Shown: piece after piece, positions 1 through 64,000 of the stretch | Numbering within the stretch: the first letter of the stretch is position 1 | Layout of the letters: every line of letters starts with the position of its first letter | Origin: Tribonema minus | Taxonomy: Eukaryota; Sar; Xanthophyceae; Tribonematales; Tribonemataceae | Direction: 5' to 3' | Length of the DNA stretch: 64,000 nucleotides | Assembly: GCA_017506865.1 (NCBI GenBank) | Contig: JAFCMP010000048.1 | Location: 124,001-188,000, forward strand | The notes under the pieces: generated by a model | What the model was told of the DNA's origin: nothing | What the model saw: the letters and a program-made list of their open reading frames with translations, nothing else | The model's database searches: none | Translations under genes and position numbers: made by a program

Positions 1-863
1 TGCTGCCCAGCAAGAGCGCTGATGCGGATGGGCGTGCGCCGTGGCTTGCACTGGCGCCGCCAATCATGGTCGCCGGCGCCGAGAAAGACTACATTGTGGA
101 TGAACGGTGCGTGCTTGATGCACAGTATAGTAAGACACAGCTGCACGTTGTAGTAAGACACAGCCTTGCAGTAGTCAAATGACCTTGGTGTGGTGTGCAG
201 CGTGTGGAAATGTGCTCCGACTTTATGGTTCCGGGAAGAAGCATTTCCTGGTCGGTGAGTGGGATACGCATGTGGCGCATACCTACAGGAAGTACACATA
301 CTGGACCATTTGTAGGCACGAGTTTCATTGCGCTGTCACCCTCGCACTTTCTGATTTTATCAAGCAGTCAGTCTTGAGCTGCAGGGTAACATTAGTATAC
401 TTGAAGTATGCCTCATCGGCAGCCACCTGGCATGCACTTGTTGATGCATTGCATGACAGCGCCCGGCGCCAATGTCCCTTGTGCACAGGCTGGCTGTAAG
501 CAGCTGCGTCACTGCATAATGCGTCGCTACAGAGTCACACACGGCTGGGTTCACTGTGACCGACAGACTCTCGAGCGCCACCCCCACACACCTGCTAGGG
601 CACAGCAGCCGCCATTGTTTGTGAAATTTTCAGCCCACATGATGCTGAGCACCACAGACTGCTTGTCCCCTGCCGCCGTGCCCGCGCGCCGCAGAGGCGT
701 GATGGACACTGCCGAGTTCATGGGCACGCAGCCCGAGATGATACCACTCGCGCCGCACGACGTCATGCTCGGCCCGCAGTACGTGCTGGGCGTATCGCGC
801 CTGCTGTCGTGGCTCGAGTCCCAGGAGTTCTCACGGACGGCGCCCGCCGCGCCGGCGCGCTGA
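1..863 (+). CDS. alpha/beta hydrolase, C-terminal exons (partial)
   Basis: Two exons, <1..106 and 695..863 (TGA at 861-863), joined by a GT-AG intron. The first ends after two bases of a codon and the second supplies the third base, so the frame is kept. The joined sequence holds a strand-plus-turn segment IMVAGAEKDYIVDERG and, about 25 residues on, PHDVMLG followed by a helix ending SRLLSWLE. This is the usual end of alpha/beta hydrolases of the lysophospholipase/esterase kind: the Asp of YIVDE would be the acidic member and the His of PHDVM the base of the triad. The nucleophile Ser lies before the window. Substrate is unknown. It ends 550 bp before BBS2 on the same strand; no functional link is implied. 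Confidence 0.7.
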
Positions 864-1410
864 GCAAGTTGAAGATTGAAGTTGAAGTTTGACGGCCGGG
901 TGGGTGGGGGAGGGGGGGCTGGCGTCATGGATGTTGTGTCGATACTGCTGGACCCTTCTTTGTTGTTCTGTTCAGAGTACGCGCGTCACACCTGGCCCTT
1001 AATACACGCTTACATTAGAGAGGTGATGTCATTGAGGCTGTTCGACACACGTTCATTGTGCTGTTGCCTGCTGTGCGTATGCCACGCTGTCTCAGCTGTC
1101 TGTGCACATATGCCAACTGTGCTTCATCGGTGTTGTCGTGCTGCGGCAGCATGCCATGTGCGATTTACAGCTTTGGTTCACCGAGTCAGGGTCTCCCGCG
1201 AGTCAACGGTTAACTTTGAACTGCCAGCAGCGATGACATCAAAAAAAAGCTAGCACGCATGGGACGCCATCAGTGTATGTTCCACACTCTTGTTTGCCGA
1301 TTACAGTGGGCATCGGTCACCCAATAACGTCGGGCAGCTGCAGCAAGGCAGCACTTCCGCGCTGAGTACATCACTGAAGTTGAAGCTTCAGCTTCGCCTG
1401 AAGTGCGTAG
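864..1410. other. intergenic, hydrolase end to BBS2 start
   Basis: No coding signal. Holds TTGAAG-type hexamer clusters at about 866-891 and 1374-1402 and a short A-run at 1240-1247. The BBS2 promoter should lie here, but I see no clear TATA or CCAAT element. Confidence 0.5.
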
Positions 1411-4400
1411 ATGCAGCTGTCTCCAGCGTTTGAGTTCAACCTGGGGACGTCCATCAAGCCTAAGCAAGCCTGCATCGGCAAATGTGAGTGGCAAGATCCC
1501 ACAGAAGCTAAGACTTGAGGAGAGGAAAATTGGTTCACGCGTCCTTGCTTGATTCCCATCCTCTGATTGCGCTCTGCAGATGACGGGAAGCATCCTTGTC
1601 TTACGGTGGCGACAGCAGCGGGAAAGGTTCTCATTCACAACGCTCATGAGAAGGCACTCCAACAGGGCGGCACCGCGGATCCTGCGATCAAGTTCCTCAA
1701 CATCAACCGCAAGGCACGTTAACAAATGTGATCATTTGCACGTTCACAAACGTGATCATTTGTTTGTAGTCGAGCCACTGACTGAAGTCACCACCACAAT
1801 AAATAAGGCCATAGCTTGCAATACTCATGCCAGTTAACTGGCAGGGAAAACGAAGCTTTGAGCCTCAACCGCATCATGCATCAATCGGCAGCTGCGTGCA
1901 TGGATCTGACCTGGTTCATCGCACGAGCTGCATTGCTATAGCATCGACGCACCCTTGCAGCAGCGCGCTGACACAGCGACTACGCGCTCCGCACCTGCTG
2001 AGCCGTGTCAACTTGCAGGTGACCAGCCTAGCGGCAGGCCGGCTGGCGGCAGATGCGGCGTGCGACACACTCTTTGTGTGCTCCGAGACAAATCTGCTGG
2101 CGTACGCAGTGGAGCAGAACAAGGACCTGTTCTATAAGGAGGTGCCGGACGGCGCCAGTGTTATTGCTATTGGCACGGTGAGCGCAATTGCACTGAAAGT
2201 GGGTTGATGGCTTTGTACAGCAAGGCAGCTATATAGGCTCAGCGGCTTTGTTGCTGAAGCAAATGCGCAGCTGATATATGGTTCGCCGGCCGTGCTGGGC
2301 GTCATAGCGATGAGGTTCATGTAAAGACCCGACAAAGTGAAGCGCGAGCTGAAGCGCAACAGAGCCGGTCTGGCTTGTTGCAAGGGGATATGGTCTCAGC
2401 GCCGCGTGTTTCCAAACCGCATGCGTTGTGGTGTGTGTGTACGCCTCTGATGCTGCTGTATTGTACTACTGATGAAATGGCGGACGATCCGCACACGTCG
2501 AAGTCCCCTCCCCTGAATCAGTGCCAAATGCCACTGCCGCAGCCTTGCATGGATTTGCCATGCCCCCTTCATCCCTTGCCGCTGTTCTGCACCATTGCCC
2601 TTCATTGACAAGCGCCTCAACACACGCTCTCGCCACCGAACATCATCGCAGCAAGTGCAAGCTCTCACCTCTACCTAGTCAATATAATGTACTATCAGCC
2701 CTTGTGGTTTTGACTAATGTTTCTTCACTGGCGCATGCATGCATTGCAGTTGCCAGGAGCCGGACAGCCACTGGCAGTGGTGGGCGGGAACTGCAGCCTG
2801 CAGGGCTTCGACGAGGACGGCGAGGAACGGTTCTGGACCGTTACCGGCGACCATGTAACTGCCATGACCTTCGTCGACGCCAACGGCGATGGCGCGGCAG
2901 AACTGCTCGTTGGATCCGCGGTGAGTTGTGCGCGCGCGGCCGGTCTCGCTGCGGGGCTGCGGACACCCAGTTGAAGCCTGTTGAAACACGGATTGCAGCG
3001 ACGGTTTGCATGTCTCCCTGGAGGAGTGCTGGGTCTGAGCAGCACGCACTTTGCGGCTCACATGCCTCTCTAGAGGAGTGCTAGGTATGATCGACACGCG
3101 TCGTTACCTATCCTTGTGATGTGTGGAAGCGGCCCCCTCGCAGCGGGCAGATGCCCGCCAAGGAGGCAGGACTTGAAGTGGTATGTAGGACTTCAACTAC
3201 TTGAAGTAGTTGTAAACCTTGAGGGGGGCCGCCGGCGTGCGCTGATGACCAATCACAGGTCCATTAACAGCTTTGCCTTCACACCCGTGAGCACACGCGT
3301 CATAGGGCGGCGCATGATGCCATGTCTGCCCCATGATAAAAGTGAAGCTTGAGTGTCATGCGTACGATCGAGCGCCTGCGCCAGTGCAGTGGTTGTGGCA
3401 GCGCGATGAGGACAGCTGATTGCGCGTCTGCATGAAGCTCTGGCAGCGGAGCGTTGTTTGTCGGTACGAGTTTGGTGTGCCAGTGCGCCACGCCGACCGC
3501 AAGTGCTGGCGTTGTGCGACGCGCACCACTTCGCCGCAACGGCGCACATCCGCACGCTCACCTTTAGAGCCGCTGCCATGTCTCATACTTACATGCCAGA
3601 ATATAATGAACGCAGTCACGCTCGTGCCGCGTGCGATCAGGACTTCGAGGTGCGCGCCTTCCGCGAGGAGGAGACGGCGCTGGAGATCACCGAGACGGAC
3701 GTGGTGACGCACCTGTGCGCCATGCCAGCACCAACTTCAACTTCAATACCAACTTCAACTTCAACAGCAGCAGCGGCCGCGGAGCGCGCGCCCACCAAGT
3801 GGGGATTTGGCCTGGTCAACGGCACTGTTGGTGTGTATGAGAAGGGCAGGCGCGTGTGGCGCGTCAAGGGCAAGAACCAGGCGAGTGAGGGTCCCCAGCT
3901 CGTGGGGTTTTAGGGTTAGGGTTAGGGTTTGGGTTGGTTTTCAAAGGGCTGGGGTTGACGTCAAGCTATCAGACTCAGAGGCAGAGTGAGGGTTGGGGTT
4001 AGGGGTAGGATTGGGGAGGAACGGTTGGGATTTGGGCATGACACATTCTTGCTGGGACGGTGCATGCACCAGCAAGCCCACATCAGCTTGTTTTGAGATG
4101 CCCGCAGTTGTATACCGCTCCGTGGCTGATGCGAGGGTCCATCATCACACCATGCAGCAAACATTGCTTGTATGGCCGTCATAGCGGGTGGCGTATGCCC
4201 GCTGCATCTGCTCAAGTTGAACTCGACAACCTCGCGTCTGCCTGTACTCATTGTGCTGGGCTTCTCAGCGTGCATCAGAAGACGCACAAGCTCAGCACCC
4301 TCTCCGCACGCGATTTCAGAACCATGACTCTGAGCTGCACTCACGCGTCACGTCCGCAATGACGCGCAGGTGACGGCTATTGCGAGTTTTGACATTGATG

Positions 4401-7400
4401 GCGACGGCGAAGCGGAGCTGATCACCGGGTGGAGCACTGGTGCGGTGATTGCGCGCAACGCCGCCAACGGCAAGATCGTCTACAGGGACATGCTGCCGTC
4501 GCCTGTCGCGGTGAGTGCTGGACGTGAGCGGGGGTGGGGGGTATGTATACATGCAAGTGGATGTGTAGGTATGAGAGTGGGTATGTATACATGCCAGTGG
4601 GTAGGTAGGTATTGCAGTGGGCATAAGACGTCCTAGTGGGTACGTATAAATGCCAGTGGGTATGTGTGAACGCCAGTGGGTATGTATGTTTGACGGCGGG
4701 CATGTATGTATGACAGTATGACGGCACGCGCCATCCGCCCGCACGCATCGCGCAGCCCATCATCTCCGCAGCGCGCCGTTTACTACCGCCTCGCCCCCCC
4801 TGCTGACCAGCGCTGAGCACTGCTGCCGATGACCGCTGCATCACCTGCTGCTGCCTGCACGCACGACGTGCAGATCTACTTCAGCGACGCCTACCTTCAC
4901 CCGTGCTGAGCAGTATCGATGCTGAGCACTGCTGCATTTGCTGCTGCCTGCGCGTGCACGTGCCCCGCGCAGGCCATACTGAGCGCTGACTACACCACCA
5001 TGCTGAGCCGTGTTGATGCTGAGCACCTCTGCGCCGCGCAGGCCATCCTGAGTGCTGACTACCTTCTCACGTGCTGAGCAGTGTTGATGCTGAGCACCGC
5101 TGCATCCGCGCCTGCCTGCGCGCGCGCGTCGTACGGGCCATCCTGAAAGCCGCCTTCACACGTGCTGCGCAGTGCTGATGCTGAGCACTGCTGCATCCGC
5201 GCCTGCCTGCGCGCGCGCCCCGTGCAGGCCATTCTGAGCGCTGACTACCGCCTCAGCGGCCGCCACGAGCTGCTAGTGTGCGGCCAGGGGGGCGAGGTCA
5301 GGGGCTACGCGCCCGCCCCCCCCCCCTCCTCCTCCTCCACCTCCGCAGACCCCCCCACAGCTGCCCTCTCAAAGACCAGCAGCAAATCTGAGCGGAGGCC
5401 GGACAGGGGGGCCCTGGGGCAGGCGATAGACGAGCTGAACGCGCGCAAAGCGGCGCTGGCGGGGGAGCTGAGGGGGCTGGAGGAGGCGGCGAGGGCGCGC
5501 AAGGGGAGCGCGGGGGGGGGGCGGGGGGCGCGCAGCGGGGGGCATACCTGCCGACGCGCGGGTGACGGCGGCGGTGGCGCCGAGCCAGGTGGGGGGCGCG
5601 CGCGTGTGTGGGGTATGGGTAGGTATCAAGTGTGCGTGGTGTGTGTGCGTGCGTGTGTGCAGCAGGAGATGTGAGGTGGACGGTGGTCGGTCAGTCGCGG
5701 AATGTCGCCAACGCACGGGCGGCGGCAGCGTGGTGGGGGGCTGGGGTGATAGTCGCTAACCCTTACCCTAGTCCTAATTTAAACCCTGGCCCTAGTTATA
5801 ATCCTAAACGTGACCCTAGTCCTAATCCTGGCCTCGTGCCAGGAGGGGTGTGCGCGCGAGTTGTGTGAGGGCACCTGCAAACACCAAGTGGGGCGCCGGA
5901 TAATTGCACCTTGTGGTCGCCGTTGCACCCTAGCGCGCATCCCCTGAGCTGCGCAACGCTTTATACTCCTGTCATCAGTGCTGCTACCGATTTCCACTGC
6001 TTCACGCTGTGTACATAGACGTGCACGTGTCGTGAATGCTGCGCCGGGACGCGTGTGCGAGGTGTGCTGAGGACGGCAGAGCAGAGAGGATGCAACCGAC
6101 AGAGCATTGCTCAGCACGCGCGCCCCTGCCGACGCGTTCGTTGCCATGACTCAGATTAAGACTCACTCCAACCCCCCCCCCCCCCCCCCCCCCCGCTCAC
6201 ACAACGCAGGATGGCAGCGCTCTGGAGCTGACGCTGGCGCTGAGCGCTGCTGCTGACGCGTTCATCGCCACGACTCAGATTCAGACTCGCTCTGACACCG
6301 CCGCCTGCATTGTTGTTATGATCCATCATCACTATGATGCAGGATGGCAGCGCTCTGGAGCTGACGCTGGCGCTGAGCGCTGCTGCAGATGCGTTCATCG
6401 TCAGCGCCGTCGTGCTGGACCTGGAGGGCGGGGTGCTGGGCGCGGAGGCGTGCGCGCGCGCGCCCGCGGCGCCCGTCACCTCGCTGAGCATCGCGCTGCG
6501 GCCGCAGAAACTTCAAGCGGCGACGCTCAAAGTGCAGGTGAAACAAAAAACAGGTTGCGCGTCACCTCGCTGAGCGTTGTGCTGCGGCCGCAGAAACTTC
6601 AAGCGGCGACGCTCAAAGTGCAGGTGAAGCGAAGTGCAGTAGCTGTCGTGCGCGGCGCCCCATCGCCTCGCTGAGCATCGCGCTGCGGCCGCAAAACTTC
6701 AAGCGGCGACACTCAAAGTGCGGGTGAAGTTCAGGCGCTCGCATGTAGCCCATTCATGCGCGGGTTGAGAGCGTCTGCAGCTTCTGTGAGCTGCTCAGAC
6801 TGCCGTGGCCTCTTCCGTCTTGAAGCGCGGTGCTGCATCAACGCTCAATGCTGCGCCAGGGGACGCTGCGGACGCTGTGGACAAGTACCCGTCGACACTA
6901 CCCCCCCCCCCCCCCCCCCCCCCCCCATCCCCCTTAATATACCTACCCCCCCATCGACAACCCCCCACGCTGCGCGCGCAGGTCCACGTCAGCGCGCGCG
7001 GCACCCCCTTGCAGCTCTTCGTCCTCGAAACCGACGCCCACATCTCCAAGTTCGCCCCCTTCGTCCCCCTGCCCCCCGCCGGAGTCGCTGCCGCCCCCCC
7101 GCCCCCCTCGGGTCAGCTCACCTTCACCGTGCCGGAGCAGCCCGCGCGCGTGCTGCGCTGGCTGGAGGACGCGTTCCTGATCGCTGACGCGCGGCTGCTC
7201 GATGCTGCGGGCCCCGCGGAGGTGGCGGCGCGGTTCTGCGCGGTGGCGTGCGGCGCGGCGGGGGGGCGCGCGGGGGCGCTGCTGTGGGTGGGCGCGCGCC
7301 GCGCCGCGGAGGGCGCGCAGGTGCAGGTGCGTGTGACGCTCTGCGGGGTGTCAAAGTGCAATTAGAAGTAACTTCAAGTGTGCTGTGGCGCTCACACAAG

Positions 7401-10400
7401 CCCCCGTCTCAATGGGTGTGGTCTGCCAGCTATTTCAAGCCGGCCCCGCAAAGGGCACGTAAGTGCAGGCGTGTGACGCTCCGCGCGGTGTCAACAGCGT
7501 GCAACTCAAGTCTGTTGTGACGCTCACATTCGCGAAAGTGCAGGTGTGGGACTCTCCGCAAGGTGTCAAAGTGCAGCAGCAAGTAAATCCAAGTCTGTTG
7601 TGACGCTCACATCTGCCTCGTCATTGGTGTGTGGTTTGCAACTTCAAGCCTGCCCTGACACTCCCATGAGGCCGAGGGGTGCTGGGGGAGGGTTTCCTTC
7701 CCGGGCCTGGCCTGTCAATACCCAGGTGTCAGGCGACAAGGGCAGGACGATGCTGCGAGGCACACACAGAAGTGCGCGTGTAAACTGTATTGTTTCCGCA
7801 AGTGAAAGTAGTGCGCTTGAGCAAGCGCGGAGAATGGTAGGTATGCCGTGTACGGCATCACACCACTCATTGCGCAGCGTGACGCTCGAGCAGAGATTGT
7901 GTGCACAGTTCCCCAGCGCTTGAAGGATGATTGGGCACTTACTGGGTGCATGATAGATGGTTATGCACAAACACACCCAGGCGTCAGCTGCTCCTGTTAC
8001 CCTGCATGTAAACCTGCGCTTGCATGCGACTGCTACGGCAGATGAGGTGCTTTGACCACCACGGCGCGAATCATCTGCAGATGAGCATATGCATACGGTA
8101 TACAACGCAACATAGCATACCTCATGTGCGACTCCTGCGACAGGTGCGGTGCGACCGGCTAGACCTCGCGGGCGAGGTGGTGCAAGATCTGGCCACCTAC
8201 CTCAAGGTCAGTCAGTGCCTGCGGGAATTGATGGCGCGAGCGATGCACACACATCTTGCACTTTGAACAGACATTCTGGCAGTTCATGCAATCCGTGCAC
8301 ATGCCCGTTTGCAGTATTCACATGTACACCTCCATGAGACACCGCCTGTGCTCACGCTGCCGATCCTGAAAACGCCCGTGCATATCGACCGCGTCTGGTG
8401 GCGTGCGCCCCCTTTGTGCACACACCATACATACTTCAAACAAGCAATGCTTCTTTGCGCTCCGCAGGCGCCGTGCTGACACGACATTGCCAGTGTACGC
8501 AGTGCTTCCATGGTGCGCCGCTGACCCCAGCTGCATGCCGTTTCACCATGCAATGAGCGCGCACCTTACTTGTGACCTTGGAGGCGCCCCCGCTTCCCTC
8601 TGAACTCACCTACCGCCTGTCTGCAAATACGTACCCCCTTCATTAACATACACCCCCCCCCCAATTCGCGCCCCTCGCGCACGTCACCGAAGACCTTGAG
8701 GGCGCTCGCGATGATGCCCCCCCCCCCCCCCCTTCTCAACCTCCCCCCGCATATATGCATACATACCCCCTACATTGATACATGCCCCCAATCAGCATCC
8801 CTCGCGCGCAGGTCACCGAGCTGGAGTCCGTCGCTGACTTTCCTGACGAGCTGGGCGCGTTCCGCCGCTACATATGCATGCATATCCCCTACGTTGATAC
8901 CCCCCCCCCCCCCCCCCGCCCCCCCAATCACGCCCCTCGCGCAGGTCACCGACCTGGAGTCGGTCGCCGACTTTCCCGAAGAGCTGGGCGTATTCCGCCG
9001 CGTGCTCTCGTCGGTTGACGAGCTTAACGCGCTGCGCCAGCGGCTCGGCGCGGACACCGCCGACGTCACGCACGGCGTCAAGAGCCTGGTGGTGCGGGTG
9101 AGCCGTTGATGTGGCTTTGCGCTGTTCAGAAGTTGAAGTTGGAGTTGAGAAGCGGTGCTCCAACGGTCGACGCGTGCGACACGCTGCGCTTCGGGCCGAG
9201 CGCAGACGTCGGAGTGTATTTGCGCATTGCCGCGCATGAGGCAGTGTGGTCTCAGGCTTCGGACGCAATGGCGCTGGGTATTAACCTCAACTTCTGACTT
9301 CAACAGCTTGACGGTGTGGACCTCGCGTCTGTTTGGATCGTGACTTTGTGATGGCAGCCTTGCGCAGCAATTCTCAAGTACGCGCGCGCAAGCCGCTAAC
9401 TTCCACCTGCGACAAGCGCATCTGCTGCTGTGCGTCGCCGCTCATTTCGACTGCAACCGCAGTTGCACCGCCAGTCGCCGCCCGCAGCCCTAGAAGATGA
9501 GACACTGCGAGCCTTACTCATGGAAAAACCGTTGTGTGCTGCCCCCCAGGCCGAGGACGCCAGGATACTGGGCGACATGGGCGTCATGCGGCGCTGCTAT
9601 GCCGACCTCTACTCCCTCAATCAGCAGCTGCTGGCGGAGCACGCCAAGCGCGCCAACAACCACGAAGCGCTGCTGGCAGGGCTGAAGGAGGTGTGTGTGT
9701 TGACTCATACATGATGACTATGGCTGTGTGCTGCAGAGTGCTCGGATACTAGAGGTTGTCATGAGGGCCGGTGGAGGTGTCTGGTGTGCCGTAGCTGTTA
9801 CTGGCAGTTACTGGCAGTTGCGAGAACATGCGGGTGCTGAAAGTGACTCAAGGTGTCGATGTGCACTGCAGGTGCTACACAGACTGCGCTCTCTGCATTG
9901 CCGCTGCCCTGTACCACAGGGCTGCAGGTGAAGGCCACACCAGCATCAAATCAGCATTGAATACCTCACTGTCTATGTGCGCGCTACGGTCGGTACCGAG
10001 ATGCGTTGTATCGACAGCACCTGCTGTCGTACAGGCACCGAGATGCGTTGTACCGACAACACCTGGGCGCACGTCTCAGTACATTTGCCGAGGCCACACC
10101 AGCATCAAATCAGCATCGAACACCTCACTGCCTCAGTACATTCGCCGCGCCTGACGCCGCAAATCAGCATCGAATACCTCCCCTATGCCTCCTGCATTCA
10201 AGCGGGCGGCGCCGCTGCCCGTACGCCCCCTGCATCAGCACATCTCTCACCCCTCACTGCCTAAGAACATTCGCCGCACCTGACGACGCAGGTCAACGCC
10301 ATGATACAGCGCGGCGCCGGCCAGCATCGGCCACTTGCCACTGGGTTTCGTATTAGTATAGGGAGAAGGTCAAACCACCATCAAATACCTCACCGTCCTA

Positions 10401-10572
10401 CATCCACCCGCGCCCGACGTCGCAGGTCAACGGCATGATACAGCGCGGCGCCGGCCAGCGCGTCGGCCGCGCGCGCGCGCGCATCATCGGCGACTGCCGC
10501 GCGGCGCTCAAGGCGGGCCGCAGCGCTCAGCTCGTGGGCATCATCAAGCACGGCCAGAACACGGGTGTGTAG
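1411..10572 (+). CDS. BBS2: Bardet-Biedl syndrome 2 protein homologue (BBSome subunit)
   Basis: Thirteen exons: 1411-1483, 1580-1713, 2019-2177, 2750-2920, 3641-3880, 4370-4510, 5228-5588, 6343-6537, 6982-7326, 8144-8206, 8945-9097, 9550-9690, 10426-10572. The product, about 773 aa, matches BBS2 from end to end: DGKHPCL and AGKVLIHN in the first blade, [63 protein letters not shown] and GGEVRGY in the beta-propeller, then coiled-coil, GAE-like and C-terminal parts with [16 protein letters not shown] and [17 protein letters not shown]2 is a BBSome subunit carrying membrane proteins in cilia. The ATG at 1411 fits the family N-terminus. Exons 2 and 5 use GC donors. Exon 7 is 361 bp between phase-0 introns, so one base too many is present in a G-run near 5511-5540: a sequencing slip or a real frameshift. 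Introns carry exon-edge copies (listed separately). Confidence 0.93.
3908..3933. repeat. interstitial TTAGGG-type tract in BBS2 intron 5
   Basis: About four telomere-type units lie 28 bp past the GC donor of exon 5. A degenerate relative in the opposite sense (CCCTAGTCCTAA-like) lies at 5757-5831 in intron 7. Confidence 0.7.
4535..4715 (+). repeat. minisatellite in BBS2 intron 6
   Basis: About seven degenerate tandem units of 20-27 bp based on GTGGGTATGTATACATGCCA, starting just after the exon 6 donor. The unit resembles a run-on of donor-like GTATGT sequence. Confidence 0.7.
4866..5212 (+). repeat. tandem copies of the exon 7 acceptor region (BBS2 intron 6)
   Basis: Four decayed units of roughly 75-90 bp (about 4866, 4970, 5034, 5125) each carry a version of the exon 7 edge, CGCAGGCCATTCTGAGCGCTG, shown here shortened: CAGGCCATNCTGAGYGCTG. 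Each is followed by a GTGCTGAGCAGTGNTGATGC stretch. The true exon starts at 5228. Several copies keep the CAG acceptor. Confidence 0.8.
6172..6194 (+). repeat. poly-C tract before a decayed exon 8 copy
   Basis: A run of 23 C in BBS2 intron 7, immediately upstream of the acceptor of the exon 8 copy at 6205. It sits where a polypyrimidine tract belongs. Confidence 0.8.
6205..6275 (+). repeat. upstream copy of the BBS2 exon 8 start
   Basis: Near-identical to the acceptor and first 60 bases of exon 8 (from 6338), including CAG and the GATGGCAGCGCTCTGGAG start, then diverging. Separated from the true exon by about 70 bp. Confidence 0.85.
6559..6728 (+). repeat. two downstream copies of the BBS2 exon 8 end
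   Basis: 6559-6629 and 6655-6728 repeat the last 60 or so bases of exon 8 (6474-6537) with its donor. The first copy keeps GTGCAG|GTGAAG; in the second the CAG is CGG. About 95 percent identical by eye. Confidence 0.88.
6901..6926 (+). repeat. poly-C tract before BBS2 exon 9
   Basis: A run of 26 C, 55 bp upstream of the exon 9 acceptor at 6981/6982. Likely acts as, or near, the polypyrimidine tract. Confidence 0.85.
7327..7640 (+). repeat. tandem repeats after the BBS2 exon 9 donor
   Basis: Three decayed units starting near 7321, 7459 and 7533 share a GTGCAGGTGYGTGWGACNCT-like start, a GGTGTCAAAGTGCA core and a TGTTGTGACGCTCACA end. The first unit begins inside exon 9 and spans its donor. 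Confidence 0.7.
8807..8905 (+). repeat. upstream copy of BBS2 exon 11 (pseudo-exon)
   Basis: A CAG acceptor followed by sequence translating [19 protein letters not shown], against [19 protein letters not shown] in exon 11 (from 8945). It breaks off after about 60 bases into ATATGCATGCATA-type sequence. The copy and the exon both follow poly-C runs (8717-8732 and 8900-8917). No usable donor follows, so it should not be an exon. Confidence 0.85.
9931..10425 (+). repeat. tandem units filling BBS2 intron 12
   Basis: Units near 9931, 10091, 10150, 10250 and 10374 repeat CACACCAGCATCAAATCAGC / ATACCTCAC text followed by a CGCC(G)CACCTGACG acceptor-like end. The one at 10270-10330 continues into a copy of the first 40 bases of exon 13 (CAGGTCAACGCCATGATACA). 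Confidence 0.75.
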
Positions 10573-10970
10573 CGCGTGAAAGCGCGAGTCGAACGACGCG
10601 TGTGGGCGCATTGCACAAAGGGCGCATTGCACAGAGAGCTGCTGAGCTTCATGAAGCACGGCCAGCAACATGGGTGTGTAGCGCGTGAAACCGCGAGAGA
10701 CAACGCGCGGGGGGAGGATTGCGCGAGCGATGACGCGCGCGGGCGCACTGCACGGAGGGCGCATTGCACGCACACGCATTGCGCGAGCGACGATGCGTGC
10801 GGGCGCACTGCACGGACGGCGCGTTGCACAGAGAGCTGCTGGGCGTCATAGAGTGCGGCCAGAACACGTGCTCGTGACTGCGAGCGGCGCCGCGCGTGCG
10901 GGCGCATTACGGCACAGCCCCGATGCGGAGCTGGTGGGCGTCATGAAGTGCGGTCAACATGCGAGCGCAC
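10573..10970 (+). repeat. decayed tandem copies of the BBS2 terminal exon tail
   Basis: The last exon end with its stop (CACGGCCAGAACACGGGTGT) recurs at 10637-10700, 10831-10885 and 10926-10970, separated by GGGCGCATTGCACRNRGNGC linkers. The copies lie beyond the stop codon, so they are 3' UTR or flank. Confidence 0.82.
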
Positions 10971-12130
10971 GGTCCGCAGCGCACAAAGGCGCGCGGAGCA
11001 GTGCGCCGCATAAGCCCACACGTGCCTACGGATGCGGTACTGTTGGTTGCGATGATGTGGCGGCGGCGGTGCCGCCCAGGCGCAGCTGTCAGGTCACAAT
11101 GCAGTGCGCGTTGGTCTGACGCGCGGGGCGCTTGTGTGCCCGCGCGCTCTCCAGCGCAGTCTCTGTCAAGCCCCTAATGACCTTGTTTGAGATCTACACG
11201 CTGCATGCTGCACACTTGTTTGCTGTGGTCACGCCTGCGTCGCCATTGGTGGTTTGGTGTGTACATATAAGGCAATCTAGCCGCATGCCTGGCTTGCTGG
11301 CTACAGTCATTCACAATGTGCGCAGTGTCGCTGCCGCGTTGCAGACTCCCCGATGCTGCTAAAGATGCGCCATGGCCAGCGCTGTGCATTGAATGTGAGC
11401 GCACTACAGCATTGTGCAGATGGGCACGGAGTCAAGGTGCAGCAGCTGGAATTGGCAGGGCAGCAGTGCTCAGCAGTTTTTGGCTTGTCCATCAGAGCAC
11501 TTGCCGAGAGTGTTGTACATGGCCGTTGTAAATTGAGTGGATGCATGCGGGAACTAGGAAAGCCCCACAGCTGTGATCTTCATATGCTTGCAGCATCACG
11601 TGGTGGCACTCAGCCTACATGTGCGTGTTTGCGTTCCACAGTGAAACGCGCGCCTAGCCTACAGCTCCACTTGTTTGGCTGTTACAATGCAATATTGGCT
11701 CATACAATGCCTGGAACAAGTGCTCACCCCCCCTCCCCCCCCCCTCCGCCCTGACCACTGTGTTGCCATACTTGCACCGGGTGTGATGCAGAATACTGCA
11801 GCTCAGTTGGTCCCGAATGGCCGCTACGCATACGCATGCCAGCTCATGTCTGATGCTTCAAGTTCAAGGTACATGGCCAGCCAAGTTTCAACCACCCTGC
11901 TGTCTGTAAACTCGGTTATCAGGAATGTTTCCGTGCTGACGGTACAGTCAACTGCCCACTACTGGTAGTGTCAACTGCCTACACATGCTTTCCAACATCC
12001 TAAAATGACTCCCGCAGCGCTCCGCCAAGCTGCCCCCACAGCCTTGAACTTCACCGCCATACGTTCGCGACATGCATACAACAACCACACCAGCGCCACG
12101 TAAGCGCACGCGCCACCGCCACCACCAACT
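10971..12130. other. intergenic, no gene seen
   Basis: Several ORFs are open but none resembles a protein family. A C-rich stretch lies at 11727-11752. This is the space between the convergent ends of BBS2 and the minus-strand ORF. Confidence 0.4.
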
Positions 12131-13438
12131 TCAACACCGGCCGGCAATGCTGGCGGCGACGCCTGGCGTCACCGACGTCATCGCGAAGCTCGCCACGCCG
12201 CGGGCGCAGCGCCCGACAAACAGCCGCCGCCGCTGCGCGGGCCTGCTGGGCAAGCGCCGCGCCAGCAGCCGCCACGCCGCCGCGCGTCGCGCGCGCTCGC
12301 TGGCGTCGACGTTCGCCGCCGCCGCCGCGCAGACGCCCGCCGCGCGCCGCTCCACGGGCGGCGCTGCCGCCGCCGCCGCCGCGTGTGCGGTCAGGGGTCG
12401 GAAGGCGGGCGGCGTGAAGTTGAGGTTGACGCTCCCGACGGCGCGTGGCTGGTCTTCGAGCGCGCCTTCGGTGAGGCTGTCGATGGCGGGAAGAGGGGGA
12501 GTGGGGCGGCGCAGGACGTGAGCCACGGCCTTGCCCGCCGGTGTGAAGGGCAGGGCGTGTGGCGCCGTTGCGCTGGATGTCGACGGGGCCACGGTGGGCG
12601 GGGGGCGGCGGGGCGGCGCGAGGGGGGCGGGGTCGAAAGTGGCGCCCCTGAAAAGGCGGTTGAACTCAGCGTCGACGGCAGCCTGCAGTGCGGGGTCCAC
12701 TGCTGCGCTGCCCGCGTCCTCGAACATGGCTGCGTGGCAGACGCACCTGGCCAGCAGCAGCAGGCTTTCGAAGAAGAGGTTGTTGGCGGCTCTGCTGGTG
12801 ATGCCGGCGCCATGCTCCAGGCACGCCGCCCAGCCGCTGCCTATGAGCGGTAGCGTGTCTTCGGGGGCCACTACTGGTGCGCGTGATGAGCCGCTGTCCC
12901 CCTGCGTCTGCTGGCTGGCAGATGATGTGGATGTCGTGGTGCTGTGCTGAGGTGCCAGCGGCTTCGACTTTGAGTTGCCACGTGCTGCTATTGGATGACA
13001 CGCCAGCCGCACGTGAGTCACCAGGCACCTCAGAAACCCGCAACACACGTCAGTGGTGCTGAAAGCCTGTAAATCTCTGCTCAGCAGTAGCTGGCCCGCC
13101 TCCGCCAAAGCCGTCACATGCGCCAGCGCCTCCTGAGGTGATGTTGACGATTTTGCAGAGCCGGCAGATGCATTCGTATGAGAGCTCAGCCGGCTGTGCT
13201 GCTCGTGAACTCTGCTGCGTGTGCTGTGACTGCGAAAGCTGCTGGACATTGATTTCGGTGGGTGAGGCACACTTGTGCTGCCGACGCTGCTCTGAACCAG
13301 TGAAGGCGCTTCCGCTAGCGCGTCTGCCTGCAGATCTACTGCCACCTGGACTTGCATTGCCATACGCCTCACTGCCGAGCGGCGGCAGCTTGAGTGTCTG
13401 GCACAGCACAAGCACAGCACAGCCACAAGCCACAACAC
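12131..13438 (-). CDS. hypothetical 435-aa protein
   Basis: Single open frame of 435 codons ending at 12131. Not recognised. Residues 1-30 are hydrophobic and Cys-rich. A Ser/Thr/Gln-rich stretch follows (about 40-100 and 165-195). The best-looking folded part is near 215-270, a helical segment LFFESLLLLARCVCHA followed by VDAEFNRLFRGATFDP. The last 150 residues are Ala/Pro/Arg-rich low complexity. The exon could be shorter than the ORF: the N-terminal third may include intron, and a start at the Met-rich segment near residue 26 or 65 is possible. It converges on BBS2. That the central part encodes a conserved domain is inference. Confidence 0.45.
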   Translation of the reverse strand: MLWLVAVLCLCCARHSSCRRSAVRRMAMQVQVAVDLQADALAEAPSLVQSSVGSTSVPHPPKSMSSSFRSHSTRSRVHEQHSRLSSHTNASAGSAKSSTSPQEALAHVTALAEAGQLLLSRDLQAFSTTDVCCGFLRCLVTHVRLACHPIAARGNSKSKPLAPQHSTTTSTSSASQQTQGDSGSSRAPVVAPEDTLPLIGSGWAACLEHGAGITSRAANNLFFESLLLLARCVCHAAMFEDAGSAAVDPALQAAVDAEFNRLFRGATFDPAPLAPPRRPPPTVAPSTSSATAPHALPFTPAGKAVAHVLRRPTPPLPAIDSLTEGALEDQPRAVGSVNLNFTPPAFRPLTAHAAAAAAAPPVERRAAGVCAAAAANVDASERARRAAAWRLLARRLPSRPAQRRRLFVGRCARGVASFAMTSVTPGVAASIAGRC

Positions 13439-14254
13439 CAGCCTGAGCTGAGCTTGAGCGAGCTTGAGCTTCCTTTTGGCGATAATGTAACTGCCCCGAG
13501 AACACTCGCCGAGACTGTTCCTGATGATTCAGTTGACAAAACATGTATTTGCAGCAACTCTACGCGTTCACACACCTTTGTGCCTAAGCAGCGTTCAAAG
13601 CAGTGAGCGGTCGGTACAGTGCTTGCACATGAAACATAGAGTCCACGGCAGCAGCCAAGCCGTTATGCTTTGTGCAGCGTTCATCGCAACATTTGGACAA
13701 CTGCACGTGTCACATGCAATAAACAAGCACAGCGGACACATGAAGCAGCAGCAGGTACAACACGAGACAATGCAGCTGCCACTTTCAGAAACACAGCCAT
13801 TCATTTGTGCGTGTATGATACAGAGCCTCGGAGGGGCGAGCCACAAGTGGCCATGGACGGATGCTGCGCGGGTGCCTGCGTGCTGGAGCTGCGTGTGCAC
13901 ACCCTACCGCTTCTACAGAACTGCACTCTATGCGACGGCGTCAACACAAAAGGAGCGCGGCGGTGAGCAGCCACACAGACATGGTGTGTGGCGCGGCGTG
14001 CTCCGTTGGAGGGCCGGAGCGGGGGTTCGCCAAGGCGCGCAAAAGACCCCACTCGCTCGTCTCACCATTATGTGCCGCAGCTGATCGTCTCTCGGGAGCG
14101 AGGGAGGTACGCCTGTCTACTTCTAGTACACACAATACGCAAGCTGCCGTACACTAGCGAAGGCGGGGGAGGGGGGGCAGGGCAGGGGGGAGGGGGGAAA
14201 CGTGGGGGAAGCCACCGCCGCACACCCGCCCCGGCTGCGAGTCGCCGCGCGCCG
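13439..14254. other. intergenic, no gene seen
   Basis: Lies between the 5' end of the 435-aa ORF and the 3' end of the bZIP-PAS gene. A purine-rich G-run region at 14156-14207 follows the bZIP-PAS stop on the minus strand. Nothing else stands out. Confidence 0.4.
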
Positions 14255-15463
14255 TCATCGCCCGGTGGTGACGGCGAGCACGCCCTTCTCGCTGTTGCGC
14301 AGCGTGGAGTGCAGGTGCCGCTGCGCGCCGGTGGCGGGGTGCCGGAAGCGGTACGTGACCTCCGCCAGCTGGCCGAGCGTCGCCACCTTGTCGAAGGCGG
14401 CGCGCACGGCGGCGCGGTCGTCGGCGTGGACGAGGGCCATGAAGCCTCCGCCGACGATGGCGTCCGCGGCGTCGAGGGCGAGCAGCCGCAGCAGGCCCGG
14501 CGACGCGTACGTGAGCGGGTAGGAGCCGTCGGGCGCGGCGTCGTGCACGTGCATGTCGAGGGTCTCCTCCACGAGGCGGCGGTACGCGCGCAGCTCGGCG
14601 ATCTCGCTGCGCAGCGTCTCCTCCTCCTGCTTCTTCTTGGAGCGCCAGTTGCGCGAGTACTCCTTGTTGCGCTCCTTGTACCACGTCTGCCGCCAGTAGG
14701 GCTTGCGCTTGCGCTTGCCGCCGCAGGCGGAGTCCGGGTCGTCCTCCTCGTCCTCGCCGCTGAGGCTGCTGCCGTTGCGAGGGCTGCTGCCGCTGAGGCT
14801 GATGTCGCTGGGCGCGTCGATGGCGATGCGCTTGCGCGTGATGGCCCTCTTCTCGTCGCAGCCGTCGGAGTCGTCGCAGCTGGTGGTAGGCTCGTGCACG
14901 TAGTAGTGCTCGGAGGCGGCGGAGGCAGCAGACGAGAAGGAGTTTGCGAAGAGGGCGCGCGGTGCCTCCTCCTTCAGCTTGAGGCTGTTGCTGTTGTCGC
15001 CGGCGTCGCTGATGGTGATAGGGGCTGCAGCAGTGGGCTCGGGCACGATCTGCCGCTGTCGTTCAGGCTTGCGGCTCCAGCTGGCGGGAGGAGGGCTCGG
15101 GGTTGGGATGGTGGACTGCATGGGCAGTTGGCAGCTGGACATTGGCTGCTGCAGGAAAGCCGCTGCCGCCACCGCGGACGGCGGCAGCTGCGGCTGAGTG
15201 GGGAAGGGATAGAAGGAGGCAATGCTGGAAGGGAAAAACGGCGCGGACATTTGCATTTGCTGCTGTTGCTGGAGGATGCGGTGCTGCTGCTGAAGCATGT
15301 TCTGCCAAGCAAGCTGCAGCTCGCAGTCGCTGATGGCTGATAGGGTCTGGTCGAAGGCGTCCAGGCCGGCATCTGGCGTGCCCTGCAGGCCGCACTGCTG
15401 GCCGGCAGCGGCGCCGTAGGCGGCAGCGTCGTTGAAGGGCATGCCTTCCCAGGTAGTTGCCAT
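14255..15463 (-). CDS. bZIP-PAS transcription factor
   Basis: Intronless 402-codon frame. Residues about 60-80 are Gln-rich. A basic region near 250-285 reads KPYWRQTWYKER then NKEYSRNWRSKKK, which keeps the bZIP N-x7-R spacing. A leucine-zipper-like helix with ETLRSEIAELRAYRRLVEE follows. Residues about 305-400 form a PAS fold: GLLRLLALDAADAIVG, FMALVHADDRAAV, EVTYRFRHPATGAQRHL. The layout, bZIP followed by a sensor of the PAS family, recalls aureochromes. I see no Cys in a GXNCRFLQ motif, so it is not a LOV photoreceptor. It should bind DNA as a dimer; the PAS ligand is unknown. It is divergent from the GCIP-like gene. A TGCGTCAC site in the shared promoter would suit autoregulation (inference). 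Confidence 0.8.
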   Translation of the reverse strand: MATTWEGMPFNDAAAYGAAAGQQCGLQGTPDAGLDAFDQTLSAISDCELQLAWQNMLQQQHRILQQQQQMQMSAPFFPSSIASFYPFPTQPQLPPSAVAAAAFLQQPMSSCQLPMQSTIPTPSPPPASWSRKPERQRQIVPEPTAAAPITISDAGDNSNSLKLKEEAPRALFANSFSSAASAASEHYYVHEPTTSCDDSDGCDEKRAITRKRIAIDAPSDISLSGSSPRNGSSLSGEDEEDDPDSACGGKRKRKPYWRQTWYKERNKEYSRNWRSKKKQEEETLRSEIAELRAYRRLVEETLDMHVHDAAPDGSYPLTYASPGLLRLLALDAADAIVGGGFMALVHADDRAAVRAAFDKVATLGQLAEVTYRFRHPATGAQRHLHSTLRNSEKGVLAVTTGR

Positions 15464-15917
15464 GATGGTGTATCTCTCAGGCCGTGTAGAGGCTGTGCTG
15501 AGCGGGGCGGGACCGAACTTGATGCGTCACGGGGCGGGACACCACCTTGCAAGGTCGATGTTGAGCTGTAAGTACGCTTGCGTCTGTCTCGCTGTGTGTG
15601 CGTGTATTGTGAGGGACGACAACGCGATGGATCAAGCAAATTGAGGCTGAAAGGCCATTGAGAAGGATAAATCTGGCCCTTTCGAGCCAGTTGCTCCTCA
15701 GTGTGGCAGTGCTCAGGCATCGTTCCCACTGAGTAAGTAGACCCCCCCGTGTAAAAATGGCTCAAGCCCTGATTGGCTCGGCTCCAGGACCTAGCTGCGA
15801 GCGTAGCGCCCAAGGGGTACTACTTCAAGCCCTTGGCAAAGTTCAAGAGTTCGCCGAACAGGTGCAGGCTAGCGCATCCTCTGCCCTTGCTGGAGTACAT
15901 CAGCTACTGCTGTTTTC
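15464..15917. promoter_or_regulatory. divergent promoter, bZIP-PAS / GCIP-like genes
   Basis: 454 bp between the two ATGs. Contains two GGGGCGGGAC boxes (about 15504 and 15531), a CRE/AP-1-like TGCGTCAC at 15523-15530 between them, and an inverted CCAAT box (GATTGGCTCGG) at about 15770. The whole segment is repeated almost unchanged at 19499-19952. Confidence 0.65.
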
Positions 15918-17066
15918 ATGAGTGCGCTCGCCGAGGGGTCGACTCAGCAGCAGCTGCAGTGGCTGGCAGCCAAGGCGGACGCACAACTGCAGGCCACAGC
16001 AGCCATCAAGCCTCATGTCCCGCCACAGTGGCAGCTCATGTCGTGGGCCACTCCCAGTGACAGCCTCAAAGTGGCACTGTCCGTAATGCTCACAGCTGCC
16101 AACTCCATCAGCGGGTCCTCCACTAGATTCACCCTGCTCTTCAAGACAGCACCGCCGCCAGAGATTACAGCAGGCATGGTCAACGAGATGGGCAGCCTAA
16201 GTGACCACCTAGCTTCGTCGCTGGCTGTAGCGCTAGCACCAGAGCAGGGCGTCTCTCCCAGCCTAGCAGTGGCTATCATCGGAGCTGTGAGAGCGGTGCA
16301 GGTGGCGCTGCTTGAGCTAGTGAAGTCGGTTGCAGCAGGGCCCTCCACAGAACCAGAGTGGAATCATCTGACAGGCGCTCTGTGGGAAGCCTGCAAGGGG
16401 GTGGCGGAGGTGCCCACCACCAACAAGCTGGCGGTCCGCATGCAGCTGATGTGCGTGAGCATGTCCATCAAAGACACCATCGATGAGTTCAAGGCTGCCC
16501 TCGAGGCCGCCGAGGCAGCAGACGGCGGCCTGAGTGGCGAAGTGTCAGCGCTCAGCATCAGCGGCTCAGCAGACAACCAGTCACACGAACCTGGCAAAAC
16601 AGCTGATTCTGCGCGCGACGAAGCCGTCGACAGCTTCGACGACCTTGTCGACTATATGGACGGCGAGGGCGCGGACGAGGACGCGATGTCACCCGCAGAG
16701 GCAGAGGCGGCGGCGGCAGTGGTGGAGCTGCTGCGCACATCGCGCGCGTGCATCAAAACGGCGAATGACGCCATGGCGGCGGCTACGGGCTCAGGCGCCG
16801 CCAGAGGAGTGATGGCGTGGGCGGGACCGCTGTGCGAGGAGGTGCAGTCGCTCGCAGAGCAGGTCGGAGACGTCGGCATGGCGCTGTATCCGCCGATGGA
16901 GGGGGCAGCAGTAGTGGCGGCGGCCGACGGCTTCGGCGCGCGAGTGACGGCGTGCTTGGACAAAGTGGACGCCGCTCAGGAAAGGGACGCAGCCGCTGTG
17001 GAACACTTGCGCGGCGTATTGACGGAGCGGTTGGATGCGGTGAGAACAGCAGCACAAGGCTTATGA
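15918..17066 (+). CDS. GCIP / cyclin-D1-binding protein 1-like
   Basis: Intronless 382-codon frame. Mostly helical with little low complexity, apart from an acidic patch VDYMDGEGADEDAMS near 245-260, which also lies in the middle of GCIP proteins. The C-terminal part, ELLRTSRACIKTAN and later VGDVGMALYPPMEG, fits the family signature (a Leu/Val-rich helix, then DDL-x-LSLYPPM). GCIP proteins bind D-type cyclins or act as HLH-like transcription inhibitors; the exact role in algae is unknown. The family call rests on those motifs only. The 5' 145 bp are duplicated at 19953. Confidence 0.65.
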   Translation: MSALAEGSTQQQLQWLAAKADAQLQATAAIKPHVPPQWQLMSWATPSDSLKVALSVMLTAANSISGSSTRFTLLFKTAPPPEITAGMVNEMGSLSDHLASSLAVALAPEQGVSPSLAVAIIGAVRAVQVALLELVKSVAAGPSTEPEWNHLTGALWEACKGVAEVPTTNKLAVRMQLMCVSMSIKDTIDEFKAALEAAEAADGGLSGEVSALSISGSADNQSHEPGKTADSARDEAVDSFDDLVDYMDGEGADEDAMSPAEAEAAAAVVELLRTSRACIKTANDAMAAATGSGAARGVMAWAGPLCEEVQSLAEQVGDVGMALYPPMEGAAVVAAADGFGARVTACLDKVDAAQERDAAAVEHLRGVLTERLDAVRTAAQGL

Positions 17067-19090
17067 CAGCCAGAGACGTGTACATAATGTTATTTCTGAC
17101 TCTGATACATGATACCTGTCCTGCAGTTGCACCGGTGGCATTGCTAATGTGAGTTTGGCTATCCCCTGAGAGCTGTGTATGCGGGCGTTTTCTAGCATAT
17201 CATCGATAGTTGTGGTGGGCCAAGGCACAACGTCGTTTTGCCATATTCATCTGCAAGCCAAAGCCGCTTGAATGGCAATACTGTCTCTGCATGTTTATGC
17301 GTGGCAAATACATGTTTCAAGGGGGTGAACATGCATCAGGATATCGTTTCATGCCTGCGTGGTGCAACTCTTTGGAGCCACGGAGGCCACCAGTCGTGAA
17401 TGGCCTTAGCACTTTGCTGATGTCATATGTGGACATGACGACAGCTCATGGGCCTCTGCAAACTGAATCGTGCACTGAATGAAATGCTGGAATCGAACTC
17501 GTTGCTCGCGTGCCCTTGTCGTCAGATACATCAATGACTGCTGCAGTGGTGTTGGCTCGCCGTATACAACATTGTTGCCAGTTGTGGTTGTGAGCTCTGC
17601 GCTTGACGTTCACATTGAGCTGTCACTGAACAGAGTGATGGACAGGTGGTGATGTTGTCCCCTGGCACCCCCTCCCTACACACACCCCATACGCCTGCGT
17701 CTGTCTTGCTGTGCGCTGCGTATATTGTGAGGGCCTGCACTCAGTCGTCAAGGCCGCACGTACGTCAACAAGGACAACACAGTTGACAGCGCCAAATCAG
17801 GTGGCAAGGAAAGTTTTTATGCAATTGGGCGCTGGGTCACTTCCTCGAGGCCCTCCACTTCCTCCCAATGGTCCATGTCACGCAGCCCGTGTCGAGTGTT
17901 GTGTCCCAGTCTGGGTCGAGCTTGGAGCCGCACCGAGTGCCGTTGTTCGTTTTTGTATTGCACTTTGGCCGCAGAAGCCAACCAGGGCCACCAGGCTGAG
18001 CCCAGCGAACCGCTGCCGGTCGCTTGGCACCAAAAGCGGCTTGCGGGTGGTGGTCACCAGCGGCAGGGCAAGTGAAGAACATGTGGATCTCCTCCTCTCC
18101 GTCTCTTAGGTTCAAGTGCCTGATTCGAGTAGAGGCGGCCTTGAGGTGACTGTGCCCCCGGGAATCGCACTTACAGTCGCTGTCCGCGGACGGGCACTCA
18201 CAGCCTACAGCTCTGCAGCGGTTGGCTGCAGCAACAGTTGCAGCAGCATATGCAGGACAGGGGCACATCCCATTGGCCAGTATGGAACTTCAAGATGAAG
18301 TCATGTAAGTACGATGTGAAAAGGCACTTCAACCCAACCCCCCCCCCCCCCCCCCCCCACTTCAACCCCCCCCCCCCCCCCACCCCAAGGCACAGTTGCT
18401 TCGAGTACATGTGAACTGACAACCGCTAAGTGCAACTTCACCTATGGCTCACCATACCACACAGTAAACATTCACACAGTCTCCCATGCACAGCTACCTG
18501 ACCCCAGTGACCGAGTGTGCCGTATGTATGGTATCATGCTACTGACAGTGACAGATAGATCCGCTGGCGACGTGGCGCACCAGACTTGAAACTTGATAAA
18601 GCTCGGCCACTGCGCACTTGATGTAGTCATTGAGGGCTGCTGTCAACATCTACTAATTAATAAGGACAACACACACCTGCAGCGCGGGGGTCGTCCTTGA
18701 CCACATTTGGTTCGGAGAACCTGCCCTCCACTCACGCCTCATGTGCGTTATTGCCTGCATCAGAGGGCAGTGGCATCAGCATGGGCGTAGGCGCAGCGTG
18801 TCACCTCTCAGCAAGCATGTGCCCTGAAGTTATGTAGGTGCGCGAGCATGCGGCTTCATTAGCGCTGACGGTGAGCGCGACATGGAAGGTCTTAGGCCGC
18901 ACCCCCACCTGCAGCCCTGGCTAAGATGTGAGGCACTGCAATCCTCAAGGCACAACTTCAAGTGCATCATGAAACGCCGACTTCAACTGCCATGGCAACG
19001 CGTGCACGTGGTCTCCGTGGCACACAGCGCTGCGTCGCACTTCAAGAGGTGACGCCACCAGCAGTGGACGCTCCACGACATGCTTTCGTC
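17067..19090. other. 2-kb intergenic stretch
   Basis: No convincing gene. 17692-17780 resembles part of the divergent promoter (TGCGTCTGTCTYGCTGTG and TATTGTGAGGG, compare 15587). A minus-strand stretch near 18050-18150 reads GEEEIHMFFTCPA, faintly like the zinc knuckle of a LINE ORF. It is too weak to call. Two poly-C runs lie at 18338-18358 and 18366-18381. Confidence 0.4.
18338..18381. repeat. double poly-C tract
   Basis: Runs of about 21 and 16 C separated by ACTTCAA. Not adjacent to an exon I can see, unlike the other poly-C runs. Confidence 0.8.
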
Positions 19091-19498
19091 GCTGTCGTTC
19101 AGGCTTGCGGCTCCAGCTGGCGGGAGGAGAGCTCGGGGTTGAGATGGTGGACTGCATGGGCAGTTGGCAGCTGCCCTTGGCTGCTGCAGGAAAGCCGCTG
19201 CCGCCACCGCGGACGGCGGCAGCTGCGGCTGAGTGGGGAAGGGATAGAAGGAGGCAATGCTGGAAGGGAAAAGCGGCGCGGACATTTGCATTTGCTGCTG
19301 TTGCTGTAGGATGCGGTGCTGCTGCTGAAGCATGTTCTGCCAAGCAAGCTGCAGCTCGCAGTCGCTGATGGCTGATAGGGTTTGGTCGAAGGCGTCCAGG
19401 CCGGCATCTGGCGTGCCCTGCAGGCCGCACTGCTGGCCGGCAGCGGCGCCAAAGGCGGCAGCGTCGTTGAAGGGCATGCCTTCCCAGGTAGTTGCCAT
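19091..19498 (-). pseudogene. 5' fragment of the bZIP-PAS gene (duplicate)
   Basis: Copies the first 135 or so codons of the gene at 15463, in the same orientation and about 98 percent identical. A one-base deletion with a neighbouring change near 19172 shifts the frame, and the DNA-binding and PAS parts are absent. The frame then runs on into unrelated sequence to 18983. If transcribed it would make a truncated Gln-rich protein without function as a transcription factor. Confidence 0.85.
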
Positions 19499-19952
19499 GA
19501 TGGTGTATCTCTCAGGCCGTGTAGAGGCTGTGCTGAGCGGGGCGGGACCGAACTTGATGCGTCACGGGGCGGGACACCACCTTGCAAGGTCGATGTTGAG
19601 CTGTAAGTACGCTTGCGTCTGTCTCGCTGTGTGTGCGTGTATTGTGAGGGACGACAACGCGATGGATCAAGCAAATTGAGGCTGAAAGGCCATTGAGAAG
19701 GATAAATCTGGCCCTTTCAGGCCAGTTGCTCCTCAGTGCGGCAGTGCTCAGGCATCGTTCCCACTGAGTATGTAGACCCCCCCGTGTAAAAATGGCTCAA
19801 GCCCTGATTGGCTCGGCTCCCGGACCTAGCTGCGAGCGTAGCGCTCAAGGGGTACTACTTCAAGCCCTTGGCAAAGTTCAAGTGTTCGCCGAACAGGTGC
19901 AGGCTAGCGCATCCTCTGCCCTTGCTGGAGTACATCAGCTACTGCTGATTTC
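19499..19952. promoter_or_regulatory. duplicated divergent promoter
   Basis: Keeps both GC boxes, TGCGTCAC and the inverted CCAAT box of 15464-15917. It could still fire and give short transcripts or decoy binding of the bZIP factor (inference). Confidence 0.5.
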
Positions 19953-20138
19953 ATGAGTGCGCTCGCCGAGGGGTCGACTCAGCAGCAGCTGCAGTGGCTG
20001 GCAGCCAAGGCGGACGCACAACTGCAAGCCACAGCAGCCATCAAGCCTCATGCCCCGCCACAGTGGCAGCTCATGTCGTGGGCCACTCCCAGTGACAGCC
20101 TGCATAGCACCTGTGTGATGAAGCACGTGACGAGGTGA
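19953..20138 (+). pseudogene. 5' fragment of the GCIP-like gene (duplicate)
   Basis: The first 50 codons match 15918 onward (MSALAEGSTQQQLQWLAAK) with a few substitutions. Homology ends at 20102 and an unrelated tail stops at 20138. Only 61 codons remain of 382. Confidence 0.85.
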
Positions 20139-20860
20139 ACAGAGTTTTTGTCCAAAGCGCTCAACGTGTTTCATCAGAGAAGCATTCAAACAATTATTAT
20201 GCCATCCCTCTGCGCAAGCGCAAGGCCTGCCGCACATTTGGTGCAACTCATTGAAACCACTTGAACAAGACGCATTTGGGACACGTGTGCATGACAAGTG
20301 GTGTGCAACGGACCCATGCAAAGCTCTGCAAACTGACTTCATGCTTCAAACGAACTGCTGCAGCATGGTGTATTGCTCGACCTTTTGAAAGACACTTGCC
20401 ATGGGTCTTTGCCGCCGAGGCTATTGTGGAGGGTGGGAGGGTGAGTGAGTGGTTGAGCACTGTGCGCTATCGTTCCAGGCGACACATTTGTTCCGCCATC
20501 ATCATGAGTGCTTTTCGCGCCTAGCCGCGCTCGAGAACTACTGAACGCCCATGCGCACTGTCCGGCTCTTCACGTACTCTACATAGGACCTGTGAGTGTG
20601 TGACGAGGCTTGCCGAGGCAGTGCTCAACGGAACGAAAAAAAGTCAGCAGATAAACCCCTCATCTTTTCTGCGAAGTTTCTCTCTATGGAAGGTCACACC
20701 AGTGCTCAGCGAGCGGGCGGCGGAACGGGGGCGGCGAAGAACAACAAAACGAAATTGCTTAGTTTCTGCCGGATTTTCTCTCTAAGAAAAGCGCTAAGCT
20801 CGATCAGACACAGCCCACTACACACAGCCACCACATCGCATCCCACCTCGTCAATTGAAC

Positions 20861-21577
20861 ATGGGTCTCCTTGATATGGCACTGGGGAACTGCTCCGCCA
20901 TCAGTGCTGACCAGGCACAACGCGAGTACGCCATGCTTCTGGCACCAGGCGAGCGGATAGAACAGGTAAGCACATTGCCTGCTGCGCTTGTGTGAAGTGG
21001 AGCTGTTCGCTGCAGCGTTCATGTTTTCAGCATGGTTGGCAACGGAACCGATCGGCGCCATGACTGTCTGGGCCGAAGGCTGTCTAGACGTTCCAGCTTT
21101 CGTGCATGTTTGGGTTGACACAGCGCTTTACTGTGTAGGTAAGACCCACTGTAGTACGACCCGCGGAGAGTTCATACAGAGCAAGCAGAGCGATTTAGAG
21201 TTCATACAGAGCAAGCAGAGCGATTTAGTGAGGGTACACCGACGCCTGGCTGTTCCGCTAAATGCTAATCAAATGCTTCATCGATTTTGCTCTGCGTCAT
21301 GCAGGCCTTCCAGGACGTTCGGGATCGCTACCTGCTCACCACCACGCGGTTCATATTCGTAGACAAGAAGGGCTTGACAGGGAAGAAGACGGAGTTTGTC
21401 AGCATCCCCTACCGGTCCATCAGGATGTTCAGCGTCGAGACCGCAGGCACAGTCGACACAGATGCAGAGCTCATGATCTGGGTTACGGGCTCAGAGCTAC
21501 CCAGGAAGCTGAACTTTGCGAGGGGCCAGAACGTGTTTGCTCTGCAGGCGCAGCTTGCAGCGCACCTTATGCGGTAA
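20861..21577 (+). CDS. bacterial-type PH domain (bPH_1) protein
   Basis: Two exons, 20861-20965 and 21305-21577, joined in phase 0, giving 124 aa. The protein is collinear with the bacterial bPH_1 family (PF08000): MGLLDMALGN at the start, GERIEQAFQDVRDRYLLTTTR, FVDKKGLTGKKTEF, SIPYRSIRMFSVETAG, and DAELMIWVTG before a C-terminal helix. The length equals that of the bacterial family. PH folds of this type are small cytosolic modules of unclear ligand. Such a protein in a nuclear genome, split by an intron, suggests transfer from bacteria and later intron gain. An inner duplication lies in its intron. The A-rich 5' flank (20633-20830) has two TTTCTCTCTA-type pyrimidine stretches. Confidence 0.9.
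21168..21227 (+). repeat. 30-bp perfect tandem repeat in the bPH_1 intron
   Basis: Two identical units of GAGTTCATACAGAGCAAGCA... (30 bp each), about 80 bp before exon 2. Confidence 0.95.
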
Positions 21578-23930
21578 AGTGCCCGCCACAGACAGCTCAA
21601 CAGTTAATGTGTGTGTCGCCAAGTGATTGTATCATACATTTCTGCGCATGTGCAGGGACGCCATTTTCCACTGAACAGACGCCACGCTGAGGACACTGTT
21701 CTGAGGATTGTCTCAGGAGCTTGCACGCAAGCGCGACTGTGACAGCATGTGTGCTTTGGCAGTGTGCCAGCTATTGCATGGTGTACATAGCATCTGTGAC
21801 CACATCACCTGGTGTTGCTGGGGGTGGGGAGTGGAGTAGTGACCGCACACCCATGGCTCATCCCCACAAGGCAAGAACAGCACACCACTCAGCCCACGGG
21901 CCACCAATGTAATCAATTGTGTACTCTGATCTGAATGGGCTGTGGGCTTCTTTGTTTTTGTGGTGCTCTACAATTGGGATGCATCGACGCATGTTGCAGC
22001 TTGAAATTGACAAGCACTTGTTGCACTTGTTTTGCCGCACCCTGCGTTTTTTCTGTGCGACACTTTGTTGGCGCACGTAACTCATTATCGCTGTGACCTT
22101 GTATCCGCACAGTGCCGAAACGCCCAGTGTGCTCCACATCGTTTCTTCGGTTTGGTGCAGGCGCTGCTGCAGACTGTGCACGCTGCGCTGTGTCAGGCAT
22201 CTCAAGAGGTGTGCAGGTGGCAGATTATACATCCCCTATACACCTTAAATGCAATCTTAGCCAGGCTGTTTTCCAAGCCTGTACTGCTTTGAGCACTGCT
22301 TGCACGGTTTTGGGACTGCCTGTCTAGTGCAGCGGTTGCCATGGCAGCACTGGTTGGATTCTGCTTTGGTTGAGGGCTTTCTCAACCACGTTAAAACAAA
22401 GTGAGAAAGGTTGATTGTCATAGTGCATGACAGATTATGACACCCAAACTACGTGGCTTACCACCCCGTGGTTGATTTCTTCAAGATGAGGTAGAAATGA
22501 TCTTCAACACCCACTTGAAGAAAGCCAACTCTTGTAAGCTTCTGCGTGCAGGAGCTGAGAGCGCTAATGCAACGCTAGCTGCATTGAAATTGCACTACTT
22601 TCTGTGAGAGCCTGAGTCAGCACGGCTTGTGAGGAAGAGCGGCGTATTTTGTGACTGTTGCGGGAATAGGTGCTGCCGGCCTGTACCACATGGCGTGCTA
22701 GTGCAAGCTGCTGCGGGTATAAGGACAGGTGAGCGCTGATTTGAGTTGTCACTGGCAGTTCCGTTTTACTCATGGCGATGGTGCGCCACTGCACAGTGAG
22801 CCCTGATTGCCACGTGCTGAACTATCAGCAGCACTCAGGAGACACACTAAGCGACTCTCGTTGCAAGGAAGGACCTGACTGAACTGGCGGTTCTCTTCAG
22901 TGTAATGTTCCGCGAATCCCGCTGCTGACACTTACGTCTCTGACCTTCTGTGAAGCGGGAGTAGCTGCAGTCACAGCGGTGCGGCAGTTGCTGAGGGTTG
23001 TGCAACGTTTTTGGCTGTTCTGTCTGCGGCTTGGTCATCACAGCACAATGTCTTTTACAGCCGCATCCCACCGCTTCTGGATTTAGCACGTTCCTGAACG
23101 ACATGCGTGTGGCTGTTCCACGACGGAAACATTGAGAGGTGTTCATATTGAAAAAGGAACGTCACCATGATGCTTTCAAGGGCCAGCACTTCAGTGGGAC
23201 AACGTTTCGTATCACACCATCCTTTGATGGCAACTGCAACATGGCCAAGTCAAGGCCTGTGCAATGTTCGCTGCTGCTCATCTCATTGTTGGTGGCTTCG
23301 GTGTTGTCAGCATGCAAAGTCTCTTGAGGCGGCAGTCCACCACATCATAATTTCAGCAGCATCGTGCTCTGACAGACACACGTGTAGCCGCTGGTAATGC
23401 CCATGACGGGGAAGCTGGGGTTTGTTACACTCTGAGCCCAGAGCCTGACCTACCAACAAACATGAGCCACTGACACCCAGGGCCTTGTGCAGCAGCAGAT
23501 TCAGGCCTTGTGCAGCAGCAGATTCAGGTCATCATACTGGCTGGCTTGACCACATGTTGCCGCCCACCAATGTCAATGCAAGCAGCACCTCACCCTGACT
23601 GGGCCTGGCAGCGCTGCTGTGTCTTCCTGAGATATACATGTGCGCGACTTTGCAGAACAGCCTCGTGACAGTCTTCCGCAGTTGGGCCTGTGCTGCAGCG
23701 GACTCGATGATGCGTCATTTCAGCCGGACCTTCCGGTCCCCATCCATGGATTCAAAACTTCAAATCGTGCTGCCAATTGGACCGGTAAGGACGCGTTCCC
23801 GCATACTTCTTGGTAGCCTCGATGTCATCTGCCTTCCACTGCCCCCCACGCTCACCCAGGCGGCGCAGCGCGCGCGCCAATGCAACCGCTGGACGTGGAG
23901 GCCCCCCCCCCGCGCAGCTCCACGAGCACC
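21578..23930. other. 2.3-kb stretch without a recognised gene
   Basis: Less GC-rich than its neighbours and with no family match in any frame. A 23-bp tandem repeat lies at 23481-23526. An upstream VTI1 exon or 5' UTR could lie in 23640-23930, but none is needed for a full-length product. Confidence 0.4.
23481..23526 (+). repeat. 23-bp perfect tandem duplication
   Basis: Two adjacent copies of GGCCTTGTGCAGCAGCAGAT plus TCA. Confidence 0.95.
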
Positions 23931-24623
23931 ATGACCATCTTCAACAGCTACGAGGACTCCTACCTGCAGGCCGCGCGCGGCATCAACGCGCACATCAGCG
24001 CGCTGTGGTCGCTGCGCGCCGCGGCGAACGGCGGTGGCGGCGGCGGCGCGGCGGCAGCGGCGGCGCCGGAGCGCATCGTCGACGCCGCCACGCGCCTCTT
24101 CGAGGAGAGCGAGAGCCTCGCGCGCGGCATGGAGATAGAGGTGCGCAGCATGACCGGCGCGGATCGCAAGAAGTGCGGCGCCAAGGCGGCGCAGTACAGG
24201 AGCGACCTGCTGGCGCTGCGCCGCGCCTTCGACCAGGCGCGCGCGCGCGCCGCGCGTGAGCTCGGCTACGACGGCGGCGGAAGGGCGTATGAAAACGCAG
24301 CAGACGCCACGCGCGTCGCGCGGCTGCAGGCCGGCGACGACAGCCTCGCGCGCACGGCGATATCGCTGACGGACTCGCGGCGCGTGCTGGCGGAGACGGA
24401 GGATGTCGGCGCGCGCGTCGTGACGGACCTGGAGGGGCAGCGCCAGTCGCTGCTGCGCGCACGCGACAACGCGCGCGAGATCAGCTACGACACGGTCGAG
24501 GCGCGCGAGGTGCTGCGGGCCATCGCGCGGCGCGACGCGCGGCACCGGCTGGCGCTGTACGCGATCATCGCGGCGCTGCTGTGCGCGATCGCGTTCGTGT
24601 TGTACTTGAAGTTTCGCCGGTAG
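23931..24623 (+). CDS. VTI1: Qb-SNARE Vti1
   Basis: Intronless, 230 aa from the ATG at 23931. This start puts TIFNSYEDSYLQAARGI where Vti1 proteins begin. The frame is open upstream to an ATG at 23880, which would add a Pro-rich 17 residues. Residues 1-120 form the Habc-like bundle (SLARGMEIEVRSM; QYRSDLLALRRAFDQA). The SNARE helix runs from about 140 to 205: DSRRVLAETEDVGARVVTDL, then EGQRQSLLRARDN, whose Gln (GQR) is the zero-layer residue. The tail anchor IIAALLCAIAFVLYLKFRR closes the protein. Vti1 works in fusion at the trans-Golgi, endosomes and vacuole. Poly-Ala/Gly near 30-40 is a lineage insertion. GC is very high here. Confidence 0.93.
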   Translation: MTIFNSYEDSYLQAARGINAHISALWSLRAAANGGGGGGAAAAAAPERIVDAATRLFEESESLARGMEIEVRSMTGADRKKCGAKAAQYRSDLLALRRAFDQARARAARELGYDGGGRAYENAADATRVARLQAGDDSLARTAISLTDSRRVLAETEDVGARVVTDLEGQRQSLLRARDNAREISYDTVEAREVLRAIARRDARHRLALYAIIAALLCAIAFVLYLKFRR

Positions 24624-25131
24624 CGCCGGCGGCGCGCGCGCGGGGCGGGGGGGGGGGGAGGGGTGCACATTTGCGAGCGCGCGCGTGTGTGCGCGCTGGC
24701 CGAGCGCACACGGCGCCTGTTGGCGATGTGCACAGATACATATGGTTTGTAAATACTATAAGCGTGCGCTGTTGCTGGCCCACAGAGTTTGGCCCCTGTT
24801 TACTCCCATCACATAAAGTAGCAGGCCTTCCCTCTCCCCAACAAGAGGGAGAGGGATGAGTAATTGTATCATGCCAAGATTACACAACTGCCGTTCGCCA
24901 CGTGGCCCAGGAGTTTCTGCTGCTGCCAGATGCTGCATTCTGCACACGAGCATGCTTCTTCATGCGCCACATCTGTGTAAAGATGAGTTTGTGTATGAGT
25001 TTGTTTTAAACAAAAGCAAAACAGAAAGGTTCTAACTTCACAAGCCTCATGTTCAAGTGGTTGAAGTTGTATATTATGTCCTGGACCGCATGGGCTGCGC
25101 GCACGATAAATCGGGCTTGCAATAACTAAAT
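24624..25131. other. intergenic, VTI1 end to LINE 3' side
   Basis: GC-rich up to 24720, then AT-richer. AATAAA-like signals are absent near the VTI1 stop. No poly-A tail for the minus-strand LINE is seen next to 25131. Confidence 0.4.
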
Positions 25132-27660
25132 CTACGGAGGAGCCGGCGGTTCGGCGCTGGCCGGCGAGGGCCGCGGCACTTGCAACAGTGCGATGCGGCG
25201 GTAAGCGCTGACGTCGCCATCAGGGGCAATGACTGCGTTCCAGTTGTCGATCACGACACGTGTGAGCGCGCGCTGTAGCGCGAGGGAGGTGCGGCGGCGC
25301 CAGAAGGCAACGCGCTGCGCGAGATTGTAGCTGCCCTGCGAGCTCTGCTCGGCGAGTGCGTGTAGCAGCGCTTGGGTGTCGCGTGACATAGCGCCGAAGT
25401 GGTCAAAGGCTGCGGAAAATAGGGTGTGTGTAGTGGGGTCCAGGGCCCCTGAGACTACGTATGTGTCTATCTTTTCCTGCGAAGCCGATTCAAGCACGCG
25501 CTGCACATCGCGCGCGCCCCCCTGAGCCTGACGGAGGCGGGAGGGGCATGAGCTGTCACGTATGGTGACGTCTATGCAACAAGCTACTTCAAAGCCGCCG
25601 CGCAGTTTAGTGCACCGGCCTGCTGCTACCGCGTCGGCGCTCGGCTGCACTTTAGGGACTGGAAGGCAGACCTGGTTGCTGCCAAAGACGATGTCCATGA
25701 ACTTGTTGAACCCGTGGCGCGCCGCGTAGCGGCGGAAGGGGGCAAGGGTGTCCCGGTCGAGACCGCGGAGGTGGGCCACCTGCTTGAGCAGCTGAAAGAG
25801 CGCGTCTGCGAGCAAGTTGTGTCGCGTGACGTTAAGCCCTTGTGTGCAGCGGCGCAGGTGGGCACCCGAGTCCACTGGTCTATGGCACTTGGGGCACCGC
25901 GCCGCAGCGGGGGCGGGGCGCTCCACGCCCAGGTGGCGCCGCAGCGTCTCGCGGAATTCCGGCGGGGACATGGTCTCCGCTGGGTCAGTGCTCGGCAATT
26001 GCGCCAAGAAACCCATGGCCCCCTTAGAGGCGCCGCTGCGCCACGCCGCGACTGCTTCCAACGCATTTGCTGCTTCAAGCCGACGCAGCTGCGTGGCGGC
26101 GAGCGCTGCGTCTAGCACCCGTGATAGCGCCGCTTGACGCCGCGGCAGCACGGCGGCCGGCGGGGCCTGGGCAGAGCCTGGCTCGCGCGCCACCGCTGGC
26201 GCAGCAGCGCGGCGCGCGCCGGCGCGAGTCCGCATGCCCGGCCCCGCAGCTCCGCCTGCCCGTTGCAGCAGATCGCGCAGCGCCCGCCATGCGCCGTCGT
26301 CCTGGCGCCAGTCCTGGTACCAGACCGTGGGCAGGAGCAGTGCGAGGGCCGCTGCAGCCTCATCGCTGCCGCTGCGCAGCTGCTGCAGGCAGGTAGCTAT
26401 CTGGGTGAAGGTGAAGCCATAGCGGGCATGCTCTAGGACGCGGCTGCGTGCCGCGACTGGAAATGCCGCCAGTGCCGGCCCCATGCACTCGAGGGAACGT
26501 GCAGCAAATGCGGCACATGCACGGGGCGCCGCGCCCAGCACGCCAAAGCCACCACTCCCCAGCCGCAGATGCACGCGTACCTGCTGATGTGCTGGTAGCG
26601 TCACTGGGGCCTCGCCACCCCAGTCGGCGCCGCGTACCCATGCCACTGCCGCCGCCCACAGAGAGGGCGGCGCCGCCGCCGCCGAAACCGCCGGCGGGCC
26701 GCGGCAATCGTCACCCGCCGCCGGCGCGCGCTGGTGGGCCGGCGGCGTAAGACCCGCCGATGGCTCCTGCGCCAGCGCGGCCACGGCCGCTAGCGTGATG
26801 GCGTCGAAGCGCCGTAGCTCCTCGTGCGTGAGGGATGGCGCTGTATTGCGCGAGACATGCCCTGCGCGGGCGGGGACGGCAAGACGCAGAATGGAGAAGG
26901 CAGCCTGCACATCCTCCATCTGCACAAGCTCCGCAACCAGGCGGTCGGTGCCGGGGGCACGAAGGGTCGCCGCCACTTGCGCGCGCACGAAGCCCTCGGT
27001 GCCGACCGGCACCCCCATCAGCGTGATGCCGTCGTCACATACTGGTACGGGGACATTGGCGGCGGCAAAGACGGCGGCGGCGCGCTCGCGGGCGCCGCCT
27101 GAGGCCGGCACCACCGCCGCGCATTTCGTGACGTTGACCTGAATGTTGAGCTCGCTCAGCGCCTGTTGTATGAAGCAGAACGCGCGGCCAACGTGGTCGA
27201 GCACCGGCGCGTCACAGCTGGGCGTCATGATGGTGAGGTCATCGAGGTAGCCCGGAAGCGCCAGTTGCGGGAACTTGGCGCGGGCAGCCACCATGGTGCC
27301 GCGCAGTGCCAGCGCGAACAGCAGCGGCCCCAATGGGTCGCCCTGCTGCACGCCCTGTTGGGAGAGGATGATGGCGGCGTCGGCGTGCCCATCTAGGCCA
27401 AATTGTAGCCAAGGGGCCCGGCCGGGGCCGTAGATGTGCTCGACGTAGCCGTACAGGCCAGGCAGATGCTCGGCCACCGCGGTGAGGACTGCCGAGCGCG
27501 ACAGCGCGTTGAAGGCATTACTGCCGTCAATGGCAAGGAGCACGCCGCCGCACTCATGCGTGAGCTGCGCCATGAGCGCCACTCTCTCTGCGCCCCCCCG
27601 CGCGCCGACCCCAAGTTCACTCATTTGAACGTTTACGCATTGTGAAGTTCACTTCATGTT
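25100..27660 (-). mobile_element. LINE, 5'-truncated copy (approximate limits)
   Basis: The limits are set only from the ORF. I found no poly-A tract, target-site duplication or short 3' repeat, so the true ends are unknown. It lies between VTI1 and the acyltransferase gene, about 200 bp before the latter's start codon on the opposite strand. Confidence 0.6.
25132..27624 (-). CDS. LINE reverse transcriptase ORF with C-terminal nuclease-like part
   Basis: One open frame of 830 codons. RT motif A (LLAIDGSNAFNALSR) is at about 29-43, motif B (QQGVQQGDPLGPLLF) at 89-103, catalytic YLDD at about 126-129 and NIQVNVTKCAAVV after it. A zinc-knuckle-like CPKCHRPVDSGAHLRRC lies near 575-590, followed by ARHGFNKFMDIVF and FEVACCIDVTI, placed like the restriction-like endonuclease of REL-type LINEs; the Asp of CIDVT would be a metal ligand (inference). 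The NAFN signature is common in algal and oomycete LINEs. The frame starts directly before motif A, so the RT finger motifs are missing and the copy is 5'-truncated or a different start is used. No stop interrupts 830 codons, so it is recent or kept by selection. Confidence 0.85.
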   Translation of the reverse strand: MSELGVGARGGAERVALMAQLTHECGGVLLAIDGSNAFNALSRSAVLTAVAEHLPGLYGYVEHIYGPGRAPWLQFGLDGHADAAIILSQQGVQQGDPLGPLLFALALRGTMVAARAKFPQLALPGYLDDLTIMTPSCDAPVLDHVGRAFCFIQQALSELNIQVNVTKCAAVVPASGGARERAAAVFAAANVPVPVCDDGITLMGVPVGTEGFVRAQVAATLRAPGTDRLVAELVQMEDVQAAFSILRLAVPARAGHVSRNTAPSLTHEELRRFDAITLAAVAALAQEPSAGLTPPAHQRAPAAGDDCRGPPAVSAAAAPPSLWAAAVAWVRGADWGGEAPVTLPAHQQVRVHLRLGSGGFGVLGAAPRACAAFAARSLECMGPALAAFPVAARSRVLEHARYGFTFTQIATCLQQLRSGSDEAAAALALLLPTVWYQDWRQDDGAWRALRDLLQRAGGAAGPGMRTRAGARRAAAPAVAREPGSAQAPPAAVLPRRQAALSRVLDAALAATQLRRLEAANALEAVAAWRSGASKGAMGFLAQLPSTDPAETMSPPEFRETLRRHLGVERPAPAAARCPKCHRPVDSGAHLRRCTQGLNVTRHNLLADALFQLLKQVAHLRGLDRDTLAPFRRYAARHGFNKFMDIVFGSNQVCLPVPKVQPSADAVAAGRCTKLRGGFEVACCIDVTIRDSSCPSRLRQAQGGARDVQRVLESASQEKIDTYVVSGALDPTTHTLFSAAFDHFGAMSRDTQALLHALAEQSSQGSYNLAQRVAFWRRRTSLALQRALTRVVIDNWNAVIAPDGDVSAYRRIALLQVPRPSPASAEPPAPP

Positions 27661-27805
27661 GAAGGGTGTGTGTACCAGAGCTCTCAGCTGGTGATCAGTG
27701 CGACGTCAGCTCAACGTTACTCTCACAGTGAGGGGTATTCCCGCAACCTATCTCTTTGTGTGCTGAGGCGCTTCTGCTTGGCCGCTTACGCACGTTCGAG
27801 TGATC

Positions 27806-30800
27806 ATGGATCTGGCTGAAAGCGAAGGATGGGCGATCATCAGCGCTCATCTCAGCACAGCGCACGAGAATCCAACGCTCTTACTAGCGTTTGCTCTGCC
27901 CGTGGTGTTCCTGCTCATCGGCCTCACAGGTGAGCGCAGAAATGTCACCTGGGCGATGTGTGCATGTTTGCTGTCGTTGAAGTGCCCCTATTCATCACTA
28001 CCCTTGTTTGATCGCCACACGCAGCCAAGGCGCATGGGAGGCTGCGACCGACGTCTTTTACCAGCGGCGTCATGTTCGCTGGCAGCAACCCTGATGCGTG
28101 GGACTCGCCGGAGCCCATCATACATGCATGCCTCTACTATGACAAGTGTCCTACAAGGGAAGGCCTTGAGGCTGCAGGTAATTCTGATTCGCTTTCGCAA
28201 TGTCAGCAACGCAACATCTGTAGTGGAAAGTCAGGCACCACACATGCTGTGATGTGAACGTGGCGCCTAGCTGCAGATTGATTGTACGTGTGCTGCACAA
28301 GCAATGCTGACATGCCCCGTGTCTGGTGGTGTGCGTTGACTTCTACAACCATTCATTTTTGCACGTTCTGCATCGCATGCCTATGCATAGATGTTCATGC
28401 GGCTGTTTCACTCACTAAAAGGCTGTCAAACCTCAACTATTGGCATAGAGCCGCATCCTCGTTGTTGTGCGAGCTGGAAAGCAGCATACAGACATTTACT
28501 TGTACATGTACGCATGCACCTCCAATTACCTGCGTTCATCACAGATGTGCGGCATCACATCTACACATAGCATAGCGCGAGGCTGCTGCGTCTGCTGCAG
28601 CCACGCCGCGCTGTGTTGGCGCCGCCGCTGTCGGTGACACACGCCACAACCATTGCTCACCAGTGCAAGTACGTGGCGTGAGCACTTGTCTGGTTGAAAC
28701 ACACACACACTTGCACACTTTGCACACACACACACACACACTTTGCACACACACACACACACTTTGACACACACACGCACTTTGTTTCCGCACACACACA
28801 AACACACGCACACACATACACAAAGAGACTAATACACCCAAGCGCACATGCATTTGAAGAGACCAACACACATGCGTGCATACATTGGCCAACGTCATCA
28901 GCAACAGCCGCAACTACTCAACCTGCTGCTGATGCCGCCCCCCCCCTATGCCGCAGCCAAACTGATGATGGACTTTGGGAACTACAGGGGCACGGTGGTG
29001 CAGACGGGGTCGTGGCCGCGACGCACGTGGGGCTGGAAGGAAATTACCGTGCACGTTCCGGATACCATTTCGTTCATTAAGGTGGACGGGGCGAAGGCGG
29101 CGCACGAGGCGGTGGAGAGGATCATGATTGAGGATCTGCCCAAGGTGCGTGGAGCGCACCCTGGATGCAGAATCTGCTGTATGTTGCTGCATCTACATAT
29201 ACGCACACGTTGCGTGCACATCCGTTGGAAATCAAGCTTGAGCTCCGCGCTGCACTGACGGTCACGCCAACTCCACAGGTCAGCGATACGCAGGAGCGGC
29301 GCGTAGAGGTCGCGCTTCTGAACGATGAGGATTTGAGCTGAGCACTGACATGCGCTGACTGAGCGTTGTGATTACTGGCACTAGCGTGCGACATGCAGCT
29401 GCAGCGCATCAACATGCACAGTGGCAACAAACACTCCTCAAGTGCGTTGGGACCTACTTGACGGCCGTTCTTTTCAAGCATCCAAAAGTCGCTAATGCTG
29501 CAGACCCAGTGCTCATGTGTTGGATCGCAGGGCTTCAGACATTGAAGTCCTGCAATACCAGTTCCTAAAACTCTCTTCTCTGGGCCAGGCTTTGTGCAGC
29601 TCTCAAACTCACAAACTCCGGGTTACCACCAGGATGTGGCCTGTGTTTGTCTGCAAGTCCCCTACACTTGAAGATGCCACAGATAGCTCACAATGCATAC
29701 AGTGGCCCATGTAGCCACCCACGAGTGAGTCGAATAAACTGGCGGTTGTCACGCATTTGGGCTGCTGCTCATAGGTTCGTTAGTCTTGACCCAGGTTTGC
29801 GCTAATGCGCAAGCGTGGCAGTGCGACGAAGCTGCACATGGTCAGCTGCAGTTGACGATTGCCCACCTGCAGTTTGCTGCATCGCCGACTCCGAACAGCC
29901 CCATGTCCGTGCTTCATGCTACAAGTACTGTTCTGTAACTTCCGTAACGGTACGCCAGAGCACTGAGCAGTGACACGACTGCCGCCCATCGCACAAGACC
30001 TCGTATGACTGGCGACCGTGGCCAGCACCGCATGTTGCACACCATCGAGATCACCAGGCACATGCTCAGGCCCTCAGTGACAGTTACATTTACCGTGACA
30101 GTAACAGAGAGTGGAACAGCATTCACTCTGGCGCCGAAGCTGGTCGCCTACAGCCAGCAGCAACATACATGCCTACCCCCGGCCGGGCGCGAACTCGTGT
30201 AATTGGTGCCAATAGCCGACCGCGCATCGCATGACCTTGTGATCGCTACGCACATGCTTGGTGCCACTTGAATTACAGTTACAGAAAGTGTTACGGCCCT
30301 TGTCTGGTGCACGCAGGTGGACAGCCGCGGCGACCCTCTGCCGCTGTGGCACATCAACGTCATCGAGAACACCGCACCGGGCGGCGAGAGCGTGGTCCTC
30401 GTGCGCAACCACCACGTCATTGGCGACGGGGTGTCTCTCATAGGTAAGTATGATCAGTACGACATGTACACCGAATGTACATGTAAGGGTATGGGTGTGA
30501 CAGGTCCTCGTGCGCGATCAGCACGTCATGGGCGACCGGGGTGTGTCTCTTAGGTACGTATGTTCTATACGGCATGCATATCGCATGTGAGTGTACCTAG
30601 AGATAGGGTGCTTCTATACAACATGCATACCGTATGTGAATGCACATAAGGTATGGGTGGGAGAGCGTGGTCCTCGTACGCAACCACAATGTCATCGGTG
30701 ATGTTTTTCTTCTCATAGGTACGACCCATATGGCATGTATACTGCATGTAGGTGTGTATACTTATCACAACAGCATACGCATGTGGGCGACAGAGGGACG

Positions 30801-33800
30801 GTGGTCGTGGCGCGTAGTCATGACAGAGCTGGCGACGACGGCGCACTGCCATGAGTGGGCACGTCGCATACCGTACGTATGCTGCGCATTGCTCACGTCG
30901 CACACCGTGCGCAGACGACACTGCACGGCCCTCTTGCGCAAGGTGATCAGGGACTCCTCAGCAGGCTGGTTGCACGCATGCAATTGCGCTGTGTGCCACA
31001 GCTCAGGTTGATTGATCACATCATGTGCACCCCGGAACGAGAGCTGCTGGATGTGAGCTCTGATCACATTCATGAATTTGCCGTGAGTCACGGCTCAGGC
31101 GTCATTGATCACGTCATGTTCACCCAGAGTGAGGGCCTCTGGGCGCGAGCACTAATCACGTTCATGAATTTGCGCTGTGTGTCACGGCATAGGCGTCATT
31201 GATCACGTCATGTTCACGCCGGAGGGAGAGCCGCTGGACGTGAGCGGTGCTCTGCAGGAGCTTAAGGGTGGCAGCGGTGCGCGTCCAAAGAAGCCATCCG
31301 TGTTTTCGCTCATGGGCAAGGTGGGCCTGTCAAGCAATGTAGTACGCGGGCAATGTACGCTTGGCTCAGAGCATTCTGAGCGCTATCGATTGATCGTTTC
31401 ACTTGATAAGTGGGCAAGCCGGACCTGTCAAGTACACTGACGCTGAGCACATTTTCCGAGTGCCACAGTCGGTCTGTTCCAGCACATTGATGAGTGTTTG
31501 TTTGATGTACTGCACTGCATACTGTACAGTACACTGTTCTGCATACTGTACTGTACTCTACACTGTACTATACACTGTGCTTTACTGTAGACCATTACCG
31601 CATACGAAGACAACTGCCACGGTGGCACCCGTCCGGTTGGCTGCGATGAAAGTCCTGCCAGGATCTTGTGCACAACGCTCAACGCAATGTTTAAATCTGT
31701 TCAGCAGCGAGACTCCAGCGCATCTTATACACAAAAAATACCACCAATCACCGCACAACAGCGGTACAGGTGCACAGCAGCAGTAGGGCAGTACAAGGTG
31801 GACTGAGCAACGGTAGACAGACACAGAAGCTCTGGTTAATGTGCTGTCGTTCTGGAGGTGCCTCCACCGTTCTTGAACTTGAAGTATGAAGCACACCCCA
31901 ACTCGCACACAAAACATGCCCAATGTTCCTGGCCGAACCTCATTTGGAGTGCGCTTGCACTCGAGGGAGCGCTGGCTGGCGCAGCCTGGCAATCACGCAC
32001 GAGTTCCATCTTGAAGATGCCATCTTGACCGACTCACAGCCACAACTGCTGAGTTCACTCATCGGCACATCATTGCACTACCTACCCTCATCATGTCTGC
32101 CATCACAGGCGCTCTCAGGCCTGGTGCAGGTGGCGCTTGTGGGAGTGTCGCCCTTTGACAGCAAGGTGTCGCTCAACGGACCCTCGGAGGAGAAGTTGAA
32201 GTTCGGGCCGCGCTGCTTCGTCCACTTCCCCAACGTGCCGCTGGACCTGGTGAAGAAGCTCAAGGTAAGCGCCCTACATCGCTCCACCAATTAGCGCGTG
32301 GAATGCGCTGCGCAGTTCTCCAATGATGTTGAACTCAGTGAACTGTGGTTGACACCAGCGCAGGGCTGTAGTGCAAGGGTCAGCGTTGAGGGTTTGGGTT
32401 TCGAGTTTGCATTTAGCTTTCTAACCTGGTGAAGAAGCTCAGGGTGCGCGCCTTGCTTCTCGCTCCGCCCAACCGCACGTACTGTGCGCTGCGCAGTGTT
32501 GCACTGATGCCGAACTGTGTTTGACACACAAGCATGAGACTGTGGTGAAAGGGTTAGGGTTGAGGGCTTTGGGGTGTGAGCTAGGGTTTGTGACGGCGTA
32601 ACGCGGCAGACGGCAGTTCACTCCTTGCACGGCGATGCAGCGTGGCTATCGATGTGTGTGTCTGGTTAACTCAGTTATCGTCGACGGCGAGAGGATCGAT
32701 CGGTGCTGGCGCATGCCGCTGAGACGTGTCACACTGCCGTGTACTGTGACCCGTGTGTGCGCACTGGAGGGCGTAAAATTCGCAGTGAAAAGCCGGGAAG
32801 GCCATCACCAGAAGAGTGATAGTGGGACGCCTGCATTACGTCCGCTCCGAAGATGACGCGCCTACGCTGCTACAGTAGTGTGTGGGGTGCCCTTGCACTC
32901 ACCACTTTCACCTACTTTCTGTAGTACACTGCTCGTAAATAGGCCCGCTCAAACTGCCATGAATCAGCCCTCTGTGTCAGTCACGCTCCCTCATGATGCC
33001 GGCTCTGACGCCCCAGGCACTGGAGGGGTAAGCGTTAGGGTTAGCGTTAGGATTAGGGTTAGGATTAGGGCAAGGGGCTGCCATCCCCTGCTGCCCGCTG
33101 GAGCTCTGCCTCCTCGAGCGCGTTCAAGATTGCCCACTAGGGTTGGGGTTAGGGTTAGGATTAGGGTTAGGGTTAGGGTTAGGTTACATACCTTCACAAC
33201 AATCAGGGAGGTTGTAGCCCCAGCTGGTGCGTGCATGCTGACGGCACAAGTTAGGGGTTAGGGTCAGGGGTTAGGGTTAGGGTAAGGGTTCGGTCACTGC
33301 TGACGGCACTAAGCGGCTTGACATACATGCTGTGCAGGACCGCACAACATACTCTGTACCCCGAAGTAGGAGTATACTCCTTCAAACGATGAGCATGCGG
33401 TGGGTCTGCATATACAGTATGATATACTGCAAGTCTGCATAACCTCTGACTCACCCAAACCCTAACTCTATTTGGCCCAACTACAGGATGCTGCGGGTGT
33501 CACTGTCAACGACATCATGATGTGCGTCACCAGCGGAGCGTTGAGGCGGCACCTCACAGATAGGGGGACCACTCCCCCTGGCCCTCTGAAGGTGGGCACA
33601 TCTCACGCACAAAATGGAGTGCCCATCGCTCACAGCACGTGCAGTACTGAAACTTGAAGTTCATCAATGTCTGTGTGATGATCACATTGAACTTCTGTGA
33701 TTGAAGCGCTCATGTCACATGTAACGACTTTGATGATGTGTCCTGTTGAAGGATTCCTGGCACGCCTGCAGCTCGTAATATGTACAACGCCTGCTCTCTG

Positions 33801-36800
33801 TGACAGCTGTGCGCGTTGCACCTGGGTTTCATGACCGCGCCCATGGCGGGCGGTGCAATGACACATACATATTGTGCTGCGCCGCGTCGTGAAACAGCTA
33901 GTTACGGAGCAGTCAAGGTGCAGCCTGCACAGGCATAACGCAGATCAACCTGCAACGTTACAATATATTGCACCTTATACTGGGGCAGCTTTAGCTGAAT
34001 ATTTCATGTATAATGGTAAAGCAACACTAGTTATTTATGATGATTTATCTAAACAAGCATCAGCTTACCGACAAATGTTAAGGTGCTTGCTGCACGGAGC
34101 AGCGCTGCAGGGCTGTGCCAGTTGCACGGCGCCAGTGCTGCAGATGGGCTTGCAGTAGCACCATATGCACTGCTCGTGATGCAATGGTTTTGGCGTACAT
34201 CATTCACACTGCGCCTGACAACACCTGCCCTTGTTGCACGGGCCCGTTTGACGAGATTGGCGATTCTGTTTTGCCTGTGTGCTGCGCTGAGCGCTGCCGC
34301 AGACAAGTGTCATACATACCCCTGACCATCTCGTGCCACATGTTGTTCCTGAGACACATGGGGAGACGTAGTGTATACTGCGCTGACCGCTGTTGCAGAT
34401 GCGGGTGCCACTAATGAAATGTGTGGTGACCTCTGCGACCCAGAACGCCCCGGCTCTGCCCCTCCCTGACTCCGCTTGTATGTGCTATGATCAGTTGTTC
34501 ACAATGATGAAAGTGACTCGTCATAACATGTACTTCAAGTAGAGTACCTGTCAAATTGCGCAGTCGCCTCTGTTGGTGCTTTCCCGAGCACTGCTGCGCC
34601 TGCGCGTGGTGTCAATAAACCAATAAAAGCTCTGCCTGTCGCTGACTCTGACTTAGACTCGTCATTTGTGCGCTGCGCCGAGGCGCGCTGCAGCTGCGAG
34701 CGCTGCTGCCCATCGCCATGCCGCGCAAGATCACGCGCGAGCAGCGCTTCAACGAGGGCCTGGAGAACGTGTGGGGGTTTGCGAGTGCAGACATGTGCGT
34801 GGGCATCAGCGACATCAAGGAGGTATGTATGTATATGTGTACATATGTACTTGGTACACAAGTACATTGTTTCCGTATGGGGCTTTGCAAATGCCAACAT
34901 GTGCTTGGGCGTCAGCGACATCAAGGAGGTATGTGCAACGTGCAGAGTTGCTAACCCTAACCCTAAAACCTAACCCTAACCCTCTTTCCCCGCACAGGCA
35001 GATGTACACATTGAGGTGACCAATGCCACCGAGAACCAACGCAAGTCCTGTGCTGCGAGAATTGAATGTAATGTAGTCTGTGCAGGCAATTGTCATTGCC
35101 GTAACCCGTCAAGCGAGCAAACGGCAACAGTTTAGTCCACAAAATGCCATCTGAATGTACAGTTAGGTTAGGCAGGTATCAAGCGACGCCTTGCAAGCGC
35201 CGCGGCGCGTCAACGGTTTACAGGCACAAGCCCCGGCTTTGCTGAGTGCGCTGCACAGCGCCTCAGACCGACAGCCTCTCGTTCATCAAGGACATCACCA
35301 CGGCCGTGAGGGCGCTCAGGACTCCTGAACGCAGCATACGCATTCATACCTACGCCGCCTGCTGCCTTGCTGAGCGCTGCGCAGCTGCGCGCCACCGAGG
35401 GCGTCACCACGGGCCTGAGGGCATACAGAATCACTGAACACAGCATATGAACACACACCTACGGCGCATATGAATACCTACCTACGCCCGCCTGTTGCCG
35501 TGCTGAGCGCTGCGCAGCGCCTCACGGCCAAGGCGACAGTGCATAGAATCACTGACCGCCGTCAACACATGCCTACGTCGCCGCTTTGCGGACCGCACTT
35601 GTTGATCGCCACGGGCTCGAAGGCGCACACAACCGGTGAACGCAGTACATACATACATATCCACGCCGCCTGCTGCCTTGCTGAGCGCTGCGCAGCACCT
35701 GCGGCCCATCGAGGGCGTCACCACGGGCCTGAGGGCATACAAAACCACTGAACGCAGCATATGAATACACACCTACGCCGCATATGAATACATACCCACG
35801 CCGCCTGCTGCCTTGCTGAGCGCTGCGCAGCGGCTGCGCGCCATCGAGGGCGTCACCACGGGCCTCAAAGGGTCCCTCGTGCCCTGGGTGCAGCTTGGTC
35901 TGCAGAACAACCTGCTGCCGTTTGTGCCCACGTCCGTGTGCAAGCAGCTCGCGGGCGACGTGTTTGGGCGCCACAGCGTCGTCTTCTCCAACGTGCCCGG
36001 GCCGCCCATGCCGGTGGCGTTCGGCGGGCAGGTCATCAAGCGCATGCAGGTACTTTGACAAATTTGAGTTCCGTCTCGCGTCGATGTTTGCACTTCTCTG
36101 AGGTATGTGTGGCTGATGGTGACACTCAATTGTCAGATATGGTGGCGTTGGACGGGCCGGTCATCAGGCGCGTGCAGGTATTGACATGCCTCCTCGATGG
36201 ACTACCATGTGGATTGTCTGTATGTTTGGCGGCATGAACCAGATGTCACCTGTTGGTGCAATGCTTGCTGTAGATTTTTGTTGCGCCGGCTTGAAAGTTC
36301 ATCAGTGCGGGACGCCCGCATTGCTCTCAATGGTGGCGTGCGGAGGGCACCCTGCAAGCACCGTGCAAGCATGGCGGCTCTTGGGCCGAGGAAGGCTGCT
36401 ACTGTGACATCATGTTGATATGATGATGATGATGATGAACAACGCCTGCTTGCTCTCATCTCGCGCGCCAGCGGAGCGCATGCGCGGTACAATCCTCTTA
36501 TGCAGGTGAAGTACGTTGCATTGGTCCTGTAAACTGCGCTGAGTGGCGCATGCTGCAGCGATCGACTGGCATTGACGCATGCTTCGCACCTTGAGCGCTC
36601 CAAGCATCGCCGCGCGCGCCGACGCGGCGCTGCACATTTCCGTCACCGTTTGAGCATGGGCACACCCGAATGATCAGATGTATGATGGTATCTGTACGCA
36701 CCAAGGCCTGATACATGTCTCTTTCTTGCGCCGCTCTCGCTGCAACGCGTCGTTGTGTCTGTCTGCGGCAGATGCTCTTCCCCAACATCATCATGCAGGT

Positions 36801-37795
36801 GAGGCACGCTACAACTTCACGTGCAGCACTGAACTTCAACAAAGTCGTCAATGTCCCAGTGTGAGGGCGCGCGCAGATTGAACGCATGCCGACAGTGTGC
36901 CGCTTGCCTGCTTGAAACAGGTAAACTTGTGTCTCTGTGAGTGTTTGAAGCTCGGAAGCACACAGCATCGAGGTGCAGCCACACGAGTGTTCTCAGTAAG
37001 GTGCTGGGGTCCTTGTGCCAGCCTGATGTGCTGTCTTGCACCACTTCGCTCCTCATACATCAAGCTTTAGCTCATGCAGAGAGGCGAACTCGGTCAAATA
37101 AGCAGCCAGTAGTGGAGTCAGCGTTCAATACTGAGTCGGCGCTGATGCCACGCCGATGTTGTCCGAAGTCATTGCTAAATGACGAAGTGCTGCTCATTCT
37201 GCACATGGTCAGGCAGGCAGGCCTGCTTGTGTGACTGGCCGTCCCTGAGGTCATGAGCATTTGATGCAGTTTGTAATTTGAAGTTGCAGTAAATAACCTA
37301 AAGTGGCAGTGGCCTCTGCAGCGCTCAACCTTCGTGCAATTACGACAACCGTTGCTACAAGTGCCACAGCGTTTCTCCACCTCATGCAGCGCCTCCAAGC
37401 CTTCGTGTGCAGACCAATCAGGGCACAGTTGCCCCGCGGAGTGAACCGCTTGGGCCGACTCGCTGCAGTGCTCAGTCATCTGCAGCGTGCCCCCTGCAGC
37501 AGCGCTCGCCTCCACCACCACTCTCCTTCACTCCTTACGTCACACCTCTCTCTCTTTTTCTCCGACCCTCCCCCCACGCGCATGCGTGCAGATTGGCATC
37601 CTGTCGTACCAGGGCAGCCTCATGATGAACTGCGTCGCGGATGCGCGGTCGTGCACGCCGTCGGAGCTGCGCGCAGCGTTTCTGGCGGAGCTGCGCGCGA
37701 CGTGCGACGCGTTCGGCGTTAACGCTCCCGCCAAACTTCAAGGCATCGAGGCGCAGTGCGCGGATCTGGACGCGGGACGGCCGCTGGCGGCATGA
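27806..37795 (+). CDS. WSD: wax ester synthase / diacylglycerol acyltransferase (WS/DGAT)
   Basis: Eleven exons: 27806-27929, 28025-28177, 28957-29144, 30317-30443, 31193-31320, 32109-32264, 33487-33591, 34694-34822, 35831-36049, 36772-36798, 37592-37795. All joins keep frame, giving 519 aa. Residues 24-41 are a membrane anchor ([16 protein letters not shown]). PLWHINVIE leads to the catalytic HHxxxDG ([12 protein letters not shown]; His187-His188, Asp192). [43 protein letters not shown] and [15 protein letters not shown] are the later WS/DGAT motifs in the expected order. The enzyme transfers acyl groups from acyl-CoA to fatty alcohol or diacylglycerol at the ER, making wax ester or triacylglycerol. 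Exon 10 is a 27-bp microexon (MLFPNIIMQ). Introns hold exon-edge repeats, telomere-type tracts and a plastid DNA insert. Confidence 0.9.
28698..28830 (+). repeat. (CA)n microsatellite, WS/DGAT intron 2
   Basis: Imperfect CA repeats interrupted by CTTTG every 15-25 bp, about 130 bp before exon 3. Confidence 0.9.
30501..30724 (+). repeat. two downstream copies of the WS/DGAT exon 4 end
   Basis: 30501-30560 and 30661-30724 copy the last 50 bases of exon 4, which encode the catalytic HHxxxDG, with the donor ATAG|GTA. In both copies the sequence has drifted: the second His codon is CAG in the first and AAT in the second. Confidence 0.88.
30981..31172 (+). repeat. two upstream copies of the WS/DGAT exon 5 start
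   Basis: Units of about 95 bp (30981-31080 and 31081-31172), each made of a CTCAGG acceptor, a copy of GCGTCATTGATCACGTCATG and a TTCATGAATTTG end. A third, partial unit leads into the true exon at 31193. Confidence 0.88.
31495..31590 (+). repeat. degenerate TACACTGT/TACTGTA tandem tract
   Basis: About ten units of 8-11 bp based on ACTGTACTRTACACTGT, in WS/DGAT intron 5. Partly self-complementary (TACTGTACAGTA). Confidence 0.7.
32424..32532 (+). repeat. downstream copy of the WS/DGAT exon 6 end
   Basis: Repeats 32245-32345: the exon end (ACCTGGTGAAGAAGCTCA), the donor and about 70 bp of intron. The copied donor reads AGGGTGCGC. A telomere-like GGGTTAGGGTTGAGGG follows both copies. Confidence 0.82.
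33026..33290 (+). repeat. interstitial TTAGGG-type arrays in WS/DGAT intron 6
   Basis: Three clusters (33026-33070, 33137-33186, 33250-33290) of TTAGGG units mixed with TTAGGA and TTAGCG. They are inside an intron and far from any chromosome end visible here. Confidence 0.85.
33936..34078 (+). other. nuclear plastid DNA insert (NUPT), atpA fragment
   Basis: An AT-rich island of about 143 bp in GC-rich intron 7 of the WS/DGAT gene. It translates without a break as [20 protein letters not shown], then [20 protein letters not shown] and SAYRQM, the central part of the chloroplast ATP synthase alpha subunit. The intact frame and base composition indicate a recent transfer. Imperfect 16-bp direct repeats flank it (AAGGTGCAGCCTGCAC at 33915 and AAGGTGCTTGCTGCAC at about 34080), hinting at repair-linked insertion. 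It is fully intronic and does not alter the host protein. Confidence 0.92.
34877..34934 (+). repeat. downstream copy of the WS/DGAT exon 8 end
   Basis: GTATGGGGCTTTGCAAATGC...GACATCAAGGAGGTATGT copies the last 50 bases of exon 8 (34770-34822) with its GAG|GTATGT donor. Using this donor instead would need a second acceptor, which I do not see. Confidence 0.88.
34951..34984 (-). repeat. interstitial telomere-type tract (CCCTAA)
   Basis: Five units of TAACCC with one ACCTAA variant in WS/DGAT intron 8. The orientation is opposite to the arrays at 33 kb. Confidence 0.85.
35225..35812 (+). repeat. four to five upstream copies of the WS/DGAT exon 9 start
   Basis: Units of 90-190 bp starting near 35235, 35360, 35490 and 35680 repeat GCTGAGCGCTGCGCAGC, a GAGGGCGTCACCACGGGCCT-like exon part, and a GAACGCAGCATATGAATACA spacer. 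The true exon begins at 35831. The oldest copy could translate [18 protein letters not shown] but has no donor after it. Confidence 0.88.
36140..36181 (+). repeat. downstream copy of the WS/DGAT exon 9 end
   Basis: GTGGCGTTGGACGGGCCGGT plus CATCAGGCGCGTGCAG|GTA matches 36015-36052, donor included. Confidence 0.85.
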
Positions 37796-39709
37796 CATGG
37801 CAGTTTGGAGCGTCATCAGTGTTGAAGTCTGGCACGATGGTGTTGAAGTGCACGCGTTCGACGCGCGCTGAAGCGTGGCATACGCTGCTGATGGGCCGTA
37901 CGCTCGGAGCTCGAGTGCTTCGAACTTCAACTCACCCTCAAGGCGTTGATCACCGAATACATTACATCATGACATGACCCCCCCTGGCAGGTGTAGGAGG
38001 GGCACTGTGGGGGTCAGATGCTCAGCACATGAAATCTTTGCGGCCAGCACTGTGGCAGTCTCAACAGGCTGCATTGCCACTGAACTGGGGGTGGATTGCT
38101 GAATGCAGCACCTTGTATGGCTCGCCTCAGAGATTGAGCCGGTCACTTAGAACATGAGGACCATGCACCATGCTGTTGCAGAGCTATACGGCAAGCGTAC
38201 TTACCTGGTATTGCGCCAATCATGAACACAAGTGATGGTATGACATTGTGCAGATTCACACGGCTTGCTAATAAACTGTTGCTCTGAATTGACAGGCCGT
38301 GCTCTTGTGGCTCTTGCATGTCGACGCTGTTGCAATGGTGGCTGGTGGCTACAAATGGCCATGCCTGCGCATGTGCAGATGCTAGATGAATCTAAGATGA
38401 TGGCAGCTCAAGAAGCCAGCATGCTGCACATGCGTTTTTTTGGCCTGTGAATTGCACAAGATGTATTCAAGTACATGAGAATGCATTTGCAGAGCAGTGC
38501 TTGCATGACATTGACAATGCCGCATGTACTCGTGGCGGCAGCAAGGCTCACAGCGTCAGATGCAACGGCATTCCAGTGCCAGCACTATGTCATGCGGGAG
38601 CGTTCGCCAGTGCTTTTACATGCAAGACAGAAGCGCCAATGTCGACCAGGACGCTCAGAGCCTCGCTACAACGGACACTCCATGACAACATGCACATCTC
38701 AGACTTGCAGCATCAGCAGGAGCGAATGGTACTGATGCACATTGTGGAGCACGCACATGAGCACAAGTCAACGCAAGAGTGACTTGCAACCAGGCATTGG
38801 CACACACAAACCATGGAGCCATGACGCACGATGCTCAAAGTCGACACTAGTTACATTTGCAAACCTACTGCGTCGCTAGCCATGCGCCGCCAGTGCTGCG
38901 CAGCAGCGGCGGCGCAGGCACCGCCAATAGCAGGAACAGGATTCCTTGCGGCGGCTGTTGCGGTCAAGTCGGCACCTTGTTGCTGTTGTGAAACCGGTCT
39001 AGGGTACACTCGGACGGCACTACAAATACGGAACGAACCCCGCACGGCACGCGATGTTTTTCTGCGAAGAAAAAGCACAATCATCGTACAGTTGCGCCCA
39101 CCACACCCTTTGTTCAGACCACCTTCCCCCCACTTTCCATCCCTCCGATTTCTGTCTCTTGCACAGCGCTTGAGCGCGCTGTGCGGAGCAGCTTCACAAG
39201 CTCACGCCCCCCCCCCCTCCCCCTCCCCAGTGCTGCACACGCGGGGACCTACATACCCACTAAACTACCTATCTGCACGCGCGGGGATGGTACACTGTGC
39301 TTTCGAGCCGTCTGCTGAACCTGAAAGATGAGGAGCCCCTAGGCGACACAGTTCATCCTTAGCCCATCCCCTTTTTTTTTCTCGGTACCGTACTTACTCT
39401 GTCCACTCTTGACCTGGCTTGCGGGCCGTGGTATTACAAACACTCCCCCCTTCTCTTGTCCCCTCCCTTCCTCTCCGGGGCACCCGGCACGTGGCCAGAC
39501 AGCGGTCAAGGCGGCTCTAGTCTGCGCGCCCTGCCAAGCTGGTGCTGACTACCCTCGTCAGCAACGCCTTGCGCACCACAGGCGCAGCGCGCTGCTGGCT
39601 CTAGACCCATTCACGCCACGACGCCCCCCCCCCCCCCACCCCCTTTCCCCGATGTCTCAAAATTGCTGATGTATGACCTACACACTCTGCGCGCGCGGGC
39701 GGCGTGCGC
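37796..39709. other. 1.9-kb intergenic stretch
   Basis: Between two convergent genes. No gene recognised. A hairpin-like TTTTTCTGCGAAGAAAAA lies at about 39057-39074. Pyrimidine-rich C-runs lie at 39207-39232 and 39624-39641. No poly-A signal could be placed with certainty. Confidence 0.4.
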
Positions 39710-41260
39710 TCAAAAGAGGCTGGAGAGGATGTCTACATCCAGATCATCCAGCAGCTTCGCATCCGCCCAGTGCGCAAGGTCGCCGCCGCTTTCCCCCCCG
39801 CCGTAGTGCCCCCCTCCGCCGCTGCTGCTGCTGCCGCCGCCGCTGCTGCCGCTGCTGCCGCCGCCGCTGCTGCCGCTGCTGCCGCCTCCGCAGCTGCCGC
39901 CGCCGCCGTCGGGCGCTGCCTGCGAGGCGCTGGCAGCGCCAACGACGGCGGCCGCGCTGGCTGCGGCAGCTATCTTGTGGAAGTCCATTTTGACGTCGAC
40001 GCCGCACGCATCGCCGCCTGCGAGAGTCGTCACTGCCGGCTCATGCGCCACCTGCGGCTGCTGCGGCAGCTGCCAGGCAGCGGAGTGCGCGGCGGCAGCA
40101 ACGGCGGCGGCTTCCGGCCCTTCCGAGCGCGCGCGCTTGCGTGCGGGCGCGGCGTCCGGGGGGATCGGCATGGCAGTCCTTGTGGGGGACGGGGAGATCC
40201 CCCTGAAGGCGTCCGCCGCCGCCGCAAGCTGCAGGCTCGGGTCCCAGGGGGGCAGCGCACTTGAACTTGAAGTGTCCGCGTCGGCGATCTCGATGACGAC
40301 CTGCGTGATGACGCGCGCCCCCATGGCCTTGACGGCCTTTGTAACCGTCACCTGGCGCTGGGACGGCTGCCCCTCCAGTTCGGGCCCTACCAGGCCCGCG
40401 ATCGTGTGCCAGAGCTTGCGCGACATCTCGGAGTGCGCGGCGCAGCGCCTGCGCGGCGCGGCGCAGCCGGGGACACAGACGCCGCCGCCGTCCGCGCCGT
40501 TGAGCTCCGGCTCCACTTGGGGGGCGATGCCGTAGTGCGCCAGGTAGACCTTGCCGGTGGGGTCTTCGCAAATGCCGAGGATCTGGCGCTCTTGCGGGGT
40601 GAGGTGCTCTATCGCGAAGCGAGTGCCGAAGCCGAGGCCCCTCTTGATGAAGGTGTCGAAGAAGACGGTGCGCTCGTATCTGCCCTCCACGCATCTGCGG
40701 GGTGCAAGGGGGCAGCGCAGGATCGATGAGAGTCGCCGGCTCGTAGACCGAAAGGCTAGATGAGAGTCGCGCTGGGCGAGACAGGGTTTCAAAAAAGAGG
40801 CCTCAACGGCCATGTGAAGCTCCGCCTCATGAACTGGAAAGCAACTGGCCAGATAGATCAGCATACCAGCCGTGGCATGCCAGGAGGAAGAGCTCACGTA
40901 AGGGATGTATACACAAGATACATGCACAAGCATGACGTTCACCTTACGAGCTTTTTGGATCCTGACCAGCTGGTGTGAAACAGGGCCTTGCGAGCAACAG
41001 GCGCCCGCTCCAGGGCTGTCGACGTCAGGCCCTCCTTCTCGAACTGCCTGGGGTGTCTTTGCAGCAGCCAGCGGTACGCAGAGCGCTCGTAGTTGTACCT
41101 GTGTAGAACGCAAGGCAAAAAGCAACAGAAAAGTTGCTTTAGAGCGGGCCAGCGAGAGCACACCAGCTGCACGACAGGCAGCAAGAGGCGGCTGCCCAAA
41201 TGCGTGCTGCAGGGAGTAGGCACAGCACCTTTTGATCGGAGTGGACGCAGCGGACGCCAT
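39710..41260 (-). CDS. hypothetical nuclear-type protein, 390 aa
   Basis: Three exons, 41260-41229, 41098-40943 and 40694-39710. Both introns are phase 2 and GT-AG, and the join gives a continuous domain: ASTPIKRYNYERSAYRWLLQ, FEKEGLTSTALERAPVARKA, CVEGRYERTVFFDTFIKRGL, FAIEHLTPQERQILGICEDP and GKVYLAHYGIAP (about 1-145). I do not recognise the family. A second conserved-looking segment is VTVTKAVKAMGARVITQVVIEIADAD. The rest is Ala/Gly/Ser-rich with a basic cluster (ARKRAR) that could be a nuclear signal, and it ends in an acidic-hydrophobic tail, LLDDLDVDILSSLF, as in activation domains (inference). An upstream in-frame ATG at 41314 would add 18 residues. Function unknown; a transcriptional regulator is a guess. 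Confidence 0.7.
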   Translation of the reverse strand: MASAASTPIKRCCAYSLQHAFGQPPLAACRAAGVLSLARSKATFLLLFALRSTQVQLRALCVPLAAAKTPQAVREGGPDVDSPGAGACCSQGPVSHQLVRIQKARKVNVMLVHVSCVYIPYVSSSSWHATAGMLIYLASCFPVHEAELHMAVEASFLKPCLAQRDSHLAFRSTSRRLSSILRCPLAPRRCVEGRYERTVFFDTFIKRGLGFGTRFAIEHLTPQERQILGICEDPTGKVYLAHYGIAPQVEPELNGADGGGVCVPGCAAPRRRCAAHSEMSRKLWHTIAGLVGPELEGQPSQRQVTVTKAVKAMGARVITQVVIEIADADTSSSSALPPWDPSLQLAAAADAFRGISPSPTRTAMPIPPDAAPARKRARSEGPEAAAVAAAAHSAAWQLPQQPQVAHEPAVTTLAGGDACGVDVKMDFHKIAAAASAAAVVGAASASQAAPDGGGGSCGGGSSGSSGGGSSGSSGGGSSSSGGGGHYGGGESGGDLAHWADAKLLDDLDVDILSSLF

Positions 41261-41314
41261 GTTCAGGCTACCCTGCTCGATCGATCTTTTGGCGGAAGCC
41301 GATTCCTCCTGCAC

Positions 41315-43056
41315 GCCACCGGGACGCGTATCGAACCTGCTTCAGTGCTTCGAGATCAGCGTGAAGCGCTATTATCTGAACCACCGCCCCAGATAGCCTG
41401 CGCCGGCTATGTGTGCGTCGTGCGAAGAACAATCAGAATATAGATTGATGTTATTAGCGCGCTTCAAATCGCTCGATCTTTGGTGGCAGGTTGAAGTGCC
41501 ATCGGTTGTGTACACGTTGCACACCGGACGCAGTGACTGGGACAACAGCAGCAGCAGCCTCTGGAGTTCTCAAGGCAACAGCACTGCGGTGGCGTCCTCC
41601 CCTGCACCACACATCATGAGCAACGGTGAGTGTTGGCGCCCCGAAGGATCTTTGATCAAGGCCAGGAGGACAAGAAGGAGCTGCACACACGCACGCCGCC
41701 CACGCGGCGTGGGCGAGCGAGGAAGTTTTTTAAGTCGGCTTCAACCGGCTGTCTCGTCAACGTGCCCCACTGACACTCGCCGACACTCTCCTGCTTGCCT
41801 CCGACGATCACAAGGCTCAATGTGTGTGCCGTCAATCCCTCAGCATGGATGCTGGCCGCCTGTGCTCGCCGCCTGCTCAATGAGCTCACTTCGCGCTCAC
41901 AGCATCGGGAGCGCGTGCTCTAGTGCGAGCACCGAGCGCTGTAAATGCCGTTGTGCATTTCATTGACCAGGTCAGCGCAGAATCATAATTACTGATTGTC
42001 AGCAACGACTGAACCGACTGCCTTGAAAGTTACATCTCTTCAGGCGCGGGTACGCGTACGCTGACACGCAATAGTCTCTGCAACGCTTGCAACATCGCTG
42101 CACCATCTGTCTCATCCTTAGCAGCAGCCGCGGTGGGCACCACGCCGCGTGCATCACTTGAAGTGAAGGCAAGTCAACAATGGCCTTGATGGCCTATGGT
42201 CAACAATGCACATTGGTTTGTCCCAATGGGACTGATTTGTCTAACCTCAACATCACTGGTCCAACTTCAACATCACACTTTTGTTAGGACAAGGGAGAAC
42301 TGTGTGTGTGACACCTGAATCAGAGCTTTATCTGCACGTTGACATGCATTGTAGACGTTGTAGACGTAATGATGCATGCACCTTAAGTCAGTAATGTCAG
42401 CTCTGGCTGCGCGCTTTAGCGGAACCAAAGGCAGAGAGGCAGGTTCCTAGCAGCGCAAGAACGGCACAAACTCTGTGGTGGCAGTGGTGGCAATGCTGAT
42501 CGCTTAGCTTGATTTGTACCATGTGTATTAACATTCAACACATGGGGAACGTGTACAAATAGCACCAGCGCCGAACTGAGCTGCCTGGGGCTGTGCTGCA
42601 AGAAATGCGCGTGGGCGGGCAAAACCTGACCTTGTGCCTCAAGTTGCTGGTTCAACTGTAATCCATGATGATGCCGCTTGCAGTCCACATGGTAGGGGAA
42701 TGGTAAGCGGCTAAATGCAGCAGTGTCCAGGAAGCTCCCACAACTGTGCAGCCTGGTCCCTCAGGTGCAGCTTCTCAACACCACCAGTGCGGTGTCAGCT
42801 GTCGCGCTCGCCAAAAGCATACACAGCTGCTGCGCGTGGCATATATGCGCGCTGCCGCAGCTGGTTGAGTGCTGCCATAAATACGCCCTTTAAGCGCCGT
42901 GACCGCTGCGACAGCACTCCACTCCCCTCGAACACTGGCTCCGCTGGAGCGGGGCACGTGGATACATGCCTACCCAGAGTGCGCCACAGTGGTGCGCCGC
43001 ATTGCGCGCGTCAGTCGAACCGCGTGCTCTTCTGGCCGGCGCCGATGGGCCTGTAG
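41315..43056. other. 1.7-kb intergenic stretch
   Basis: No gene recognised. It holds the promoter side of the 390-aa gene and the 3' flank of the RAP gene. Near 42176-42280 there are short repeats of CAACATCAC and AATGG type. Nothing else stands out. Confidence 0.4.
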
Positions 43057-44109
43057 GTGACAGTCACCACAGAGGGCAGCATGAGCACCATTCGTTCAAT
43101 GTGTCAACATTCAACTCAATTGGCTTCCGATCAAACATGGCCCAAGGGAGCTCTAGTGACTGGGCTACACGCTTTGCTGTTGTCATGCTTTCGCGTCTGA
43201 CCGTTGTTGCAGCTGTTACACCACTGCACACATCCCCACATTGGCACTGCATCAAGTAGACTACACGATGCCTGTATGCACTCCTGCTGGATCTAGGGCA
43301 CAGCTACAATACACGTGCCATCAAATCAGCAGCAGCAGCAGGAGCAGCAGCATCCAACCACAGGCGCTACTGACACGAGACTGAGCAGCTGCGTCACCTG
43401 TAGGTGCTCCAGTCCCGTGCGCCGAAGTGTATCGTGCGCGTGATGCCCAGCTTGCGCTGCAGGTAGCGCTTGCGCTCCATGCTAGCCCAGAAGGGGATCC
43501 TGTCCCAGTGATAGAAGGGCACCTGTGCGAGAGCACATGTGCGTGTGTGCATTGCGCGATGTCGCGCGCGCATTAGTGATGCGGGTCAGCAGATGCGTCA
43601 TCGACGCCACCAGCGCGCGCTGCGCATTTGAGCAGTGCACATGGCTGTGGCACTGCTGGTTACACAATCTGGGTCCCTGTCCCTATTGCTCAAGGTTCGG
43701 TCTTAAGGATCAAGGTCGGTGAGAGCAACTATAGAGGGTACCATGAGCACTACGTGTCTGATATGCCAACAGTTCACTCAATTGGCGCTTGATTGAACAA
43801 GTGACGGCATAAGCGAGCCCTACATAGTATTTGGGCTGCACACTTTGCTGTTGTCATCTTTCGCGTCTGACTGTTATTGCAGTAACACCACCGCACACAT
43901 CCCCTCATTGGCACCGTATCAAGTAGACCTACACGGCGCCTGCTCTGTGTCACCAACACAGCCAGCGCACGCTCTGTACAATGCCTCCATGCACTCCTGC
44001 TGGATCTAGGGCACGGCTGCAACACACGCGCCATCAAATCAGCAGCAGCAGCACTAGCAGCAGCAACCCAATCACAGGCGCTACTGACACGAGACTGAGC
44101 AGCTGCGTA
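43057..44109. repeat. 350-bp direct repeat in the RAP gene 3' flank and its last intron
   Basis: 43057-43394 (3' flank, ending at the stop) and about 43713-44109 (intron 5) align over most of their length, at perhaps 75-80 percent identity. Shared blocks include CACTCCTGCTGGATCTAGGG, CCATCAAATCAGCAGCAGCA and GCGCTACTGACACGAGACTG. The repeat places the exon 6 region between the two copies, as expected of a tandem duplication across the exon. Confidence 0.85.
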
Positions 44110-47100
44110 GCGCAAAGGATCCCCCCACAACCCCCTAGAGACTCGCGCTCACCTGCACCACCGTCCACCCCAGCTGCGCCAGTATCCTGTGCTTGAGCAC
44201 CGTGTGCCCCAGCGAGCGGCGCGAGTTGCAGGTGAAGTGGCCGGGGCCGTCAACTTCAATTGCAACACGCAGCGGCACGTGGTCGTCCTCGCTGGGCGAC
44301 GCTTGCTGAGCACTACTGTCCTCGTTGTTGTCGTTGTCGCTCGACATCAGCCTCAGCCCGACGCCCACCACCTGCACTCAGTCACACGGCCACGCAAGTG
44401 GTGTTTGTTGAGAAACGGTGACGGCAGCGGGTGCTGCTGCGGCACCACCAGTCGCAGCCGTCGCCGCCTGAAATTGGGTTCTGCAGTACCAGGCACACCT
44501 GTTTCTGTAGCGGCCTGTGCATCAACTCCAACAAGCAAGGAGGGGCTAAGAAGCATGGTAGGTACCAGCACGCGTGAGCAGGTGCATGTACAGCGCCACA
44601 GTACCTCAATGTCAATGTCCTGCTCGCTCTCGTTGTGGCCCATGAGCGCGAGACACCTCAAAATTGTGCTAGGGGTACGTATCAGCACGAGCGGAAAGGT
44701 ATATCGACAGCGCTACATACCTCAATGTCAATGTCGTGCTCGCTCTCGTTGCGGTGCTCGACACCCATAAGCGCGAAAGTAGTGCAGCCGGACTGACTGC
44801 TAGGGGTACATGTCAGCACGAGCGGACACGTATACATACAGGCCTATGATACAGCGCTACATACATACCTCAATGTCGATGTCGTGTTCGCTCTCGTTGC
44901 GGTGCTCCACGCCCATGAGCGCGAGGCACTTGGAGACGTCCAGGTGGCGCGCGCTGGACTGCTTCTCGCGCCGCTTCTCCGCGCGCCACGCGTCGCGCGC
45001 CGACTGCAGCAGCTCCCCGTCCACGCCGCGGAACGCCTCGGGAACCCTCTCCGCGAACACCAGGCACACCTGGTGCACCTGGTGCAGCTCGCGGTCGGGC
45101 AGGGGCCCCATGCCCTGCGGGGCGGTCGATGGCATATATTTATAATAAGTGGCACGGGGGGCGGGGGGGGGGGGGGGGGGCACCAGCTGCAAAGATGGGC
45201 GTCATTGCAAGTAATAGCAGCAGACATGGGCATCATTGCAAGTCCATGGCAGTGCACAACCATACAGATACTGGAGCATGTGTGAAGCGGCACCAACGGC
45301 ATATATGGGCATCATTGCAGATACACAGCAGTACGCAGTCATACAGACACTTGAACGAACAGCAACAACGCCTTTCCCTCTGTGACGCTGCCACGCGACC
45401 ACCCCGCACAGTCAGCGACGGAGGCTCGACCGAGTGCTATGCAGCAGCGCTCACCTGCACCGTCGTGAGGATGGCGTTGAGTAGCTGCGCGTCCACAACG
45501 TCGAGCACTGCCATGGACCACGCCATGTTCACCAGCTCCTGGCGTGTGAACTTGCGCGCCGCCAGCTGGCGGTTGACGTGCCGCGGCAGCTCCCGCAGCA
45601 GCTCCTCATCGCTAAAGTCCAGCTGTTGTTGCAGTTGCGGATTGAGGGGTGAGCGGGTCAGCGTGGCTGCCCATTTTAAGTGATCACCACAATGCTGCCG
45701 GCATTTCGGCATCGTGTAATGTGACAGGACATGCTTCACTGTGACAGTTTCGTGCGTCTCTGAGGCAGCTGTCCTGTGCAGTGCCTGCATCACTGCGGCC
45801 GTCGCTGTGACACTACAGTACACCTGTGCAGTGCCTGCATCACAGCAGCCGCCTCTGTGACACCACAGCACACACGCGACGCCCCTGCCATCCGATAGCA
45901 TGCGCCGGCAACATGGTCTTCTGCGGCGACGCCCCCACTTCAACTTTCAAGCACGCAGCTGCTTCGCAGCGGCGCGTCACACTCGCCTTTGCCATGGCGA
46001 GCAGCAGCGCGTTGAGCTCGCGCGAGCTGAAGGCGTCCAGCTGCAGCAGCGACGCGCTGCAGATGCCGCGCAGCAACGGCTCGCTGTCGTAGCTGAGCCG
46101 CGCCATGGCGGTGGCCAGCTGCGCCAGATCGGGGGGGCGGAACCGCCGCAGCGTCGCCAGCACCTGCGGCTCTATGGCCTGCATTTGGACAGGAGCGTGC
46201 GCAAGGAAGGCGGCACGAGTGTTGTAGCTCGCTTCTTCTGTGTAGGAGAGTGTCAGCGGCAGTAGGCCTGCAGCTACAAAAGCTGTGGCATGTAGCGGGC
46301 AGTGAGTAGCTCAGTGCCTGCGGCAGAGATGCCGATGCACAAGGGTGCCATTTGCCGACTGCTCGTTGACCATACGACATGGCAGTGGATGTGATGCAGC
46401 GCAGAAGGCGTGCTCTGTGATGCATACTGCTGTGCAGTCCTGAACACTGGGCGGGTACCGTCAGGAATGTCTGTGGGGATGTGCACTGGGACTAATGCGT
46501 TTTCGTTCAAATGTGATGGGAGCAAATGTGCCTGCTGTCGCTTCTCAGCAAGCCCTGGTCTGATACATGTTGTGTTCTGCAACACGTCAGTCAAAGTAGC
46601 TGAGATCGGAAGAGGTGAGGTGGCTGCTGGTGAGAAACCAATGCACACTATGGAGTGCGATGGTCTACACCAGCACCAATCCCACTCGGTCACCCATAGC
46701 TTACAGAAGTCCATGTGCTGAGCCTTGTGCAAGTTTGACAGGTGCCCACCACCATGTACAACACAAGCACACACTGTGCAGTGCCTGTATGTACAAATGC
46801 AAGGTAGGTATGTACGTGCGCCCGCGCTGGCACCCACCTGCTGCAGCAGCTCCACGGCGCACGGCTGCAGCGTCCAGCGAGAGTCGCTCATGTGGCTGAA
46901 CGCCCACGCCAGCATGCTCAGGTCCTGCGGCAGCGCGCGCACGCCGCCGCCCGCGCGCGCCGCGCCCGCCGCCTGCGCCTTGAACGCCCCCGCCAACGCC
47001 TCCATGAGCGCCTGATTATAGTGGTCCGCCGAAGACAGCGCCCAGGCGGCCGTGCAGAGCTCCTTCATCGCCATGTCCGCCACGCGCGGCAGCAGCGCCT

Positions 47101-47812
47101 GCGCGACGGCATCGAACAACGCCGGCTCGCGCCGCTGCAGCGTGGCGTACGCCCACAGCACCATGGCCAGCTCCCCCACGCTAGCGGAGGCGGCCTTGGC
47201 GGCGAAGGCGCGCGCGATGTCGGGGAGGAGGGGGCTGGATGGGTCCCCCAGGCGAGCCAGCGCGACTGCCAGGTTGCTGAGGTGGCGCGCAGTGAAGCGA
47301 TCCTCCTGCAGTAGCTCCTCGGCCACCGCCATGAGGCGAGACAGCGAGGCGTCGTGCGGTGGAGCTAGCGCCCCCCCGTCTGTCAGCTTGGCTACTCTGT
47401 AGAGCGCCGTGCATACGTTGACGTGGTTGCACTCGTGGGGACTGCGAAGCACCAGTGACATGACCTCCCCAGCCTCCGTCGCTTTGAGTATGTGCTGTTG
47501 CATGGCCTTGCTAGCCTCCAAGGTGCCTCTGAATTCGCGCGACCTTCTGCGGCGCTGTCGCTGCTGCTGTGATGGTGGCGACGCTGGCCCTCGATGCGCT
47601 TGATCGTGCGCACTGCCCGTGGAACTCGTCATCCTGAACTGGCGATGGCTTGAGCGCGCCATAGGCATGTTGAAGGCATGGTGTGCATGTGCTGCAGTGA
47701 TTCCTGCAGTGTGTTGAAATGCTGATGCCAGTTGCACAGGTTGCGACAGCGCCAGACACAGCAGCCATGTAGAGTGGCCCGACTGACCGCTGCAGCCACT
47801 GCTACGCCCCAT
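43394..47812 (-). CDS. plastid-targeted RAP-domain RNA-binding protein
   Basis: Six exons, 47812-46838, 46178-45987, 45622-45455, 45114-44869, 44371-44153 and 43522-43394, all phase 0, giving 642 aa. The N-terminus has a hydrophobic STWLLCLALSQPVQLASA followed by FQHTAG: a signal peptide with Phe at +1 and then a basic, Ser-rich transit part. Residues 110-450 are helical repeats of FASTK/OPR type (LSNLAVALARLGD, GELAMVLWAYATLQR, LPQDLSMLAWAFSHM, LVNMAWSMAVLD). The C-terminus is a RAP domain: VAIEVDGPGHFTCNSR, GHTVLKHRILAQLGWTVVQ, VPFYHWDRIPFW and RKRYLQRKLG. Such proteins process or stabilise organelle transcripts. An ATG at 47836 is an alternative start. Intron 2 uses a GC donor (AAG|GCGAGT). 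Confidence 0.9.
44590..44780 (-). repeat. two downstream copies of the RAP gene exon 4 end
   Basis: 44706-44780 and 44590-44660 copy the last 65 bases of exon 4 (44869-44935), translating MGVEHRNESEHDIDIE in the nearer copy. The nearer copy also keeps the donor GAG|GTATGT. Confidence 0.9.
45156..45180 (-). repeat. poly-C tract (coding strand) before RAP exon 4
   Basis: A run read as G on the plus strand, 40-65 bp upstream of the exon 4 acceptor on the minus strand. It is placed like a polypyrimidine tract. Confidence 0.85.
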
Positions 47813-47984
47813 GTTGCAAGAGTACACAATTTGCATGGGCACCAAACTCAACCTGCACTTCAAGTTGGAGCGTCCGCGTCTGTGAGTGAGCTTCACCTTG
47901 CAGCTTACCTGAGAAGGTCGCAGCGCTGGCGAACAGCCGTCGCCTAGTCGGCAATTGTGCAGCTCTACCTGCATCTGGTGGACT
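47813..47984. promoter_or_regulatory. compact divergent promoter of two plastid-protein genes
   Basis: Only 172 bp separate the start codons of the RAP gene (minus) and the DUF3493 gene (plus). Contains ACTTCAAGTTGGAG, near-palindromic around CTTCAAG, and CGTCCGCG. Both products carry a red-type bipartite plastid presequence, so joint control is likely (inference). Confidence 0.65.
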
Positions 47985-50900
47985 ATGAAAGCGCTGGTAG
48001 CAGTGCTTCTGTTCCTGGTGCATGTTTCAGCCTTTCTGACCCCGCCGCCGGCTCTGACTACTGGCCACAGCCTGTCAACAGTCAACACAAGATGTGTGCA
48101 GCAGCGAAAACTAGCGCTGTATGCCAAGAAAAAGGGACGCATGGCGAAGGGCAAGATCTTGGAGAATTTGAGGGAGGAAGAAGAAAGCAATTCCACTGCA
48201 ACGCCAGCAGAACAGGACGATCGGGGCTCGTTCGATAAGTCCAAGCTGGCAGCTGAAGTGTCTACGCCATTTCGAACGGTACGCAAAATCTATCGACTGG
48301 AGTTTTGACATTGCTGGTACGCATACCACTGGTTTTGCCTGTGTTGTCTGGTAGGCTAGTTGCCCTGATGCGGCAGTGATGCCAGGTTGGCGTGCTCCTC
48401 TCGGGTATTGCATGCAATGGCTGCCTTTGAGCTGCTCGCACACGTCTGCGGTACCCCAATACGATGGCCTGAAATCATGCATCAGCAGTCCTTTAAGCAT
48501 TCCTTTCAGGCAGCCTGCTACATGACAGCTCGCGTTCCCTGACAGTATCACGCACGCTCCTCATCCCCAAGCACCCCACATGTGCAAAGTACGCAAGACT
48601 CGAACCACTCCTCGTTGCTTGTGTGCTCGCCCACTGCCGTATTCGCGCGCCGACTCTGCAGCTGCGCCTGTTCATCTACGGCGCGTTCGCCACCAGCGCG
48701 CTCATCGGCGGGCTGACGGCATGCACGCAGCTGGCGGCCAGCGTTGCCAACCAGTTGGACGCGCTGCCGCTGTCGCAGTGCCTGCTCAACGTCGGCGTAG
48801 ACTTTGGCGTGGTGGCGGTGTGCGTGTACGCGTACAACTTTGAGAAGTGAGTGCCACGTGGGGCCGGCTTCTGCACGATATGTTTGACACGTGCCCAATG
48901 ACTGCAGCAGCGGCGACCACGGTTATTGGTGGAAGGCACTTGTGGCTAACCACTCCTTGTCACCTAGAGCTCTGCGATCTTTTGATTTGTTTCCATGTTC
49001 ATGCAGGCAACAGGCCGTGTGCTGAGTAGACCCTTGCAGGCTGTGCGCAGGGTCTGCCCGCTCTCTGTTGCTCCCTTGGCACCACTTCGGAGCTTGCTGC
49101 TTGACGATGGACCTGCAACGCAAGTAGCCAGTTGTGATCATCGATCGTGCCGACGGCCATGTAAGGCGGAGGCGCCTCACCAGACCCAACTGCGCAAGAA
49201 GGTGCTGTACACGTGATGCTGCAGCGCAGTTCCAGCAGCGCTCAGAGCTATGTTCTCCCAACCCTTCAACACCGGGCGGCAAGCCACAACGGCGTTCAAA
49301 AACATGCAACGGAACCGAGAAACACGTTTTCTTCGCTGATTACTGAGCAATGATGACTGAGCAGTGCCTGTGCACCCGCGCCCCCCCCCCCCCTACGCGG
49401 CTGCGCAGCAAGCAGCGGCAGGGGCTGGTGGAGCAGAAGCGCGCTGAGCGCGAGCAGGCAGCGCTCCGCAAGCAGAGCGTCATCCCCGAGGAGGTGACCA
49501 AGTCGCGCGTGGAGCGCCTCAGGGAGCTGCAGATCCGGCTGACAGTTTCGGAGAGCGAAACCAAGAACGTGCCGCTGGGGGTGCTGATGCAGGTGCGTGG
49601 AAGGGGCGCGCGCGTTGACTCTGCAGGTCAGGAATGATGTGGCATTGGAAAAGGGCTGTTATTTGCCACTGGCGGCAGTGCAGTAACTGGAGCTGCGCTT
49701 GTTTGACCTGAGAATTGTCATGAAAGCCAGCTTTCTGTTCTCTTTGCATGTGCCAACAGCACCAGCAATGTGTGGCAGGCCAACGCGTCATTACAGTATG
49801 TGATGAGTCACGTGGCTCAGCAGAACAGAGTACATCCGATGCACGCAACTCAGGAAAGTCTTGCAGGCGGCAGCACATGAGTTTACATAACATGATGCAC
49901 TGCCGCTGCACAGTGGCAGCTCAGTCCCACAGGCAGCTATTTCTTGCGGGTACAGCAGATGTGTCATGTGTCAGCAAGGGCAATGAGCATCAGGCACTTT
50001 TGTGCAACTTCGGGCAGGCCATCTTGTGTAACTGCCATCAGCTCTAGAGGCCCTTGACCCCTCCGTCGCCAGTCATAGTGGTCCAGTGGTAGCTCATGCT
50101 AATGCATTCCTGCACCGGCCATGCGATTCCGCACTACGCGTCAGGAGGCACAGCACGGCCTGGTGCTGTGGCACCTCGTGCTCATGCCTTTTCTGCACTG
50201 GCACTGTGTTTGCTAGTCGCGCATCAGGCGGTGCTGTGGCATCCTGTGCTCATGCCTTTTCCGCACTGCTGGCTGTACGATCGCTCGCCGCTCATCAGGA
50301 GGCGAAGCAGGACGTGGTGCTGGTGGCGGGCGGCAAGGAGATGCTTCGGGACGCCATGCTGCGCGCCACTGTCAACAGGGAGATATTCACCGCCAACAAC
50401 CTGCTGGTGAGATGAGCACTGCTGCTGTCCGCTGCTGCTGATCGCTGCTGCCAAGGCCGGGGGGGGGGGGGGGGGGGGGGGGGGCAAGATTATGGCAAGA
50501 TTATGAATAATGAAGTTCACTGACGTTGCCGATGAAGATGCAGGTTGCCGCAGTGCCTGATGTGAAACTTAGTGATCCCATCGGGCACGAGAACGAGACA
50601 TTCAAGAACTGCGCTAATCCATGCACTTACTGAGAGACTTTCTGGGGGGGGGCGGCAGCCACCAATTGAGTTCCTTGCGCGCCAATGGTGATACTATTAG
50701 AGTATGCAGCGCCTACAAAGAGTGAGCCGCCGTGGCAGATGGCGCTTGCCACGTAACTGCATGAGGACTCCCGTGGCAGTGTAGCATAGCAGAAAGCAAA
50801 ATGAGCGAGCGCAAATCACGCAATGCAGCGACACTCTACAGTCGCAGATGCTGCGTCAGTGCCCCACGAATTGAACTGGCATCGGCCCCAGTACAGGCAC

Positions 50901-52525
50901 AGCATGTTGACCGTTGGTCACAGCCATGGCCCGCCAGCCCGTCTGCAGCGGTGCAGAGCAGGCCTTGCACATACCTACTAGCCCTGATTCCAACCCACCC
51001 ATCCTTGAGCATAATGGAGTCGCGCCGTCTCACACCTGCGCATTTGCTATATGGTGCGCGAAATCTCAGAGCAACTGCAACGCTGGTCCGTGAGTGGCAC
51101 AGCCTCGCAAGCATCGCTTGTCACACCTGCTGCGAAGGATCTCATTGTGCCATGTTGACATCTGCCGCCGTGCCAATACTGGTTGATGCCGTGCTTGCAG
51201 ATTGTGCCGGTCCAGGTGGCAGATCCCAGCGATCCCACGGCTGCGGTGACCGACAAGGGGTTCGGAGCAAAGCCAGCGTACTTCAAGCAGGGCTTCGTGG
51301 GGGAGCCCGCTGAAGAGGTGTGCACTGTTGAAGCTGAACTTTTGAGCAAGTTGAAGTTGGTAAATGCGAAGCACAACTGCTGGGCTTTATTGCAGAATCT
51401 AGATTTTGGTATCATGCCGATGATGTTTGCCACAGTGTGGCTCAAAGTAAAGCAGGATGAGCCCATGTTTTGCAACAGTAAATCCAGAACACGACTGTTT
51501 TCGAAAGTGTGTTCTGGAACACCCCATGGGGTTATAGACAGCTTCAACCTGCGAATTGCTGGCAGCTTCGTTGCAACCCCCCCCCTTGCACAGCGTGTAT
51601 GTATGCACTGTCTTGTCTCGACTCCATGCTGCGGAGCCGCTTGCTGTGAACACAGCTCTGTTTCATCCTGTCAGTGCATCCCGTGCCTGTCAGTACGCGC
51701 GCAACGCGTGCACGATGTTTGAGCCGTAACCACACCCTAACCCTTTCATTTCGAAACTCTACTCTGTCGCCGACGCACGCGTTGCGCGTCGCCATGATGA
51801 TGTGTGAACCCCTACCCCTAACCCTAATTCAACAAACCTTGATCCGTCGCTCTCTGCATGCGACACACGCGTTGCGCGTCGCCAGGATGAGTGGCGCGCC
51901 CTGGTCGCAGAGGAGATCCGCGACGCCGACAGGCAGGGCAACAGCAAGGCGGCCAAGCAGGGCGTCGTGCTGGTGGTCAGCAGGTGCGTCACCCGAGGCA
52001 TCTCACACTTCCACACTTCAACACAATGGGCGCAACTCTAGATCTGTTTTCATGCAGCTGAAGTGCGGTTTATCCTCCCATTTGCGCATGAGATGCCACC
52101 GGTCAGGCGCAGCAGGAAAGCAGATGTGCATTCATTGCCATGAGTACACATTCGCTCAAGGCCGCCTGTTGTAGTGCTAAAAGAGGCACGAAAATAAGGG
52201 CCCCAAGCGCCCCTTCCTACGCGAGCGTCGAGGGAAAGCAAACTGGACTTTGCCCACCTAAAGTGGGCGACGCGATTGGGCAGGGGCCTTTTGATATGCT
52301 TTGAGCGTTTGGCACTTCTTTTTGCCCATTTTCACATCTGCGTTCAGATGTAGACGCCTCTGGTCACGAGTACTCATGCGCAAGCTGCGTGCACCCTCTT
52401 TGCGCCTCCCCAGGGACGGCAAGGTGCTGCGCAGGGGCCTGGGCATGCCGAAGTGGGACATGATTCGCCAGGACCTGTATCCCAACGCCAAGGTCGACGA
52501 CATGGGCCGCAGATTGGTGGAGTGA
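47985..52525 (+). CDS. plastid DUF3493 / LPA1-like membrane protein
   Basis: Seven exons, 47985-48278, 48662-48846, 49409-49592, 50299-50406, 51201-51317, 51886-51983 and 52414-52525, in frame throughout, 365 aa. MKALVAVLLFLVHVSA is a signal peptide cut before FLTPPP; a transit part with LALYAKKKGRMAKGK follows. TPFRT-LRLFIYGAFATSALIGG and LSQCLLNVGVDFGVVAVCVYAY (about 95-157) are the two membrane helices of the DUF3493 family (PF11998), which includes LPA1/Rep27, needed for photosystem II assembly. The C-terminal half (VVLVAGGKEMLRDAML, VVLVVS, GLGMPKWDMIRQDLYP) is a soluble domain of unknown role. No TPR repeats are seen, so it is the short form of the family. The exon 4 acceptor could also lie 12 bases further on. 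A thylakoid location is inference. Confidence 0.85.
49379..49393 (+). repeat. poly-C tract before DUF3493 gene exon 3
   Basis: About 13-15 C just upstream of the CAG acceptor at 49406-49408. Confidence 0.8.
50459..50484 (+). repeat. poly-G tract in the DUF3493 gene intron 4
   Basis: About 26 G, 52 bp after the exon 4 donor. It is the opposite strand sense to the other tracts, so not a polypyrimidine tract for this gene. Confidence 0.85.
51724..51832 (+). repeat. telomere-type fragments duplicated before DUF3493 gene exon 6
   Basis: CACACCCTAACCC near 51732 and CCCCTACCCCTAACCCTAA near 51811, each followed by a CACGCGTTGCGCGTCGCC stretch that ends, at its second occurrence (51867-51885), in the exon 6 acceptor. 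The pair is thus a further tandem duplication of an acceptor region. Confidence 0.75.
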
Positions 52526-54506
52526 GACACGGCTGTCATGCTGACCGCGAAGATTAGCACGCGCCGGTGCTTGCAAGCCTAAGGACTAGATTGAATGAGA
52601 AAAGGACCTGCATGCCAGTGCCAGAGTGGCATCGATGGCGCAGATGCTCACACTAAAACCTTCCTGTGCCCCAGACATAGAACACTGGGGGAGGTGGGGG
52701 GGTCCAACTCCGACAGCAGCAGGATGTTGATGAGCTTGTGAACGAGAGACAAGGAGTTGCATGCCATTGGCACTAGATTCGCCATCATTGGCAACCCCAA
52801 GAGACCGTCATGTGCAGCCGCATTTGGAAGTCATTATTGGGGCTGACACATCCATCATAATTAGAATCACAAATGCAGAGGTACTTAATTTACACTCTTG
52901 TGTCCAGTGTGCAAGCGCCTGGTGGATATATACCATGCATTGTCTTTTCAGGCCTATTTGCTGTGTCTGTAGAGCATCGCACTCTGGTTGCACTGGCGAT
53001 CATGACTTGCAGGTCGGCTGGCCTCTGCAGTATTGCATGCCAAGATCCGGACCAATGCACTGCATTGGCGCATCTGCACCTCTGAACTACATAAGTTACT
53101 CGGTAGGGGTGTGCAAACGCTGTTGCGGTACAGAAACGCCGTCATGGCATGGGCTTGGCGTGAGGCTGACAGTCTCTTGCACAGCAGCGTTGCATGCGCA
53201 GCTGCCTAGGCACATGACGCATCATGATGCGCGGTGACAGCGGCCGTCGGACCAGTATGCAAAGTTGCGGCGCGTTGTGCATAGACCACAGAGGCATCCG
53301 CTGTGACCTTCGGTGCACTGTAGCCTCAGTCACCATGAAGGCGTATGCGAAGTGAGCAAGCACGTCGCGACAACTTGCATTACAAATCTTCGACATACTG
53401 CGTTAATTACAATGGCATCTCTCCATGATGCTATGAACTAAGGAGCAGCCAACTCGCTGGTGGCACAAAAGCTCTGCACAAGGAGAGCATGCAGTTCCCA
53501 AACGCCAAAGCAGGATACTCCAAGAGCATACAGCGTTCACAGGTAATACTTCCGAAGGATAGACGCCGAAGCAGCATAAATTCTGAGAAAAAGGTCCTGA
53601 ACATACGGGTTTCGGCGGGCGCGACGGCACATGATGAGTGCGATCCGCTCGACCAGCGGAGCAGTCGTCTCAACTCTAGCAAACAATTGACTTGCCGCCT
53701 GTATAGTACTCGAACATACCACGTGCAAGCAATAAGAAAAGTATGGCGCATGTCATGCACAAAGCTGGCGTGTGTAGGTCTACAGCATTTGACGCAGATA
53801 CTTTACGTCTTATCACGCATCACGCGGTGAACAGCGAGGCAGTCACCGACGCAGTTGGACTTGCGCAAAGGGGTGGCAGCTTGAACAATGCAAGGCTGAC
53901 ACAGGTGGCAATGTGGGCAATTGCAGGGCCAGCAATGAACGAGAGATGAACACGGGCCGCAGTGCTGCTGCTACAATAGCATTGTATTATGTGCACATTT
54001 TTTTTTTTTTCAACAAGGTGTAGCCGAGTGCATTGGACATGGCCAAGACACGATGCGCCACACGGCACACGATCTCCAACAGCTGGTCGTGTGATTTGTC
54101 AACACCAAATGGTTGGTCCCACTGCTTCTTTTCCCCCCTTGATCTTGTGTACAGATGTGCCATGTCTAATGCAGAGTGCCGCTGTTACCGCGTCTGCGCG
54201 CATGCCTAATGTGGCCCGGGAGGGCGGGAGAAGTGGGAAAACTGTGCACACAGCCAATCGTACACCAACGTCTATGGTTTGTGCAGAGAGATGGAGAACC
54301 GCAAGAGCAGGCTCGTTTGTAGCGTAGCGAACTTGTACCCCAGCCCTCGTAGCCGCCCGCCGGTAGCTGCCGCCATGTATATGTACAGGTACGAAGGTTG
54401 TTGCGCTAGTCTGAAATGAGGTTAGATGGGGCACTCACGAAAGCCCCACCTGCGGGGGCGCTCCTCCCTCCGTACTCTCGGGTCATGGCCTTGAGTGAAA
54501 CGGAAA
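52526..54506. other. 2-kb stretch without a recognised gene
   Basis: No family match in any frame. A T-run at 53999-54010 is present. Composition is less GC-rich than the genes around it. Confidence 0.4.
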
Positions 54507-55203
54507 TCAAGCGGAGGCACTCAGCTGCTCCCCGTAACCGAACCTGCTGGCCAGCTGGTCGTGCCACAGCTGCAGGGCAGGCTCCTCGGGGGCAGGCGAG
54601 CACCTGAAAATTGACTGCTCCTCGGCAGCGGCGGCAGAGTCTAGCAATTCTGCCTCTGTAAGGTAAGTAGACGCGTTCACCGGAGACCTGGAAAAGCAGA
54701 GGGAAAACGCAACGGAATAATAAGGGCACGGCGTGGGCAGCCTGCTTGACGTATTTGGTGGCAATTCGTGGTGTAGAACATGCTCGTGTCCATGCGTTGT
54801 ACCTTTGTGTACACAAGAAGGGGGGGGGGCAAGCGCGCACAACACGGCGCAGCCAGGAACACGCCGAGACTTGAAAGAATGCTACCTGTAAAATATACAC
54901 AGCGCCTCAGGAGTCCGCTCAGTGGCCACTACGCGTGCAGCAAGGACGACGGCAAAACAATTAAACTCACCAACTTGTAAGTGACTTCCGGACCTCTTCT
55001 ACGCTGCTGGCAAAGTCCTCTGCGAAATCAAAAACGCTAGAGCGCTCCTGCTCCTGACAGCAAAGCCAGTCTTCGTCCCCACAATCGCCATCGCCATCGC
55101 CATCGTACTCCAGGATCACCGACACCCTCTTCGGCATCGTGATAACAACCGTCTGAACCTCCGCGCATGCATCTGAGTCGCTGGAGGCCGACAGGGGGGA
55201 CAT
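54507..55203 (-). CDS. hypothetical small acidic protein (tentative two-exon model)
   Basis: Exon 1 runs from the ATG at 55203 to about 54976. It encodes MSPLSASSDSDACAEVQTVV, MPKRVSVILEYDGDGDGD and SSVFDFAEDFASSVEEVRKS, and has a GTGAGT donor. A fitting acceptor (TTTTCCAG, near 54689) continues in phase as SPVNASTYLTEAELLDSAAA and EEPALQLWHDQLASRFGYGE to a stop at 54507. The Asp/Gly/Glu run and the Ser-rich start suggest a disordered nuclear or cytosolic protein. No family recognised. The exon and its upstream 500 bp recur at 58.9-59.9 kb. Whether it is expressed is unknown. Confidence 0.45.
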
Positions 55204-55760
55204 GCCGTGAGCGGAGCAAGATGGAGCACACTACGGAGCCGCGAGACCGATGAGGGCGCTGGGGTTGACGTGCTGTCCCAGGCTGGATGAAACTTGCCCA
55301 AAATGGGGTTCACATTCTAATAAAATGTACGCCTGTGTACGCACGCGCGTACTGCGAAATTTCCTAACCTTTTTCTGGAGTTGAGTTTTGGAATGTGTTG
55401 AAGATGGCATCGTGAGATTGCATGTCGAATCTGACATGCAAATCTTCAATCATATTACATTATTCCATCTCAAACTGCAGCTACGCAATGGCAAGTCAAT
55501 TATGTGTCGATGTCATCGCCCAACAAACTGTACTCTGCCAACGCAGCCATTGAATTCTGCCCCTGAATACAAGCCGTGCATATGGCTGCCTCACTCTGAA
55601 GTTGCGTGCTTACCATGACCATAGCCGATGGGAACAATATGCACATGTGGCTCTTGCAGGAAATCCTTCTGCTCTACATGAAACAAGTGTGTCACACGCG
55701 AATCAATAAAAACTGAAGCAAAGAAAAAGATGAGGCTGAAACCGACACAGGTTTTTCAAA
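54727..55760. repeat. 1-kb dispersed repeat, copy 1
   Basis: Matches 58862-59870 in the same orientation at about 90 percent. Includes the G-run ACACAAGAAGGGGGGGGGC, the acidic exon, and the CAATCAT/CATGCAAATC flank. Ends near GATGAGGCTGAAACCGACAC. Confidence 0.9.
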
Positions 55761-58700
55761 CAATAGCCCTGCAGGCGGGCGGGGGTAAAGTCCTAGGGAC
55801 ACATGCACATAGAGTGCACCACGATAAGACAAAAATCAACAAGAGCAATGTGTGCGTCTTGCTCACGCACAGTGGAAGGTTCACATCTGGGCGTGTTGTG
55901 TTGCACACAACATACCATGACACTAGGAATGCTCCATATCCCTACTGTGGTTTTGCACGGCATACATCAAACTGGCACAACATACTGCAGTGACTGAACA
56001 TGCTCAGTGCACACAAGTGCATGTGCGCATCTCAGCAATCGATTTCCATGTTGGCAAGCATGGCAAAGCAAGAGTTCGGCATGGTGCACACATGCTTGCT
56101 GGTACCACTTTGTGCAGTATCAAGCGCGTACGCCGTCCAGAGGAACGCACTAAGTCGTATTCTATGCAGGTTTCATGGCACAAGCAGCAGTGTGCATCAC
56201 ATTCTGTTGTGCCAGCATGGTCTGCGCCTCGGCTGCTCTCATATCACATGATGCTGTTGTTGACACCAGTGCTCTTGCGATTTCACCTGGCCCCGTAGAT
56301 TATGCATTATCATGGCACCTGCTGCCATGAAGCAGGTATGCCGAAGTTGGCAGATGCAGGGAAAAGCCTTGGTACCCATTGCGGCGTACTGAGAGGATGG
56401 ATGCCACCCAGTGCTAGTTCATGCAGCTCTGCAGCGTCGAAAGCTGAAATTGTGACTTTGGGCGCAAGGAGCCCAAGCCAGTCATCAGTACACTCATTTG
56501 GCAAGGACCGGTCATGGCATTTCAATGCTCATGAGTCGCCAAGTTTAACGACTGCAACCTGCTACGTGCTCACTGCATACACGGCCCAGTGTGACAGCAA
56601 GCGCTGGCACCTCTCAGACTGCAAGCCTCGCATTGCACATGTCTTCAGCGTCAGCCAGGCCAAGCCAGTCGCAGTTGCAAACAGTCGGCAAGTACCCACC
56701 ATGGTAGTTCCTGACTGATGGGTTGCCAAGTCAATCAATCGACCGCAGTCCGCTGCGCGCTCACTGCCCCATGTGACAGCATGCAGCTCTGCAAGTATGT
56801 TGAATCATGGCTTCAGCGTCAGCCAGCCCAGGCCAGTTGCTGTTACGAACAGGTGGCAAGCACCTGCTATGGAGGTTCATTGCTGATGTGTCTCCGAGTC
56901 AACCAACCAAAGTTTGCTGCACATCTGCAAGTCACCTGAATCGCCAGCATTGTGCCTCCTCCTCCTGCTAGTCGAAAAGCATCACCTTGTTATTGCCTGC
57001 AGCAGCCCATCGCCGCAGCAGCCACTGAAATCTGAACCTGGTGCCCGAGATACTGTTGCATAAGGGACGCCCCCGCTCGATGGGTACAGCTTGTTCCACA
57101 GCTGCATTGGGGCGTATGCTGAAGACTCGTGTAGTGACTGAGCCTAAGCATGCTCAGCAGGTGGTGAAATTGGACATTCACAAGTTACACCAGGTGCTCC
57201 AGTGCTGCTTCTCCCGCCATTATCATGGCTTCTATTCGCCGTACATAGTGGCTTTAATTCGCCGTATGTGGTCAACACCAGCACTTGCGGCCACACGTGG
57301 GTCAGCACTGCTCACCGTGAAAGCAAGGGCTGTTGCTGCGCCTCGCTCGGCACCTGTGCTCACGTGCTGCGTTAGGGCGCCTCGCTCAGGCAGGCTCCAC
57401 TGTGTTGTCACAGACAGTCCTCCGCGAGCTGTACCGCAAGGCTGCTCGTTCTTCCTGCTGCGCACGCCTACTCTTTGAGCTAGCCTCACTTGCTGTTGCT
57501 CTCCCTCCTGCGTCGCCAAGTCCAACCGACCGCACCCTGCTGCGTGCTCACTGCATACATGGCGCAGTGTGACGGCATGCACTGGCGGCTCTGCAAGCCT
57601 CGCATGTTACATGCGTCTTCAGCTGCAGCCAGCCCAAGCATACAGGGGCACACACAAGCACGGTGATGCAAAACACAGGTTACATGGTGTGATGCACCAG
57701 TGCTTGCACGTGTGAAGGCACGCCTACACGTACTTAACATGTGGTGCTTTCGAAAATCTTCTTCTGAACAGCGCTCCCTAAGAACAGTTGAGCTGCTGCA
57801 TGCAAGTCATCGGGATGCAACACACCCTCATTTTGGCGCCCGTCGGATCTTGGGTGTCCAGCGCATATCTGTTATTCTGATAAGACTGATAAGAGTGCCT
57901 GTGTAGCATCGAAGTATGCCAAGCATAACAAGTTCGTGCTTCGAAGACTGATAAGAAACAAACACTATGCATTCAACATGTAGCGACGTCCTGAATTCAC
58001 TGAGAAGCGAGTTCGTAAGAAGCACATCGGTGAACAAGGCGCGCTTGACTGATCGCCTCACCGTCTGGCATTGCCCGCATCAAGCCGAAGCCGTTCAGGC
58101 ATCAATTCGTCAGCGCAGCTCTCCACACTCTCCTTCCACTAACTTCACAAACTACCGGGTTGATAGTTCCTCGTAGACCCTCGAGGTGGCGGTTCCGGTC
58201 GAGTTTTGTGTGCAGAACGACTTGGTGACGCAGGCCGAGAGGCGCTGGCGGCTGGGGCTTGGGCGAGAGCTGACGGGACTGGCGAATTTCCTCTGGGGTC
58301 GCCGCCGTCTGCGGCTGCCGCGTGCCTCGGCACGAGAAATGCCGGATCGCGCGCTTACGGAGTTTTTGAGAGCAGCATGCGCCAGAAGCCGCAGCAGCAA
58401 TACCAGCAGCGTCGGGAGCAGCATCAGCAGCAACGACAGTACCATCAACAGCAGCAGCAACACCAGCAGCAGCACAGCCATATAACTTCGTACAGAGGCA
58501 GATGGCGCTCAGCATTGCTACTTCCACTCCTCAAGAGTGTTGCTCACATGCAGACGACGGAGCTTGTGGCTGAGTCGCAGTTGTAGTATCGACGCCAGCA
58601 GCTGCAGCAGCGCTGGCAGCTCAGGATGGACCATGAAGTGGAGCGCGCTTGGTGTGTCGGCAGCGGCATGCAGAGGCACTATCCTGTTGGCACCCAGGAT

Positions 58701-58861
58701 TGCTACATCCACTCCCCTGGAGTGTTGCCCAGATGTGGAGGACAGAGTAAGGGGCCGGTGCGCGCTTGTGGAACTGCTGAAAGCAACAGCAGCGCTCAGG
58801 GCGGCGCTAGGGATTGGAGCGCGCTTCTGGACTCGCTGGCAGCAGCAGCATAGTAGTAAGT
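55761..58861. other. repeat-rich stretch between the two 1-kb copies
   Basis: No recognised gene. ORFs at 56302-56718 and 57041-57478 lie in repeats. A CAG/CAA trinucleotide stretch covers about 58383-58477. Minus-strand frames at 58860-58527 and 58527-58150 are open and could be exons belonging to copy 2 of the 1-kb repeat, but show no family motif. Confidence 0.4.
56530..57650 (+). repeat. diverged tandem repeat, about 180-200 bp unit
   Basis: Three related units, about 56530-56715, 56716-56890 and 57515-57650. Shared blocks are GTCGCCAAGT, GCTCACTGCATACAYGGC, CAGTGTGACRGCA and CTTCAGCGTCAGCCAG. Confidence 0.7.
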
Positions 58862-59870
58862 ATGCGGCGTAGGCAGCCTGCTTCACGGATTTGGTGTGTA
58901 GAACATGCTCGTATCCATGCGTTGTACCTTTGTGTACACAAGAAGGGGGGGGGGCAAGCGCGCACAACACGGCGCAGCCATGAACACGCCAGGACTTGAA
59001 AGAATGCTACCTGTCAAATATACACAGCGCCTCACGAGCCCGCCCAGTGGCCACTACGCGTGCAGCAAGGACGACGGCAAAACAATTTACTTCCCAACTT
59101 GTAAGTGACTTCCGGACCTCTTCTACGCTGCTGGCAAAGTCCTCTGCGAAATCAAAACGCTGGAGCGCTCCTGCTCCTGACAGCATAGCCAGTCGTCGTC
59201 CTCCTCATCGCCATCGCCATCGTCGTCCTCGATCACAACCGACACCCTCTTCGGCATCGTAATAACGACCGACTGAACCTCCGCGCATGCATCAAAGTCG
59301 CTGGAGGCCGAGAGGGGGGACATGCCGTGCGCGGAGCAAGATGGAACACACTACGGAGCTGCGAGACCGATGAGGGCGCTGGAGTTGACGTGCTGTCCCA
59401 GGCTGGTTGAAACTTGCCCAAAGTGGAGTTCACATTCTACTTAGTGTACGCCTATGTACGCACGCGCGTACTGCGAAATTTTCGAACCTTTTTGTGGAGT
59501 TGAGTTTTGAAATGTGTTGAAGATGGCATCGTGAGATTGCATGTCGAATCTGACTTGCAAATCTTCAATCATTTTACATCATCCATCTCAAACTGCAGCT
59601 ACGCAATGGCAAGTCAATCATCTGTCGATGTCATTGCCTCACGAACTATACTCTGCTAATGCAGCCAATGAATTCTGCCCCTGAATGCAAGCCGTGCATA
59701 TGGCTGCCTCACTGTGAAGATGCGTGCTTTGTATGACCATGGCCGATGGGAACACCATGCACGTAGTGGCACTTGCGGCAGGAAACCTTCTCCTGTACAT
59801 GAAACAGGTGTAACATGCGAATCACGCAAAGTGAAGCAAAGCAAAAGATGAAGCTGAAACCGACACGTTC
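58862..59870. repeat. 1-kb dispersed repeat, copy 2, with decayed acidic exon
   Basis: In this copy the minus-strand exon (ATG at 59323) has lost one base of an A-run near 59153, so the frame leaves FDFAEDF and ends early, and the GTGAGT donor reads GGAAGT. It therefore looks like the broken copy, unless the flanking open frames at 58150-58860 form an alternative gene. Confidence 0.8.
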
Positions 59871-60114
59871 AAAGAGAAAAACAAACGAGGGATAGGAATG
59901 ATCATCCCCCTGGAGGTGTTTAAAGTTCGGTTCCTTCTTCAAGTTCAAGTGTCGGCGAAACCGCCGACAGGGAGGGTGCAGGAACAGTTCGCCGCTCAGC
60001 GGTTCTATGTGCCGCCCCGAGCAGCATGACCAGAAAAAGGGCTCTCTGCGCCGCTGCACAGCGCGCGGGGGATGCCACGCTGATCGAGCCCCAACACGTA
60101 GGTGAGGAGCAGAA

Positions 60115-61002
60115 ATGGTTGCTGTCAGCACCACCACCTTCCCTTTCCTGCATGCCACCTTCAAAGTGGGCAGCTGCAGAGGGTCACTGAACCACATCAG
60201 CTTCAGCAAAGACGATGTGCCCCCCAAAGCGCGAGCACGGCATGATGAGGTGGTCATGTGGAAGTCGCGCCGCACGCTGCCCGCGGGCCGGCAGACATGG
60301 AATCACAGCGTCGAGCTGCCCCCCTACCCAGCGCTGGGCGAGCGCGCCAACCTACAAGGAGGGTCCAGCTGCCTGTACAAGCACAACTACAGAGCGGAGG
60401 TGCTGCCCGAGTCGCCGCTCCCGCACGTGCCTCGTCCAACCAAGTTCGATGTGAGCGTCGCGGCCCCCACCAGCTCGCCTCCGAGGTCTGGCGCTAGGCC
60501 TTACTCCATGACCGAGATGCCCGTGCACCCCTCTCTCGCCAGCCGAGTCGCGTGGAACGCCTGCGCAGTGCTGACGCCGGCCGAGAAGCGCCGCCGCTAC
60601 GAGACTCTCATGACGCGGAGCAACGCCAACACCGCGCGGCGCGCCAAGGGGGGCGATGCGCCGCGCGCCACCCTGGCGCAGCGGACGCAGGCAAAGCTAG
60701 AGGAGACCAGAGCTCTCAAAACGGCGGGGACTTTTAGCGCTGGCAGGAACGGGGGTCTGAATGGCACGTGGGACCCTCCTTCGTCAGCGCCTGCTGCTGA
60801 GCGATGTGACAGGCCGCAGCGGGGCAGGCGGCGCGAGGGTCTCGTGCGCAGGGACTACCACAGCGGCGCCTGGGAGTTCAGAGAAGCGGAGGGGCGACAC
60901 ATGTGGTCTGACACGGGGTCGTATGAGAGGGAGAGCCCTGGCGACGTGGTCAAGGTGTTCGTTCCGTTTGCCATGAACCTGGCTTCGCCGTGTACTGTTT
61001 AG
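60115..61002 (+). CDS. hypothetical 295-aa protein
   Basis: Single open frame with an ATG at 60115. Not recognised. It is rich in Arg, Pro and aromatic turn motifs rather than long low complexity: FSKDDVPPKARARHDEVVMW, TWNHSVELPPYPALGERANL, LTPAEKRRRYETLMTRSNAN, then LVRRDYHSGAWEFREAEGR and MWSDTGSYERESPGD. Repeated W/Y-containing short motifs of this kind are common in ciliary and basal-body structural proteins, but that is only a resemblance. No signal peptide or membrane helix. The 5' flank begins right after copy 2 of the 1-kb repeat. The codon use and length support a real gene. Confidence 0.65.
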   Translation: MVAVSTTTFPFLHATFKVGSCRGSLNHISFSKDDVPPKARARHDEVVMWKSRRTLPAGRQTWNHSVELPPYPALGERANLQGGSSCLYKHNYRAEVLPESPLPHVPRPTKFDVSVAAPTSSPPRSGARPYSMTEMPVHPSLASRVAWNACAVLTPAEKRRRYETLMTRSNANTARRAKGGDAPRATLAQRTQAKLEETRALKTAGTFSAGRNGGLNGTWDPPSSAPAAERCDRPQRGRRREGLVRRDYHSGAWEFREAEGRHMWSDTGSYERESPGDVVKVFVPFAMNLASPCTV

Positions 61003-62059
61003 GTTAAGCAGCACACGTCTGACAGACTTTATACATGTTTTTGGGGGGCATGTACAGTGGTAGGTGCTATTACAAGTATGATAAGCTCCCGTTGTACAGA
61101 TCACATGAGCCTCACTTGTTGCGGCCACAATAGAATGCACGGTCAGTGCGCACATGCGCCCGCAAGCAGGGTGATAATTGCACTTCTTTTGCTGTTCTCA
61201 TCAGATCGCACCCTGTTGTTGATGTTGCGTGCTGTGCCACAACGCAGCACCTTGCATGTCCATCCTTGCCACTGGCAGAGATGCTGAATCTAAATTATTC
61301 TGCAGTTGATGAGGTTTGTGCCACCACGGAAATCGCAGACCAGACCCTGAGTCATGCATTGCCTCTGCCATGCCCAATTGCCGTAGTGCACAAAGTTTCC
61401 ACTTGTAGATTGAACATGCGAGACGAAACACGCGACTGCCGCGGCTTCAGTCAACCATGGACTGCCACTACAGGGTTGAAGTTGGACACCATCGTCATCT
61501 AGTCATGCTCACTTGCGCTTCAAAGTGCGCAGTGTCAGAGCAGATAGCATGATGTAGCTGCCTGCGACATGGGAGGGTGCAGCAGTGCTCAATCAGAGTG
61601 ACACAGCGCGCATGACAATTCCTCTGCCCCAATGCAATCTCAGTCAGTGAGCAACACAGCCCTAACCTTAACCCTGCCAGGACAACACCGACAAACAACA
61701 CACACATTGAGCTCGGGGACACTGGGATACACTGTGTGTTGAGTGTGAACGTGAAGTAAATACATGCGGCGCGTTGGCTACAAAATTGTGCTTGGCAGCG
61801 GCCGCAGCGGCGCTGCACATGCGCGCCGCTGCGGCTGCTGCGCGCGCACCCGCATCAGCAGCTGAGCATCAGCAGCAGGCGCCCACACAAGGTGAAGCAG
61901 CAGACAGAGCCCCCACAAGAGCTGCCCCCAGGCCAGCATAAGAGCCTATGTCGGGCAACCCACTTGCCCCCCCCCCCCCCCCCTCCCAACTTCCCTGGGC
62001 CCTCACAACCCCAACCTGAGACCTGCTGATTGTCAATCACCCCCCCACCCCGCCAGTCT
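61003..62059. other. intergenic, 3' ends of two convergent genes
   Basis: No gene seen. A short telomere-like CCCTAACCTTAACCC lies at 61661-61675. A C-run of about 17 lies at 61968-61984, in the 3' flank of the HSP70 gene. Confidence 0.45.
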
Positions 62060-64000
62060 CTAATCTACCTCTTGAACTTCGGGTTCCGGCGGGACGTCGC
62101 CGTCCTCCCCCCCCCCGTACGCCCCCCCCTCTCCCCCCCCTTCCCCGCCGCCGCCGCTGCTATATGCGCGCGTGATGATGGGGTTTGCCACCGCCTCCAC
62201 CTCCTTCTGCTTGGCCTCGTACTCCTCGGCCTCCGCGGCGTCGTTGTCGGCGAGCCAGTCGAGCGCGCCCGTAACGGCCTCGCGCAGCGCCGCCGCGTCC
62301 TCAGCGCTCATCTTCCCCGCCAGCGCGTCCTCGCTCGAGGACTTGAGGTTGTAGAGGTAGCCCTCGAGCGCGTTGCGCGCGTTGACGCGCCCCGCTAGCG
62401 CCCTGTCCTGCTCGGCGAACTGCTCCGCCTCGTGGACCATGCGCTCGATGTCGTCCTCGCTCAGGCGCCCCTTCTCGCTCGTGATGGTGATCGTCTGCGC
62501 CTTGCCGCTCGCCTTGTCCTCCGCGCTCACCTGCGTGCGCGCGCGGGGGTAGGCATGTATCGGTCAACGCATGTATCGGTCACCGCAAGCGCAGGAATCG
62601 CGCACGGAAGAAAATACACTTGCAGCTACCATGAGCGCGTGAGCTGCACAGAGATTCACGCGGGGTGAGCGCAGGCTTCTCCAGGCTGTTGCGAAACTTC
62701 GTGACTTTCAGGGAGCATGCTGCACACAGAGATCGGTTTTTGGGGTATCGAGCGCAGTTTAAGACTGTTGCGAGTGAAGAAAGGAAGAGACAACAGAGAC
62801 ACACCCTGCGTGATACACCACCAACAGCACAAGTAAATCGACCGTTTGGGCGCTGGCCAGGCAGCCGCACGCGCGCGCTCCCACCAACTTCAACTTCAAA
62901 CTATCAGCGCCCAGCAGCTGCAACTTCAACCTGGGCCTCACCTGCAGGATGCCGTTGGCGTCGACGTCGAAGGACACCTCCACCTGCGGCACGCCGCGCG
63001 GCGCGGGCGGTATGCCCGACAGCTCAAACTTGCCCAGCAGGTGGTTGTCGCGCGTCATGCTGCGCTCGCCCTCAAACACCTGTCGCGCGCGCAGCGCAGC
63101 AGCAGCGCAGGCAGTGTGACGTCAGAACATGTAGGTACAGGCTTGTTGTCAGCAGCTGCGCAGCGCGCTTGTGATTTTGTACACAGACGGGTTGGTATGT
63201 TGCATGTGATGCTGTGCGCATGCCCCCACACGCCAGTCGTGTGACGACTGGAGTCAGTATGCGTAAGCATTCATTCTGCAAGTGACTGTGAGCAGCTGCA
63301 ATGCGGGTCGCCCGAAACCTGGCAGCAGCGCTTGCTATCATACAGTCACCAGCGTGCGCGCTACTGGGATACCCATGCGCTGAGCACTGATGCGCAAATG
63401 CCAGGCTGCGCCCGCGCCTACTTGCGCCTGCGGGCAGCGGCAAGCACGTCCCCGTTTGTGCGCCACAGGACACGGCAGTCGCTTACAGCGCTGCGGGCGG
63501 CAGTGCTCAGCTGAAGGACCACCACACACGCACAGGGTGCGGTGCCCCTTTTCGCCAGTCTTGTCATTTCCGTGCCTGTGTATCGATGTTTCGCTTGGCA
63601 GCGGGTGCTAAACGAGCCATTCACAAATGCAGGGGCACGTGGAATACGCTGTCAGCTGCTGCACGCAGTCCGCCGAGGGCATGCATACGGTACACCCCCG
63701 CACAACCCCCCAGAGGGGGTACGCGCGCACGCACCTGTATGAGCACCCCCGGCTGGTTGTCGGCGTACGTCGAGAACCGCTGCGCCTTGCGCACGGGGAT
63801 CGTCGTCCCCCTGTCCACGAGCTTCGTCATCACGCCCCCCGCCGTCTCAATGCCCAGCGACAGCGGCGCGACGTCGAGCAGGAGCACGTCCTTCGTCTCG
63901 GCGCTCGCGTCGCCGCTGAGGATGCCACCCTGCACCGCGGCGCCGTACGCTACGGCCTCGTCCGGGTTGATGGAGTGGTTGAGCTCCTTGCCGTCGAAGA
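62060..64000 (-). CDS. HSP70: HSP70 chaperone, C-terminal part (5' end outside the window)
   Basis: Exons >64000-63735, 63079-62942 and 62530-62060, phase 0. Reads [40 protein letters not shown] and [14 protein letters not shown], then [18 protein letters not shown] and [20 protein letters not shown] in the substrate-binding domain, and [19 protein letters not shown] with a helical lid ([33 protein letters not shown]) and a Gly-rich tail. It ends in VQEVD, close to the cytosolic EEVD that binds TPR co-chaperones, and not in HDEL. The NHLLGKF and lid wording are nearer to BiP. A cytosolic HSP70 is the best call. Folding is ATP-driven; the nucleotide-binding domain lies before the window. Confidence 0.93.

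Follow-up and report, generated by a model that had tools for sequence, protein, structure and literature searches.

Tandem copies of exon edges in the introns of an algal genomic window

Genes and repeat arrays in the window

The window, a single 64-kb stretch of algal DNA, was picked for its striking look, and rates may differ genome-wide. All junction counts are based on five gene models with 35 introns and 70 splice junctions, which were predicted by our own gene finder from sequence only. The BBS2 gene (642-10572, plus strand, 13 exons in the working model) hosts the arrays c2 to c9, and its joined protein displays the Pfam domains BBS2_N, Mid, GAE, pf and hp. The WS/DGAT acyltransferase gene (28932-37795, plus strand, nine exons used) hosts c10 to c16; the protein matches WS_DGAT_C, with WS_DGAT_cat below its cut-off. 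The RAP/FAST gene (39710-47503, minus strand, eight exons), encoding a protein with the Pfam domains RAP and FAST_1, hosts c18. The frame is ambiguous at the BBS2 exon end at ~5588 and at the WS/DGAT exon start at 34657; both are possibly wrong and both are free of arrays. GC content is 0.679 in exons and 0.562 in introns.

In BBS2, the acceptor side of exons is copied on the plus strand at several positions. Array c2 (4806-5255) comprises approximately four decayed copies of the acceptor at 5228 with ~28 bp of the exon that begins there, in units of ~70-91 bp; its exon part by itself scores within the null range. The acceptor and 61 bp from the start of the exon that begins at 6343 are repeated in c3 (6120-6403; 58/61 matching, unit ~133 bp), which also holds an older partial copy, and those of the exon starting at 8945 are repeated over 57 bp in c6 (8653-9001; 50/57, unit ~133 bp), which includes an older fragment at 8653. 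The units of c8 (9932-10459) are ~130-160 bp long, the last consisting of the acceptor and ~40 bp of the exon starting at 10426 (39/41). Donor sides occur in c4 (6465-6729), where the exon ending at 6537 is copied twice over its terminal ~67-73 bp plus the donor (63/67 and 64/67), and in the weak array c5 (7301-7655), with two copies of the donor region of the exon ending at 7326 and an exon share of 6-26 bp. Array c9 (10529-10960, plus strand) spans the stop codon (10570-10572) rather than a donor or any other splice junction: the 3' terminus of the BBS2 coding sequence recurs there as many as three times downstream, the first time with a copy of the stop codon.

The WS/DGAT arrays likewise lie on the plus strand. 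In c10 (30386-30755), the exon ending at 30443 is copied twice over its terminal 50-65 bp together with the donor GT, and c12 (32245-32589) repeats the final 20 bp of the exon that ends at 32264 with ~150 bp of intron, the exon part by itself again scoring within the null range. Array c14 (34768-34934) is a copy of the terminal 55 bp of the exon that ends at 34822, plus GTATGT (47/55), and c16 (36013-36186) one of the terminal 37 bp of the exon that ends at 36049, plus the donor (32/37); the intron is not recognisably copied past GTATGT in the former and past ~11 bp in the latter. Acceptor sides are represented by c11 (30977-31245), two copies of the acceptor with ~53-60 bp of the exon that begins at 31193 and a unit of 92 bp, and by c15 (35284-35865), whose ~110-135 bp units end with the acceptor and ~35-42 bp of the exon starting at 35831 and make up nearly all of the intron at 35306-35830. 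RAP/FAST carries, on the minus strand, a donor-side array (c18, 44557-44929) in which the terminal ~56-61 bp of the exon at 45114-44869 and the donor GT are copied twice. Two further plus-strand arrays are weak, namely c20 (50141-50327), with the acceptor and ~29 bp of the exon starting at 50299 in an LPA1/DUF3493 gene, and c21 (51771-51890), a repeat reaching 5 bp into the exon starting at 51886.

Array units are mostly 90-180 bp long with an exon share of mostly ~20-73 bp, often in multiple copies. Unit lengths, exon overlaps, array extents and the added lengths of 'ancestral' introns were read by hand from alignments. With these extents, arrays occupy 4114 of the 24739 intron bases (17%) in the five gene models; thus, the earlier description of the introns as packed with copies fits some of them, such as 35306-35830, and overstates the whole. 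Further tandem repeats lie wholly within introns (4542-4717, 45181-45354, 45773-45888); others are located in the stretch separating predicted genes at 56470-57639 and within one exon of BBS2 (3730-3764, unit 18 bp, 100%).

Copies of exon edges in the adjoining introns

Within a distance of 1 kb, 50 direct repeat pairs of at least 38 bits were observed, compared to no inverted pair and none in eight block shuffles; a more sensitive scan at the same threshold yielded 57 direct pairs, no inverted pair and none in three shuffles. The first-pass annotation had proposed that the copies derive from the adjoining exon and had suggested self-alignment of introns with their flanking exons against mispaired pairs. 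Run in the window, this comparison bore the proposal out: the last 60 bp of the upstream exon scored 1138 with their own intron and 822 (sd 29.5) with mispaired introns, the first 60 bp of the downstream exon scored 1135 and 842 (sd 29.6), respectively, and in neither case did any of 5000 permutations reach the own-intron value. Farther inside the exons, at 70-130 bp from the junction, no own-intron excess was seen (711 vs. 723 and 736 vs. 724). Reverse-complemented edges gave no clear own-intron excess (P = 0.18 and 0.08). Most of the signal comes from the intron half nearer to the exon, and the far half is marginal (P = 0.02 and 0.01).

Copies scoring above 45, the maximum of 1856 pairs of an exon edge and an intron of another gene, are found at 10 of the 70 junctions. 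Counting 5228 and 32264, where scores are in the null range but alignments are longer, 12 junctions solidly carry copies of exon edge plus splice site, as in junction-spanning internal duplication; three more (7326, 50299 and 51886) are weak, with short or weak exon overlap. Junction-spanning copies had been noted for RAP as well, where a single junction (44869) rather than several carries them. The arrays are head to tail, on the same strand and local, as in a minisatellite; elsewhere in the window, only low-complexity tracts matched the junction arrays at E = 1e-3.

Among 25 copies listed, 10 score within the null range; in the 15 strong ones, exon parts are 0.90 identical on average (710/788 columns). 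In the 40 bp of intron next to the exon part, matches per base amount to 0.71, compared to 0.36 for unrelated introns; of 13 copies open to this comparison, 10 lie above the 95% level of unrelated pairs and include copied intron. Intron similarity is given here as matches per 40 bases; identity over aligned columns (371/449, from 13 of the 15 copies after two degenerate ones were dropped) is unusable, unrelated introns giving 0.755. The remaining three copies (c14, c16 and the nearer copy of c4) are no more similar over these 40 bp than unrelated introns, with exon parts 85-94% identical. Decay of the copies with distance, as claimed earlier, is weak: by score it appears at four of six multi-copy junctions and fails at the other two.

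Position of the arrays relative to splice junctions

Fifteen of the 20 long-unit arrays span a junction, whereas a fraction of 0.30 is expected from geometry and at most 0.38 with detection bias (P = 8e-4), the bias of 1.33-1.41-fold being obtained by integrating simulated detection curves. With solid arrays only, 12/17 span junctions (P = 0.006), and with weak arrays counted as intron-only, 12/20 (P = 0.036). The five intron-only arrays were counted generously; dropping three doubtful ones, namely the short-unit 4542-4717, the telomere-like 33025-33183 and a non-tandem pair in RAP, gives 15/17 (P = 2.5e-5) or 12/14 (P = 3e-4). Exon overlap does not exceed about 73 bp (P = 9e-4 if uniform). 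None of nine intron loci with short units (10-49 bp) spans a junction, a weak result as only ~5% are expected by estimate; two of these loci (4542-4717 and 33025-33293) are also among the five intron-only long arrays, another (1714-1762) abuts a doubtful junction, and two loci inside c15 were left out. Taken together, the known biases leave the excess at exon edges in place.

Origin of the arrays

We consider it somewhat more probable than its alternatives combined (roughly 55%) that the arrays are fossils of ordinary local tandem duplication that were sorted by selection. A segment of ~90-180 bp would duplicate head to tail, with further units gained later in the manner of a minisatellite. 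Duplication within an exon would usually break the protein and be purged, while a duplication across an exon edge would leave one copy coding and place the other in the intron or past the stop codon. The intron-borne copy would be spliced out and then decay. Since duplications at junctions and stop codons can be silent and exon-internal ones would usually be purged, exon-edge arrays are to be expected without any mechanism acting at the junction. The copies are local, on the same strand and located at exon edges, and their intron parts are less alike than their exon parts. The repeat pairs, being local and direct with none inverted at 38 bits or more, support duplication, and so does c9 at the BBS2 stop codon, which needs no splice site. 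Silence would require that, of two similar splice sites, the spliceosome keeps the one nearest to the exon, which would be expected under pairing across exons; we infer both this choice and the neutrality of the copies.

Sorting by selection leaves three observations unaccounted for: the excess at edges, the overlap ceiling of ~73 bp and the copies without a recognisable intron part. In particular, c14 and c16 are not readily explained by a plain tandem copy, and duplications may be initiated more often in GC-rich exon ends. A possible but distinctly less probable explanation is that a feature of the exon-intron boundary, such as the GC step, a nucleosome edge or breaks linked to transcription or splicing, raises the local rate of tandem duplication. 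The junction-spanning excess that persists after correction for geometry and detection, the restriction of exon overlap to about 73 bp, the copies consisting of exon edge and splice motif without recognisable intron, and the GC difference (0.679 vs. 0.562) point in this direction. Against it stand the array at a stop codon, the lack of junction preference in short-unit arrays (0/9, with little power) and the small sample of 20 arrays from one selected window, in which counts hinge on three weak arrays. The copies without an intron part, together with the generous count of intron-only arrays, shift weight toward targeted duplication and away from sorting alone. Repeated local duplication rather than transposition, as proposed by the first-pass annotation, is supported by the same-strand, gene-local copies, their exon identity of 0.90 and the copied intron beside the exon part in 10 of 13 cases; that it is centred on splice junctions is possible but less probable.

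It is unlikely that the introns themselves began as tandem copies of joined coding exon edges (the AG/GT model). One WS/DGAT intron (30444-31192) would suit this origin: its 3' end resembles the end of the upstream exon (anchored score 38, first of 35, reached by 1 of 1190 mispaired combinations) and its 5' end the start of the downstream exon (19, first of 35, reached by 63 of 1190), and none of the 1190 matches both ends. However, its inner copies do not clearly show the same resemblance (ranking 2 and 17 at one end of the intron, 2 and 19 at the opposite end), and, by reading, the matching sequence originates in part from the other exon. We regard this intron as a weak candidate for birth by tandem duplication. 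Over the 35 introns, own-pair similarity of intron ends to the opposite exon edges was marginal when unanchored (P = 0.049 and 0.041) and vanished when anchored (P = 0.17 and 0.59), so that the swapped edge copies typical of intron gain by tandem genomic duplication were not found and the earlier suggestion of copies as raw material for new introns does not apply generally. In addition, most arrays contain real intron sequence, indicating that the intron predates the array.

Selection that keeps duplicated splice sites to regulate or buffer splicing is very unlikely. The copies were said to keep their GT or AG in many cases, which at the exact extrapolated position is true for 16 of 21 junction-reaching copies; seven of the 21 are within the null range, one of them running off the intron end, and the copies above the null range keep the dinucleotide exactly in 13 of 14 cases, as functional decoys would. 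Retention of 16/21 is nevertheless close to the neutral expectation of 0.78 obtained from exon-part identity of the same 21 copies; the splice dinucleotides are neither purged nor clearly protected. Each of 20 hand-picked decoys has a GT or AG no more than 6 bp away (8 bp in the two RAP decoys), though chance GT or AG is not rare in such a stretch, and 19 of the 20 are no stronger than the real site. These near-intact decoys would break the frame, as use of any of the 20 leads to a frameshift or an added stop, with stop counts assuming introns at codon boundaries and one intron checked in its own phase. Neither retention nor strength gave a signal of selection for or against decoys.

A transposon or introner family is, as far as the window shows, highly improbable. 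The junction arrays match only low-complexity tracts elsewhere in the window (E = 1e-3). One long sequence is common to two RAP introns (43053-43394 and 43715-44108), as a mobile family would be, but this sequence is not derived from an exon. Of two ~1-kb repeat pairs considered as LTRs, neither displayed duplicated target bases by eye, and the inner part of the pair at 54729/58865 had no Pfam match. No related loci were confirmed in viral contigs or in bacterial and archaeal genomes. Tandem repeats are a known assembly problem, but mis-joined repeats are the least probable explanation, as coding exons are intact and strong copies, unlike duplicated reads, are ~5-18% off the exon, some with indels, and differ among themselves.

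Relation to known systems and implications

Minisatellites consist of head-to-tail units, gain copies and are private to a locus. The arrays share this layout and differ in being anchored on a constrained coding edge. Internal gene duplication, reportedly described by Gao and Lynch in 2009 as copying exon-intron structure, likewise acts within a gene, while the copies in the window are partial, with ~20-73 bp of exon, often multiple, and decay in the intron.

Intron gain by tandem genomic duplication (potato RdRp, PMC4974935; review PMC3443670) also involves tandem duplication carrying splice sites; the copies in the window lengthen existing introns, leave the coding sequence unchanged and are in introns without a general sign of such birth. 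Tandem repeats of Chlamydomonas reinhardtii and Volvox carteri with units of 1-50 bp are densest in introns and toward intron-exon junctions (PMC3887541). Enrichment toward intron ends is thus common to both, while units in the window are mostly 90-180 bp and an exon-edge origin is not mentioned in the accessible part of that paper. The open-licence literature searched yielded no description of introns with arrays of exon-edge copies.

Arrays of this kind provide a test of splice-site choice: their silence fits pairing across exons, as opposed to the pairing across introns argued for Volvox and Chlamydomonas in a Volvox study (PMC4378016). Gene finders applied to such genomes face many near-perfect decoy exon ends. 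Volvocine algae serve here as a comparison group for intron length and splice pairing, the alga of the window being at most a possible member; core volvocine algae have conspicuously long introns, the driving mechanism of which is described as unknown and likely ancient (PMC8226300). It is conceivable, if rather doubtful, that exon-intron boundaries in the lineage studied here are hotspots of tandem duplication that feed exon-edge copies into introns. If so, such a conveyor would lengthen introns and supply spare splice sites, and it would account for long introns of the volvocine type. Exon-edge arrays represent a countable source of intron growth, amounting to 17% of intron sequence in the five gene models.

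Gene content and other repeats

Gene models were obtained from a purpose-written gene finder that was trained on the window itself. Together with Pfam, it placed BBS2 (642-10572), a WS/DGAT acyltransferase (28932-37795), an LPA1/DUF3493 gene (48141-52525) and a GCIP-like gene on the forward strand, the latter joined in one model to a bacterial-PH and VTI1-like v-SNARE stretch. A PAS-domain gene, a reverse transcriptase and a RAP/FAST gene (39710-47503) were placed on the reverse strand. The gene finder alone yielded the end of a reverse-strand gene at 62060-64000, which we take from its sequence to be HSP70, and two more small models. A cilium gene (BBS2) and a photosystem-assembly gene are both present, and coding sequence has a GC content of 0.68, features that were taken to indicate a green alga. 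Among the 35 predicted introns of BBS2, WS/DGAT, RAP, LPA1 and HSP70, 29 lie between codons (phase 0), four are in phase 2 and two in phase 1, a phase-0 share that looks unusually high.

Two pairs of longer repeats were observed. A 1-kb stretch is duplicated 4 kb apart (15054-16066 and 19090-20101, 98% identical), the first copy spanning the PAS-GCIP gap and the 5' ends of both genes; no target-site duplication was seen. Direct repeats of 1 kb at 54729-55748 and 58865-59866 are 89% identical and 4.1 kb apart; the inner part contains local repeats (56470-57639, 58503-58747) and gave no match in a Pfam search. In addition, a BBS2 exon carries a perfect 18-bp tandem duplication (3730-3764), in frame by length, as a recent small coding duplication.

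Introns contain copies of the adjoining exon edge

Scanning for repeats at least 38 bits strong and at most 1 kb apart returned 50 direct pairs, no inverted pairs and none in 8 shuffles; a finer scan returned 57, none and none (3 shuffles). The first-pass annotation had described tandem copies of exon edges inside adjoining introns and proposed aligning introns with their own and with mispaired exons. On 35 introns of five genes, this test gave a clear result: exon edges matched their own intron far better than other introns (z of about 10 on each side; 0 of 5000 permutations as high), mostly on the near side of the intron. Across the same introns, exon sequence 70-130 bp in matched its own intron no better than others, and reversed exon edges gave no clear own-intron match (P = 0.18 and 0.08). 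Copies exceeded the null maximum of 45, set by 1856 other-gene exon-edge/intron pairs, at 10 of 70 junctions. At junctions 5228 and 32264 the exon parts score in the null range and longer alignments provide the support; three further junctions have weak copies only. The earlier count of at least twelve junctions is therefore correct, although a single one comes from RAP. The pattern of exon-edge copies is real.

Units are mostly 90-180 bp long and comprise 5-73 bp of exon and about 20-159 bp of intron. Nearly all of WS/DGAT intron 35306-35830 consists of units, each closing with the acceptor and about 35-42 bp of the exon that follows. Where BBS2 ends (10529-10960), the unit consists of the last part of the coding sequence and 3' flank; the copied edge holds the stop codon, and a splice site is therefore not required. 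The adjoining intron was also copied in 10 of 13 tested copies. In the donor copies after the WS/DGAT exons ending at 34822 and 36049, and in the nearer one after the BBS2 exon ending at 6537, the first 40 bp of intron show no more similarity than unrelated introns do. Two adjacent RAP introns have a sequence of about 340-390 bp in common (43053-43394, 43715-44108; 72-75% identity), which begins a few bases past one donor.

Copied splice sites and a test for intron birth

The splice dinucleotide was kept at its exact position in 16 of 21 copies, against 0.78 expected from exon-part identity, and in 13 of 14 copies scoring above the null. All 20 hand-picked decoys, that is, copied sites within introns, had GT or AG within 6 bp (8 bp for RAP). 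The real site was at least as strong in 19 of them, and splicing at any one of the 20 would cause a frameshift or introduce a stop. The decoys therefore look neutral, and we infer that the cell must mostly use the exon-nearest site.

Birth of introns by duplication should leave an intron start resembling the next exon and an intron end resembling the previous one. Taken over all introns, this signature was marginal (P = 0.049 and 0.041), and it disappeared once the comparison was anchored at the splice site (P = 0.17 and 0.59). WS/DGAT intron 30444-31192 ranked first on both anchored tests, equalled by 0 of 1190 mispaired combinations, and is a candidate for such a birth. The inner copies of this intron show no clear agreement with the signature, and by our reading of the alignment part of the match lies in sequence that comes from the other exon.

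Excess at exon edges

With segments landing anywhere in these genes and coding-neutral events alone surviving, 0.26-0.30 of long-unit arrays are expected to span a junction. In simulations of decay in which one copy was constrained, junction-crossing arrays were 1.33-1.41 times easier to detect, raising the expected share to at most 0.38. Observed were 15 of 20 (P = 8e-4), 12 of 17 with weak arrays dropped (P = 0.006) and 12 of 20 with these counted as intronic (P = 0.036). The five intron-only arrays are 4542-4717, 33025-33183, the shared RAP pair, 45181-45354 and 45773-45888; removing three doubtful members increases the excess to 15 of 17 or 12 of 14 (P = 2.5e-5 and 3e-4). Selection and detection therefore account for much of what was observed, but probably not for all of it. 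The limit of exon overlap to about 73 bp is likewise unexpected under uniform placement (P = 9e-4). By our reading of the TRF table, none of nine short-unit loci crosses a junction, and few would be expected to. Telomere-like repeats occur within introns at 33025-33293, 34951-34983 and 5758-5829, one intron having three blocks about 110 bp apart.

Tandem repeats with units of 1-50 bp are reported as densest in introns and toward junctions in two volvocine algae (PMC3887541). Long introns in volvocine algae are described as of unknown cause (PMC8226300). Intron definition has been argued for Volvox and Chlamydomonas (PMC4378016), and repeat-rich Chlamydomonas introns (PMC4938644) and introners (PMC9860276) have been treated. 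A potato intron was created by junction-spanning tandem duplication (PMC4974935), a process reviewed as the sole intron-gain mechanism shown in vivo (PMC3443670). The literature searched, with most subscription papers outside it, yielded no account of introns that carry arrays of exon-edge copies, and judged by it the pattern is apparently undescribed. The excess at exon edges stays unexplained under the best reading of the arrays, according to which tandem duplication of an ordinary kind, with selection and splicing acting as filters, would have left the pattern as a fossil record.
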